From the NCBI RefSeq assembly GCF_026210795.1, contig NC_089442.1:2728001-2792000 (forward strand): a stretch of DNA of 64,000 nt, read 5' to 3'. This DNA comes from Rhizophagus irregularis (lineage: Eukaryota; Glomeromycota; Glomeromycetes; Glomerales; Glomeraceae). Below the pieces are notes generated by a model. That model ran no database searches, was not told the origin of the DNA, and was given only the letters and a program-made list of their open reading frames with translations. Position numbers and translations under genes: made by a program. Below are positions 1 through 64,000 of this stretch, piece by piece. The number at the start of each line of letters is the position of its first letter. Within the stretch, counting starts at the first letter, position 1.

Positions 1-251
1 ACTTAAAGAAGAAAGCATTAAAATGCTTAATTTTCTTTATTTTAATCTGAATGGTAATATTGATATTAATTTGCTAGTTAGGGAATAGTTTATAGATGAA
101 ATTTTTGTAAAGACGAAAAATTGTAAATAAAATAATAAAAATAAAAATTGTAAGTTTTTTAATGTTAATTCTGGTCGAAATTATGTTAATTTCAGCCAAA
201 ATTATAATTGCGATTTTCGCGATAAAATCGTGAAAATCACACGCGATTTTT
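1..251. other. AT-rich sequence before the Ty3 internal ORF
   Basis: No gene is visible. About 45 bases near 164-210 resemble 19924-19970 (both contain 'aattatgttaattt' flanked by 'ttctgg' and 'aaaattat'), so a dispersed repeat lies here. It may be part of the Ty3 element's 5' region or unrelated flank. Confidence 0.4.
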
Positions 252-1105
252 AGACCATCACGACAACCCATCCTGGACACCCTAGCTCTACTCCAGTACA
301 TGAAGAGTATGATGCAGATTCAGAAAATGATTATACTGATAGACCTGCTCAAAGAGCTATCGATTTGTTAAATCGTTGTGATAATTTATTATACGATATG
401 CAAAGCTATATTGAAGAACGATCAGGAAGTAGTTCTCCTATGAATATTGTTTCAGGAATTCGATATGACTTTGACAACCCCAATGGACCTCATCCAGAAG
501 ATTGTATTTGTAAAGTTTGTCAACCTCCTCCAGCCCGTTCACCATCACCATATAGTTGTTGTAACGAAATTATTTGTCAGTGTAATGAAGATAACTATTC
601 GATTGATACAGAAGAATATAATAATTCGTGGGAAAGACAAATTAATGGAGATGCATTCTCTGATTATTCAGAAGAAAATCAGATTAATATTGAAGAACAT
701 ATCGCCTGGACCATGTGTGGTATGAACCGTCAAGCTCTAGAAAATATGTATTTGGAAAATATCAAAATTAAACAAGTAATTGCCGGTCAACCAATCAATC
801 ATGGTGGAAGTCATTGTACCATGGAATGTGATACAGAAAATCATCACGTGCATACATATTGTACGATGTGCAAGAGGAATTTATTTTATGGAACTACTAT
901 ACATGACTGTATCATTGGATTCACTTTAGGAAAAATTAGGCCAGATATGAATCTCAAATTTCTTATTAATAATCAATGGTGGAAAGAATCTCAAGCAGTA
1001 CAACTTGAAAATAATATCAATTATCTTAAATATATCGAACGATTAATAAATGATTTACCAGTTCACAAAGTATCTTTGGAACCTTTCATTGCCAATTTGG
1101 ACTAA
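252..1105 (+). mobile_element. Internal ORF of the Ty3 fossil, cysteine-rich
   Basis: This frame is open from about 252. The stretch has a proline/serine/acidic N-terminal half and clusters of cysteines and histidines: CICKVC, CCNEIICQC, HCTMECDTENHHVHTYCTMC. The last looks like a zinc-binding motif. It lies directly before the integrase part, so I treat it as an internal (gag-like or linker) piece of the same element. I do not recognise a named domain. Its position and metal-ligand clusters would fit nucleic-acid binding, but that is inference. Confidence 0.45.
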
Positions 1106-1274
1106 AAGTCCACCTCTTTTACATATTATAATTAACAAAGTATCAAAGGGTGAAAGCGAAAGTGTCCGCATCATGACGAGACAGCCTAAATTTTCAAAAA
1201 TGGATATTGAACATTACAATAACATATATAATTATTTAAAATATAATCAATTACCTTCTACATTAAATAACTAA

Positions 1275-1712
1275 CAACAACAACAAATTCAAAAACAATC
1301 AGTATATTTTATTATCAAAAATAATTTTATTTATAAAAAAGATAAAAAGAAACAAAATAATTTATTACGAGTGATTAGAAGACATAAATTGGAACCAGTT
1401 CTTTTTATGTTCCACAACGATCCTACTGCTGCGCATTTTTCAGTTGACACAATGTTTGACAAAATTCAATCAAGATATTATTGGCCACAAATGTATAATG
1501 ACATCAGATCTTATGTCATGTCATGTGACTCTTGCCAACGAAGAGGAAAACAAAAGACGAAGTTACCTTTACATCCTATTCCAGTAGAAAGTCCTTTTCA
1601 TCAAATAGGAATAGATTTTGTAGGACCTTTACCTATAACTACAAATGGAAACAAATATATAATTACAGCAATGGATTATTTAACAAAATGGCCAGAAGCA
1701 CGACCTGTTAAA
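1275..1712 (+). mobile_element. Ty3 integrase, N-terminal part
   Basis: The frame shows the integrase zinc finger (HKLEPVLFMFHNDPTAAHFS, then CDSCQRR), followed by the start of the catalytic core (IGIDFVGPLP, with the first catalytic Asp) and TAMDYLTKWPEA. These are hallmarks of Ty3 integrases. The part ends exactly at the left edge of the CACTA insertion at 1713. It is a fossil part and not an expressed gene in this arrangement. Confidence 0.85.
1710..1712. repeat. Left target-site duplication (AAA) of the CACTA element
   Basis: AAA here and AAA at 16321-16323 flank the element exactly outside the CAC...GTG termini. A 3-bp duplication is what CACTA transposases make. Both flanks are integrase coding sequence, which fixes the insertion site to the base. 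Confidence 0.8.
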
Positions 1713-1735
1713 CACAGGTCGAATGAAAAAAAATC
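1713..1735 (+). repeat. CACTA left terminal inverted repeat
   Basis: It begins CACAGGTCGAATGAAA and pairs with the right terminus at 16298-16320 (18 of 23 positions). The same start, CACAGGTCGAA, is found at both ends of the MITE at 35504-35999. Confidence 0.8.
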
Positions 1736-2600
1736 GGATTTTGACCCTTTTAAAATAGTTTTGCCGATATTAGCATATACATGCCGATTTTTTGCGTATT
1801 TATATATAGATTTGCCCATTTATGCCGATTTTTAATAAAATCTGATACATCAGTCGGAAATACCAATTTTTAATGGCCGATCTTTGTTAATATTAAATTC
1901 GGATGTTGTTATTATTATATAGTATTGTCCGCTTTTCATATCGGAGGTTTGATGTACAAATCGGAATTTGCTCCTTTAAATATAGCCATGCCAATTTCAG
2001 TATAGCTTTCGATGAAATCCGATAATTCAGTCGGAAATACCAATTTTTAATGACCGATCTTTGTTAAATAAAACCGATATTAAATTCGGATGTTGTTATT
2101 ATTATATAGTATTGTTCGCTTTTCATATCGCAGGTCTGATGTACAAATCGGAATTCGCTCCTTTAAATATAGCCATGCCAATTTCAGTATAGCTTTCGAT
2201 GAAATCTGATAATTCAGTCGGAAATACCAATTTTTAATGACCGATCTTTGTTAAATAAAACTGATATTAAATTCGGATGTTGTTATTATTATATAGTATT
2301 GTTCGCTTTTCATATCGCAGGTCTGATGTACAAATCGGAATTCGCTCCTTTAAATATAGCCATGCCGATTTCAGTATAGCTTTCGATGAAATCTGATAAT
2401 TCAGTCGGAAATACCAATTTTTAATGACCAATCTTTGTTAAATAAAACCGATATTAAATTCGGATGTTGTTATTATTATATAGTATTGTTCGCTTTTCAT
2501 ATCGCAGGTCTGATGTACAAATCGGAATTCGCTCCTTTAAATATAGCCATGCCGATTACAGCATATCTTTGCCGATTTAAAGTATAATACTGTCGCGGTA
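1736..2600. repeat. Left subterminal repeats of the CACTA element, 187-bp units
   Basis: A unit of 187 bp starting GAAATCTGATAATTCAGTCG begins at 2014, 2201 and 2388, with a diverged copy from about 1838. Each unit holds several CCGAT/ATCGG motifs (gccgattt, aatcggaatt, accgatctt). The stretch before 1838 also has CCGATT-like motifs. In plant CACTA elements such motifs bind the second element-encoded protein; that role here is inference. Confidence 0.8.
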
Positions 2601-2837
2601 ATACTGCAGACTTAATAATTTTAATATATATATATATATACACTAATGTACCGACTTCATAACAATGAAAATTCGGATAGAGAAGAAAAAAAGGAAGCAT
2701 TGGAAAATAAGTGAATTAAACCTTCACGATATACTTAAAGATAATAAACTTAGGACCTTAGGTGGAAAATTAGTTAAGTGCTTCTTAACTTAACAAATGG
2801 AAATATACTTATACCATATAAGAAAAAGAGAACATAA

Positions 2838-3644
2838 TTATTTAAAAAAAAAATTATTTTGATTTTTTTTATTATTATTATTATTATTATCAGGTAAGTT
2901 GGAGCACGAACGTAATAAGTTTCTCGGATTTTTTAGAGTTTGATTTTCCGCTGAAATTAACAAAAGATATGTTAATGAAATAATATGAAATAATAGGACA
3001 AAGATATTTTTAAGTAATAAGGAAGATACTTACATCGTAATTTGCGTATTTGCCGGTGAAGAGTAGAAATTGATTCTACTTCATGGTTCTCCAGCTCCTC
3101 AACCCTATCTTCTGCATCCCAGAGTGCATTAATAGTCCTTTGGTGAGCATTTTGGAGCTCTTGTAGTGCATTAGTAGTCCTACGATGAGCATTTTGGAGC
3201 TCTTGTATCTTGGTTTGCGAAGCATCTAATGCTTTTTTCGTTGCTTTTAACTCTGCAAGGCATGTTCCCAGGCCTCTGTTATAACAATCGACATTCACTG
3301 AGCAATAAAAAAAAATACATATATATAAAAATAATGGGTGGTTAGCAAAAGCTAAGTGAATAAGTCGATAGTCCTTGGAAGCATTCTTCAGGATTGTTCC
3401 ATTTAAGAACCGAGACTGCCCTGGAGGTACAAGACCTTGTCTTCAGGTGACCCATCTAAGAACCGGACAGCTCTGGAAGTATAAAACTCCGTCTACAAGC
3501 GACTCCATTAGAGAAATACAACCATGAACCTTGCGTACGATACCCACTTTTCAAAAATTTTACGGTCGTCATACGCTTCGCTTTGAGCGTCTTAAAACGC
3601 TCCTTAGATTTTTTCTGCGAGGTTGTGGAACGGCGAGAACCCAT
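2838..3644 (-). CDS. Small basic/coiled-coil protein carried by the CACTA element (3 exons)
   Basis: I recognise no named family. Three exons on the minus strand (3644-3548, 3297-3034, 2950-2838) join in phase with GT-AG introns (donors GTGGGT and GTAAGT) into exactly 158 codons including the stop, 157 residues. Exon 1 encodes a basic N-terminus, MGSRRSTTSQKKSKERFKTL. Exon 2 encodes a long coiled coil with an internal repeat (QELQNAHRRTTNALQELQNA). Exon 3 gives an asparagine-rich tail. Exon 1 matches exon 1 of the gene at 17300-17999 in sequence, length (97 nt) and splice phase. A basic region followed by a coiled coil would suit a DNA-binding dimer, such as a TNPA-like helper of the transposon; that is inference. 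Confidence 0.65.
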
Positions 3645-4799
3645 AATGGCGTTAATAAAATATAATTGATGAAAAGACAAAAATTATTGAGCGAAAGTAA
3701 AGGGCATGGAATGATGAAAGGTAGACTTTATATAATAAAAATACGCGTCCTGAAAAACGCGAACAAGCTGATGAAAATACACGTGAATTTTAGAATAATT
3801 ATTTTTAGAATAAGGAGAATAGCAACTTTAAATTAGTAATATATTATTTTGAGATTTGAGCCGATTTTTAATAACGTTATTCAAATTTATAGAAAATTCA
3901 TTTTATTAAAATGTTATTTTTTTATTTAAAGGAATAACTGCCATATAAATTTTTTATCTTTCTCACTTCAACATTAAATTACATGTAATAATACATTATA
4001 TATTGGTATTATACTATCTCTATCCATAATTCTATATTACATGATTTTATGTCGTTATATACTTGACAATAAAATCTTATCTTGAGAATCATGAATCGGT
4101 TTATACCATTTAACTAGTGCAAGTAATTATTTAAATAGACCTGTCCCTTAAGGTCTATAGGTCCGGAATGTCTAAAAATTTGCAAATCACATGAATTTTC
4201 ACTCTGGACCCACAATGGTTAGTATTTACGAGTGATAGTTTAGCCGTTTCCAAACTGATACATACGCCCAATTGCAACAATCATGATTAAAAAAAATACT
4301 TTTGTCAATTGATTGGTTACTATAAAATCGCCTTATATTGTTCAACATTCCAATTGTCGAAAACGGCAATAATCGTAGTATAATTATTTGTTAATATTTC
4401 ATGTGAACAAACAAATCAATAATTATTTATATAAAACTTTCTCCATCTCTTTATTGAATTTTAGAACGATGGTTGATTGATTATTTTGCTAAGTAAATTT
4501 CATTTTGCGATTTTTAATAGTGATATATACATGATAATTAATTAAGTGATATCGATGGTATCAATTTTTAGTTTAATTTTAATAGTGATATACACATGAT
4601 AATTAATTTAGTGATATCGATGATATTAATTTAATTAAGTGATATCGATGATATTAATTTTTAATTAAGAGATAACGATTATGATATTATTTTAATGATG
4701 TAAGTAATGGTTAAATAGGTGACTTTTCACCTTTCTTTTCGTTTCAATCTTGTTTCTTTACATTATTAAAATGAAAAAAAAAATAAATTGACGCTTATT
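3645..4799. other. Non-coding interior of the CACTA element
   Basis: No gene is visible. The stretch contains short repeats: 'aattaagtgatatcgatg' variants recur at 4540-4660, and 'tgataattaatta' occurs twice. About 3960-4140 resembles in part the sequence at 7060-7260 inside tnp2 (for example 'aattctatattacatgattt'), so it is probably a degraded fragment of the transposase 3' end. Confidence 0.5.
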
Positions 4800-6796
4800 C
4801 CTATTTTACGTAGCGAATCACATCCTCGTTCTCCTTCTCAGGGTCGCTCTCAGCAATATCATCAATCTCCTTCCTCTCACTCCCATCGACGTCGACGTCG
4901 ACATCATTGTCGTTCTCTCCCCCTCCCCCTCCCTCCTCTCACTCTCGTCGACGTCGACGTCGACATCATTCTCGTTCTCGACACCATTATGATTCTCTCT
5001 CCTCCTCTCCCTCCTCTCACTCTCGTCGACGTCGACGTCGACATCATTCTCGTTCTCGACACCATTATCATTCTCTCTCCTCCTCTCCCTCCTCTCACTC
5101 TCGTCGACGTCGACATCATTATCATTCTCGTTCTTCCAATTCTCATTCTCAACAATCCTCTCTCCCCTCTAGGGGAGATCATTAACAAAAAGTATTATTA
5201 TTTATATTTTTATTGAAATTATATTTAATATGACCTGTACTAATTACTTGTAAAATAATAGGAAATTTGCCGGATTTATCGGAAGGTGGTTATATATATA
5301 TATATTATTATCAAATCAATTAAAAATATAATAAATTTATAATATTTTATTAACTTCTGATAGGTGGACAACAGCAACATCATCAAGAAGAGCAATCTTC
5401 GCAATCTTTAGGTGAGAACCCATTCATATCATCGCTTCATCAACTTCGCGCTTCTTTGCATAACTGTTTTTCCTATTATAAAATTATTAAATCAAGAAAT
5501 TCAAGAACTAAAAAGCGCGGTATCACAATTGTCTAGTCGACTGGAGGCTTTGACAGGCAGTAACTCCAGCCATTCCAGTGATAAGACGATCGCGAGTATA
5601 ACAACAAGTGTTAATCGAAGTCTATCACCCGTAATAAGCAGAAATAAAGGAAAAAAACTATCACCAATGACTCCAGGCTTTAAAAAAACACTTCGTGTAA
5701 GTTACACCTCTATTATAAAATATTTATCTTTTATAATCTTTAATCATATTCATTATTATTTTAAATAGGATGAAGTTGTTCAAATCATTAATAATTTAGG
5801 TTCCAGAATTTCGTTTGATGTTTCACAAACGTTTAGTGACCAGAAGAAATCAATAAACAAAAAACTTTTACCAGCGGTAAAAGCGGCAATGAATCCATCG
5901 ATTGAAGTATACGATACCGAGATTGTTAATGTAATCAAACAGCTTCATAAGTCTCGCCGAGATATCTGGAAAATAACCCAGAATGGCAAATTAGATACGC
6001 ACAGTAGACGTCAACATATGACTTCTTGGCGAGACCAAGTACGAAATTTAATAAAATGCAAAATTTGTCAATTATTTCTAATTGTCTATGCAATCAATTA
6101 ACATTATTAATTAACTATTAATTAACTTTTTAACAGAAAATAACGCGACGTAAACGTGGTTTACAACACATGATTAACACAAAAGACAAGGTTTTAAATG
6201 ACTGCAAACCTCAAGAAATTACCTGGGACGAATACATGAAAGATTGTGAAAAAATTGTAGTGATCTCGGAACTTCATTCCGATGAGTGGTCATCGGAAGA
6301 TGAAAATCTTGCCAACAATGAAAAAAATCTAGAGAAAAGACCAGAACGTTTAGATAAATCGAATTCTGTAATCAAAATACATGAAAAAAAATGGAAATCT
6401 ACGAGAGTATGTAAAGTTATTTCTTTATCAATATAACATTTATAAATAATATTTTTTTTTTTAATTAGATTAGGAGAATTCTAAGTAGGGCGGATGAAAT
6501 CGGGGAGAGTATTGGAACTGGTCTAATCCGTATGCGTCATCGTTTAGATAATGTCATCAATAATAAAAGTAGACCGACAGAAAAAATGCCAGACTGGTGG
6601 ATTTCTTCCACCTGGGCGCCAGTTAGCGAAGACAGCGAAGACAGCAATGAAAGTCATAATGAAGGTGGCGATAATAATGATGACAATAATAATAATGATG
6701 ACAATAATAATAATAATGACAATAATGATGATGACAATAATGATGAGGATGACAATAATAACAATAGTGCCAATAATAATAACAACGAATTCGATG

Positions 6797-6828
<32 letters not shown>

Positions 6829-6852
6829 AATAACCCTTTAGTAGTTTTATAA
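4800..6852 (+). CDS. CACTA accessory gene A: RS-rich, coiled-coil and acidic-tail protein
   Basis: Multi-exon gene paralogous to 12375-14558. Three downstream exons are secure: 5769-6038 (270 nt), 6137-6406 (270 nt) and 6469-6852, all phase 0 with GT-AG introns. Exon one of these encodes DEVVQIINNL and a helical domain with KLLPAVKAAMNPSIEVYDTE and LHKSRRDIWK. Exon two encodes RRKRGLQHMI, KDCEKI and LHSDEWSSEDE. The last encodes PDWWISSTW and then an Asp/Asn-rich tail. Upstream is a segment with EIQELKSAVSQLSSRLEAL (coiled coil) and an RS/RH-rich stretch at 4800-5180, whose reading frame changes once, so the N-terminus may be damaged. First exons and start are not resolved. No known domain; in position and charge pattern it resembles the DNA-binding second protein of CACTA elements. 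Confidence 0.6.
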
Positions 6853-7015
6853 ATATAATATATGTAACAATAATATAATAATAATATAATAAAAATATGA
6901 TATATCCTTTAATAAAAAAAATTAGTTATAATTTAATCAAATACAAATGTTATATAATTCAAATTCGTCATTCCGATTTACATATAAACAATTTTATATA
7001 AGATTCATTTGTTTT

Positions 7016-10000
7016 TTAAAACGAAATTTTTTTATTTAAAGGAATCACGGCCATATATTCTTTTATCTTTCTCGTTCCAATATTAAAATCACATTTTATA
7101 AATTTTCCTAATATATGATGTACCGGTATAATACTATCTCGACTCATATCATAAAACCCATTTGTCCATAATTCTATATTACATGATTTTATGTCATCGT
7201 CTACTTGACAAAAATATCTTGTCCTATGATCTTGGACCGGTCTGTACCATTTAACTAGTGCTAGCGAATGAGTTGATGATGAATTTTTTAAATAAATAGT
7301 ATATTCAAAATAAAATTGAACTTGACCGGGGTATGTGTCTATAGTTCCATCTTCCTGCTCAAAACGAGCTAATATGTATGATGATTTCTCATGACGAGCT
7401 GCCTGAATGGAACCAAATATATCCGCCCCAATTCTTATTCTACCGTATTGTATAATTTTGGAAATTACAACAATATCGTTATTTGGACCCGTTATAGAAT
7501 AAATGGGGACGAAATGTTCTTCATACAAACTATTATAAAACTCAACCAGTAAGTCCAAGACGCGGTTTGGGAGACATGTTTCTTGGCGCGGTTTCATTAA
7601 CAACCTGGGAAAACGTTCTGTTCCATAAGCCGATTCATTTTCGATAAGTGAAAGCCTCAGAAAATTTTGATACTCATCACTTGTAAAATCGTCAAGTGCA
7701 GCTAAGCTTCCTGCAGATTTTCTAGGCTTTATAATGTCCAAAGTGGTGTTTAATATATTGCTATCGCAATTTGTGAGGTAATAGTTTAAAAAGGAACTTT
7801 CAACCATTATTTTTAATAGCTCTGGTTCAATGTTACGTTTGCTATTTTTATACGATCCTATTTTTTTAAGAAATAAATTGGTCAATCTGTATAAATTAAA
7901 AAAAACAATCCGATTTTCAAATCGGCGAAATTAATATATCATACCTAGAATTCCGTTCATTCGTTCGAAGCTAAAACACCAAAATGAGGATAAAGGTCCA
8001 TAATCTAAAGCGCATTCACATATGTGAAGGCATAAATGAAGATTTGGGCTTATTTTTTTTTGTCCGTATTTTTTTTCAATTAATTTATTCATTTCGAGTA
8101 GTTTTGTAAATGCTTCGTTTAGATCACTTTTTTGTAGTTTCCGATTTGTTAAAATTTTACAGGAACGTACGAAATAAGCAAGAATTTTTCGATCGATCTC
8201 TCCCAAGAGATTCCATGTGATAGGTATTGCAAAAATTAGAACAAACGTTTTCCACATGTCCGCCGTAAAATTTGAAAAGCTGACACCAGTGGCTATTCTA
8301 ACGGGACGGCGACCGAGGTCACTTGGAAATTTTATCAAGTCGGCTCGCTCTTGCATTATTTTGAGCTTTTCATTATTTAATATACCTTCGTCGATCCAGA
8401 GCTTCATTACAATCCACTTTACTACCCCGAGAAAGAGGCAGTGCATGGGATCAACTACGCAAAAGCGCACAGAATTAAAATAAGGTAATTGGTATACTTC
8501 CGACCAACGAACATGATACTGTGAGACATGAGCCTTACGTGATTCTTCGGTTGCACATTTCTTCCATTCACGTGTCTTCTCCCTTATTAAATTAATATCT
8601 CTCTCAACAAACCAGTCGTCAATGTCTTCAAACCCACCAAAATTGGGTTGATTATTTATCAAGTTTGCTGATTTATAGCATCGATAACATGCGATTCGAG
8701 CTGATATAAAACCACATAATTTTTGAGTCGCAGGAACGTCACTAGCACAACCTATTATCGTGCCACGGATAAAACGACCGTTGTTATATTCGTAGGTTTT
8801 TATATGATACCCTTCCCATAACCGATTCAGCTGATTTATGATGGGGTATAAGTAATTGTTGATTTCATGTTTCTTTGGCTCTTTAGGACCGGGTATAACT
8901 GCTAGTGTGAGAATATTGTAGGGCTTGAAACGTTCGCTTCGGGGTAAGTTACAAATAACGGCATATATTACACCGACAGAATATTGGGAATTTATATAGG
9001 GTTGAAACCAATCCATGTTTAGCATTAATCTGATATGAGTTTCGGCGTATTCTTTTTTGAAGAATGGTTCTCCTTTGCCATCTTCAAAACTCATCCAAAT
9101 CCTCCCATCATAGATGTCAAATAAGGCTTCAGTTTCATTTTCCCTTTCTGCCCACTTTCGACATGTAACCTCAAAATCTTTGCGACCGAAAAATAGGGTT
9201 AGTTGGCGCCTAATGTTAACTAATGGAAATGTCATTATCGGACGGATAATTGGATTATTTCCACCATCTTTATTACTGTCTATTTTTTTGACTAGAGGGT
9301 TATTACATTTTTGTCGAAATCTTTCTATGCTATGATTCGGGTAGTTTATAAAACTACATGTTGGTACTTCGGTTGTGTTTGATATTTCATTTATGTCATA
9401 CAATTTGTGACATTTATTACATGCGGCATATTTGATAATATTGAAAAGATGAAAATTTATTTTCATCTACCGTTAAAAGAAAAAACCTTAGAAATTTAAA
9501 TAAAGAATCTATTGAAACATTAGGAAGCTTATATCTTTGTTAATATTGTAATATCCATAAGATAATCCAGGTATAATTATCATTGTTGATATTAGGAAGT
9601 TTTGGTTCACCATCGTCAAAATCTTTTGACGCAAAATTGACTTCTTCCTCATAATCATCTTCAAAATCTTCAGAGTCTCTATAATCTTCATCGCTTTCAA
9701 AATCTCCAAAATTACTGTCTTCGTCATCATCTTCAAAATCGCTAGAAACACCATCTTCGTCATCATCTTCAAAACTTTCAGAATCTCTATTTTCGTCGTC
9801 ATAGTCTTCAAAATCTCTATCTTGATCATCATTCATATCTCTTCCGTTATCCGGTAATAAATTTTCAAGAACGTGATCAGATATTTTCCCTTTCTTTGTG
9901 AATTTATGTTTTGCCGATTCATGTATAGGTATCATCTCGAGTAAAGGTTCGCATTCCATTGCATTATTATCGTCAGTATATTGTCTAACATCAGAAGGTC

Positions 10001-10232
10001 CAGCCTCTTGATAATCATCACCAAAATTATTAGATGGATTAGCATTAGAAGGCTCAGCTTCTTGATAATTGTTACTAAAATTATTATTCGCATAAGATAT
10101 ATTATATTTTAACCCATGTTTAGTTTTCGTTCTTGGGTCCACTAACTTGCCATTACATTCTTTACAAAAGCAGTATACTTTAGTTCTTGTTCTTGTTCTA
10201 TTAGATTTGGCAACAGCTCGAGGGTTAGACAT
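7016..10232 (-). pseudogene. Tnp2-type transposase of the CACTA element (damaged)
   Basis: The gene runs from ATG 10232 to stop 7016. The N-terminus has a cysteine motif (YCFCKECNGKLVDPRTKTKH) and a long acidic segment. The core at 9466-7931 carries Tnp2 (Transposase_21) signatures: LNMDWFQPY, SVGVIYAVICNLPRSERFK, PGPKEP, CASDVPATQKLCGF, CYRCYK (a C-x2-C pair), YFNSVRFCVVDPMHCLFLG (D-x2-H) and FWCFSFERMNGILG. An intron is likely between about 7947 and 7862 (GTATGA...AAATAG), leading into the C-terminal domain (RNIEPELL). Two lesions are visible: an in-frame TAA after WIILWILQY near 9538, where a Gln codon CAA would fit, and a frame change near 9450. It cuts and pastes CACTA elements in the nucleus; this copy is probably dead. 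Confidence 0.85.
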
Positions 10233-10671
10233 TTTTTTATCTAGAAAATTTTTCGAAAATTTTTTTTTATATAGGAAATTTTTTTGAAAAATTTTTTTAT
10301 CTAGGAAATTTTTTGAGATCCTGAATTAATATGTTATTTTCTTTAATCCGCATATATTATTATGTTTCATTAGGAGAATTATTTATATTAAAAGTTAATT
10401 TCTGATTCACAAAAAGCCGCTAGAACAATCAGCCACATTTTTTTAATTTGTATTAATTATAATATTACAAATATTTACTCAAAATCTTTCGGGATTTTAA
10501 CCAATTATATATATATATGATTGGAAAATACCACCTGACAGGCACTTTTGCGCCTCTCCCACCCCTAAAATATAGCATAATGAATGTTATTAGCCATTTT
10601 TAGCAATAATAAATGCTTTATTCATCGAATTATAAATTCCGAGATTAGCCAGAAAGATTATTTTCGCAAAA
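10233..10671. promoter_or_regulatory. Divergent intergenic region between tnp2 and a coiled-coil gene
   Basis: These 439 bp separate two diverging starts (10232 minus, 10672 plus), so they should hold both promoters. Three near-repeats of 'atctaggaaattttttt' lie just upstream of the tnp2 start (10238-10315). An (AT)n run is at 10507-10520. No defined box can be assigned. Confidence 0.4.
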
Positions 10672-11064
10672 ATGGGCAAACCATCGTTGAATTCTCGCAA
10701 ATCCTCGCAAAATCGCAAAAAAAATAGAAGAGAGCGAATGCTAAATGAATTAAAGGGGAAGGATGAGGAAGTTGCCGATTTGCAAGTCCAGTTGCTGGAC
10801 TTTAAAAAAGTTGTGTACGATTCAGGAGAGAAATTACTTAATAAGTTGGAGAAAAGTTCCCGTGAAAACAATAATTTGGTGAAGTGGTTAAAAATATACG
10901 ACGAAAAAATAAAAGACTATGAAAAAGAAATTTATGATTTAAATTTACGATTATATTTTTCGCAACAACATCAACAAACGCAGCCGCAACAACAATCGCA
11001 ACAACAATCGCAATCACCTACATTTAGCAGCTTATCAGAATACTTCAAATTTCACAAGTCATGA
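10672..11064 (+). CDS. Small basic/coiled-coil, Gln-rich protein of the CACTA element
   Basis: A 130-residue single-exon ORF with a clear ATG. The N-terminus is Ser/Arg/Lys-rich (MGKPSLNSRKSSQNRKKNRR), followed by a predicted coiled coil of about 80 residues (LKGKDEEVADLQVQLLDFKK onward) and a Gln-rich tail ending FSSLSEYFKFHKS. The layout, basic head then leucine-rich coil, resembles a bZIP factor, but the canonical N-x7-R basic signature is not evident. It faces away from tnp2 and may belong to the same loose family as 2838-3644. A DNA-binding or transposition-helper role is inference. Confidence 0.55.
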   Translation: MGKPSLNSRKSSQNRKKNRRERMLNELKGKDEEVADLQVQLLDFKKVVYDSGEKLLNKLEKSSRENNNLVKWLKIYDEKIKDYEKEIYDLNLRLYFSQQHQQTQPQQQSQQQSQSPTFSSLSEYFKFHKS

Positions 11065-11754
11065 TTAATCAATTATATTTCATTTTTTCATTTTTTTGGC
11101 TTTTGCGTCTAGATAAATTTGAAAATTCCTTTATATTTTGTAAATATGATGTTTTTTTTTGGCTATTAAACCAGCTTGTTTTTCATAATATAAGATAAGA
11201 TAATATTAATACCTTTAAAATCGATTTAAAATGTCATAAATTTTGTATAAAATCTAATAGTAATTAATCATCATACTGCATGTAACAAGTATCTCAACGA
11301 ACGATTTGTCCATCAGCGCCGAATGATCATGATAAACTTGCATTTATCATTTTAGTAGTAATACATATGAACTATAATTTAAACAAAAAAGTCAGTCTAG
11401 TATGGGGATCATCCTCCCTATCGACATGGGGAACATCTCCCTGTAGATCATGTACGCAGGCAGAATGGAACTCAGAACTTTATTACATCAACGATGTTAA
11501 AAATTAATTGATTGAGTTATTTTTAATCAAAATATCAAAATCACATATAAAAGTATAAAAAGTTATTCTTTTATTGCCCAATAAGTACTAATTTTACTAA
11601 TTTTCTGCCTTGGGCGCAGTTTGTTACTACACGTGACTGGATGACGCATAAGCGTCACGCGCCAGATGCATAAATCCTACAAAATCGGAGGTGCCGATCA
11701 TGATATATTTGTGTATGTTTACCACGCTTTCTTCGACGATATTTATATCGCTTT
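11065..11754. other. Non-coding CACTA interior
   Basis: No gene is seen. The stretch is AT-rich, with an imperfect repeat 'tatggggatcatcctcc / acatggggaacatctccc' near 11400-11445. Confidence 0.4.
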
Positions 11755-12110
11755 TTTTCGTTCACATCACAGTTCGAAATATTTCCTCTCTCTTTTCGTT
11801 TACATTACAGTTCGAAAATATTTCCTCTCTCTTTTCGTTCACATCACAGTTTTGAAAATATTTTCTATCGCTTTTTGCGTTCACATCACGGTTTCAAAAA
11901 TATTTCCTATTGCTTTTTCGTCACGTATCGCTATTTCGTCGCGTCACAGATTTCCTACCGGAAAAACACAAAAATATTTCCTATTGCTTTTTCGTCACGT
12001 ATCGCTACAGATTTCCTACCAGAAAAACACAAAAATATTTCCTATTGCTTTTTCGTCACGTATCGCTATTTCATCGCGTCACAGATTTCCTACCGGAAAA
12101 ACAAACTTCC
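11755..12110 (+). repeat. Two adjoining tandem-repeat blocks
   Basis: From about 11755 to 11905 a unit of about 35 bp (aaatatttcctctctctttt, then cgttcacatcacagtt) is repeated four times with decay. From about 11895 to 12105 a longer unit (caaaaatatttcctattgct, ttttcgtcacgtatcgct, acagatttcctacc) is present three times. Overlapping ORFs in all three frames here are repeat artefacts. The block ends just before gene B at 12375 and could be its promoter or leader. Confidence 0.65.
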
Positions 12111-12374
12111 GTAAGTAATTAATTTAATTAAGTTTAATGATATTAATTGGTTATTGATATATTTAATTGATGGATAGCGATGTAGTATATATAAATTTAT
12201 TGATATGTGATAACGAAGTTAATAATTTATTTTATGTTTATTTTGATTAGGCAATTACGCGTTAAATGATAGGATGATTCAAAATATGTATATAAAGTGC
12301 CTTTTTATCTCTTGTCCGATCTTTAATAATAAATACCATAATGAAAAGATTTAAATTTTTACAAATTTCTCGGG

Positions 12375-14558
12375 ATGCACAATACTAGATCTCAACAAAA
12401 AGAATCAGATTCCCGTTCTCACTCACATCGTTCTCATCAACGATCCCATTCACGTTGTTCCCATCGTCGTTCTCACTCACATCGTTCTCATCAACGATCC
12501 CATTCACGTTGTTCCCATCGTCGTTCTCACTCACGTCGTTCTCATCAATGATCCCACTCACATCGTTCCCGTCATCATTCTCACTCACGTCGTTCACATC
12601 GTCGTTCTCATTCACGTCGTTCCCATCATCGTTCCCAACCTCGTAGTCGTAGTCATTCCCAATCTCGTAGTCGTAGTCATTCCCAATCTCGTAGTCACCG
12701 ATTACGACAACAACATACCTCTCCATCCCATTCTAGTTCCCTATCTGTTCACGTCGACATCATCGATCACATAAATCACAATCTAGATCCCACAGTTCTA
12801 ACCATCATCGATCCTATTATGAAGTATTAGATTCTAATGATCAATTTACCACTCTCTCATCCAAAGATTCATCACCACAAAATAGAGGGAGATCATTAAC
12901 AAAAAGTAATATTATTTTAAATTAGTCTTAATTACATTTCAAAACATATACCGATTTAACATAATTATTATAGGAACACTTACAAATCAATCTTCGATAT
13001 TGCAAAATCAACCTTCCTCTTCAATTACTCTGGCTCTAAATAGCGGTATTATTTCCCTCACGCTCCTATTCTGACTTACATGTAAAAAAAAAAAATTTCA
13101 AAATGAATTATATTAAATACTGACTTATAATAGGTGGCGTTGAAAACCAAGAAATTCAAGAATTAAGAAATGTAATCTTAAATCTCACACAACGCTTAAA
13201 TAACCTAACCGAAAAAAATGCTAGTCATGAAGAACCTTTAGTTAATCGTCCCAATAGAAGCTTATCGCCTATTCTTATTAGAGAACAGAAACGTGAGCTG
13301 CCACTCATGTCAAGTAATTATAAGAAGACACTTCACGTAAATATACATTTTTATTAAAATTTATCTTTATTAAATTAAATATTTGATCATTTAATGACTG
13401 TTTTATTAAATAGGATGAAGTAGTCCATATTCTCAATAATCTTAATCAGTCGCTTCAATTCGACCTATCAAAGACGTACAGTGAACAAAAAAAAACAATA
13501 GAAAGAAAACTTTTGCCAGCAGTAAAATCGGCCATGAACCTTTCTATTGTAGCATATGATATAGAGATAGTAAGAATCATAAAACAATTGCATAAATCTC
13601 GCCGAGAGATTTGGAAACTGCAAAAAGAGGGTAAAATGCCGGAACATACCAAAAGACAACACATGATATCCAGAAGGGATCAGGTATAAAATTCATTATT
13701 TAATAATAAAAACATATACAATTAATTAATTTTTTAATTTACTCTTCAATAGAAGATGTCCCGGCGCAGAAGAGGATTGCAGCACATGATATCGACACGA
13801 GACAAACTTTTGACTGAATGCCAACCTCGTAACTTAAAATGGGAAGAATTTATCAAAGATTGTATAAAGGCGACTAATACTTCAGACATACACTCGGACG
13901 AATGGTCCACAGAAGACGAGGAATTAGCAAACAAAGAACGCAGTAAAAATACAAGATCAGGTCGATTAATTAACTATAATTCAGTAATAAAGATTTACGA
14001 CAAGAAGTGGCGGTCGTCGGGAGTATGCGAAGTCGTGATGTTATTAATGAATATAACATTTATGCTTAATAAATTATAAATTTTTATTAGATTCAAAAAA
14101 TTCTACATCGATCGGAAGAAATTGGTATTAGCATCGGATCTGGTCTAAGTCGTCCACGTTACCGCTCAGATGAAAATTTTGACAAAAAAAGCAAACCAAA
14201 GGAGAACATTCCCAGTTGGTGGATTTCGTCAAGCTGGATTGCACAAGAATCCGACGAAGATGGTGATGAAGAGGATAATAGTGACGACGATAACAATGAC
14301 GATAACAATGACGACAATAACGACAAAGATAAAAACAATGCTAGTAACAATAAAAACGACAATAACGTTAACGATGATAATAACGATAAGAATGATGACG
14401 ATAAGAATGATGACGATAAGAAAACCGATAATAATGATTATATTCTTATCGATGACAGCGATGAAAAGGATGATCCATTTCGACTAGTAGTTCCAAAAGA
14501 AATTATTAGGGGATCAACTACTAAAAAACGTTCTCTTTTAAAAAGTGAAAGAAAATAG
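12375..14558 (+). CDS. CACTA accessory gene B: RS-rich, coiled-coil and acidic-tail protein
   Basis: Paralogue of gene A on the other side of tnp2. The ATG at 12375 opens a tandem RS/RH-rich domain (MHNTRSQQKESDSRSHSH, then repeats of RSHQRSHSRCSHR). That domain contains one in-frame TGA where the repeat predicts CGA, and a frame change before RSHSSNHHRSYYEVLDSNDQ. Later exons are clean: about 12974-13045, a coiled-coil exon (NQEIQELRNVILNLTQRL), 13414-13683 (270 nt), 13753-14022 (270 nt) and 14091-14558. The two 270-nt exons have exactly the same lengths as in gene A. Conserved blocks are DEVVHILNNL, LLPAVKSAMN, LHKSRREIW, RRRRGLQHMI, HSDEWSTEDEE and SWWISSSW. The C-terminus is Asp/Asn-rich and ends basic (TTKKRSLLKSERK). 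Function unknown; a TNPA-like partner that binds subterminal repeats is my leading guess. Confidence 0.62.
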
Positions 14559-14769
14559 TAAGATGATTATAACACATAGTAATGATAAATATAGCAAGAA
14601 TATAATAATAAATATATCATAATAATAAATATAGCAAGAATATAATAATAAATATATCATAAACTGCAAAATAAAAAAAACGTATATTACAATGTGTTCA
14701 TATAAATTAAAATCGGTCAATAATAGAAAAAAACGGGTAATGATGAATTACGAAAAAATCAAAAATAGA

Positions 14770-15870
14770 AAGATTCTGGCTTACTCGAAATAAAAACAGG
14801 CATAGGTTATTTTAAGTATTGTTTTTACCGATCTATGAATTAGCATTCCTTTTCAATTCTATTTGTGATCGAAATAAAAACAGGCATATGTTATTTTAAG
14901 TATTGTTCTTACTGATCTATGAATCGGCATTTCTATTCAATTCTATTTGTGATCGAAATAAAAACAGGCATATGTTATTTTAAGTATTGTTCTTACTGAT
15001 CTATGAATCGGCATTTCTATTCAATTCTATTTGTGATCGAAATAAAAACAGGCATATGTTATTTTAAGTATTGTTCTTACTGATCTATGAATCGGCATTT
15101 CTATTCAATTCTATTTGTGATCGAAATAAAAACAGGTATATGTTATTTTAAGTATTGTTCTTACTGATCTATGAATCGGCATTTCTATTCAATTCTATTT
15201 GTGATCGAAATAAAAACACGCATATGTTATTTTAAGTATTGTTCTTACCGATCTATGAATCGGCATTCCTTTTCAATTCTATTTGTGATCGAAATAAAAA
15301 CAGGCATATGTTATTTTAAGTATTGTTTTTACCGATCTATGAATCGGCATTCCTTTTCAATTCTATTTGTGATCGAAATAAAAACAGGCATATGTTATTT
15401 TAAGTATTGTTCTTACTGATCTATGAATCGGCATTTCTATTCAATTCTATTTGTGATCGAAATAAAAACACGCATATGTTATTTTAAGTATTGTTTTTAC
15501 CGATCTATGAATCGGCATTCCTTTTCAATTCTATTTGTGATCGAAATAAAAACAGGCATATGTTATTTTAAGTATTGTTCTTACTGATCTATGAATCGGC
15601 ATTTCTATTCAATACTATTTGTGATCGAAATAAAAACACGCATATGTTATTTTAAGTATTGTTTTTACCGATCTATGAATCGGCATTCCTTTTCAATTCT
15701 ATTTGTGATCGAAATAAAAACAGGCATATGTTATTTTAAGTATTGTTTTTACCGATCTATGAATCGGCATTCCTTTTCAATTCTATTTGTGATCAAAATA
15801 AAAACAGGCATATGTTATTTTAAGTATTGTTCTTACTGATCTATGAATCGGCATTTCTATTTGTGAGAAT
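14770..15870. repeat. Right subterminal tandem array, 84-bp unit, about 13 copies
   Basis: TGAATCGGC recurs with an 84-bp period (14921, 15005, 15089, 15173 and onward to about 15845). Two unit variants are mixed: ttcttactgatctatgaatc with catttctattcaa, and tttttaccgatctatgaatc with cattccttttcaa. The unit also holds gatcgaaataaaaacaggca. Open frames read through this array are by-products of a unit length divisible by three. Confidence 0.92.
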
Positions 15871-16297
15871 GGCATGATTATCGCAGTCCGATTCTGCATG
15901 AATCTGCATGGTAGTATAAGTCTATTGTGCCAATTTATAAATCGGCACTTATTTTTTGAAAAATTATTATACGAATTGGTACAATAGGCAGTCCGATTTG
16001 GGAGATTATTGAAGAATCGGCAGGTTCTGATTTAAAAATTGGCACTTCTATATGTTATGAATCAGCATGTTTATTTTCATGCCGGCAGTCTGATTGTGAT
16101 GATATTTTGTAAATTTATTTACAAGTCGGCAGTCCGATTATTGTTTGAATCGACATGATGGTTTAAAATGCGGCATTCCTATTTTTTGTCATTAAAAAGA
16201 GGAATTTCTATTTTTAGCAATTCGCGCCATAAAATCGGCTGAATAAAGCCACGAATCAGACAAATACAGCCAAAAATCGGCAGTCCGATATTTGACT
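15871..16297. repeat. Irregular right subterminal region with AATCGG motifs
   Basis: Not tandem, but dense in the motif pair AATCGGC/GCCGATT and in GGCAGTCCGAT (about 15884, 15990, 16124 and 16280). It matches the motif content of the left end at 1736-2600, as expected for CACTA subterminal protein-binding regions. Confidence 0.65.
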
Positions 16298-16320
16298 GAT
16301 TTTTACTTATTTGACGTGTG
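16298..16320 (-). repeat. CACTA right terminal inverted repeat
   Basis: Read on the minus strand it begins CACACGTCAAATAAGT; it pairs with 1713-1735. AAA at 16321-16323 is the second copy of the target duplication. Confidence 0.8.
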
Positions 16321-17073
16321 AAAGAAGCTACTGCAGAACAAGCTGCACTTTTTATCTATGAAGAAATAATTTGTCGACATGGATGTCCAGCAAAAATATT
16401 ATCAGATCAAGGAACTCATTTTAGAAATCAAATAATTGAAAAATTAATGGAAAAATTTCAGATAAAACATTTATTTTCAACGCTATACCACCCTCAAACA
16501 AATGGACTTGTAGAAAGATTTAATCGTACTTTATCAGAATCTTTAGCAAAATTATCAACAGATCATATTGATAATTGGGATAATTATATTGCACCAATTT
16601 TATTTGCTTATCGTACTACAAAACATTCGACTACAAAAATCGCACCTTTCTTTTTATTATATGGACGAGATGCTAAACTACCAACTGATTTATTAGAAAA
16701 TAATGGAAATCCAACTTTAATAAATCACATAGAAAACTTAGTTGACCAACTACCTCAAGAAATCGAAATAGCTAAGACAAATATTGAAATATCTCAACAA
16801 AAACAAAAAGAACGACATGATAGAAAATTACGTCATCAAATAAAATTTTCTATTGGAGATAAAGTCTTATATTATGACGCAGCAAAAGAAAAGCAATGGA
16901 CTGGAAAACTAAATCCAAAATGGAAAGGACCATACTATATTCATCAAGTTGGAGAAAAAGGAGCGTACAAATTACGAACTATAGATGGAAAAGTCTTACG
17001 AACTCCTGTAAATGGAAGTTTATTAAAATTGTATCATGATCGACAAAATTGGGAACCAATAATTGTAGTATAA
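16321..17073 (+). mobile_element. Ty3 integrase, C-terminal part
   Basis: Core and C-terminal integrase sequence: ILSDQGTHFRN (second catalytic Asp), YHPQTNGLVERFNRTL (with the catalytic Glu), NWDNYIAPILFAYRTTKHST, FFLLYGRDAKLP and a C-terminal GDKVLYYD...WKGPYYIHQVGEKGAYKL module typical of Ty3 elements. It starts right after the CACTA element. Part of the same fossil as 1275-1712. Confidence 0.88.
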
Positions 17074-17299
17074 TTAGTCACGATTAAGATCTACAACTCG
17101 TGGCAAATAGTTAATTTTACTTAGTACGATTTACAAGTGTTACAGACGATCAAAATGAATTTGCGACTCAATGCCCCAGAAAAATTTATTAAAAAGATGA
17201 AAAATTTTAGAAATTTTATTGTGAAAAACTTAATGAAAAATTTATTACAAAAATATATTAGAAAATTTTTAGAGAAAATCAAAAAGAGGAAAATTTTAT
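17074..17299. other. Short spacer in the Ty3 tail
   Basis: Only a Lys/Asn-rich open stretch of low complexity. I see no gene. Confidence 0.4.
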
Positions 17300-17999
17300 T
17301 TAATCAACTTCTTCATAATTAGGATTAGAAGTAGAACCGTTTGACAAAATTATATTACATTCCTCAAAAAGCATTTGTTTTGCTTCTTCAAATGCTGCTT
17401 CAGCACGACCTCTACTACTCTGCAAGCTTATATTATGTGAAATTAATTGACAAACTCCTTCTTCCAGACCTTCTATTGTTCGCTGCTGGTTGATAATTAA
17501 TTTTTGGGCCTTCCATAATTTTCGCTGCTCCCCAGCCCAGATTTTATTTTGGAATTCTGTCTCGAGACTCTTATGGGTCCCCATTTCCAGCAAGTTTTCA
17601 AATTTCTCTTGAAGATCTTCTTTTTCTTCCTTAGCTTTCGTAAGGTCCTCTATTAGAAATAAAAATGGAGATTTATGGTCACTCCAAGTTAGTTAAAAAC
17701 TAAGTGAATAAGGTCGATAGTACAAAAAAAAAGTTCTACAGGTAGAGGCCTTTCAAAACTTAAATATCCTAGAAGTACAAGTACCCCGTCTACAAGCTGC
17801 GCAAAATCAACCTTTCAAGAACTGGATATAAGGTCAAAACCCTGTCTACAGGCAATCATACCGTTCAAAAGACATCTTAAGAACCTTGCGTACAATACCC
17901 ACCTTCAAGTTGACGAACTTTCATCTTACGCGCTTCTTTAAGTCTTTGAAATCTTGCTCGAGATTTCTGACGTGAGGTATTAGATCGACGACAGGTCAT
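17300..17999 (-). CDS. Small basic/coiled-coil protein antisense in the Ty3 tail (2 exons)
   Basis: Two minus-strand exons (17999-17903, 97 nt, and 17649-17300, 350 nt) join in phase, donor GTGGGTAT and acceptor CTAATAG, into 149 codons including the stop, 148 residues. Exon 1 gives a basic head, MTCRRSNTSRQKSRARFQRL, homologous to MGSRRSTTSQKKSKERFKTL of the gene at 2838-3644. Exon 2 gives a coiled coil (EDLTKAKEEKEDLQEKFENL; KLIINQQRTIEGLEEG) and an acidic end. It sits between integrase and LTR but on the opposite strand. It is either a captured host gene or an antisense accessory ORF of the retrotransposon. No known domain. Confidence 0.6.
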
Positions 18000-18500
18000 G
18001 ATAGATAGATTGGTAGATAGATAGATAGGTAGACAAAGAAAATTTTGGAAAAATTTTGGGATAATATCAAAGATTTTACGTGAAGATAAGAAAAAGAGAA
18101 AGGGAAAAATTTAGACCTTATATAAGAAATAGGCACGACGCAAAAACACGTTAAGATCAGGCACAACAAAAATATCACGAAAAATCATGATGCGAAAAAT
18201 TATGAAAAATGTGGACGCGTAAGACGCGCAAAAATCACTTTTGAAAATATTTCTGGAAGGTTCTAGAGAAAAATGTGAAGATATTTTTAGAACAAGGAAA
18301 AATAATCTTAAAATAGAAAAACGCGGTTAAATAATTTAAGCGTTAAAAATAACTGATAGATGTAGTGAAATATGATAAGTAATACAAAAATCTCATCAGA
18401 AATAAACAAAAATCTAATCAGCAAAATGATCTACAGAAATTTAAAACATATATATAGATGTGGATAAGTTGACAAAAGAGTTTAAACCGCTTAAAGAAAA
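18000..18500. other. Non-coding Ty3 tail
   Basis: Contains a (gata/gtag)n run at about 18001-18035 just upstream of the antisense gene start, so it should hold that gene's promoter. No ORF of note. Confidence 0.4.
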
Positions 18501-18914
18501 ATGGATTTTTCAGAAATATTAGAAGATATTCAACAAACTACTTCAGAAGAAATTAATTTTCTATTGCCGCCCTACATGGAAGAAGAAGATTTCCAAGTTA
18601 AATTTTCTGCAACTCTAAGAAGTGTAACAAAGTCAATACGACTAAAGGACACACAATTGGCGATGATTAACTCTTTCTATTTAGGACAACTCCTAGACCA
18701 ACTACCAACTCCTAGCGAACGATTGAAATACAAGCATAAAATGTCATTATATTATGCAACAATTGTAGAAAAGACTTTTGATATTTTTGAGTTTTTTCCA
18801 GAACAAATCTTAAGGACGAAGAAACTAGACGTCCAGGTTATTAGGAAAATTACCAGACCTCAGATAAGGAAACTTAGAAATAATTTATTGATTTTTGCAG
18901 GAGCTGCAAATTAA
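18501..18914 (+). mobile_element. Extra ORF of the Ty3 element before the LTR
   Basis: A 137-residue open frame (MDFSEILEDIQQTTSEEINF at the start, IRKLRNNLLIFAGAAN at the end) that stops about a dozen bases before the 3' LTR. From memory, similar small proteins occur at the 3' end of retrotransposons of this fungal group, so I call it an additional element-encoded ORF. Predicted mostly helical. Function unknown. Confidence 0.5.
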
Positions 18915-18925
18915 GAGGAGGAACC

Positions 18926-19465
18926 TGTTACCCCTAGTCACGTGTAGAGTTACAATTTACTACGCCAAAAGATCATGTGGAAAATTAGGATCTACTGTGC
19001 CCAACTGTGCCAAGCCGACTTAGCCACAGCCTACTTAGCCTATTATTTCTATTATATTTATTATATTAATTATATTTAATATAATCGATATAATTATTTT
19101 ATTTATTATATTTAATTTATTTATTATATTTATTATATTAGTTATATTTATTATATTAGTTATATTTATTATATTTATTATATCTATTATATCTTTATAT
19201 GTAGTAACTTTTATATAAATAACGTTGGTATTTTCCTTCGTTATAGGATAAGTTCCTTCAGTTCAAATTAGTTTACCTTTAGTTCCTTAATTCTTATTCT
19301 TGTAATCATAAAGTTCTATAATAAAGTATAACCTTTTACACTATAAACGAACTCCCTATTTTTAAGCGTGTCTTGTTTGATTGGATTTCAGTCATAGTTA
19401 AACGTACTTAATCTCCCTGACTGCAAATCATAGTTAATCTATTCAACGTACCGAATCGGTTAACA
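18926..19465 (+). mobile_element. 3' LTR of the Ty3 element, 540 bp
   Basis: It starts TGTTACCCCTAGTCACG and ends GGTTAACA, so the ends pair as TGTTA/TAACA. A purine tract (AAGAGGAGGAA) precedes it, as required for plus-strand priming. It contains a (TATTATATTTAT)n-like run at 19030-19195 and ACTATAAACG near 19340. The 5' LTR is not in the window, so the second boundary is judged only from the terminal pairing. Confidence 0.65.
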
Positions 19466-19499
19466 ATGTTTACTGCGCCATTTAACATTTTGCTAGATT

Positions 19500-19915
19500 T
19501 CTCGGTACCTAGTGATTGTAAAAAGACGATTTATAGCTCGTTGGAATCGCCTCATCGAGACGAATCGAATGGTAGTAAGCTCATATCTCTGTGATCAATA
19601 TTGACGGAGTTATTACTTAAAAACCATTTAATATTTTTTAATTTCGGAAATTGATCTAGTGATTGGATTTCGATGTATCTTATACCATTAGATTCGTCTC
19701 ATCAAGACGAATCGAATGGTAGTAAGATCGTCTTTCTAGGATCAATATTGGCAGAGTTATTACACAAAAACCATTAATATTTTTTTAATTTCGGAAATTA
19801 ATCTAGTGATTGGATTTCGACGTATTTTATACCATTAGAACCGTCTCATCAAGACGAATCGAATGGCGGTAAGATCATCTCTCTACGATTAATATTGGCG
19901 AAGTTACGATACAAT
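19500..19915 (+). repeat. Three diverged repeats with the GACGAATCGAATGG motif
   Basis: About 148-bp units starting near 19505, 19655 and 19798 share 'tagtgattggatttcgacgt', 'atcaagacgaatcgaatgg' and 'tagtaagatc'. Each holds an internal small palindrome around 'attcgtctcatcaagacgaat'. The same motif recurs inside the unrelated MITEs at 30216-30709 and 35504-35999 and near 50950. Confidence 0.75.
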
Positions 19916-20011
19916 AAAGTTTAAGTATAATTCTGGCTAAAATTATGTTAATTTTTGGCCGGAATTATGATATACAAATATAAGAAATTTTTTATATAGT
20001 CACATCTCTTT

Positions 20012-21047
20012 ATAATCACCAAATATAAGGGTTGGTCACCCTATCTCAGTGGTTAGTCACTGAGACCCTCATTAAGCCTGAGTATGGTGAGGTCGCAGGT
20101 TCGATTCCCATGATCACGGAAATAAAAAGAATTTTACTGCGGACGCTACAACCAATAGCGTGAAGGTACAGGGATTAGTGTAGTTGGACTGCATCATGGT
20201 GAATTAGTGTGTACGGTTAGGCCGCACATTTCAACTAAGGGTCATGGTGTCCTTCTAACGTTCCCTATGAGGCCATTGGCATGTGCGCAGTCTTGTCGCG
20301 AGGTCACTACTATGACTTGGGGGGGCTTCCTGTCCAGGTGGTCACTCTACGATACCACTTGGGGTCAGTAATGGCTAGATGGTCGTCCTAGATGGTAAAG
20401 CTGAGGGTGCAATGTCTTAGTGGTAGTTTGACCTTCTGTTAGGTCTTAGACCAACCACGGTGTTCGTGCACAGAACAGATAGCTTGGTGATTGGGTTCGA
20501 TTCCCTTCTCTGATGGGCCCCTGGTTGGTAATTCCTGGTGGTTGATACCCACCATAAGGGATGATCCTGGGTAACACCTACAAGCTTACTGTCCAGGTGG
20601 TCACTACAAAGTATACCACTTGGGGATTACAACTGTACTATCGGTGGTGGGTAATCGCGGGCTGTAGTGGCCTTTGAGGTGAGACCTGGTACCTAATATG
20701 GTGGTATGGAAGGGGTCTAGATGTTTGAAGGTTATCTGACGAAAGTCCTCCGTGACAGTAGTAGTGGTGAGGGGTTTATAATAGTAGCCATTACAGTATC
20801 ATGCAACGGATTAAAGGACGAGTAGGGTGGTGTTCAGCAGATTCGAAGGCCTTCGGGTCCCTGGGATATGTCCTTGCGTTTCGGTTGTGGTGTTGAATTG
20901 TCCCTGTTAAAAGGTGGCGGGGATGGTTACATCATGGCTTAGTGAGGATGATGCAATGAACGACCTACCTCCATAGCCTTCAATAGAGGGTGCGGAAAGT
21001 AGTGGCCACTAAACTTACAAAACACTTGTAAAATAATCACCAAATAT
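20012..21047 (+). mobile_element. Long tRNA-derived SINE, about 1.0 kb, with 15-bp duplication
   Basis: Between two copies of ataatcaccaaatat (20012-20026, 21033-21047) lies a GC-richer element. Its head resembles a tRNA gene: CTCAGTGGTTAGTC (A-box-like) and GGTTCGATTCCC (B box, about 20097). A second GGTTCGATTCCC occurs near 20492, so the element looks dimeric. Internal repeats 'ccaggtggtcact...ataccacttgggg' occur at about 20333 and 20602. A homologous copy lies in reverse at 33299-37620. It would be transcribed by RNA polymerase III and moved by a LINE. No protein is encoded. Confidence 0.7.
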
Positions 21048-21187
21048 GAGGATCATCGCAACTCTTTCCTGAATTTTTGAAAATACTAATAAAATTTATT
21101 TTTGAAATTTTTGTTTGAAAATTTCTAAGTGCTCGTTCATAATACTAATATTTCCACAGTTGCTTTCCTCTTTACTGAGCTTTAACT

Positions 21188-23267
21188 ATGACTACACCTC
21201 CAGCTCCTTCTGTTATTAACCCGGATATTCTGCTGCCACCGCGTCCTGTTGTTTCTACTCCCTCTGGAGACCGACCTTTATCTCCCACTAGTACCGCTGG
21301 CGCGCTTAACAAACGTTCACGCGTTGTCTCTGATGACGCTATGAATGTTGATATAACTTCACCTTCTGCTTCGGCTCCCAACCTTATTTCTACCGCTCCC
21401 TCAGGTCTTCCTGTCAACAAAGTCCAAGTGATTACCTCTTCTCGTAATACTACTACTCCTGTTGAAACTATTGACGCTTCTATCCATGCTCCCTCTAATA
21501 CCGATGGTAAAGGCAAAGCTGTTGCCTTCGATATCCCAGAGCGCCGACCTTCTCCCGATGGTAATGCGACTGCTATCAAATCCGCTCCATCTCGTTATTA
21601 TGCTGCAGCATATTTACGCGACGCGCCTGACGCGTTCAAAGCTAAATTCACCACCAATCGCTCCATGTGTGACGAAGTGGATTGTTCACTCAGGCGATAA
21701 CAAAAAGATCCTTGTCTTCTTTAATGATCAGCATGATTATACCGATTGTGTCAGTTCCCCGCGTGCCGATCTCCTTGATTTGGCCTTTATTCATTACTCC
21801 CCTGCAGACGCCAAACTCAGTGATGAGATGAAGTCTTTGTTCGTCACTGATATCCCGCTTTTCCTAACCGAGACTCAAGTCCGTCAAGCATTTTCCAGAT
21901 ACGGCACTGTAATTAAGTGCAAACTTACTCCTAGAAAACATTATTATAATGGTCATATCCAGTTTTCTTCCACAGATGCAATTACCCAATTTAATGATAT
22001 TTGGGCGATTATTTGCCTTGGTAATTCTTTACGTGTCTGCCCGGCATCTTTTTCGAAATCCCAACGCGATAGCCGCAGAGAACATGTTGCTATCCTTGCC
22101 GGCATTCTCAAGAATATTAAAGAAGCTGATCTATTAGAAATTGCCACTCAAGTTAACGCTAAGGCCCTTAACGTTCCTTTATCTATCAGCTCTTACAAGC
22201 CTAAACCCTATGTATATTTGAATTTCTCCTCGTTTGAATCTCTTGAAGCTGCCAAAGAAATGACCGTGGCTTTCTGTGGCAAAGGCTCAACATGGCACCT
22301 TCCCAATGAAGCACAGACTTTATGCCATGTTTGTGGGCGTCCTGGTTGTTCTCCCTCTGCATGTAATCCACGTCCTTCACGGAAAGTGGATGATCGCTTT
22401 AACAAACTTTATTCTCGTTTCAATGCTGGACCTAGACGTGGTCGTCAGGATTCGCGCCAATCACGTGACAATTCCAATTCCCGTTCAAGATCGCGTTCCA
22501 ACTCTAGATCCCGCAATAATAATTCCTCTTCACCCCGTTCTAACAACAATAACAATAATATTAACACTTCTCGTCCCATCACTTCACGACGTAGTAACCG
22601 AACCAACAACAATAACAACAATTTTCTCAGGAACAATGCAAATTCTTCCGGTTCTACTCAACCTCCACACAAACCTCATCCTACCAATTCTACATCACCT
22701 ACTTCTCCATCTGATAATCCTGCTCCTACACTTCCCCAATATGTTATTGATGAATTAAAGGCGCAGATTAAAGAGGTCGCTAACACCCTCTGTACTCTCG
22801 AGGAAACTGTCTCTTGGATGAATGATACTCTCACGTCTCATGAGTATAGGCTATCTGAGCTGGAATCGATGATAAATTATGACGCTCCTGGCGACTCTGA
22901 ATTGCATTCGCCTCAGAATGATCGTGAAAATTATAATCATTCTTACGATAATGGCTGGGATGATGCTCCTACCCAAGACACGAATTCTGGATTCAATCTT
23001 CCTCCTCATACTTCCTCTTCTCTTATGGACGTTTCTCCTGATGCTTCCTTCTCAGCTCTGGATCCTAACTCCGTCCTATCACAAAGACATGTCCCCTTAC
23101 CTGTCTCCCGACATACAAATATCACCCCTGATGCCAATACTTCCCGTTTGCAATCAGAAATTTTTAATGTTACTACTACACAAAAGAATCTTTCTGCCCA
23201 ACTTGGTTCGATTATGGAAAAATTGGACTCCTTCTCTCCTTCTAAACCCTCCCCTTCTAATGATTGA
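21188..23267 (+). pseudogene. LINE ORF1: RRM and zinc-knuckle nucleic-acid-binding protein (frameshifted)
   Basis: It starts at ATG 21188 (MTTPPAPSVINPDILLPP) and is open to 21700; coding then continues in the next frame from about 21690 to 23267. The second part has an RRM-like fold with LFVTDIPLFLTETQVRQAF and HYYNGHIQF as RNP2/RNP1-like strands, a zinc knuckle (CHVCGRPGCSPSAC), an RS-rich stretch (NSRSRSRSNSRSRN), an Asn/Ser/Pro-rich linker and a coiled coil (ELKAQIKEVANTLCTLEE). It should bind the element's RNA in a ribonucleoprotein. The single frame change near 21690 splits it. ORF2 begins at the ORF1 stop. Confidence 0.8.
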
Positions 23268-26200
23268 ACACCAATTTATGTCGGGTGCATCACAGGGATT
23301 TCACCCCCCCCAATAGTGCGACACCTAATAATATTAATTTTATCAATCCTCCTTCTCCTTCTCTTTCTTCCCCTCTTATTAATTTTGGACAAATCAATGT
23401 TAATGGTTTGTGCTCCCCTGTTCGACAATTGCATTTGTTAAATTATTTCCTACATTCTTCCTTTGGCGTTTTATCTTTAAATGATACTCGTCTTACTTCT
23501 TCTGGTGTTAAATTTATTTATCAAAATGATCATTCCCAACATAATTTTAAGTCCTATTGGGCTCCTTCCCCTTCTAATTCACGACTTCATGATGGTGTTG
23601 GTCTTTTACTTCGCCATCCTTTACATAAACATGTTCAGAAAATTGATCCTTGGAAAGGTCATCTTTTGAAATTAGATCTTTTCTTTCATCAAACTAAAAT
23701 TTCTATCATTTCTGTTTACATTCCTCCTTATCACTCTATTCATTATAAAGAACGTGATGCTATTTTTGCTCAACTTAATTTATGGCTTGATAAAGCCCGC
23801 TCTAATAACTATCATGTAGTCATCCTTGATGATTTTAATGCAGATGAAATTTCACATTCACATCTTCCTCAACATCATTTAAAAATTTTACGATCACTTT
23901 CTTCTCGATATTTTACAGATCATCAATCCCATATTTCTTCAATTTCAGGTCCTAGTCCCACTTTTTATCATCAGAATGGTTCTTCAAGACTTGATTATAT
24001 TTGGTCATCCCCTGGATTTCCTGCTCCTGGTCTTTTCTCTCATGTTGAAACTTGTCCTAAGTTGAATGATAATCAATTTACTGATCACCGTGTACTTATA
24101 ACGGCCTTTGATTTTAGCTCTTGTTTTGCTACTTTAGCTAAAGCTAGATTAAAACAAAAAAGCGAACAACGCACCATTTTTCTCTACAAAAACCTGAAAG
24201 ATGATACTTGGGACAAATTTTCTAATGAAGTAAACTCACGTCTTGAGTTGTATTTGAACACACACCATCCTTCTATGTCTTCACTTTCAGCTCTTTCTTT
24301 GGACAAACTTTGGCACGCTCTTAAACGCTCTATTCTTGGTGGTGCCATTGATTCCCTACCATTTCAACATGTTTCCAATACCCATTACCATAATTATCCT
24401 CCTGAGCTTACGATGCTTATTGCTATCAACAAATTTTTAGATAGATTATTGTTCAAATTGACCACGTCTCGGCCTAGTCGTCCAGCTCAAATCTCGCAAA
24501 TGATCAATTCTTTGTCTACACAATTAACTCTTCTCAAATCTCTTTTAAAAGATTATACTATACCTATTTATAGTACGTCACCCCTTCCTGCTTTTATCAA
24601 ATTTTTGCGTTCGCAAAAAGCTTTAGTCTCTGCCTATCTTTCCACGCAACTTCATCAACATCGTGTAGATTCCATTGAATATTATACTGCTCTTAGAGAT
24701 GAACATTTCTCTACGTCTCTGGGCTCTTTTATTTCTTCAGCCCTATCAGTGGAACATCGCTCTATTGTTCTTGACAGAGTTTTGGTTGTAATTGACTCTA
24801 AACCCACTCTTCTTACTGATCCTTTGGATATCAAACAAGCGGCTATCAAACATTTCCAATCGGTTGTTACTCCTCCTTTGGTCCAGTATTCTTCTACAGA
24901 TTCATTTCCTCCACGATGGCAATGTGCGTATACTCCTCTTCCTGATATTGATTTGTCGTTATACAACTCGGTTATGTCTCCTATTCTGGCCAATGAATGG
25001 AAAAACACTCTCAATTCTATGCCTAATAATAAAGCCTCCGGTCCTTCCAAGATCTCTTATGAGATGCTCAAACATTTAACTGGAGAAGCTTTCAATTTGT
25101 CCCTTGTATTAGCAAATGCTTGTCTTACTCATGGAGATATTCCTGCCGATTGGCATGAAGCGCTTGTTTATCCCATTCCAAAACCTCATGAATTTGACGC
25201 CCAATTGAAGAATACGCGACCTATCACTTTGTTGGAAACTGTACGAAAATGTGTGGTTAAGGTCGTTACAACTCGTCTTTCAAAAATCCTAGCTGACAAC
25301 CATGTACTCCAAGGTGGTAATTTTGCTGGATTGCCAGGCGGTTCCACTGATATTCCTATTAAGATGCTCGATGCTATTATTCATCAACGACGCTTTGATA
25401 AAAGTGATGACCAAGAATTATGGATTGTTTCTCAGGACATTTCTAAGGCCTTTGACTCAATTGATTTAAACATGCTCAGATTAGCTTTAATCTGTCTGCA
25501 TATACCGTCTTTATTGATTAAATTTATCATCAATCTTTTTACAAGACGTAATAACAAAATTATTACCCATCATGGTGATACTTCTGGATATAGAGTTAGA
25601 ATTGGTATTGACCAGGGTGAAATCATTTCTCCATTGTTATGGGTTATTTACTTGGATCCTTTGCTTACCACACTTAATCGAGAAGCTTGTGATCCTTTTA
25701 TTTTGAAATCTTCTGCATTATTGGATTATTCTCCAATTGAATACGAACAATACAATCTTCCTGTTTCGCATATTACATTTATGGATGATTCTACTTTAAT
25801 TGCTTCATCTAAACGAGGAATTGAAGATCGCCTTTCCATTACTGCTGAATTTTATACCTTAAATAATACTCAAGCAAACTCAGCAAAATATATCCTTCTT
25901 TCTTCTGAACAGTTTTCTCAAACTATTGTGTTTGATCTTTCTCCATCCCCTTTAATTACATCTCATACGCTTACTTTAAAGGCATTAGCCTTATCTACAT
26001 CTTTTCGATTTTTAGGTGTTTGGTTTAATCTTTCAGCTTCTTCTCATTTTGTTCACAACCAAACTGTTTCCATGGTCAAAGATATGGCTGCTTTACTTAA
26101 TCCTAAAAAGCTTTTGGCACAACACGTGGCCTATCTTTATAATATTGTTTTACTTCCGAGGCTAGAATTTCGCCTACAATCCACATTATTTGCTGAATCC

Positions 26201-28705
26201 ACCATTAATCGCATGGTTTCTCCTATGCTTTCTCTTATTCGTCAGAAGGCTGGTTTGGCCTCAGTCACTCCTCTCTCTGCGCTTTTCACACTGTTGCCGT
26301 TCTCTATCCAACAAGCGTTTGGTCGATTTCTATCCTCTCATGTGGCTTCATGGCAAAGAATTTTTTCTCACCCTTCATACAAGCTTTTTGCCAATTATAT
26401 GATTACCTATCTCCAAGGATTTTTGGATTGTGATGCCTGTCCTTCTACTATTGATTTGGAACCATGGTCCCATACCTTTTCCCTGCGAACACATTCTTTG
26501 TTCAATTCTTTATTATTCTCTTCTCGATTAAATATCACGTGGTCTTTATTGTTCCGACCTCCGAGAAAAGATCTACGTCCAGCGATTCCACTCCGGTCTA
26601 TTTTACCTAAAGAATTATTTACTTCCATGAAAAATGTCCGAAACAATTTTGGTACTCGTTTCCTTGCTCAACTGGTTTCTCCGTGTGGCTCTCGACTTCT
26701 CTCATGGAAAGATTTGCGCTTTCTTAAACGAGTATCGAACAAAGGATCTGTGCCTGCTTGGTTTAATTATTTGTTTAATCTTATTGTTATTCCTAATTCA
26801 CCTTTTTTTTTTATTTTACAACAATTTAGAATTCCTAATTCTCATACTGTAGCTTCTATTTCTTTTATAGATATTAGTCGAAATTATTGGTTTAACCCTC
26901 AATGGGCTATTTCTTTTAATCGTAATACTAATTCTTTTCTTGTTGGCCGTGTGATTACTACCTATCCTGCTCCACGTAATGAAGCTCTCATCTCACATTG
27001 GATTGCGACTTCAGTTGATGATTTGCTTTCTGAATTTACAGCATGCCAAGGATGTGCCTCTGCTATTTCGCGATCCTCTACCTCTAAGACTCTACTTAAA
27101 TGATGTCCCTCTGAAGGATGTTTTTCTTATGTTCCGTTATCAAGTTTGATCCGTTATCCTACGAAACCTCGTACTTATATACATGCGGATACTCGTTCAG
27201 TTTCACTTTCTGCCTCGTTAGGCTATGCTAAATCTCTTTTACTATTTCACCTTTTTGCCCCGGCTCGACTACCTCCTATGAATAACCAAGTGTCTAGGAT
27301 TTCTGATATCCAACTTCCTTCTTCGGTGTCTACACTTTATATTGATGGTTCCTTCCTTCCTCCTTATAGCCATCCGATATTTTCGATGGCTTATGCATGG
27401 ACTGCTATCGATCCTGATGGATTTATTTTGGAATCCCATTATAATATTATTTCTTCCATTTTTCCTTCTGCATTACGTTCGGAAGTTTTTGCTTTATTGC
27501 ACGGATTGGACTCCCTCCCTCGGAATTCAAAGATTACTGTCGCCACTAATTGTGCCCATTTACTTTCTTTATGGTCTTTGTATGTAGATGCTCCCTTTAT
27601 TCCCAAAATGCTTAAAGAATCCAACCACCTTTTGTGGTCCTCCATACGCACTATTGTGTTGCAAAAGAATCTGGATGTTACCTTGATCAAGGTTCCTGCT
27701 CATGCTGACGACCCTTTGAATAATCATGTGGATGCATTAGCCAAGGCTGCTCATACTGACTCACATCTTTCTTCTTGTCCACCATCGGAATTGATAGCTC
27801 CTTGCATCTTACAATTTAACTCCTTACCTGTGGATATGAATATCCGGAAATTTATTAGAGATATTTTTAACGCCAAAAGTCTTTTAACTCTTGCTGTATT
27901 ACCAAGATTTAATTCCTATTCTTCAACTTCTGATATTGATTGGGCTTGCACCAAATTTTGTCTCAATAACAATAAGCAATTTGCCTCTCATCGGAATGGC
28001 CGTTCCGAGTTTTGTGGTTTCTGTATCAAATTACTTTTGGATATGCTTCCAACGCTTACAACTCTTCAGAAATGAAAGCCTCACCTTTATAATCTGAGTT
28101 GGCTTTGTCCTCAATGTAACTCTTCTCCTGAGACTTTAGACCACTTGTGGACTTGTCCTTATATCTTACCAGAATTTAGCCCTTTAAATACTTTTAAAAC
28201 ACTTTTATTGGCTCTCCGGACTAATTATCTTGACAAATTCCTTTCTGCGTCATCTTTAATACTTTTACCGGACTCTTTTGTTGCTAAATTTATGGCTCTT
28301 GATTGTTGGAATTGTGACCCTCCTTCATTTTCTTGCCTGAGACTCGCATGAGGACTTATACCGGTATGCCTTACAGAATTTCTTGGAAATTATTTTTCTT
28401 CACTTACCATATGGTCTATCTTAGATACACCTTTGCACGACTTTCATTTTGACCTTTATATCCAAATCTGGTTGTGCCGTTCCATTTTCTTTCATCATTG
28501 GGAATTAGCTCAAGGCATTACAAAAAAAATGAAATCGTCAGCTCTTGGGCCTTCTTCTATTCTTTGTCCTTCCTCTAACATTCCTCTTGACTCTTCGACA
28601 CCTTCCTTGGCGACAGCTTCCTTGGATTCCTGGGTTTCTTGGGTTTCCTCTTCTATAATCCGTGGGGATCTTGGATTTCACATTTGGATTTTTGGCGCCG
28701 CTTAA
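23264..28705 (+). pseudogene. LINE ORF2: endonuclease, reverse transcriptase, RNase H (three in-frame TGA)
   Basis: One reading frame of about 1,814 codons, interrupted only by TGA at 27101, 28073 and 28349. Endonuclease (residues about 40-290): FGQINVNGL, VGLLLRHPL, ISVYIPPY, DDFNAD, RLDYIWSS, FTDHR; the usual ETK motif reads NDTRL. Reverse transcriptase: QDISKAFDSID near residue 725, GIDQGEIISPLLW, and FMDDSTLIA near 839. RNase H from about 1354: LYIDGSF, RSEVFALLHGL, TNCAHLL and NNHVDALAK; the third position reads Asn where Asp is usual. A zinc motif, CPQC...ETLDHLWTCP, follows. No ATG opens the frame; a start by re-initiation at the ORF1 stop is possible. It would nick DNA and reverse-transcribe element RNA. 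Confidence 0.88.
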
Positions 28706-29006
28706 CAGTTCAGCCTCTACTTAGGATTTCTTTTTGGTAACGGATTGGATCTTAGGACATGCTGGATAGTTGACTCATACTGGCCTTCGGGTAAAGATGG
28801 GGTATGCGTTTCTGTAATAGTTTAGTTTTTCCTTACTTAATTTTATTTTGTTTAGATTTCTTTACTTGTATGAATCGTGAAGCTAGTTCTTTTTATTTTT
28901 TATGTTTATTTTCTATATTTTGATATTTGTAATATTGTTCGATTTGTTTATTGTACTTTTCGTTTAAATTTAATAATAAAAGATAAAGTCATAAGACTGT
29001 TTGCTC

Positions 29007-29153
29007 ATAATCACCAAATATTGGCCTTGATGACATCTGGTGGTTCAATGATGGCGAGGATACGAACGACCTACCTCCATAACCTTCAATAGAGGGTGCA
29101 GAAAGTAGTGGCCACTAAACGTACAATACACTTGTAAAATAATCACCAAATAT
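29007..29153 (+). mobile_element. Truncated SINE tail between two 15-bp repeats
   Basis: Two more copies of ataatcaccaaatat (29007-29021, 29139-29153) bracket about 117 bp. Its right part (cgacctacctccataacc onward) is nearly identical to the 3' tail of the SINE at 20958-21032. It is a 5'-truncated second SINE copy or a duplication product. Confidence 0.65.
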
Positions 29154-29464
29154 GGACTGTCCCAAATGTGTGACTATAAAGAGAGTTGACTGTATAAATA
29201 TGAAATGTAATGATTTTTATATTAATGAATTCATGTTGTATTGTATTTGATACTGTATTGATAATAAAATACAATTAAAATCCACACTAATAAATTTATA
29301 TTGTATTTATTTTAAAAGGATTTACTGTTTTACAAATGCGATTTAATTATACTATCCTTTACAATTATAAGAAAATAATGACAGATACATTTTTACGATT
29401 ATTATAAATAAACTATTGCTATTTATTACCAATTCATGAATGCTCTAATGTCAATTTCTTTCAC
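29154..29464. other. pogo-like terminus remnant and AT-rich sequence
   Basis: 29154-29192 read on the minus strand starts CAGTCAACTCTCTTTATAG and is followed by TA, the usual look of a Tc1/mariner or pogo end. A partial partner (tatagtcacatctctttata) lies left of the SINE at about 19994-20013, so the SINE and LINE landed inside a small TIR element. The remainder is AT-rich with no gene. Confidence 0.45.
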
Positions 29465-29467
29465 AAC

Positions 29468-29820
29468 TTTACTAAAAATGGCCAATTTTTTGAAATGATT
29501 TTATAGACCTAAATACAATGGCTTTCAAAACAATTGTGCAATTATTTTGTAAAATTTTTAAAATATATCAAGATATATTTGACGTATTTTTGAGATTAAA
29601 ATATTAAAATAATATCAAAGTTAATTATATTATAATAATAAAATAATAACAAAAACATTAAAAAATTATTGTGATATTATTTTGAGTTATTTTTATAGAC
29701 CTAGATACAATATAATTACAAAATAATAGTAAAAATATAATAAAAACATTTTGATGTATTAGATGTATTTTTGTAGTATTTTAAAATTATTACAAAATCA
29801 TTTCCATTTTTAGTAAAGTA
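29468..29820. mobile_element. MITE with TTTACTAAAAATGG ends (about 350 bp)
   Basis: The left end is tttactaaaaatggccaatt and the right end is ccatttttagtaaa. The AT-rich interior contains 'atagacctaaatacaatg' and 'atagacctagatacaat'. The same ends and interior words flank the larger element at 33126-37826. Confidence 0.7.
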
Positions 29821-29822
29821 TG

Positions 29823-31200
29823 CCTCAAGTTTTACGACAAAAACTTAAGAACCATTTCCTTTTAGGCTTTATTCCTTTTGCAGCAACTTGTGATGATGTC
29901 TTAAAGCTGCTAATTTCTGATATTAAAGAACTTGAAAGTGGATTTGAAATGGATTTAGGTGATAAATGTATTTGAATAATGGGTGGATTAGGTGATATAA
30001 CATCAGATTTACCTGATGGAAATGAACAAGCTGGAGTTAAAAATCATAATGCGTAATGAATTGCATGATATGTCTTTTGATATTTTGGCAAATGGATGAT
30101 ACTATCACAATACAACCTTACAAATTAATGAATTGAATAATGCTAAAACTTAAGCAGAACGTGATTCACATTCAACACAATATGGCATTTGGTATAAGCC
30201 ATCAATTTTTGACAACATTAGGAAATTTGTTTGGTGTAAAATTTCAAAATATTACACTAAAATGTAATATTACAAAAGTTTACGCTCTTAAATTTGAATA
30301 ATTATAGTAATTTAAGAATATCTCGCTATTTACTGATCCAATCAAGATGATCTATAGTTCATTGGAATCAGCTCATTAAAACAAATCGAATGGTAGTAAA
30401 ATCACATTTTTACAGTTGATAGAACGCTCTATAGTACTATGCAATAAAGTTTTAAATTAATAGAAAGTCATCTATCGAACTTAAAGATGTGAATTTACTA
30501 CCATTCAATTTGTCTTGATAAGCTGATTCCAATGAGCTATAGATCGTCTTGATTGGATCAGTAAATAGCGAGATATTCTTAAATTACTATAATTATTCAA
30601 ATTTAAGAGCGTAAACTTTTGTAATATTACGTTTTTAGTGTAATATTTTGAAATTTTACACTATCTCTGAAATATTACACTAAATTACGCCTAAACAAAT
30701 TTCCTAATGAATGTGATTTAAGATCGTCATTTACAATGTCTTCATATGCATTTCATTGCATGGGAGGTTTGGCAAATCAAATGTTGCAAACAACATTTGC
30801 AATTTTACTAACATCTAAAGGGAAAGAGTTATTTTTAACTAATTGGAGATACTTTGAATTTCCAAGTGTATGGTCACGACAACAAAATCCAATTACTCAT
30901 TTAAACTCTTATTATTTTTCAGATTATTTTCGTCTTATAATAATAATGCCTTTTTTGCTTAATCGTGCAATAAATATATCATTATTGAAAGATACATTTG
31001 TCAATAATTTGATCACAACTTGTAATCTTACACAAAAAAATCAGGTGATTGATCAGCTGCAAAATCTTTGGGTATTATTTGCTAAATTAGTATCTCTAAC
31101 ATTTAAAAAAACATTTAATGAATCAAATTACTATAAGATGCATGGAGAAGCGGTGAGATCTCCCTATTCCCTCTGTCATCAATTTACAGAGTTGCCATAT
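29823..31200 (+). pseudogene. Decayed Tnp2-like (second CACTA-type lineage) transposase
   Basis: Broken coding sequence in several frames: MPQVLRQKLKNHFLLGFIPF, DIKELESGFEMDL, GGLGDITSDLPDGN with AGVKNHNA, then after a MITE FTMSSYAFHCMGGLANQMLQ, LFLTNWRYFEFPSVWSRQQN, NPITHLNSYYFSDYFRL. The 'SDLP..N' and 'AGVK.HNA' pattern parallels 'ASDVPATQKL' of Tnp2, so I assign it to the same superfamily, though not to the same lineage as 7016-10232. At least three stop codons (for example after DKCI and HNA) and the MITE at 30216-30709 break it. The 5' part is missing. Confidence 0.55.
30216..30709. mobile_element. Palindromic MITE, CATTAGGAAATTTG ends, 494 bp
   Basis: The left end cattaggaaatttgttt pairs with the right end aaacaaatttcctaatg, and the arms continue pairing for about 200 bp each (gtgtaaaatttcaaaatatt, ttaagaatatctcgctattt). 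Each arm contains 'cattggaatcagctc...aatggtagtaaa', the motif repeated at 19500-19915. It interrupts the transposase remnant between FD and CDLRSSF. The target duplication is short or unclear (AA at most). Confidence 0.8.
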
Positions 31201-31205
31201 TGAAC

Positions 31206-31829
31206 GAGCATAGCGGACATCTCTATTTTATCACAATACTGTTGTCGATCATTTGCCGATCATTTATTCAATTATCACATAATATAAATACCGTTGCTAA
31301 AAAAATTTACATAATAATATATGCTTAAATTTCACAAATAACTTAAATTTAGTTTTAATTTATTGTGTATTAAATTTCATTAGAAACTTTTTAGCTTTTA
31401 TTATTATTTGGCATATATTTATTCATTTTACGAAATTATTCACTAATTATGTTACTAATAAAAAACCTGCATTATGAATCAGATCACTGCATTATTTTTT
31501 TTATAGATTCTACATAATATAAAGAATATTTGTGCAAATTCTTAAATTTCGCACTCGCATATTCATCTTCGCACTTTAATTTTTGTCTGATGATCGGCAA
31601 TAATTAGTGAATTATCATAAACAAATAATATATTTATAATATTATTAAAAATTGTGCTAATAATTATATAATTAAAATCATATAATAATTTAGTGTTTTT
31701 ACTTAGATTCCATTATTTTTTTGCCACATTATTTGAAAAATATTTGTGATTTTGCAATAAGTTTTTAAAATCCGGAATTAGTGATCAGCAAATGATCGGC
31801 AAGGTGATATGAGCATGTCCGCTATGCTC
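31206..31829. mobile_element. TIR element, GAGCATAGCGGACAT ends, 624 bp
   Basis: Perfect 15-bp terminal inverted repeats (31206-31220 and 31815-31829), with partial pairing inward (tcgatcatttgccgatcatt against gatcagcaaatgatcggcaa). The flanks share GAAC (tgaac before, tcgaac after), a possible duplication. It encodes nothing visible. Confidence 0.75.
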
Positions 31830-32974
31830 ATCGAACGGGCATTCTCATGGTCGATCGAACGAATAAATGAACGAACGAACAATTAAACAAACAAACAAGC
31901 AAATAATCAACGACATAATTAACAAATAACATAATCAATAAACAATATACAACAACATATAACAACAATAACATTCTTTAATTTCAGATTTCGATAACTC
32001 TCACCGCAAAATATTCTATTTACTTTACCTTTAATACTTCGATAATTCACTTTACATAAATGTATATTTTATTCATCTTATAATTATCATTTTATTCAAT
32101 TAAAATTAATTAAGCGAACATTAATTAAAGTTTAGGGCGAACCTATTACCTTTAATTAATATTATACTTTTCAAAAACTAACTGTGGAATTTATTTTGAA
32201 TTCCACTCTCTATTTAAACAAATTTTATGATACTTTCTATTCTAATATATGCTATCTATATACTATCTTTTATGTTCTTTTTACATATTATTTCTGTACT
32301 ATCTTTCTAATATGTTATCTATATTTTAATTATGCTATCTTTTAATATGCTATTCTTAATATGCATGTATTTTCTATTTTAATATGCTATCTTTTTATAT
32401 ATGTTCTTTTTTAATATGTTATCTTTTATGTTCCATCTTTTTAATATACTAGTATCTTTCAATATGTTTCTATTTTTAATATGTTATGTTCCATCTTTTG
32501 TAGTTTATATCTTTTCATATTATCTTTTATGTTATCTTTTATATTATCTTTTTATATTATCTTTTATATTATCTTTTATATTATCTTTTATATTATCTTT
32601 TATATTATCTTTTTATATTATTTTTTATATTATCTTTTATATTATCTTTTATATTATTGTTTTTATGTATTCATTATGCGTGTTCCTTTAGTCCGCTATC
32701 CCTCCATTTTATAAGATTTATCTTTTGTGGCTTATAATTATTCCTTCTAATTGTTCCTATTGTTAAAGATTGCTAAGCCACAATTGATCAACTCTAATTA
32801 TTCTATTGGTTCTTCATTAATCATCCAATAAATATTACATCATGTAGATCATAAATGTTTATTCTTTTCGGCTAATCATTTATCCATCTACGTCAATTCA
32901 TAATTGATTTGTTCGTTCTTAATATTTGGCAATTATATTTGGTGATTAAATTTTATCATCTTTTTATGCTTGAT
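31830..32974. other. Low-complexity AT-rich region with a minisatellite
   Basis: (GAAC/AAAC)n at about 31850-31905 grades into an AT-rich stretch. From about 32515 to 32660 a 12-bp unit, ttttatattatc, is repeated about ten times. The hydrophobic ORFs read here follow from that repeat. No gene is supported. Confidence 0.6.
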
Positions 32975-34267
32975 ATTCGACTGTTTATAGCGGCAAGTGC
33001 ATCACTTGTGGAACTTAACACAATGTGTGAAAGTCTTCGCCAAATTCTAAAAAATTATTATCCCAATAATATTTTTAACTGTGATGAAACAGGTCTTTTT
33101 TGGAAAATGCGACCTAATCGCACCACTTTACTAAAAATGGCCAATTTTTTGAAATGATTTTGTAATAATTTTAAAATACTATTAAAATACATTTAATATA
33201 TTAAAATGTTTTTATTATACTTTAGTTATTATTTTGTAATTGTATTATATCTAGGTCTATAAAAATATCTCAAAATAATATCACAATAATTTTTTAATTT
33301 TTTTTTTTTTTTTTTTTATATGGAGGGAGTACTACTACAACACCAGTTGCGGTAATGCACTCCTACCGTTGAGCGACAGATAACCAAGCAACTTACTCTA
33401 ATTATTTAGAATTAAGTAACTGGATGTTCATCCCCCTACCCCTATATATCACACTGGGAAAACGATCCAAGTTTATACCCACATAAGAATGGATCGTAGT
33501 GTAGCAGAGTTTTTGACACAGTTATGCTACCTACTAGCGCCTGTCAGAAGTGAGTAACCACACATGTACGGCAGATATAATAGAGCAGACATCTAGAAGT
33601 CCTTCCATGATGGTTAGCTTAGAGATACTGCAATACTAAGACTACTAATATGGTCTTACTTAAAGCCCACTACAGGCCGCGATTACCATACCAGCCCACC
33701 ATATTTGTAAATCCCCCAGTAGTATATATAGCAGTGACTACTAGGACAGTAAGCTGCTAAGGGTACTGAGATCACCCCTTTATTATAAGTAACCAACCCA
33801 GTTATCCAGGGATCACCCACCAGTACGTCAAATTCACTGAGGAATCGAACCTCACCTTAGAACCTTATATACCTGTGAGTCTACGAATGTCTCCAATCAG
33901 TTTAAACCTATTAGAAGATAAACTACTGCTAAGACATTGTACTTGAGACTTTACTATCTATGAGGACCATCTAGTATAGGGATTGGAATCAATTCTATCA
34001 AAATCGAATTAATCAAAAATCGAATCGTTCCTATAGAATCAATTAATCAAATCTAAAAATTGAATCTTAATAAATCAATTTTTTTTTTAATTTTGGCGCA
34101 GCAAAATCATCATGTTACTTCTATAACTGTGATTCAGTAAAAAAAATGACATCAGAATTATCAGAATTTCTAAAATTGATGATCAACATAAATATTTGTA
34201 CAAATAATGTCATTTACAAACTTTATTTCATTTTTTTCCCACCATTACGAAAAATATAGCTACCACC

Positions 34268-36855
34268 ATGCAAAATAAGCATAAGCAATTAGCTAAAGAA
34301 GCTGAGAGACAGATATTAGTACAAGAGGAAGAAAGTGATGCTGATTCTGATTATAAAGCTACTAATTCATCTAAATCAGAGGAAGAAGCAAGTGACCAAA
34401 CCATATCTGATAATTCTGATAATGATGTAATTAATATATCTGATGATAATGATGATGATGATGCAGATATTGGCATCAATGAAAATGTTCTAAAATTACA
34501 AGACCTAAAACAAGTTGGGTATGGAATTTCTTTAGAGAAACTGAAGATGGTTCTAAAGTTATTTGTCAAATTGAGGGCTGTGAAAAAATGCTTAAATGGT
34601 GTGGCTTTCCAAGTTCAATGAAAACACATTTGTCAGGTACACATCATATTACCAAAGGTATTGCAGTGAAATATCTAGAAGCATTATAAAAAGGTGATCA
34701 AAATCTTATTAGTAATATAATTGAAGAAGAAAAATCTAAATCACATCCTTATTCCAAACAAGAATTATTAACTAAAAATGTGATTGGGTTTGTTATTGGT
34801 ACAGTACAGCCATTAAGTATTGTAGAAGACAAGGATTTTATTAAAATGGTAAATGGATTTGATTTATTTACAAGGTTCCTTGTACAAAAACTCTTAAAGA
34901 ACGAATTTCATTAGCATATGAAGCAGGAACAGAAAAAGTTAAGAATCAACTTTTACAATTAGAAAATATTTCTTTAACATTGGATGCTTGGAGTTCATCA
35001 GCACATATACCCTATCTAGATGTTACAGTACATTGAGTGACATCAAAATTTGAACCATATGAATTACTTCTTAGTATGGAAAAACTCCCATATCTATATG
35101 GTGCAATTGAGATTCAGAAATATCTAATTGATTTGTTTAATGATTGGGGAATTAGTTCAAAAATTACAGCTATTGTAACTGATAATGGTTCAAATGTAAA
35201 AAAGGCATGTAGTAACATGAATATTGGTGAAAGAATTCCTTGTACTGTACATACGCTCCAACTAAGTGTTGGAAAAGGATTGGATATAGCAAAAGTGTTG
35301 ATTAACAAATGTAAATCTCTTATTGCTTTTTTAGCAAATGATAAAAAGAAACAACAACTAAGAGAATCACAAATCTATTTGTTTCAACAACAAAAATTAC
35401 AAAAAAATAATAAAGAATTAGAAAAAGAATCTGAAGATCTTGTTGTCCTTGATGTAGTAAAAGCCAATAACACTCGCTGAAATTCAACATTATATGCATT
35501 TCACACAGGTCGAAAAGTGAAAAATCAGGCACCAATCGGTTGCCTGATTGGCATTTTCGCCAAATACGAATCCAACCAATCAGGCAGTTTGCTAACTTTT
35601 GATCCAGTGATCAGAAAAAGATGAAATATAGCTCATTGGAATCGTCTCAACAAGACGAATCTAATGGTAGTAAAATCGCATTTCTAGGATTAATAGTTAA
35701 TAAAAAATTAAATAAAATATAAATGATACATTTTCATTTTTATATTTTACTTAATTTCTCATCAAGTATTAATCCTAGAAATGCGATTTTACTACCATTA
35801 GATTCGTCTTGTTGAGACGATTCCAATGAGCTATATTTCATCTTTTTCTGGTCACTGGATCAAAAATTAGCAAACTGCCTGATTAGTTCACGTATTTGGC
35901 GAAAATGCCAATCAGGCACCAATCGGTCACCAATCAGGTACCTGATTGGTGACCGATTGGTGCCTGATTGATGCCTGATTTTTCACTTTTCGACCTGTGT
36001 CAAAGACTTATCATTCTCAAACTAGCAATTTCGATGTTGAAAACTTCTTTAATTAATGATAGAAGTTCACATATTCGCAGAGAGGGTGAAAAATTGGAAA
36101 AATTGTATCCAACTTCACATGAATGGAAAATAATTAAAGAAATAGTAGAACTTTTGAGTCCCTTTGAAAGTGTAACATGTCTTTTAAGTGGTGCAACATA
36201 TCCAACCATTGGTTTAATATATCCAAGTTTATGTAATTTAAAAGAAATTCTTGAAACTGAATTTATTCTATCATTTGAAACTGATGTAGCAGAAAATTGT
36301 AGGAAAGCAATCTTAGAAGATTTACGATCAAGATGGGAATTTCCTCAAGAACTTTGTATAAAAGGATCATTTCTTGATCCTTGTTTTAAAGGCTTAGACT
36401 TTGTATCTCAAGAAACACGTAAAGAAATTATTAATCAATTAGAAACAGAATATGAAGTTCTTAAAAATGATTCAATTCCTAGTATTCCTGTGAAATCTAA
36501 TTTAACATTAACAACAATGGGCAGCTTTTGGAAGAAAAAAAATGAAAGAAATGTAACTCCAATAAAGAATAAAGTCCAATATTATCTTAATTTACCAGAA
36601 TTACCAGCTTTTGAGGAGTATGATTCCTTTACATGGTGAACAACAAATAAAGCTCAATATCCTATATTGTATAAAATGGCAATGAAGTATCTTTCTATTC
36701 CAGCTACCTCTGTACTATCAGAAAGACTTTTTTCTGATACTAATAATTTATTAGTTACTTCCCAAAGAACTCGCTTAGATTCAAGTATCATTAACAAAAT
36801 TATGTTTTTAAAAAGAAATAGAGAACATGTGGATATATTTGCAGTGAAAAAATAA
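34268..36855 (+). pseudogene. hAT transposase with BED zinc finger (decayed)
   Basis: ATG 34268 opens an acidic N-terminus (EEESDADSDYKATNSSKSEE). Coding changes frame near 34515 into a BED finger, VWNFFRE then CQIEGCEKMLKW and MKTHLSGTHH. Later pieces are MTSKFEPYELLL, AIVTDNGSNVKKACSNMNIG with IPCTVHTLQLSVGKGL (catalytic-core region), SHEWKIIKEIVELLSPFESV, GSFLDPCFKGL and the C-terminal dimerisation motif LSIPATSVLSERLFSDTNNL. Several stops and frame changes, plus the MITE at 35504-35999, inactivate it. When whole, such a protein excises and inserts hAT elements with an 8-bp duplication. Confidence 0.82.
35504..35999. mobile_element. Palindromic MITE with CACTA-type ends, 496 bp
   Basis: Both ends read CACAGGTCGAAAAGTGAAAA, and the target duplication is TCA (35501-35503, 36000-36002). 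The first eleven bases equal those of the 14.6-kb CACTA element. Arms of about 200 bp pair almost perfectly (caaactgcctgatt, ttctaggatta, aagacgaat motifs), with multiple 'caccaatcgg' words near the ends. Likely a non-autonomous derivative mobilised by a CACTA transposase. Confidence 0.85.
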
Positions 36856-39010
36856 CTCATTAAATTGAAAATGAATTAGTTTTTTTGATAAATTTGTATT
36901 AAACATTCTAAAATATTTCAATAAATAAAATTTATTATAAATAAAGCTCATTTATTAGTTAAATTTATTAGTTAAATTTATTAGTTAAATTTATTAATTA
37001 AATTTATTAGTAAAATCCACTTAAAATTTCATGCGTTGAGATCATCAAAATTGCTGCGCAATAAATGCAAAAAAAATGATTGGCGCTGTGAAATTATTAT
37101 ACATAAATTCAATTAAGATTCAATTAATCAAAACTGAAAATCGAATCACCAAATCGAATTTTAGATTTGATTAATCGAATCTTTAATCAATTCTCAAGAT
37201 TCAATTTTCGATTGAATAGATTCCAATCCCTAATCTAGCGTAGTAATCTCTTACAGTAAAGTTTACCATACCCTTAGTGGTATCATAGAGTGACCACCAA
37301 GACAAGAGCTCACCCAGATGGTATGCAAGCAGTGACCATCTAGACAGGACAATAGGCTTCCCAATGGCCTCATAGAAAATGCTAAGAGGACACTATGACC
37401 CTTTATTGAAATATGCCACCGACCGGTACATACTAATTCACCATGATGCAGTCCAGCCTACACTAATCCCTGTACCTTTATTTACACTATTGGTAGTAGT
37501 GTCTGCAGTAAAATTCTTTTAATTTCCATGATCAATGGAATCGAACCTGCGACCTCACCATACTCAGGCTTTACGAGAGGACTCACGGACTAACCAATGA
37601 GCCAAGGGTGATCAACCCTTAATAATTTTTTAATGCTTTTATTATTATTTTATCATTATAATATAATTAATTTTGATATTATTTTAATATTTTAATTTCA
37701 AACATACCTTAAATATATTTGATATATTTTAAAAATTTTACAAAATAATTGCACAATTGTTTTGAAATCTATTGTATCTAGGTCTATAAAAATATTTCAA
37801 AAAATTGGCAATTTTTAGTAAAGCATATCTAATGGTTCTGTGGCTGGAATGAAACAATCTAAGAATTATATAACGGTCTTATTTACTTGTAATGCAACTG
37901 GAATTGAAAAATTGGCCCCTTATTCATACACAAACATGAAAATCCCTGGCTCTAAAAAATATTAACAAAACTACTCTTCCAGTGAATATTATTGGAATTC
38001 AAAAAGTTGGATGCAAGTATCTATCTGGAATGCATATCTTAAAAAGCTTGATGCTCAAATGAGAGCACAGAACTGAGATATCATTCTTTTTGTTGATAAT
38101 GTACCTAACTCATTCTCTCAATGAAAATACAAATTTAACTAATATTAAAATTGAATTTCTTCCTCCAAATATCACTTCACACCTCCAGCCATATGATCAA
38201 GGGATCATTAACAGTTTCAAGGTAGTTGAATTCATACTTTAACTTCAAATCTACACCTTACATCTTAATTTCAAATCCTTTTATCATATTAACTATAAAA
38301 AATTTAATTTTATTTTAGGCACAATACCAAAAATTATTATTGCGAAATCATGTTAAAGCCTTTGATAATTATAATGAATTTGGCATTAATCCTATTGAAA
38401 TTAATATCAAAAAGTGCATCAAACATGTCGCATGTGCATGGGATAATGCTACTCAATCTATCTACTATTGAAAATTGCTGGTTAAAAGTAGATATTTTAC
38501 CTAAAGATAATGAAAGTGAATCGATATGGATTTCTGTGCCAAAACACAAGTTCTTCTAATATATATGAATGAGCTGAAAGAAGTTCAAGATTTAATTAAT
38601 AAACTTAATCTTGAAATCCTTTAACTGCTGATGAATTTATTTAATGTGATGAATCTGAACTTACAACAGAAATGATATCCAATGAAGAAATTTTGAAAGT
38701 AATTCTTCCCAATAATCATGAACAAGAGGTAGATGAACTAAATTCTAATTCTTTACCATCCATTACTCATAGCGAGGCCATTGAACATTATGATAAGGTT
38801 TAGAGCAACAAAAGGATAAATTCAATATGAAAAAAGAAGAATTAAGATGCATTAAAAAACTTAAGAAGAAGGCATTAAACAACATTTTATTTCTGCGAGA
38901 CAAATGAATATATAATATAATAATTGTATTACATTTAATAATAAATAATATAAATATACTTTAATTTACATTTATTTACATAAATTTACTTTAGAATTTT
39001 TCTAACTATC

Positions 39011-39122
39011 ACCGGGGGTGATGATCACCGGTGACTGAAATTATGATGATTGACCAGCATTAAAAAAATATAGTGCTGGTAAAAATTGATAATTCTGGCC
39101 AATGGTGATGATCACCCCCGGT
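39011..39122. mobile_element. 112-bp hairpin MITE
   Basis: Perfect 19-bp inverted repeats, ACCGGGGGTGATGATCACC at 39011-39029 and its complement at 39104-39122. It lies in the 3' part of the pogo element. The centre is AT-rich and non-coding. Confidence 0.75.
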
Positions 39123-39302
39123 TATTTGAAGTGAAAATCTTTACTTTAAAATATTTAATGAATTTTTAATAATAATTCGTTATACAATATTCCAAATTTT
39201 GCTATATGGATGTCAAAAAATCCGTTATAATGTTACCGAATTTTTCCATAACGAAGGTCAGATCAGCATGGGCACCAAATTCGTTATAACGCGAGCCAAC
39301 TG

Positions 39303-40794
39303 TATTTGATTAATGTTTGATATATCGAAAGATTATACTGTAAGTCTGTAACTAGTTTTAACCCGGGGTAATTTGATATACTCAGGTAATACCTGATTAA
39401 CTTTCAATTAATAATGATTTGTTTATCAATCTTTTTTTTAACGTCCATTAACATCCTTTAACGTTCTTGATGTCCTTTAACGTTCTTTACCGTCTTTTCT
39501 TTTCTCATTTTTAGACTCTTAAAGGTAAGCTTTTTTTTTATTATATTGTTTTCTTTTTTATTTCTATTGTTCCTTAATTAACCGTTTTCTTCTTTTTGTA
39601 GATTTTTCAACTTCAGTATCCTAGTAAATGGTAAGTTTCAGGTTTTTCAGAATTTCATAAGTCTATTTTCTTTATACTTTACAGCAACCGCTTTTTTTTC
39701 TTTTTCATTTTTCTTCTATTTTTGGTCGGGTTTTCCTTGGAATTCTTTGGATTTCTTCTTGGGTCTCATTAGGTTGCTTTTGGGGTTGTCTTTCGAGTTT
39801 CTTCGATTTCTTCTTGGGTTTCTTAGATTTTTTTCTTTGGGTTTCTTTTTGGTTCTTCTTGGACTTTTTTTCTATTTCATTTTGTTTATCTGTTATACCT
39901 TGATTTTGTGATTTCTTTTTTAACATTATTTTGATTTTGGTTTTATTTCGATTTTGGTTATTTTTTTATCTTTTCATTTATTTTTGTCTTTGATTTGACC
40001 TTGTATATTTTCATTTTTGATCTCATTTTGATCTCATTGTTTTTCTCAAAAGTATGGTTTGATGCCAGATTTTCCTCTAACTATTTATCCTTATATATTC
40101 CGCATTAAGGCTGGCCTCCACCCGTAGCTTTCTTTCCTGATTTAATAAAATGTAACCTGATCCATGGCGAGTCCGTGAATCTTACCCAGACACTTTTCTG
40201 CACCCACGTGACTAATATAAATGGACTTACAAGTGGTAAATCACTTAGCAATTTGATATCGATTAACATTTTCCACCCTGATACTGATTTCAAAGCAAGT
40301 CATGATTTTGATAATTACGTAATTTTTGTGTTCTGTACTCGTATTTAGTCTACAGGCTGTATGGAATCCGGTTGCTTGTTAAAATTACCGGTGGTTCCCG
40401 ATAGGCTACATTGAATTAAGGTTCAAAACAGTTCGGTCGTGGAAAGCGCCATGTGTAACGTTACTTCAAAAAAAAACAAAAAAAAGTTTTTTAAAGGAAT
40501 AAGTATGTTAATTTGGATGATAAATAACATATTTTATTCTTTTTCCAATCCTCATGCTCTGTGATATTATAGATTAACTAGATCTGTTTAATATTGGTTG
40601 ACTAGCGACTAACTTTCAAATTTCGAATGAAAAAAATTCTTTACCTGTGTCATGTTGTTTGTCGATCTGGTCTATATACTATCCATTGTACAGTATATGC
40701 AGTTAATAAACTCAGCATATAATGTAAAACTTTGATTCAATTGAAGGTTTTCCGGACATTGATACCTTTTTTCTAACAAATTTCGATAGCAAAA
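39303..40794. other. Intergenic region upstream of ISG12-like gene 1 (CT-rich module)
   Basis: 39354-40030 is a CT-rich module that recurs at 42185-42920 upstream of gene 2. It has 'ttaacgttctt' words, a possible tiny exon (ttttttgtag, atttttcaacttcag, tatcctagtaaatg, then gtaagt) and many 'gggtttctt' words. A long reverse ORF here is a composition artefact. The stretch 40031-40794 holds no gene I can support and should contain the gene 1 promoter. Confidence 0.6.
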
Positions 40795-41721
40795 ATGACG
40801 ATACTCGTGTCCGATGCAAAATTATTTGCAATTGTTTTATACTCAACGTTTGTTAATAACGAACATCTGCCTTCTGTCAGAGATATTTGGAAGAATTCTT
40901 GGGTAACTGGAGCTTCCGGAGCATTAGTAATAGGATTAGTTGGTGCAATAGTTGTACCGTTAATTTTATCAGCGATAATTTGTGGACTAGGATTTGGTGT
41001 AGAAGGTGTTGCAGCAGGTTCATTTGGTTCTTGGTTTATGTCATTGTATGGAGGAATGATTGCACGTGGAAGTCTTGTTTCAATTTTGCAATCGATTGGA
41101 GCTGCCGGTTTAGGAACTCTTGGCACTTCAATAAGCAGTAGTTTTGGAGCAGCTATTGGAATTCTTATTGGAGCAATTGGTGGTTCAAATATTGCAACAT
41201 ATTTTAAGGAAATGGATTTAAATGATTCTGAAAACAAAATTTTTGGAAGTTTGGTTCAAATCGAACAAAATACTTATCAAAATAACCATCACATGATTGT
41301 ATTCACACTCATGCCGGCTTTACTATATAATGAAACAGTTTTAAGATGTTTTTTTGAAACATTTATAGCTAGTTCATCATTTGTTGAATCTAAATTATTT
41401 AGATTTAATTTTAAAGAAAATAATTTATCAAAGTTAAAATCAGAACAAGAAAAAGTAAATCATACTGCTTATAATTTGTTAATTGGTAATGATAAAGAAT
41501 TCAAAGTGAAGTCTATTTTTCATAATGATCTATTAATTGGATATAATTTGAATCTTAACAATTATCAATCATCAAATGATAAGGTAAAATTATTGGCTGA
41601 TATTTGGAAACTTATAAATGGTAATATTGTTTTAGATATTGATATTGATAAAATTCGCGATCAATTTCACGATCAAATTCAAAGTCTTTTAAATTATTTT
41701 CATGGCGGATTCAAATTATAA
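40795..41721 (+). CDS. ISG12/IFI27-like membrane protein, copy 1
   Basis: 308 residues, single exon. Residues about 38-130 match the interferon-induced IFI6/IFI27 family: GALVIGLVGAIVVPLILSAI, GFGVEGVAAGSFGSWFMSLY, ARGSLVSILQSIGAAGLGTL and SSFGAAIGILIGAIGGSNIA, giving three small-residue-rich membrane helices with GxxxG motifs. Animal relatives insert into mitochondrial or ER membranes and act in cell death and antiviral responses; the fungal role is unknown. A short hydrophobic N-terminus (KLFAIVLYSAFV) precedes it. Residues about 165-275 form a conserved unassigned domain (FTLMPALLYNETVLRCFFET, SKLFRFNFKENN, LIGYNLNL). The end has a single amphipathic repeat (DIDKIRDQFHDQIQSLL). Start ATG 40795 aligns with a GTG in copies 2 and 4. 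Confidence 0.88.
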   Translation: MTILVSDAKLFAIVLYSTFVNNEHLPSVRDIWKNSWVTGASGALVIGLVGAIVVPLILSAIICGLGFGVEGVAAGSFGSWFMSLYGGMIARGSLVSILQSIGAAGLGTLGTSISSSFGAAIGILIGAIGGSNIATYFKEMDLNDSENKIFGSLVQIEQNTYQNNHHMIVFTLMPALLYNETVLRCFFETFIASSSFVESKLFRFNFKENNLSKLKSEQEKVNHTAYNLLIGNDKEFKVKSIFHNDLLIGYNLNLNNYQSSNDKVKLLADIWKLINGNIVLDIDIDKIRDQFHDQIQSLLNYFHGGFKL

Positions 41722-42184
41722 ATATTGAGAGTTCGTGCAATATGTATATGTATTTATTAGCTATTAGATATGTTACTTTATAAAAATAATAGTAAATTGT
41801 TATATTGTTATGATTTTTTTTCTTTTTACACTCATTGAATGATGGGATATTGGTAAGATATTAGTTACCTCATTTGTATCAATATAATTAGTACATAATT
41901 TCATTTCACCAATAGAGTTTTTTAATGTGACTCTTGGTACTCTTTCAATACTAGTAGTTAGAAATAAAAAATGTGTTTGCCATTGGGCTGAAAATATTGG
42001 ACAGATTGTTTAATTTATAGTTTCAGAATGCTTTAAGTTTTTTTATTTTTAATAATTAATTACGTAGTTGGTTACTTGATAGTTAATATTAAGATAAATA
42101 AACGCAAATTTTCCTGAAATTACAATTTTTAAGATAAAATCAATTTATTTATTTTATGTAAAGGCGATTGCCGGTCTGCGTGAC
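41722..42184. other. Spacer after copy 1
   Basis: AT-rich; no gene seen. Confidence 0.4.
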
Positions 42185-42920
42185 TATAACTATATAACTC
42201 AGGTGATATCACCTGATTAACTTTTCAATTAATAATGTTGATTTGTTTATCTGTTATCAATCTTTTTTTTACCATCCATTAACATCCTTTAACGTTCTCG
42301 ATGTCCTTTAACGTTCTTTTTTTTCTTATTTTTAGACTCTTAAAGGTAAGCTTTTTTTTTTACTATATTTATTTTCTTTTTTGTTTGCTATTGTTCATTA
42401 ATTAACCGTTTTCTTCTTTTTTGTAGATTTTTCAACTTAAGTATCCTAGTAAACGGTAATTTTCAGGCTTTTCAGAATTTCTTAAGTCAGAATTTCATAA
42501 GTCTACAGCAACTAACCAGTTTTTTTTTTCTTTTTCATTTTTCTTCTATTTTGGTCGGGTTTTCCTTGGACTTTTTTGGGTTTCTTTTTTGGGTTTTTTG
42601 GGTTTCTTCTTAGACTCTTTTTCTTCTCATTTTCTTTATACTTTGATTTTGTGATTACTTTTTAATCTCATTTCACTTTTGGTTTTATTTCGATTTTGTT
42701 CTTTTTTTACCTTCTCATACATTTATTTTATCTTTGATTTTATTCATTTTGACCTTGTATATTTTATTTTTGGTTTCATTTTGATTTCATTTTGATCTCA
42801 TTTAATTTTATCTTTGGTTTTTATTTGTTCTGATCTTTGTATATTTTATCTTTTGATCTCATTTATTTAATTTATCTTTGGGACTAATCTTGTATATTTT
42901 TATCTTTGGTTCATTCCAAT
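42185..42920 (+). repeat. Second copy of the CT-rich upstream module
   Basis: It aligns with 39354-40030: 'actcaggtgatatcacctga', 'cattaacatcctttaacgtt', 'agactcttaaaggtaagctt' and 'atttttcaacttaagtatcc' occur in the same order. It lies about 0.7 kb before copy 2, as the first module lies about 0.8 kb before copy 1. This shows that the duplication unit included upstream sequence. Confidence 0.75.
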
Positions 42921-43582
42921 CTTGTTCGACGGTGTTTAGTAAATCACATGAACCAGACCTAATATAATGTAACGGGATTATAGTCTATAGATTTTTCCCA
43001 ATCGTCATTTTTAGATTATAATAAAAATCATCAATCAATTAAAACTATATGTAAAATTATTTTTATGGGATGGGGAGCAAATTAGCAACATTCATCGAAA
43101 TTCGATTCGTTATATCAAAATTTGTTATATTGGGAGCTGAGGTAATTTTTTAAAATTGAGCACAAAAAGCATGAAAAGTGAGAGATCCGCCGCTATTGCG
43201 CCGATTCGATGGCTGAATAATATCAAGGCTTATGCGAGGATTGATCATTAAAAATAAGTATATAGGTCATTAAAAATCCCAAATAAAAGGATAATACAAG
43301 TATTCATAAATTTTATTTTCAATTTACGCCTGGAATTAATTATATATATATTATACATTAAAAATTAGCAGCGAAGCATGTGAAAATAATAACTTAGAAT
43401 TAGCTGGAATTTGTAATACGGATCCGTGTATATTTATTATTCCGGTGGCTGAATTAAAAACCAACTATTAATTAAATCCGTCTGTATAATATAATTTATA
43501 AATTATTATTTAACTGAAAATTTTTCAAATGAAAGAATAATAATAAGGCACTTCTGACAAATTTCAAAAACAAAAAGTGACG
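42921..43582. promoter_or_regulatory. Region upstream of copy 2
   Basis: No gene is seen. It should contain the copy 2 promoter. No defined element can be assigned. Confidence 0.35.
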
Positions 43583-44557
43583 ATGATTCTATCTGATAAA
43601 AAATTATTTGCAATTGTTTTATATTCCGCATTTGTAAAAAATAAATTTCTAATCCCCAATAGAGATATTTGGGAGAATGCTTGGGTAATTGGAATTTCTG
43701 GAGCAATAGCACTAGGATTAGTTGGCGCATTAATTGCGCCGTTTATTTTATCGGCAATAATTGAAGCGTTAGGATTTGGTGTAGAAGGTATTGCAGCAGA
43801 ATCATTTGCTTCTTGGTTTATGTCATTATATGAAGGTACGATTGTACGCGGAAGTCTTGTTTCAATTTTACAATCGATTGGAGCTGCCGGTTTAGGAACT
43901 CTCGGCACTACAATAAGCAGTGGTTTTGGAGCAGCTATTGGAACTCTTATTGGAGCAATTGGGGGCTCTAAACTTGCATCATATTTAAGAGAAATGGATT
44001 TAAATGAAACAGAAAAACAAATGCTTGGAAGTTTTATTAAAATTGAAGAAAGTGTTTATCAAAATAATGATATTATTATGATATTCACACTTATGCCAGC
44101 CTTATTATACAATGACACAATCTTAAAATGTTTCAGTGAAACATTCATATCTTGTTCACCATTTGCTAATTCTAAATTATTTAGATTTAATTTCAAAGAA
44201 AATAAATTAAAATCAGAAGAAGAAAGAGTGAATAATACAGTTTATAATTTGTTAATTGATAATTGTAACAAATCCAGAATAGAATATATTTTTCATGATG
44301 ATTACTTAGTTGGGTATAATTTAAATCTTATTGATTATAAACCATCAAACCTTATGATAAATTTATTGGTGGAAGTTTGGAATATTATAAACGGTAACAT
44401 CATTATTAATATTCCTGATATCGATAAGATTCGTGATCAAATTAATGATCAGATTCACAAAATTGATATTAATAAATTTAATAGTAAAATTAGTGAGCAA
44501 GTTAGTGAAAAAGCTAACGAAATCTCTAAGTTCTTTAATGAGATTCATTTTAAATAG
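43583..44557 (+). CDS. ISG12/IFI27-like membrane protein, copy 2
   Basis: 324 residues from ATG 43583 (MILSDKKLFAIVLYSAFVKN); an in-frame GTG two codons earlier aligns with the start of copy 1. ISG12 domain: GAIALGLVGALIAPFILSAI, GFGVEGIAAESFASWFMSLY, GSLVSILQSIGAAGLGTLGT, SGFGAAIGTLIGAIGGSKLA. The second domain follows (FTLMPALLYNDTILKCFSET; LLIDNCNKSRIEYIFHDDYL). The C-terminus has about two amphipathic repeats (DIDKIRDQINDQIHKIDINK) and ends FFNEIHFK. It and about 450 bp downstream are duplicated as the pseudogene 58204-59055 and its flank. Confidence 0.88.
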   Translation: MILSDKKLFAIVLYSAFVKNKFLIPNRDIWENAWVIGISGAIALGLVGALIAPFILSAIIEALGFGVEGIAAESFASWFMSLYEGTIVRGSLVSILQSIGAAGLGTLGTTISSGFGAAIGTLIGAIGGSKLASYLREMDLNETEKQMLGSFIKIEESVYQNNDIIMIFTLMPALLYNDTILKCFSETFISCSPFANSKLFRFNFKENKLKSEEERVNNTVYNLLIDNCNKSRIEYIFHDDYLVGYNLNLIDYKPSNLMINLLVEVWNIINGNIIINIPDIDKIRDQINDQIHKIDINKFNSKISEQVSEKANEISKFFNEIHFK

Positions 44558-45005
44558 ATATATTAGCTCTTTAGAATAACTTTTGTTTAAGAAATACGTC
44601 GTCAGGTGACAGCTGACATGCGTAAGAGAATTGTATGATTAAATTTATGAATAAATTTTGTTTATATCCTTGTCCTGCATTTTACAAGTTTCAATTCGAC
44701 CTCTTATATTCGGTAGAAAACTCGATCCGATTATTGTTTAATTTGGTTAGAAGCGAATATTTTATTTATCTATCGTAAAAAAATCAAATTATAAAACATA
44801 TATAATCTGCGGCTTGATTCAATTAATACTATATAAATGATTGACTTTACAGACAAGTAGTGGAGAAAAATTTTATTTCTAGTGACTTCAATTACTAAGA
44901 AGACTTTGAAAATTACATGAATCTTAAAAATCCTTATTATTACTTCTAAGTAGATTATCTGGGTCGAACCGACCAGATCGGATTTACAGTAAATTATTAG
45001 TCCGA
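44551..45005 (+). repeat. Downstream flank shared with 59053-59600
   Basis: From the copy 2 stop onward the sequence matches that after pseudogene 58204-59055: 'agaataacttttgtttaaga', 'aatacgtcgtcaggtgacag', 'aagtagattatctgggtcga'. Small indels separate the two. It marks one segmental duplication that includes copies 2 and 3. Confidence 0.8.
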
Positions 45006-45020
45006 TTCAAAATTCGTTAA

Positions 45021-45550
45021 CTATTAGCAATCGTTTTATATTCTTCATTTGTAAATAATGAATTTTTAATTCCTAATAGAGATACTTTGGATAATCCTTG
45101 GATAATTGGAACTACTGGAACATAGCAATAGGATTAGTTGGCGCATTAGTTGCACCAATTATTTTATCAGCAATAATATATGGATTAGGATTTGGTGTAG
45201 GACATTGCAGCAAATTCATTTCCTCTTGGTTTATGTCATTATATGGAGAAACGATCGCACGTGGAAATCTTGTTTCAATTTTACAATCGATTGGAGCTGC
45301 TGGTTTAGGAACTTTGGGTAATTTCTTAAGCAGTAGTTTTGGAGCAGCTATTGGAGCAATTGGAGGTTCAAACCTTGCAGTATTTATAGAGATGAACAAG
45401 GATTCTCTAACAATTGTTACTATTTTTATTTATTTATTTATTTATTTTGTCTTCTAAACGTTCCTATCATTTTTTGTATATCTGATATTATCAATGGTAA
45501 TATCATGATCAGATTAATGATCTTTCATGACAAGTTACAAATTAAATAGA
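45021..45550 (+). pseudogene. ISG12-like copy 3, broken
   Basis: The remnant starts inside the N-terminus (LLAIVLYSSFVNNEFLIPNR) with no ATG. It changes frame near 45120 and keeps most of the ISG12 domain (AIGLVGALVAPIILSAIIYG, ARGNLVSILQSIGAAGLGTL). After EMNKDS it lacks nearly all of the second domain, leaving only a tail trace (aatatcatgatcagattaat, near 45500). It is closest to copy 8 (both read FVNNEFLIP). At least a 5' deletion, a frameshift and an internal deletion are present. Confidence 0.8.
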
Positions 45551-46177
45551 CATATTAGTGATATTATCGGCGGGGTTAAAAGGGTTAGGTAAATGTTAGA
45601 GTTATTCTATTTTTTGTGATTATTTTAAAATAAATAAATTTTTTATAATTATAAAAAAAAATATTGTTAAATATATTATCGGAAACATATCCACATTTCT
45701 TATTTGTCAATGAATATTTTCAATTTTTAAACTTTTCCGCTATGAATCTCACCCTAGTACGGAGAATCGTAAGAGAAGAAAAAATTAAGTCACTAAAATT
45801 TTATACGAAAACGTCGTATTAAAATTATATGAAATTATGCCGAAGTTGTAATTGGTTACTTAATCCAGCCGGATTTAAGTCACTTCTGTAGTTATAACTT
45901 ACCTAATGTACGATTAGTGTTTACTCATTTCGGACGATGTCCGTCCGGCACGTGACAATGTATAACAATGAAACCACTTCGGACTTTTAATGATGGTTTC
46001 CGTTTCGTACACCTATTACAGCATAAAGTTACAACTTTACGGCAAATGAGTCACAACATTTTCAATTACGGTATTGATCTACCTATTTATAAGATTATAT
46101 GCATAGGCACATGTCAATGAGTATATATATATATCTGGTATTTTGCTGGAATCACTTTTAACAAAAAAAAAGTGACA
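45551..46177. other. Spacer before copy 4
   Basis: No gene is seen. It ends with (AT)n at about 46119-46132 close to the copy 4 start and should contain its promoter. Confidence 0.4.
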
Positions 46178-47407
46178 ATGCTCGTTTCTGATGAAAAATT
46201 ATTTGCGATCGTTTTATATTCCGCATTTGTAAACAATGATCTTATAGCTTCTATTAGAGATATTTGGAAGAATTCTTGGGTAACTGGAACTTCCGGAGCA
46301 TTGGTAATAGGATTAGTTGGCGCATTAGCTGCACCATTTATTATATCAGCAATAATTAATGGGTTGGGATTTGGTGTAGGAGGTATTGCAGCAAAATCCT
46401 TTGGCTCTTGGTATATGTCATTGCATGGAGGTATGATTGCACGTGGAAGTCTCATCTCAATTTTACAATCGATTGGAGCTGCTGGTTTAGGACCTTTGGG
46501 TATTTTCTTAACCAGTAGTTTTGGAGGAGCTATTGGAATTCTTATTGGAGCAATTGGTGGTTCAAACCTTGCATCATATTTTAGAGAAATGGATTTAAAT
46601 GGAACTGAAAGACAACTACTTGAAAGATTTATTCAAATTGAAGAAAGTAATTATCAAAATAATAGTACAATTATTGTATTCACACTCATGCCAGCTTTAT
46701 TATATAATGATAAAATGTTGAGATGTTTTTTTGAAACATTTGTAACTAGTTCACCATTTGCCAATTCTAAATTATTTAGATTTGATTTTATAGAAAATAA
46801 TTTATTAAAATTAAAATCAGAAGAAGAAAGAGTGAATTATACCGTTTATAATTCGCTAATTAGTGATTATGATAAGTCTAGATTAGAATATATTTTTCGG
46901 GATGATTATTTTTTAATCGGATATAAGTTAAATCTTGATGATCATAAACCATCGAATCTTATAATAAGTACATTGGTGGAAGTTTGGAATGTACTAAATG
47001 GTAAAATCGTTGTGGGTATTGATGTCTATAAATTTCGTGATCAAATCGATAAATATCGTAATCAAATTAATGATCAAATTAGCAAAATTGATTTTGATAA
47101 ATATCGTGATCAAGCTAGTGATCAAATTAACAATCTTCGTGATCAAATTAATAAAATTGATTTCGACGAACATCGTGATCAAGTTAATGATCAAATTAAC
47201 TATCTTCGTAATCAAATTAATGATCAAATTAACAAGATTGATTTTGATAAATATCGTGATCAAGCTAATGATCAAATTAACAATCTTCGTGATCAAATTA
47301 ATGATCAAATTAACAAGATTGATGTTAATAAATTTAGTAATCAGATTAGTGATCAAGTCAACTACTTTTCAGATTTATTTCATAAAAAGTTTAAAAAATC
47401 TAAATAA
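46178..47407 (+). CDS. ISG12/IFI27-like membrane protein, copy 4, long C-terminal repeats
   Basis: 409 residues from ATG 46178 (MLVSDEKLFAIVLYSAFVNN); GTG two codons upstream is in frame. ISG12 domain: GALVIGLVGALAAPFIISAI, GFGVGGIAAKSFGSWYMSLH, GSLISILQSIGAAGLGPLGI. The second domain (FTLMPALLYNDKMLRCFFET; YFLIGYKLNLDDHKPSN) ends near residue 280. The last about 125 residues are amphipathic repeats (DFDKYRDQASDQINNL, DFDEHRDQVNDQINYL, DVNKFSNQISDQVNYF) encoded by direct DNA repeats with GATCAAATTAATGATCAAAT. Hydrophobic residues every 3-4 positions predict a long helix or coiled coil, possibly for oligomerisation. Confidence 0.88.
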   Translation: MLVSDEKLFAIVLYSAFVNNDLIASIRDIWKNSWVTGTSGALVIGLVGALAAPFIISAIINGLGFGVGGIAAKSFGSWYMSLHGGMIARGSLISILQSIGAAGLGPLGIFLTSSFGGAIGILIGAIGGSNLASYFREMDLNGTERQLLERFIQIEESNYQNNSTIIVFTLMPALLYNDKMLRCFFETFVTSSPFANSKLFRFDFIENNLLKLKSEEERVNYTVYNSLISDYDKSRLEYIFRDDYFLIGYKLNLDDHKPSNLIISTLVEVWNVLNGKIVVGIDVYKFRDQIDKYRNQINDQISKIDFDKYRDQASDQINNLRDQINKIDFDEHRDQVNDQINYLRNQINDQINKIDFDKYRDQANDQINNLRDQINDQINKIDVNKFSNQISDQVNYFSDLFHKKFKKSK

Positions 47408-48417
47408 ATCATATTGGTTAGAATTATATAATTAATAAATTTCATTGTTAAGAATAAGCTTTTTGTTTCCTGACGTTTGTTTTTACAGTTTTATATTAAA
47501 ATGTTTGAAACTAGGTCCGAATATTCATGATGTCTATATTTTTGTCATAAACGACCCAATTATTATTTTATACATAAATGTTTAGTATATGTGTATATAT
47601 GTATATATGTGAAAATCTGCTAAATGATTGAAATTTCCCACAATCTAATGTACATTATATTAGAGATCCTATTAAGATCAATCATTAATCAGCAGCATTA
47701 CAAATTTATTACAAATTTTGGCCAACGTACGAATTTAAATTAATCGATGGTAAAACATATTGTTTTTCTGATAAATTCAACTATAAATATAAAATGGATA
47801 ATATAAAGTAAACTTTGATAAATTTTCTACATTGTATTATGCCTAATATAAAATGTACTATTTAGTATTTATTTGATGTAGCACTACATCTACATACCCG
47901 CTTTTTTTCATATGACCTTTTCTAAGGTGTTGCGAATGCCTTATTGTTTTTATGCCAGGACCCGGATAATTATGTAAAAGCCATATGCAACAATCTGTAC
48001 GCCAGAAGCCAATCGAATTGCACTTTGCAGATCACATTGAACAACAACGAACATAACGCGAACACAGCCCAAATTTGGTTGAGTTCGTTGCATTCGCTTA
48101 GTAAAATATCATGAAGTCACCAACATAATTTTTTTATATCATAATGTTTTGAAACTTAAATTTGCACAAAAATTGTGCAAACCTATTTTGTGTTCGCGTC
48201 GTGTTTGGTGTGTATTTTTTTTTGAAAAGGAAACAATATTTCATCTTAGTATTGTTACTTAGTATTGTTAAATTTCATATGAACGATGATAATCAACCCT
48301 AAATACGCCACGAATTAACTTCATAAAGCATAGCATACAAATAGTACTACCAGTATCGGAATCTTTAACTGAGGTAGTTCGTTACCTTTTTTTTCAAGAG
48401 ATTCTTAATAGCAAGAA
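47408..48417. other. Spacer between copies 4 and 5
   Basis: About 1 kb, AT-rich, with a somewhat GC-richer part at 47940-48080. No gene, RNA or repeat can be supported. Confidence 0.4.
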
Positions 48418-49635
48418 ATGCCGAAACTCATTTCTGACGAAAAATTATTTGCAATAGTTTTATACTCCGCGTTTGTAAGCAATAATCATCTAACTTCCGT
48501 TAGAGATGTTTGGAAGAGTCCTTGGATAACTGGAACTTCTGGAGCACTGGCAATAGGATTAGTTGGTGCAATAGTTGCACCATTTATTTTAACAGCAATA
48601 ATTCGTGGATTGGGATTTGGTCTGGGAGGTATTGCAGCACATTCATTTGGTTCTTGGTTTATGTCATTGTATCGAGGTACAATTGCACGTGGAAGTGTCG
48701 TTTCAATTTTACAATCGATTGGAGCTGTTGGTTTAGGAGCTTTGAGTATTTTCTTAAGCAGTGGTTTTGGAGCAGCTATTGGAATTCTTATTGGAGCAAT
48801 TGGTGGTTTTAAACTTGCAGAATATTTAACAGAAATTAATTTAATTAAAACCGAAGAACAATTGCTTGAAAGTTTCGTTCAAATTGAAGAAAATAATAAT
48901 ATTATTATATTCAAAATCAAACCAGCTTTGTTATATAATGAAGAAGCTTTAAAATGTTTTTTTGAAACATTTAAATCTAGTTCATCATTTGTTAATTCTA
49001 AATTATTTAGAATTGATTTCATAGAAAATGATTTAAAGTTAAAATCAGAAGAAGAAAGAATTCATACTGTTCATAATTTATTAGTTGATAATTATGAAAA
49101 ATTCAGAATAGAATGTATTTATAACGATGGTTACTTGGTTGGATATAATGTAAATCTTAGTGATTATAAACCATCTGATCCTAAGATAAATACATTGGTA
49201 GAAATTTGGAATGTTATGAATGGTAATGTCGTTATAGAATTCATTGATAAAATTCGGGATCAAGTTAATGATCAAATTCGTAACGTTGATGTCAACAAAT
49301 TTCGTGATCAAGTTAATGATCAAATTAACAAAGCTGATATAAATGGACTCCGTGATCACGTTAATAATCAAATTAATCAAATTAGCGATCAAGTTAGTAA
49401 AGTTGATATCAACAAAATTCGGGATCAAGTTAATGATCATATTAACAACATTGATATTAATAAACTTGGTAGTCAAATTGGTGATCAAGTTAATAATCAA
49501 ATTAATCAAATTAAACAAGTCGATATCAATAAATTTCGTGATCAGGTTAATGATCATGTTAAGAATATTAATGTCAATGAAGTTGGTAATCAAATTAGTA
49601 ATCACGTAAATGGAATCTTTCGCAAGTGGTTTTAA
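48418..49635 (+). CDS. ISG12/IFI27-like membrane protein, copy 5, longest repeat tail
   Basis: 405 residues from ATG 48418 (MPKLISDEKLFAIVLYSAFV). ISG12 domain: GALAIGLVGAIVAPFILTAI, GFGLGGIAAHSFGSWFMSLY, GSVVSILQSIGAVGLGALSI. The second domain is more diverged (FKIKPALLYNEEALKCFFET). About seven repeats of the DxNKxRDQVNDQI type fill residues about 275-400 (DVNKFRDQVNDQINKA, DINKIRDQVNDHINNI, DINKFRDQVNDHVKNI), with one irregular spacing. It ends GIFRKWF. No intron. Likely a membrane protein with an extended amphipathic C-terminus. Confidence 0.87.
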   Translation: MPKLISDEKLFAIVLYSAFVSNNHLTSVRDVWKSPWITGTSGALAIGLVGAIVAPFILTAIIRGLGFGLGGIAAHSFGSWFMSLYRGTIARGSVVSILQSIGAVGLGALSIFLSSGFGAAIGILIGAIGGFKLAEYLTEINLIKTEEQLLESFVQIEENNNIIIFKIKPALLYNEEALKCFFETFKSSSSFVNSKLFRIDFIENDLKLKSEEERIHTVHNLLVDNYEKFRIECIYNDGYLVGYNVNLSDYKPSDPKINTLVEIWNVMNGNVVIEFIDKIRDQVNDQIRNVDVNKFRDQVNDQINKADINGLRDHVNNQINQISDQVSKVDINKIRDQVNDHINNIDINKLGSQIGDQVNNQINQIKQVDINKFRDQVNDHVKNINVNEVGNQISNHVNGIFRKWF

Positions 49636-49936
49636 ATAGATGTATTAGTTGTTAAAATATCATTTGTTTATAATCAATAAAATTTGTTAAGAAAAATATT
49701 TTGGTTTATTACCTTATCTCTGAAGTTTTGAATATTCATGTAATTTGATTTCACATATTTGGGTCGATATACTGTATAACCTGAATTTGACTCGACCCAA
49801 TTATTATTACTCGAGCGATCGGACTAAACTTCAAAATTTATTTTTTTCTGGAAATTTTCCATGTAGAATAAACAGAGCTTTTTAAATGGTTAGTATTATT
49901 GTCCGGAGCGAAGCGTGATCTTTGGTGATTATTAAA

Positions 49937-49996
49937 AATTCGTGATCAAATTGATGAAATCTAACTTCTTTCACGATAAGTTTCATTTTAAATAGA
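49937..49996 (+). pseudogene. Relic of an ISG12-like C-terminus
   Basis: 'aattcgtgatcaaattgatg' and 'taagtttcattttaaataga' match the last repeat and stop region of copies 2 and 7 (ending HFK). Nothing else of the gene remains, so this is the end of a deleted copy about 300 bp downstream of copy 5. Confidence 0.6.
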
Positions 49997-50676
49997 TTGA
50001 CATAAGATTTTTATATTATGTACGGAGTTGACCTTTTATTATGACTTCGAATCGCGATTCACCATTTAAAAATAAAAATTTATAATATCGCGAATTAAAG
50101 CACTTAGTAAAAATGGAGTAAAACGAAGCAACATTGCCCTAACTCTCTAATCCATATATATCTATCTCGGTGATAAATTTTCATTTTCGCATTTATATGA
50201 TTATTCGGATTTTGGGGTCCTATCACAACACGTGATGGAAGTTATAAAATGCAATTTACTTAGCGATTGGTTAACTTTTTATTTTGTTTATTTTGAACCG
50301 AGTGATTGAAATTGATTCAATCGATTTTTTTTCCAGCCATTGACTTCGAACCAGGTAACTAGCTTCTAATCCTAACAAAATGAACAGCATTTAAGCGACA
50401 TTGGAAATTACTTTAGAATTGAATGAGCATCTTATGGTGGAAAGGCGTTTCTTTGCTACAGTATATGGATACAGATTCGTTCATATATGGAGTAGAAACG
50501 GAGGATATTTATCACGACATGATAAAAAAATGTGGGCCTGTTCGATTTTAGTAATTATTCTTCTGTCCATCCACTATTAAATTACTTTCAGAGGACCAAT
50601 GGAACCGACGAAAACGGGGAACCAATATTAAAAAAATACTGATGTCATAGGAAAATTCAAGGATGAATGTCATATA

Positions 50677-51611
50677 CAGACCCCGGCGAAAAGAATGGCG
50701 GTCAGTCTTTTTGATATCACGAATGTAATTTATAGTAAAATGTGAAATTTTTTTTTATTTTCTGAAAGAGGAACAGAAAATACATATATTTCATTATTTA
50801 AATAATATTTGATATGATCATCTTCCGTGTCAATAAATGCTTCAATTTAGTATTGTGTACTATTCGCACTCTTAACTAGCGTTATTTTATTATGATATTT
50901 TAATATTTTCTTAGCTTTCTCGCCATCCAGAGGTCAGATTGAGACAAATTTACCACCATTGGATTCCTCTTGACTATGTGGTTCGAATGGTGGTCTAAAA
51001 ATTACTGTGTAGCATCTGTGTAATGTGATAGTTCAAGTATAATAGTAAGTATTATGAATTTTTATGTTGTATAAAGATAAAAGCAATATAAAGGCTCAAT
51101 AATATAATAAAAGACCATTATTTAAATCTCATAATTGCAAGAAATCTAATAGTTGTAATTTTTTTTCAATACAAGCTTTGGTTGATGAGAAAATGAAGTT
51201 TAAACTTTTTATTTCAAACTTTCATACCAAATCCAAAAAATTATTAGTAGTATTTCTCTGTGATAATGTGATATAACAAAATGCAATTATAATATTTGGC
51301 AGTTAAAAGTAAGTGGTTTTTTTTTAAAAAAAAATTGGAATTTATTATTATGTAGGATTTTGAGCATTTTAAAAAAATTCATAGCAAATTATTATGCTCC
51401 GATTCCTATTAAATTTATAACTTCTTGGTTTTTTAGAAGGTAAAATAGGCGTAAAAACAATAATAAATCTTCATTTTTTTTTATTGCTTTTTAAAATAGT
51501 GTTCTAAAAATCCATTGGGCATTACAAGTTTTAATTTAAATAGGAAAATTCTGATCTCATATCCAAAATAACAAATGATATTTGCACCGCCATTCTTTTC
51601 GCCGGGGACTG
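50677..51611. mobile_element. Mariner-type MITE, 935 bp, TA duplication
   Basis: The ends are CAGACCCCGGCGAAAAGAAT and, inverted, CAGTCCCCGGCGAAAAGAAT, both followed by GGCGGT. TA flanks on both sides (50675-50676, 51612-51613). The interior is AT-rich, has no transposase, and includes a short stretch with the aatggtgg motif near 50950-51000. Confidence 0.8.
51148..51611 (+). repeat. Arm of a 5.6-kb-spaced inverted repeat
   Basis: About 465 bp are repeated inverted at 57227-57710 (shared words: 'gcaccgccattcttttcgcc', 'gctccgattcctattaaatt' and its diverged partner). The two arms are the right halves of two copies of the same MITE in opposite orientation. They flank the hidden gene, the decayed gene and copy 6. 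Confidence 0.8.
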
Positions 51612-51839
51612 TATAATGTCTGAGTTCTTTGGGATACGTGCGAAATTGTATCATTATGTCTTGGAAAATGGTAGTGTCGGTTCAAGACATAAAGTGATAA
51701 AAGTGCGAGTAACATATGGTCATTGGAGAATTGGTACATTTCATTACGTAAATACTGGAATATCACGAGAAATGCAAAACAACGGGCAATGACAGCCAAA
51801 ATAGTTATATTATTCACCCTATATTCATGAAGCGAATCC

Positions 51840-52260
51840 TTCAGATTCTATTTAGGATTGGGAGGTTATACATGGCAAGTATACAACACAGCTATTGTAT
51901 ATCGTAATTGAAATGAAAGATAACAACTTAGTTTCAACAAGTACTATTACATGGAAGGACATTGAGAAGGCACAAAATAAAATAATGGTACACTACGTTG
52001 CTCGTTACAAGTAAGTTCATAAAAGAATAAGTAGGTTATGTGAAGAAATTACGAAAGAAAAGGAAACCTAATGAATACATAAGAACTATTTCCATTATGT
52101 TATTCCCAAATGAGGACTCATATAAAAAGCGAATAGCTCGATATAGTAGAGAGTGGTATGAAAATAAGAGTGAGCTTCTTAAAAGTGTTGAGAATTCATA
52201 CAAACTCTATTACGAACTGTCTAAAGAAGAGCGGACTAATATTGAATAAGAATAACAATA
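51840..52260 (+). pseudogene. Unrecognised coding-like fragment
   Basis: One frame reads YIVIEMKDNNLVSTSTITWK with DIEKAQNKIMVHYVARYK, then GTAAGT. Another reads KKLRKKRKPNEYIRTISIML and YSREWYENKSELLKSVENSY up to 52249. 'KRKPNEYI' faintly recalls the start of an HMG box, but the rest does not fit well. I cannot join these into a convincing gene. Either an undetected multi-exon gene or a relic. Confidence 0.3.
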
Positions 52261-53003
52261 TTAGAGAGGATCTTAGAGATTATGTTGACGGAGATAAATA
52301 CTTTTGTATCAATCGGTATAAAGTACAATATCTCATTAGACAATTTTTTTTCGTTAAATAAAATAACGTATAACAACATACATAATGTTATTCAAAAAAA
52401 ATTAGTTACATGGATTCCGTTACAGGGTACTGCTAGAATTAGATGCATAAATAAGGTTCAACGTAAGGAATGTGATTACGGTTGGAAGGCGAAGCATCAA
52501 TCAGAAATTTGTTAAAGACAAAATACCCGTGTTTTCGCTATTTGACAAACAACAGACAAATCACAGAGTGAAGCATTACAAAATACATGTTTTCTTCTAT
52601 GAAAATAGTCAGCTAACAATCAAATTAATTAACTACTTATTAGTATTGTAGTGTGAAAACACTTACTGTATATTCAAAGGCACAGATTGCTTTTAATAGA
52701 ATAATTATGCATCATTTACGTAAAAGGACCAAAAAATATGTGGTCAGATACGACATTTGATATAAACACTTTTTATCTTTGAAACTACATTTCTTGGTAT
52801 ACTATCTATTATTATAAAGTGGAACAATGCATAAATTTTGTTCTTCATAAAGCATGCTTAATGAGTGAAACATTCAAAGAGAGTTATACACAAATCATAT
52901 AGTAACAAGAAACTAAATTATATGGTGTACATATATGCAGATTGCGGAAGAAATAGAAAGGTAGAAACCAACTGAAAATTACGGCATAGTTTCAAATTTT
53001 TTA
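52261..53003. other. AT-rich spacer
   Basis: No gene is supported; only short open frames without motif or codon bias. Confidence 0.4.
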
Positions 53004-53707
53004 CTAATCATTAAAAACGTAGGCAGCATCCTCGAATTCGGCAATATGATCGGTCACTTTGTTAATTCTATACATATGGCCTACGTCCGGGTTAGGATCT
53101 ATAGCACTTCTGTCATGTTTTGACCTATATTGCCAAGAAAGTTAGAGGGACATTGCAAATATTTATGAATATAATAAAATTTGTCACTAACCATTGTGGA
53201 CGATTATTAATCCAATTTCCCAATTGACGGCAAGTTCTAAATGAAAATATCGTGTCCGAGTTAAATTCGTTTACGCCACCACCATTAATAATGTTTTCGA
53301 TGAGAATTCTCTAAATAATTTTTTATTCTTAGTTTAATCTACAAAAAATGAATTACAAACAATATTAAAATACCTTTGTTTGACTGCGTCCACGTGGCCA
53401 TGGGTTTCTCCAGTCTATAACCACAATTGGATCATCATCAGGAATTCTGTCAAGTACTTCGAGAATGCGAGCTGCTCTTTGTTTTAAACATACAGGGATT
53501 TCATTAAGATCTAATAAAAAATTTAAAATTATTAAATATAAATGAGTTTAATTTTCATTTACTTTGTATTATAATATGTTCACCTAATTGAAGTTTTTTT
53601 GCGAGTTTAATTTCGTCGTTGTCAACTCCATGTTCTTCGTTATTAACTTCAAGTTTGTCGTTATCAGCACCAAGTTCGACTTTAAGATCATCAATATATG
53701 GATCCAT
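53004..53707 (-). CDS. Four-exon protein-coding gene, family unknown
   Basis: No exon is long enough to appear as an ORF of note, but four exons fit together: 53707-53584, 53510-53374, 53310-53192 and 53124-53004 (124+137+119+121 = 501 nt, exactly 167 codons including TAG). The introns are GT-AG (GTGAAC, GTATTT, GTTAGT donors; acceptors TTATTAG, ATTTAG, ATATAG). The 166-residue product begins MDPYIDDLKVELGADNDKLE, contains PVCLKQRAARILEVLDRIPD and DDPIVVIDWRNPWPRGRSQT, then GNWINNRPQWSKHD, and ends EFEDAAYVFND. Acidic N-terminus, soluble, no known motif I can name. Agreement of phase, length and splice sites argues for a live host gene. Confidence 0.72.
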
Positions 53708-54655
53708 GTCTTTACGTAGAAGAGCAGTAAACAAGAAACAGTTAAGAATTTATTTAAGAATAGAGAATTTATTTACAAAATGTTAATGTAGTGAAGGAGA
53801 ATTTGAGAGAGTTTATTAACAAGTTCAAAAATAAAGGTATTATTATTTTTTTTTCGGTTATACAAACTTTTCTATAAAGCAATGACTCATTAGTTCGAAG
53901 ATATTAATGGATGCTTACGCAAGCACTAAAATTATTATAAGCACGTAATTTATTAAATTATTAATAATACAAAAATGTGATGAGAAAAGGTTATTGGATT
54001 AGCTGTTGTGACTCTTTATATTAATAACAAAATAAAGATTTCGATTTACCAATTTAATATTTTACTGATAAAATCTCTCTTATTCTCAACACAATGTTAA
54101 GCATGTTTTGTACTCAATTAATATAGAGAATGGAATCGATTCTAGCAAAATCACAAAATACCTAGAACTCTATAACTAACCAATCTATTCTAAATTACTA
54201 ATAATTCTAAACTATAATTAATTTTTTTAGTTTATAAATTATATTTGTGTCAATTTACTAAACTACTAAAATAAATTTTTTTTTGATTTTTTTGATATTT
54301 TCTTATTTTTTTCTACTTTTTCATTAAACTAGATACACCAAGAAGATTTATCTAATTAAAATTTATTAAGAAAATAAAGCCGCATCAATCTACGCCCAGC
54401 AAAAATAAAAGAAACAAAAGAAAAGAAATTAATACATTGAAAAATAAAATCCATTAATACACGTCTTAACGGAAACGTTTCGAAAGTCGACTAAAAATCC
54501 ACCACTCAGTCGAGCATTTTCCAACCCTTTTCCAACGCAAAAGAAACGAACCTCATTTTTAAAATTTGTTTAATTGAATAATAATAAATGATAAATTTAT
54601 TGTTCATTCGTTATCAGAATCATCCCTGTTTCCCTGATCCGTTGCTACACGTTTC
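53708..54655. other. Spacer; promoter of the four-exon gene lies here
   Basis: AT-rich. No coding sequence is supported. The promoter for the gene starting at 53707 must lie just above 53708. Confidence 0.4.
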
Positions 54656-55657
54656 TTATTTTCGTTTAAATTGTCTTTTCCATTCTGTATCTTTATTACT
54701 TTTCAAACTCGTAGCTAATGTGCCATCGTTAATTTTCTCGATTCTTTCACTAAATTCCTCATTCAATTTGTTGTAATTTTTGCGTTCTTCTTTACTTCTA
54801 GGCACTGTCGAGACCAAAGCTGCCGATAATTTAGGACTTGTTGGTGCATCTATAAATTGTTTGTCTTCCGATATATGATATACACCTTCACTTGTTACGT
54901 CCCTACCCCGTAGCTTTGTCAAGACCCCGTTCTTTCCTATAATTTCGTCTTGTCCTTTCATCTGTAGACCTTTTCCCATATCTTCTTCCATTGTTGATTT
55001 GTATATGGCCTTTAACAAATCGCTTTCATTGTTAAAATATATCAAATATATTTAAATTTGTTAATTTTGATAATTTTCGCAAAATGGCCCCCATATTGTC
55101 CTACATATTCTTTTATCATCTTGAATTCTTGCTCGTCATTTTACTTTTCACTCAATTTTTTAATTGCTTGCCAACTTCGCCGCGATTGTCGCATCAAATA
55201 TCCTCAAAAAATATCTCCGTTCATTTTTTGTAACCGTAATATTTGAACCGCCTTTAATGAAAATTTCTTCCATTTCTTTTGTTAGACGGATATCAGTTCG
55301 AACAGTCTTGTATTTATAATTACGTTTGACTACCAATCTTTCCACATATCCAAATTTTTTCAGTGTCTCTGAAAATCATAAAATCGTAAATCACGTGACT
55401 TTTCGGCAAAATGTTGAGTTTTTTTTTAACCGGAATTTCTTTATGGCGTTTAGTCTTACTCACTATATTTAGTCATACTACTCGCTTTTCTATTATTTTC
55501 TTGTAAAACGATTTGTTCCTTCGTAGTTACTATCTTTTATCTTTTCTTTAAGATTAATAATTTCTTCCACTTTTAGTTTAAGTAAACGTTCCTTATCTAT
55601 TATATCTTCCTCTTGTAATTTGATTTTGCGTGCTTGTGCTAAACTCTCTGCTTCCAT
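54656..55657 (-). pseudogene. Decaying multi-exon gene, family unknown
   Basis: Minus-strand coding pieces in order: 55657-55500 (MEAESLAQARKIKLQEEDII, then a Lys/Glu-rich coiled coil); after an acceptor-like TTTTCAG, TLKKFGYVERLVVKRNYKYK and MEEIFIKGGSNITVTKNERR (to about 55160); DEQEFKMIKEYVGQYGGHFA near 55110-55060; then ESDLLKAIYKSTMEEDMGKG, LRGRDVTSEGVYHISEDKQF and LNEEFSERIEKINDGTLATS, ending RQFKRK at 54656. Between the last two pieces the frame changes without evident splice sites, so it is probably broken. It may be part of a dispersed fungal family. It starts about 110 bp from the oppositely oriented copy 6, so the two share a divergent promoter region (55658-55764). Confidence 0.5.
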
Positions 55658-55764
55658 AATGGACTTCTTTTCTTACCCTAAATTCAGCTTTATAAAAACG
55701 CACAAATAAATTATTCTTCTGGAAAATCTTTATTTTTAACTGAAATAGTAAATAAATTTTTAAA

Positions 55765-56682
55765 ATGTCGATACTTGTTTCTGATGAAAAATTATTTGCA
55801 ATCATTTTATACTCCGTATTTGTAAACAATAAATATCTACCTTCTGTTAGAGATGCTTGGAAGAATTCTTGGATAACTGGAACTTCTGGAGCATTGGCAA
55901 TAGGGTTAGCTAGTGCAATAGTTGCACCATTTATTATATCAGCAATAATTTATGCGTTGGGATTTGGTACAGGAGGTATTGCAGCACATTCATTTGGCTC
56001 TTGGTTTATGTCATTGTATGGAGGTGTGATCGCACATGGAAGTCTCGTTTCAATTTTACAATCGATTGGAGCTGCTGGTTTAGGATCTTTGGGTATTTTC
56101 TTAAGCAGTAGTTTTGGAGCAGCTATTGGAATTCTTATTGGAGCAATTGATGGTTCTAATCTTGCAAGATATATTGAAGAAAGGGATTTAATTGGAGTAG
56201 AAAAACAAATGCTTAAAAGTTTGGTTCAAATCAAACAAAATACTTATTAAAATAACCATCACATGGTTATATTCACACTCATGCCGGCTTTATTATATAA
56301 TGATACACTTTTAAGATGTTTTTTTGAAATATTTATATCTAGCTCACCATTTGTTAATTCTAAATTGTTTAGATTTGATTTTATGGAAAATGATTTATTA
56401 AAGTTAAAATCAGAAGAAGAAAGATTGAATCGTATTATTCATAATTTGTTAATCAATAATTATGAAAAATCTAGAATAGAATATATTTTTCGCGATAATT
56501 ACTTGGTTGGATTAAAGTTAGACCTTAATGGTTATAAATCATCGAATCTTATAATAAATACATTGGTGGAAGTTTGGAATGTTATAAATTGTAATATCGT
56601 TATGAGTATTGATTTCTATAAATTTCGGGATCAAATTAAAATTAATAAGATTAATACCAACAAGTTTCGTAGTAAATTATAA
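55765..56682 (+). pseudogene. ISG12-like copy 6, one nonsense codon
   Basis: Full-length frame of 306 codons (MSILVSDEKLFAIILYSVFV at the start) with a single in-frame TAA at 56248-56250. Paralogue copy 1 has CAA there (NTYQNNHH against NTY-stop-NNHH). ISG12 domain complete (GALAIGLASAIVAPFIISAI; GFGTGGIAAHSFGSWFMSLY; GSLVSILQSIGAAGLGSLGI). The second domain follows the stop (FTLMPALLYNDTLLRCFFEI). Only about one C-terminal repeat remains (DFYKFRDQIKINKINTNKFR). If expressed, it would give a 161-residue protein that is essentially the ISG12 domain alone, close to the size of animal IFI27. Confidence 0.85.
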
Positions 56683-57226
56683 TCAATTTAATGGTCGTTA
56701 ATGGTCAATGTAGGCAAAAATATAGATTTATTAGTTTAGAAAGTTATATAATAAATAAATTTGGTAAGAAAAATTTTCGGTTTATTAAATACAATTTCAT
56801 AATTTTAAAAATGTTTGAACTGTAATTTACTAATACATTTGAGTTGAACATTCTTGAACTCTGAAAAAAAACTTAAATAACTAAGTGTAAAAAAATTATA
56901 TTATGAAATATCGAGTATTAAGCGTAATAATCATGTGTTTTCTTGAAAAAATATTTTGATTCCACGCAATTCTAAGAATACTTTTACTTTTAGAATTATT
57001 CTGAAATCTGTAGTTTATATATAGAAATATATTTTAAATATCGCACTGAATATTGATTGGATCATTGATTTTCTTTACCGGCTTTTCATATATATTGCTA
57101 ATGTTGGCGATGGAATAAAATTTAATTCCAGGGGTCTAGTTATAAATGATCATCGTATCTGATAGGGCATTGCTCATTGCTAAAGTCCACAGCGGTAATT
57201 GGCTGAAAAATAGGTGCTGTCATATA
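56683..57226. other. Spacer after copy 6
   Basis: AT-rich, no gene seen. Confidence 0.4.
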
Positions 57227-57710
57227 CATTCCTCGGCGAAAAGAATGGCGGTGCGAATATCATTTGTTATTTTGAATATGAGATCAGAATTTTCCTATTT
57301 AAATTAAAACTTGTAATGCCTAATGGATTTTAGAATACTATTTTAAAAAAGCAATAAAAAAAAAATGAAAATTTATTAATGTTTTTACGCCTATTTTACC
57401 TTCTAAAAAATCAAGAAGTATAAATTTAATAGAAATCGGAACATAATAATTTACTATGAATTTTTTTAAATGCTCAAAATCCTACATAATAATAAATTCC
57501 AATTTTTTTTTTAAAAAAAAAACTACTTACTTTTAACTATCAAATATTATAATTGCATTTTGTTATATTACATTATCACAGAGAAATACTACTAATAATT
57601 TTTACATTAAAATTGAATTTGGTATGAAGGTTTGAAATAAAAAGTTTAAACTTCATTTCTCATCAACCAAAGCTTGTATTGAAACAAAATTATAACTATT
57701 AGATTCCATG
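57227..57710 (-). mobile_element. Truncated inverted copy of the mariner-type MITE
   Basis: It starts CATTCCTCGGCGAAAAGAAT after TA and matches 51148-51611 in reverse. The other end is missing. Several mutated TIR bases suggest that it is older or less constrained than the copy at 50677. Confidence 0.75.
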
Positions 57711-58203
57711 CCATTATTTAAGATGCCCTCGAAATGACGAAATTACTGTCCTGTACTCTAAATTCGTTATCATTTGATAAAATCCTGTTGTAATAAGTTA
57801 TATAAAAGTTTTTACATTATGAGGCTGATAAATTAATTGCGCCAGGGGCTGAATAATATTTTATTGTGTCCGCTAGATTACGCAAAAGATTTAAAGATCT
57901 CCAATACTTTGATTTATTAAAGGGCTAAACGAAAGGATGCTCATATATATAACAAAAAGTTATTTAATTTATTTTCAATTTAAATTTGGTCTATCGAATC
58001 TAAATCAATTAAAAAAAAAGCAATAAATAACTGAAATAAAACAAATTAATTGGTAAGCACGATGATACGTAATACATATATGTGTTTTTATATTATTGTT
58101 CCAGTGAATCCCATATATAATCTTTTATTTATAAAATAAATTGAAGTAAGATTCACATATTATTTAACGGATTTCCGGCAAAATTTTTTAATTACAAAAA
58201 AAA
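57711..58203. other. Spacer before copy 7
   Basis: No gene is seen. Short similarity to the region upstream of copy 2 ('ggctgaataatat' in both) supports common ancestry of the flanks. Confidence 0.45.
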
Positions 58204-59055
58204 GTGACGATTATTGAATCTGATAAAAAATTATTTTTATGTTTTATATTCCGCATTTGTAATAAATAAATTTCTAACCACCAATAGAGATAATTGAGAG
58301 AATCCTTGGGTAATTGGAACTTCTGGAGCAATAGCACTAGGATTAGTCGGCGCATTAGTTGTGCCGTTTATTTTATCAGTAATAATTTATGTGTTGGTGC
58401 AGAAGATGTTGCAGCAAGTTCATTTGCTTCTTGGTTTATGTCATTATATGGAGGCACGATTGCACGTGCGTGGAAGACTTGTTTCAATTTTACAATCGAT
58501 TGGAGCTGCTGGTTTAGGAACTCTCGGCACTTCAATAAGCAGTAGTTTTGGAGCAGCTATTGGAACTCTCATTGGGGGTCCTAAAGCTTGCAACATATTT
58601 AAAAGAAATCAAATTTTTGGAAGGTTCGTGAAAATGTTTATCAAAATAATAGTATTAATATATTCATACTTATGCCAGCTTTATTATATATTGATACAAT
58701 GTTAAAATTTTTTTTTTGAAACATTTATGTCTAGTTCATCATTTTCTAATTCTAAATTATTTAGATTTAAAGAAAATAATTATCAAAATTAAAATCAGAA
58801 GAAAAAAAGAGTGAATAATACAGTATATAAAGAATTCAGAGTTAAGTATTTATCATGATGATTAAATCTTGTTGATTTTGAAATGATAAATGGTAACATC
58901 ATTATTAATATTCCTGATATCAATAAGATTCGTGATCAAATTAATGATCAGGTTCACAAAATTAATATCAATAAATTTAGTAGTAAAATTAGTGAGCAAG
59001 TTAATGAAAAAGTTCACGAAATCTCAAAGTTCTTTAATAAGTTTCATTTTAAATA
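58204..59055 (+). pseudogene. ISG12-like copy 7, heavily broken
   Basis: Recognisable pieces in several frames: ESDKKLF, NWNFWSN-type shifted frame, ISAVIYVL region, then SLVSILQSIGAAGLGTLGTS with SISSSFGAAIGTLIG (58361 frame), and a tail (INKIRDQINDQVHKININKF) that ends like copy 2. There are multiple frameshifts, small deletions and stops, including a TGA in the early part ('agagataattgagag'). It is closest to copy 2, whose 3' flank it shares, so it is the decayed sister from a segmental duplication. Confidence 0.82.
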
Positions 59056-59600
59056 GATATATTAGCTCTTTAGAATAACTTTTGTTTAAGAAATACGTCG
59101 TCAGGTGACAGCTGACATGCGCAAGAGAATTGTATGATTAAATTTATGAATAAATTTTGTTTATATCCTTGTCCTGCATTTTATGTGCAAGTTTCAATTC
59201 GACCCGAGTATTCCTCTTATATCCGGTAGAGAGAAAACTCGATTTGATTATTGTTTAATTTGGATACCGGGTTAGAAGCGAATATTTTATTTATCTATTG
59301 TAAAAAAATCAAATTATAAAACATTGAGTATTTAAATCTGAGAATCACCTGAAATATAATCTGCGGCTTGATTCAATAAATACTATAGGTATATTAAATT
59401 CAAATAATTGACTTTACAGACAAGTAGTGGAGAAAATTTTATTTCTAGTGATTTCAATTTATACTAAGAAGATTTTGAAAATTACATGAATCTTAAAAAT
59501 CCTTATCTGTGTTAGATAATTACTTCTAAGTAGATTATCTGGGTCGAACCGAACAGTATGACAGGTTGGATTTAGATTATTGGTCCGATTCAAAATTTGA
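59056..59600 (+). repeat. Downstream flank shared with 44551-45005
   Basis: Same order of words as after copy 2 ('aatacgtcgtcaggtgacag', 'atctgcggcttgattcaa'), with extra short inserts here. The first segment runs straight into copy 3 while this one is followed by about 1.1 kb before copy 8. That difference suggests a deletion that removed the 5' end of copy 3. Confidence 0.8.
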
Positions 59601-60692
59601 GTCGGATCAATTAACCTGATCTATTTGACTCAGATGGAGAACTAGTTGAAACACTTAATTCTAAATTACTTTAAGCAAAAAATTGAATCTTTGCGCATGA
59701 TTTATTAATAAATATAACTGTTAACTTACAATTCTTACAATTAAAGGTAACGAATATAACTACATCCCTGGAAAGCTGGAATAAACGTAATATGACACGT
59801 CATTACAAAATATTTCTACTCCAATCCTATGGCTTATATGTTTCATTGGGTACAAAATTACCAATTTATAATTGTTGCACACTTGGCTTGGTAGTTAGTT
59901 CGAAATAGTACAAAATCTGTAAATACATATTAATTTAATTCTCGGGAATTTTTTATTTTATTTTATTTTTTTTTATTTTTAATAACGCATTTCTTATTAA
60001 TTAAATCATATTTGCATAGATTACACATTAATTTTAGAAATACATAGAGGTAAACAATTATAAAAATTGAATATCCCTATAACTAAATAGTCTAATAATA
60101 TGCTAAAAGATCTAACTAAGACACGTGATCTGTAATAAGAAAATTAAAGTATAACGTTTACAAAATATATTTTGAAGTTAACCTAATTACACTTAAAGAA
60201 AATTTACTAATACTATCTTTCTTTACATCCGAATCGTCCGAACTTAGATTTTCCGTATTTGGTTTTGTTGGCGTTTATATTTAAAGGTAATACAGATCGG
60301 GTTAATACTTGCAATTGATCAGTGGCGTACGCCACTCTAAAACTAGTTTTGATTAAAAACTTGATTTGGAGAACAACAATATTAACGTTAACATTGTTTA
60401 ATGATCAGCAAATTTGTGATATCGTGATTAGGATCCTAATATATAAATAGGTAACAAAGAGATCGGCACCATCTAGGGCCAGAATTACATAATGCCACCT
60501 GGCATTATCCTAGAAAGGAAGGAGCTACACGTTATTCTACGCTAACTCTGTATTGTTACCTTTTTTTTGTTTTGCTCGGGAACCTGCGACTTCTGTCGTG
60601 ATACATGTGTATTAATTAAATATGTTCACATGTTGTTGCAATAATCATTATAAAATGAGAATTTCCTAAGTAATAAGGATTAATTATTAACA
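59601..60692. promoter_or_regulatory. Region upstream of copy 8
   Basis: No gene is seen. A perfect 16-bp palindrome, AGTGGCGTACGCCACT, lies at 60321-60336, about 360 bp before the copy 8 start; it could be a factor-binding site. The element 'ttgttaccttttttttg' near 60553 resembles 'ttcgttaccttttttttc' upstream of copy 5 (about 48380). Both are candidates only. Confidence 0.4.
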
Positions 60693-61604
60693 ATGTATTT
60701 GTCTGATAAAAAATTATTAGCAATCGTTTTATATTCTGCATTTGTAAACAACGAATTTTTAATTCCTGTTAGAGATACTTGGGATAATCCTTGGATAATT
60801 GGAACTTCTGGAGCATTAGCAATAGGATTCGTTGGCGCATTAGTTGCACCAATTATTTTATCAGCAATAATATATGGATTAGGATTTGGTGTAGAAGGCA
60901 TTGCAGCAAATTCATTTGCCTCTTGGTTTATGTCATTATATGGAGGTACGATCGCACGTGGAAGTCTTATTTCAATTTTACAATCGGTTGGAGCTGCTGG
61001 TTTAGGAACTTTGGGAACTTTCTTAAGCAGTAGTTTTGGAGCAGCTATTGGAATTCTTATCGGAGCAATTGGTGGTTCAAACCTTGCATCATATTTAAAA
61101 GAAATGGATCTAACTGAATTTGAAAATCAAATTCTTGAAAGTTTGGTTCAAATTGAAGAAAATATTTATCAAAATAATAGTATTGTTATATTTACACTTA
61201 TGCCACTTTTATTATCTAATAGTACAATGTTAAAATGTTTTGCTGAAACATTTATATCTTGTTCACCATTTGTTAACTCTAAATTATTTAGATTTGATTT
61301 TAAAGACATTAATTTATTAAAATCAGATGAAGGAAGGGTTAATTATATTGTTAATAATTTGTTAATTGGTGATTATAACAAAACCAGAGCAAAATATATT
61401 TTTCATGATGATTATTTGATCGGATATAATTTAAATCTTAGCGATCATGAACCATCAAATCTTATGTTAAATATGTTAGTGGAAATTTGGAACATTTTAA
61501 ATGGTAATATTATTGTAGATTTTGGAATTGATAATATTCGTAATCAAATCAATGATGAAATTCACAATTTAATAAATTACTTTCATGATAAAGTTCATCT
61601 TTAA
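60693..61604 (+). CDS. ISG12/IFI27-like membrane protein, copy 8
   Basis: 303 residues from ATG 60693 (MYLSDKKLLAIVLYSAFVNN). ISG12 domain at residues 36-128: GALAIGFVGALVAPIILSAI, GFGVEGIAANSFASWFMSLY, ARGSLISILQSVGAAGLGTL, SSSFGAAIGILIGAIGGSNL. The second domain spans about 160-275 (FTLMPLLLSNSTMLKCFAET; KTRAKYIFHDDYLIGYNLNL). Only one tail repeat (GIDNIRNQINDEIHNLINYF), as in copy 1. No intron. Closest to broken copy 3. Confidence 0.88.
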   Translation: MYLSDKKLLAIVLYSAFVNNEFLIPVRDTWDNPWIIGTSGALAIGFVGALVAPIILSAIIYGLGFGVEGIAANSFASWFMSLYGGTIARGSLISILQSVGAAGLGTLGTFLSSSFGAAIGILIGAIGGSNLASYLKEMDLTEFENQILESLVQIEENIYQNNSIVIFTLMPLLLSNSTMLKCFAETFISCSPFVNSKLFRFDFKDINLLKSDEGRVNYIVNNLLIGDYNKTRAKYIFHDDYLIGYNLNLSDHEPSNLMLNMLVEIWNILNGNIIVDFGIDNIRNQINDEIHNLINYFHDKVHL

Positions 61605-63948
61605 TAGGCATAGTACCGAATAGTAGTACTTATGCATTTTATAAAATTTATGGAGAGAATATTTTTAAATGGGTACTAATATATACAGAACGTTTTACGG
61701 TAGCTCAATTTCTCTTTTTATTTTATCCTTAGGGAATATAATACTTCCAGTGTTTGAGAAATAGTTTGATTTTTTTCGCCCTGAAAATCTTTAATTTCGT
61801 ATCTTTTGTTATGGTCATTTGATAAGTTTCATAGTTAGTTATACAAGAATCCTATTTACAATAAAAAGTAATTTAATAACTTATTTGTCAAGTTGTTTAT
61901 TACTTTTTTCGCTGACCTTTACAATGAAGTAATTATTCTTTGCCAAAGAACCAATTATTTTTGACGCACCACCAGCTGATCATAATATAAAATCAGCTTC
62001 GTCAAATTTCTAGTAATTCTTTAACGGTTGTAATTTTTGTTCAAATTTATAAAATTTTCAGTAAGAATTAACCCAATTTCTTAATTACCGTATCGATACT
62101 ATTATAAATTTGAAAATATCAATATCTATGAAACCATATTTGTTATGTTTGTTGCAATATTAAAAGTTCAAGAATTCACCTTTTTTATTAAAAATGAGAA
62201 TATTATAAATTATTTATAAAATACAACATATTTCTAATACATAATGTAATTTCACTTATTTTTTTTTTAAAAAAAAAAAATTTAAAATATTTTCATGAGA
62301 ATCTATAATTAGCGACGAGCGCAAGATCGGAGAAAAGAAAATTATAACTAATAGGAATACATACAGTGCCACGTCTCGGAACTCACGTTCGCTTCTGGAA
62401 AGAAATCTTGTTTTTTTTTGCGATTTTGATCCTGAGTCAAATTGATTCTACAAAAAAAAGGTAATTTCAATCAGTAAAAGTTAATCAATATCAAAATAAA
62501 ATAAATATAATAAACATTACATTTAATCATCCATCATCTTTTTGGAAGAGTTGAACAGTTTTTACCTGAACTTCCATTCACATAAAAACTTTGTTTCCTG
62601 AAGTCATGTCTTAATCCAATTCTACTTACACAATTTCAATATATTCACTTACAACATCCTGTATTTCTTCTTTCAATTGAGTCCGATAGTTTGACTTAAT
62701 AAGTCAAGCGCTGGTTTGATATTTCTTATTAGCAATAACATCCCTTTAAGTAAGTAAGCATTAATCTGTAAATGATCTAATCCATCTTAAGACGTTTCTT
62801 GACTATTCATTTATGAATAGATTTCTTCATCATATGCTTCTTTGTATCAAATTATTAATAAGATCACGTGACCTGACTCTTTAAAATATCCCTTCTTTTC
62901 TTCAACCGATTTTCTCCGTACGTCAAAAAGTCTTGAATTACTCTACGATTATGTTATTACAAAAAAAAAAGATAACATTTAACATAAATTACAAAAGAAC
63001 TAAAATAATTAAAATTGTAATACTATTAAACTGTTTTATAAAGTTAAAAGTTTCGATTATTTTCAGAAGGGAAACTAAATTTTGAGGAACGAATTTTTAT
63101 ATTTATACTTTTGAAAGTTAAAATTAAAATGAGTCAAAAGATAATAGAATAAGTAAATAAACATGATAATTGATAAACGATAAATTATTTTCCATATATA
63201 TATAACAATGTGTTTTTCAACAGTCAGAGAAAATAAAAAAAAAAATTTTAATATTGAAAAAAAATTTTATACAACATACAAAAATTAAAAATTATACGTT
63301 AAAAGTTCTAAGACGTAAATATATGAAATTACTCACTATTCCATAAACTTATACTTTTTATTTCTAATCCAGATAAAACAAAGTTAAGAATAGCTTGTCA
63401 CAAGAAGCTCAGTGAAAATCATTTTATCGTAATATCCACCATGAAATTATTGGCTAGAATTTCCTTGACTTAAACCAAACAAAAAGCTTGAACTTTATGG
63501 TTGAAAGGAGTGGAGTTCGCTAGAATAAAAGAAGCGTTCATTCACTGGTTTTAAAGAAATTTGTGGAATATAGTAGAACAATAATTAATAAAATGTAAAA
63601 ATAAATAAGTTGTACGAAGGGGATGAATTATTGATAAAGAAAGTTTGATTATGCACCCAAGTTATTAATTGTTTCACATCTGTTACAAAATAAACATCTT
63701 TTTTTTCACTATGAGATCATTGAGATCATTGAGGATATGAAAAGTAAAATTCATGAGAATTTTCAAGTTAGATTAACTTCATAATCAAATCTTTTCAAAC
63801 ATTGTACGACGCAACAAAGAAAATTAGAAAATGGGTAAGTAATGAATATTTATTTCACGCGTATTTTTTTCAAGAAGTGAAACCGTATACTTCATTTAAA
63901 TTACTAAAAAAGAAAACTCAAGGCGTGAAAAAAAAAGGTTTAGGAATA
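61605..63948. other. Long AT-rich region without a supported gene
   Basis: Contains T/A homopolymer runs (about 62257-62282, a possible hairpin) and scattered short frames. I see no ISG12 remnant, RNA gene or mobile element end. Undetected short-exon genes remain possible. Confidence 0.4.
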
Positions 63949-64000
63949 ATGGAACAGGGATCAAAGGTATCATCATTTACATTTTTAGCAATTGCATTTA
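63949..64000 (+). CDS. Possible start of a gene running off the window
   Basis: ATG at 63949 opens MEQGSKVSSFTFLAIAF, still open at the edge. The run SFTFLAIAF is hydrophobic and could begin a signal peptide or membrane segment. The evidence is weak because only 17 codons are visible. Confidence 0.2.
   Translation, partial: MEQGSKVSSFTFLAIAF

What the first reader, a model, noticed from the sequence alone, without database searches (positions are those of the whole stretch)
40795..61604. Tandem array of fungal ISG12 (IFI6/IFI27)-like genes with an added C-terminal domain
Seen: eight same-strand copies plus one tail relic, all with the pattern IGLVGALVAPFILSAI...GFGxxGIAAxSFxSWFMSLYGG...ARGSLVSILQSIGAAGLGTL...SSFGAAIGxLIGAIGG. 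This lines up closely with animal IFI27 (VPMVLSAMGFTAAGIA..S; GSLVATLQSLGATGLSG). Known: IFI6/IFI27 proteins are small membrane proteins of innate immunity and apoptosis. New here: a fungal expansion with a conserved domain of about 150 residues and a repeat tail not present in the animal proteins. Inference: a membrane-acting stress, cell-death or recognition system under birth-and-death evolution.
Basis: partly seen in the sequence, partly recalled or inferred. Interest (0 to 1): 0.88.

Follow-up and report, generated by a model that had tools for sequence, protein, structure and literature searches.

The report
Tandem array of ISG12-domain membrane genes
A DNA window that looks fungal carries a small cluster of duplicated genes whose proteins join a membrane-type domain, known from animal interferon-response proteins, to an extra domain of unknown kind, so the relatives of these animal immune proteins may reach further and take other shapes than the animal work suggests.

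Summary
Eight same-strand copies lie between 40795 and 61604: five intact single-exon genes (303-409 codons from ATG), one with an in-frame TAA at 56248, two decayed, plus a tail relic near 49940. All 5 intact proteins score 57.6-65.2 bits for Pfam PF06140 (cut-off 29.1); their profile finds IFI27L1 (PDB 2loq, E 5e-7), and 2000 shuffles of that stretch score at most 7.0 bits against 28.4. So this is homology, not generic Gly/Ala helix. The added domain (about residues 131-278) is kept in these copies, matches no family above cut-off and gives only low-confidence models (mean pLDDT 40 and 53). The tail runs from 25 to 130 residues in the intact copies. Intact copies are 78-83% identical, pooled dN/dS 0.42-0.59 in three regions. 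'Fungal', and the distribution outside this window, could not be tested: no eukaryote genomes are held. An immune or cell-death role is inference from animal relatives. Best reading: a membrane-inserted glycine-zipper core carrying a soluble regulatory domain, expanded by birth and death. New variant of a known kind.

The parts
40795..41721 (+). Copy 1, intact, 308 aa; ISG12 core at residues 43-125 (about 40921-41169), then the added domain, tail of 25 residues
43583..44557 (+). Copy 2, intact from ATG 43583 (324 aa; aligned GTG at 43577), tail of 45 residues
45021..45551 (+). Decayed copy: frame change at the start of the core, most of the added domain lost, possible tail trace at about 45500-45551; closest to the copy at 60693 (91.3% over 380 columns)
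   Evidence: tail trace judged by eye
46178..47407 (+). Copy 3, intact from ATG 46178 (409 aa; aligned GTG at 46172), tail of 127 residues
48418..49635 (+). Copy 4, intact, 405 aa, tail of 130 residues
49938..49995 (+). Tail-end relic (reads IRDQIDEI then a stop in one frame; its last bases match the end of the 58204 copy)
55765..56682 (+). Copy with an in-frame TAA at 56248, otherwise full length
58204..59057 (+). Decayed copy with frame changes; groups with copy 2 (87.9% over 704 columns), shared 3' flank about 80% over 541 columns
60693..61604 (+). Copy 8, intact, 303 aa, tail of 25 residues
47028..47356 (+). Tandem repeats coding the tail of copy 3 (among the periods: 69 and 81 bases, 23 and 27 residues)
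49245..49604 (+). Tandem repeats coding the tail of copy 4 (among the periods: 48, 69 and 117 bases)

Best explanation
A tandem family of membrane proteins. Shown: each of the five intact copies has an N-terminal stretch of about 40 residues, an ISG12 (PF06140) core homologous to animal IFI27-type proteins and ending in a glycine zipper (GxxxGxxxGxxxG), an acidic added domain of about 150 residues, and a tail whose length varies, repeat-rich in copies 3 and 4. Inferred: the core inserts as a helical hairpin into an organelle membrane (mitochondrion or ER, by analogy with IFI27 and IFI6) and self-associates through the zipper; the added domain faces the cytosol and binds a ligand or partner that controls assembly; the tail is a helix that sets assembly size or membrane contact. 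The likely outcome is stress- or infection-dependent control of organelle membrane permeability. Copies arise and die by unequal exchange, with the added domain changing faster than the core.
For: PF06140 in 5 of 5 intact proteins at 57.6-65.2 bits against a cut-off of 29.1. Profile match to IFI27L1, E 5.1e-7, along the core; real stretch 28.4 bits against a best of 7.0 in 2000 shuffles. Glycine zipper in 5 of 5. A hydropathy peak within residues 32-75 in 6 of 6 copies (five intact and the TAA copy), a second within 92-134 in 4 of 6. Added domain in the five intact copies and the TAA copy; net charge -1 to -9 over residues 131-278 of the five. Pooled dN/dS of the five intact copies: N-terminus 0.42, core 0.48, added domain 0.59; bootstraps at or above 1: 1, 0 and 0 of 60. 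dN 0.122 in the core against 0.221 in the added domain. Animal ISG12a/IFI27: reported mitochondrial, with effects on mitochondrial membrane permeability (passages of PMC10175689). ER location of IFI6 is recalled.
Against: No expression, localisation or activity data. The second hydrophobic peak is missing in 2 of 6 copies (copies 1 and 2). The tails of copies 3 and 4 have their strongest hydrophobic moment at 92 degrees per residue, not near 100 (steps of 4 degrees), so neither a plain amphipathic helix nor a regular coiled coil is supported. Structure models are poor (mean pLDDT 40.3; 52.8; the N-terminus and core are under 50), so hairpin, facing and tail helix are not shown. No neighbouring immune gene was seen: of 19 other ORFs scanned with Pfam (of the 104 stop-to-stop frames, which include the array's own), 4 match above cut-off, all transposon-type. 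dS is also lower in the core than in the added domain (0.252 against 0.377), so part of the core's likeness may be gene conversion rather than constraint.
Confidence: 0.4

Rival explanations
1. A structural or housekeeping membrane protein family (for example organelle membrane shaping or lipid contact), with no link to defence or cell death; the tandem array is ordinary duplication in a repeat-rich genome.
For: Purifying selection in three tested regions and no pooled dN/dS above 1 (single pairs go above 1, for example in the short N-terminus); copy 3's tail has weak, sub-cut-off likeness to apolipoprotein and coiled-coil models; no immune neighbours found in the 19 ORFs scanned.
Against: High turnover (three of eight copies broken) is less usual for housekeeping genes (general knowledge); studied animal relatives act in antiviral and death pathways (passages).
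Confidence: 0.35
2. A fungal-type immune or allorecognition effector: the added domain recognises a variable partner and releases the pore-like core, like HeLo/MLKL-type effectors in principle.
For: Glycine-zipper core plus a faster-changing second domain in a birth-and-death array; pore-forming effectors of this general kind are known in fungal immunity (passages of PMC9815663).
Against: No HeLo-type match listed at E up to 10 in the five proteins (its filters drop most matches above about 0.1); no NLR match in the 19 other ORFs scanned; pooled dN/dS of the added domain is below 1; two papers on fungal immunity, searched inside, hold no 'interferon'.
Confidence: 0.12
3. The added domain is a degenerate 2H phosphoesterase (AKAP7/LigT-like), giving an RNA- or nucleotide-binding sensor on a membrane anchor.
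For: Copy 8 scores 23.7 bits (E 5e-5) for PF10469 when the domain is scanned alone, 21.8 bits in the whole protein.
Against: Below the cut-off of 24.4; 0 of the other 4 scanned domains list PF10469 at E up to 10; no HxT/S motif in the added domain of any of 5 (the motif is recalled); no 2H protein among the 50 listed of 805 weak fold matches.
Confidence: 0.05
4. Not homologous: chance likeness of Gly/Ala-rich helices.
For: The core is rich in G, A, I and L.
Against: as above; the alignment keeps GF...G.AA.S and GS...ILQS.GA.GL, and copy 8 is 42% identical to the IFI27L1 stretch.
Confidence: 0.02

Closest known systems
IFI27/ISG12 and IFI6 (FAM14, PF06140) of animals
   Same: Core of about 83 residues matches nearly the whole Pfam model and PDB 2loq
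   Different: 303-409 residues instead of 113 (2loq chain) or 122 (IFI27); the core is followed by an added domain and a tail. Interferon control is a vertebrate matter (recalled), though a shrimp member is described (passages of PMC9144789)
Thielaviopsis punctulata protein KKA29592.1
   Same: A fungal protein for which a paper's table lists PF06140 beside another domain (one table row)
   Different: The partner listed is Ferritin_2, and the row gives no score; its sequence was not compared here
Fungal HeLo/MLKL-type pore-forming effectors
   Same: In principle only: membrane-acting part joined to a regulatory part
   Different: No sequence match listed, no NLR match in the ORFs scanned

Membership tests
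Ifi-6-16 / ISG12 (PF06140) | Score above Pfam's curated cut-off over the full model | tested here: met
   5 of 5 intact proteins, profile positions 2 to 83 or 84 of 84
Ifi-6-16 / ISG12 (PF06140) | Alignable to an animal member along the core | tested here: met
   2loq: E 5.1e-7 with the profile, 1.6e-4 with copy 3 alone
Ifi-6-16 / ISG12 (PF06140) | Hydrophobic, membrane-type segments | tested here: inconclusive
   First peak in 6 of 6 copies, second in 4 of 6
FAM14 of animals (IFI6/IFI27) | Small protein made up mostly of the core | tested here: not met
   303-409 residues with a further domain and tail
FAM14 of animals (IFI6/IFI27) | Interferon induction; mitochondrial or ER location | not testable with these tools
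   No expression or localisation data
2H phosphoesterase (PF10469) | Score above cut-off | tested here: not met
   Best 23.7 against 24.4, in 1 of 5 domains scanned
2H phosphoesterase (PF10469) | HxT/S motifs in the domain (recalled) | tested here: not met
   0 of 5 (the single hit, in copy 4, lies at residue 24, outside the domain)
HeLo-type fungal death effectors | Match to a HeLo-type Pfam model | tested here: not met
   None listed at E up to 10 in 5 proteins

The most novel reading that the evidence does not exclude
ISG12 proteins are an old membrane-effector system that predates interferon, and in this organism they have become a polymorphic, partner-gated family: the added domain senses invaders or non-self nuclei and the zipper core permeabilises organelles.
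Probability: 0.1. Interest if true: 0.85.

Novelty: new variant of a known kind. Interest (0 to 1): 0.45.

Why it matters
IFI6 and IFI27 are studied as vertebrate interferon effectors, and the reports on IFI6 conflict (passages of PMC5850085). A non-animal array with the same core joined to another domain would suggest that the core is older than interferon, give natural variation to map which residues matter, and point to a simple host in which to test what it does to a membrane.

Tried and rejected
Homologues in other collections: the search for related loci found none in viral contigs or genome contigs; these scans rely on two short peptide patterns each and cover bacteria, archaea and viral contigs, so they say little. 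tblastn of copy 8 against plasmids at E up to 1: no match. The window's own genome is not held. 2H phosphoesterase idea: rejected. The best fold matches (E 0.012, TM 0.33) are ribosome chains, by recall protein eS7; the 50 rows listed, of 805, have TM by query length of 0.25-0.39, and the model has mean pLDDT 52.8, so they are not used. PDB search with the added domain: only Fdc1 at E 0.37, taken as chance. Copy 3's weak PDB matches to tetanus toxin (0.088) and a surface lipoprotein (0.59) and its sub-cut-off Pfam matches (22 families besides PF06140) lie almost all in the tail and are taken as coiled or low-complexity likeness. NCBIfam at E up to 0.001: 0 families for 5 proteins. Rfam at gathering scores and ARAGORN with the bacterial code: 0. 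A hidden intron over the TAA of the 55765 copy: no candidate by a simple pattern. Paper searches: in this open-access library no title listed was about this family in fungi; two searches listed 20 of 80 and 20 of 709 papers; the one fungal mention found is a table row. Statistics limits: five intact sequences only; pairs share history; (which includes the TAA copy) used 14 of 15 pairs for the tail; the script skipped pairs without a usable estimate and did not print how many, and gave no tail value.

Full report
What is there. Eight copies of one gene lie on the + strand between 40795 and 61604 (tblastn; direct repeats). Five are intact single-exon reading frames of 303 to 409 codons counted from ATG (starts). 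The copy at 55765 is full length but for an in-frame TAA at 56248; it may be a pseudogene or carry a sequencing error. The copies at 45021 and 58204 are decayed, and a tail relic lies at about 49938-49995. In an approximate nucleotide tree the decayed copy at 45021 groups with the copy at 60693 (support 0.989) and that at 58204 with copy 2 (0.998); copy 2 and the 58204 copy also share their 3' flank. Other splits are weaker (0.345 to 0.968). The order on the DNA thus does not simply follow relatedness, as expected for repeated exchange and loss.

Is it the ISG12 family? Yes for the core. All five intact proteins match PF06140 over nearly the whole model, 57.6 to 65.2 bits against a cut-off of 29.1. 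A profile of the five finds, among PDB chains at E up to 1, only IFI27L1 (2loq, E 5.1e-7). To test the objection that Gly/Ala-rich helices suffice, the matched stretch of 2loq was shuffled 2000 times: best shuffle 7.0 bits, real 28.4 (20.0 against 48.8 without the composition correction). The profile covers the full length of the proteins, and the shuffles keep composition only.

What is added. After the core come about 150 residues kept in the five intact copies and in the TAA copy. Five of these six were scanned: no Pfam family above cut-off. The whole proteins match no NCBIfam family at E up to 0.001, and the domain profile no PDB sequence convincingly. Two AlphaFold2 runs, on the whole of copy 8 with five sequences and on the domain of copy 2 with six, had mean pLDDT 40.3 and 52.8, yet gave the same order of elements in this part: helix, two strands, helices, strand, helix, two strands, helix. 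Fold search gave only weak matches (best E 0.012, TM 0.33). The fold is therefore unknown. The tail is 25, 45, 127, 130 and 25 residues long in copies 1, 2, 3, 4 and 8, with tandem repeats in copies 3 and 4, so its length changes fast.

Selection. The five intact copies are 78.1-82.9% identical in nucleotides over 10 pairs. A simulation of unconstrained substitution at 10% per copy left an open frame in 4, 2, 0, 1 and 2 of 1000 runs (at 5%: 44, 49, 22, 27 and 44; no insertions, simple base bias). Pooled dN/dS was 0.42 (N-terminus), 0.48 (core) and 0.59 (added domain), with 1, 0 and 0 of 60 bootstraps at or above 1. So these are, or were until recently, working genes, with the added domain changing at nearly twice the amino-acid rate of the core (dN 0.221 against 0.122). 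dS differs too (0.377 against 0.252), which may point to some gene conversion in the core. No positive selection was detected in these pooled values; single sites were not tested.

How it may work. The core ends in a glycine zipper in 5 of 5, a motif known (recalled) for packing membrane helices into oligomers. Animal ISG12a/IFI27 is reported at mitochondria with effects on membrane permeability (passages of PMC10175689), while a review calls the IFI6 results in hepatitis C conflicting (passages of PMC5850085). By analogy the simplest model is a membrane-inserted, self-associating core whose state is set by the added domain and tail. Each step after the anatomy is inference. Against it: a second hydrophobic peak is missing in copies 1 and 2, and the hydrophobic moment of the long tails peaks at 92 degrees rather than near 100.

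What could not be settled. Whether the fusion is new: no eukaryote genomes are searchable here. From memory, PF06140 is listed in many fungi, and one table in print lists it in Thielaviopsis punctulata, so 'ISG12 in a fungus' alone is probably not new; the array with this added domain may be.

Verdict. A real finding with the right family name; the immune reading is open. Interest 0.45.

Noticed in passing
20000-28700: GC-richer island (0.37-0.45 in 2-kb steps from 20001 to 28000, against 0.25-0.35 elsewhere) with a long endonuclease/reverse transcriptase/RNase H element: probably a young non-LTR retroelement.
   Followed up: partly
50677-51613: Inverted ends sharing an exact 21-base core (arms at 50681 and 51587; first seen by eye), about 0.9 kb apart, in the gap between copies: looks like a small transposon without genes.
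   Followed up: partly
5769-6852 and 13414-14558: Two related series of reading frames with Asp/Asn-rich ends (by eye): a second duplicated gene family; the two first frames have no Pfam match above cut-off.
   Followed up: partly
7931-9466: Tnp2-family transposase on the minus strand (PF02992, E 1.4e-15).
   Followed up: partly
15168-15839: A repeated peptide (SMNRHSFSILFVIEIKTGICYFKYCFYR-type units) in two open stretches, 15168-15419 and 15588-15839: a tandem repeat that happens to be open, or a piece of a repetitive gene.
   Followed up: no
39423-39663 and 42254-42488: Stretches upstream of copy 1 are repeated upstream of copy 2 at 89% and 93% (families D19 and D20), so the duplicated unit was larger than the gene.
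   Followed up: partly
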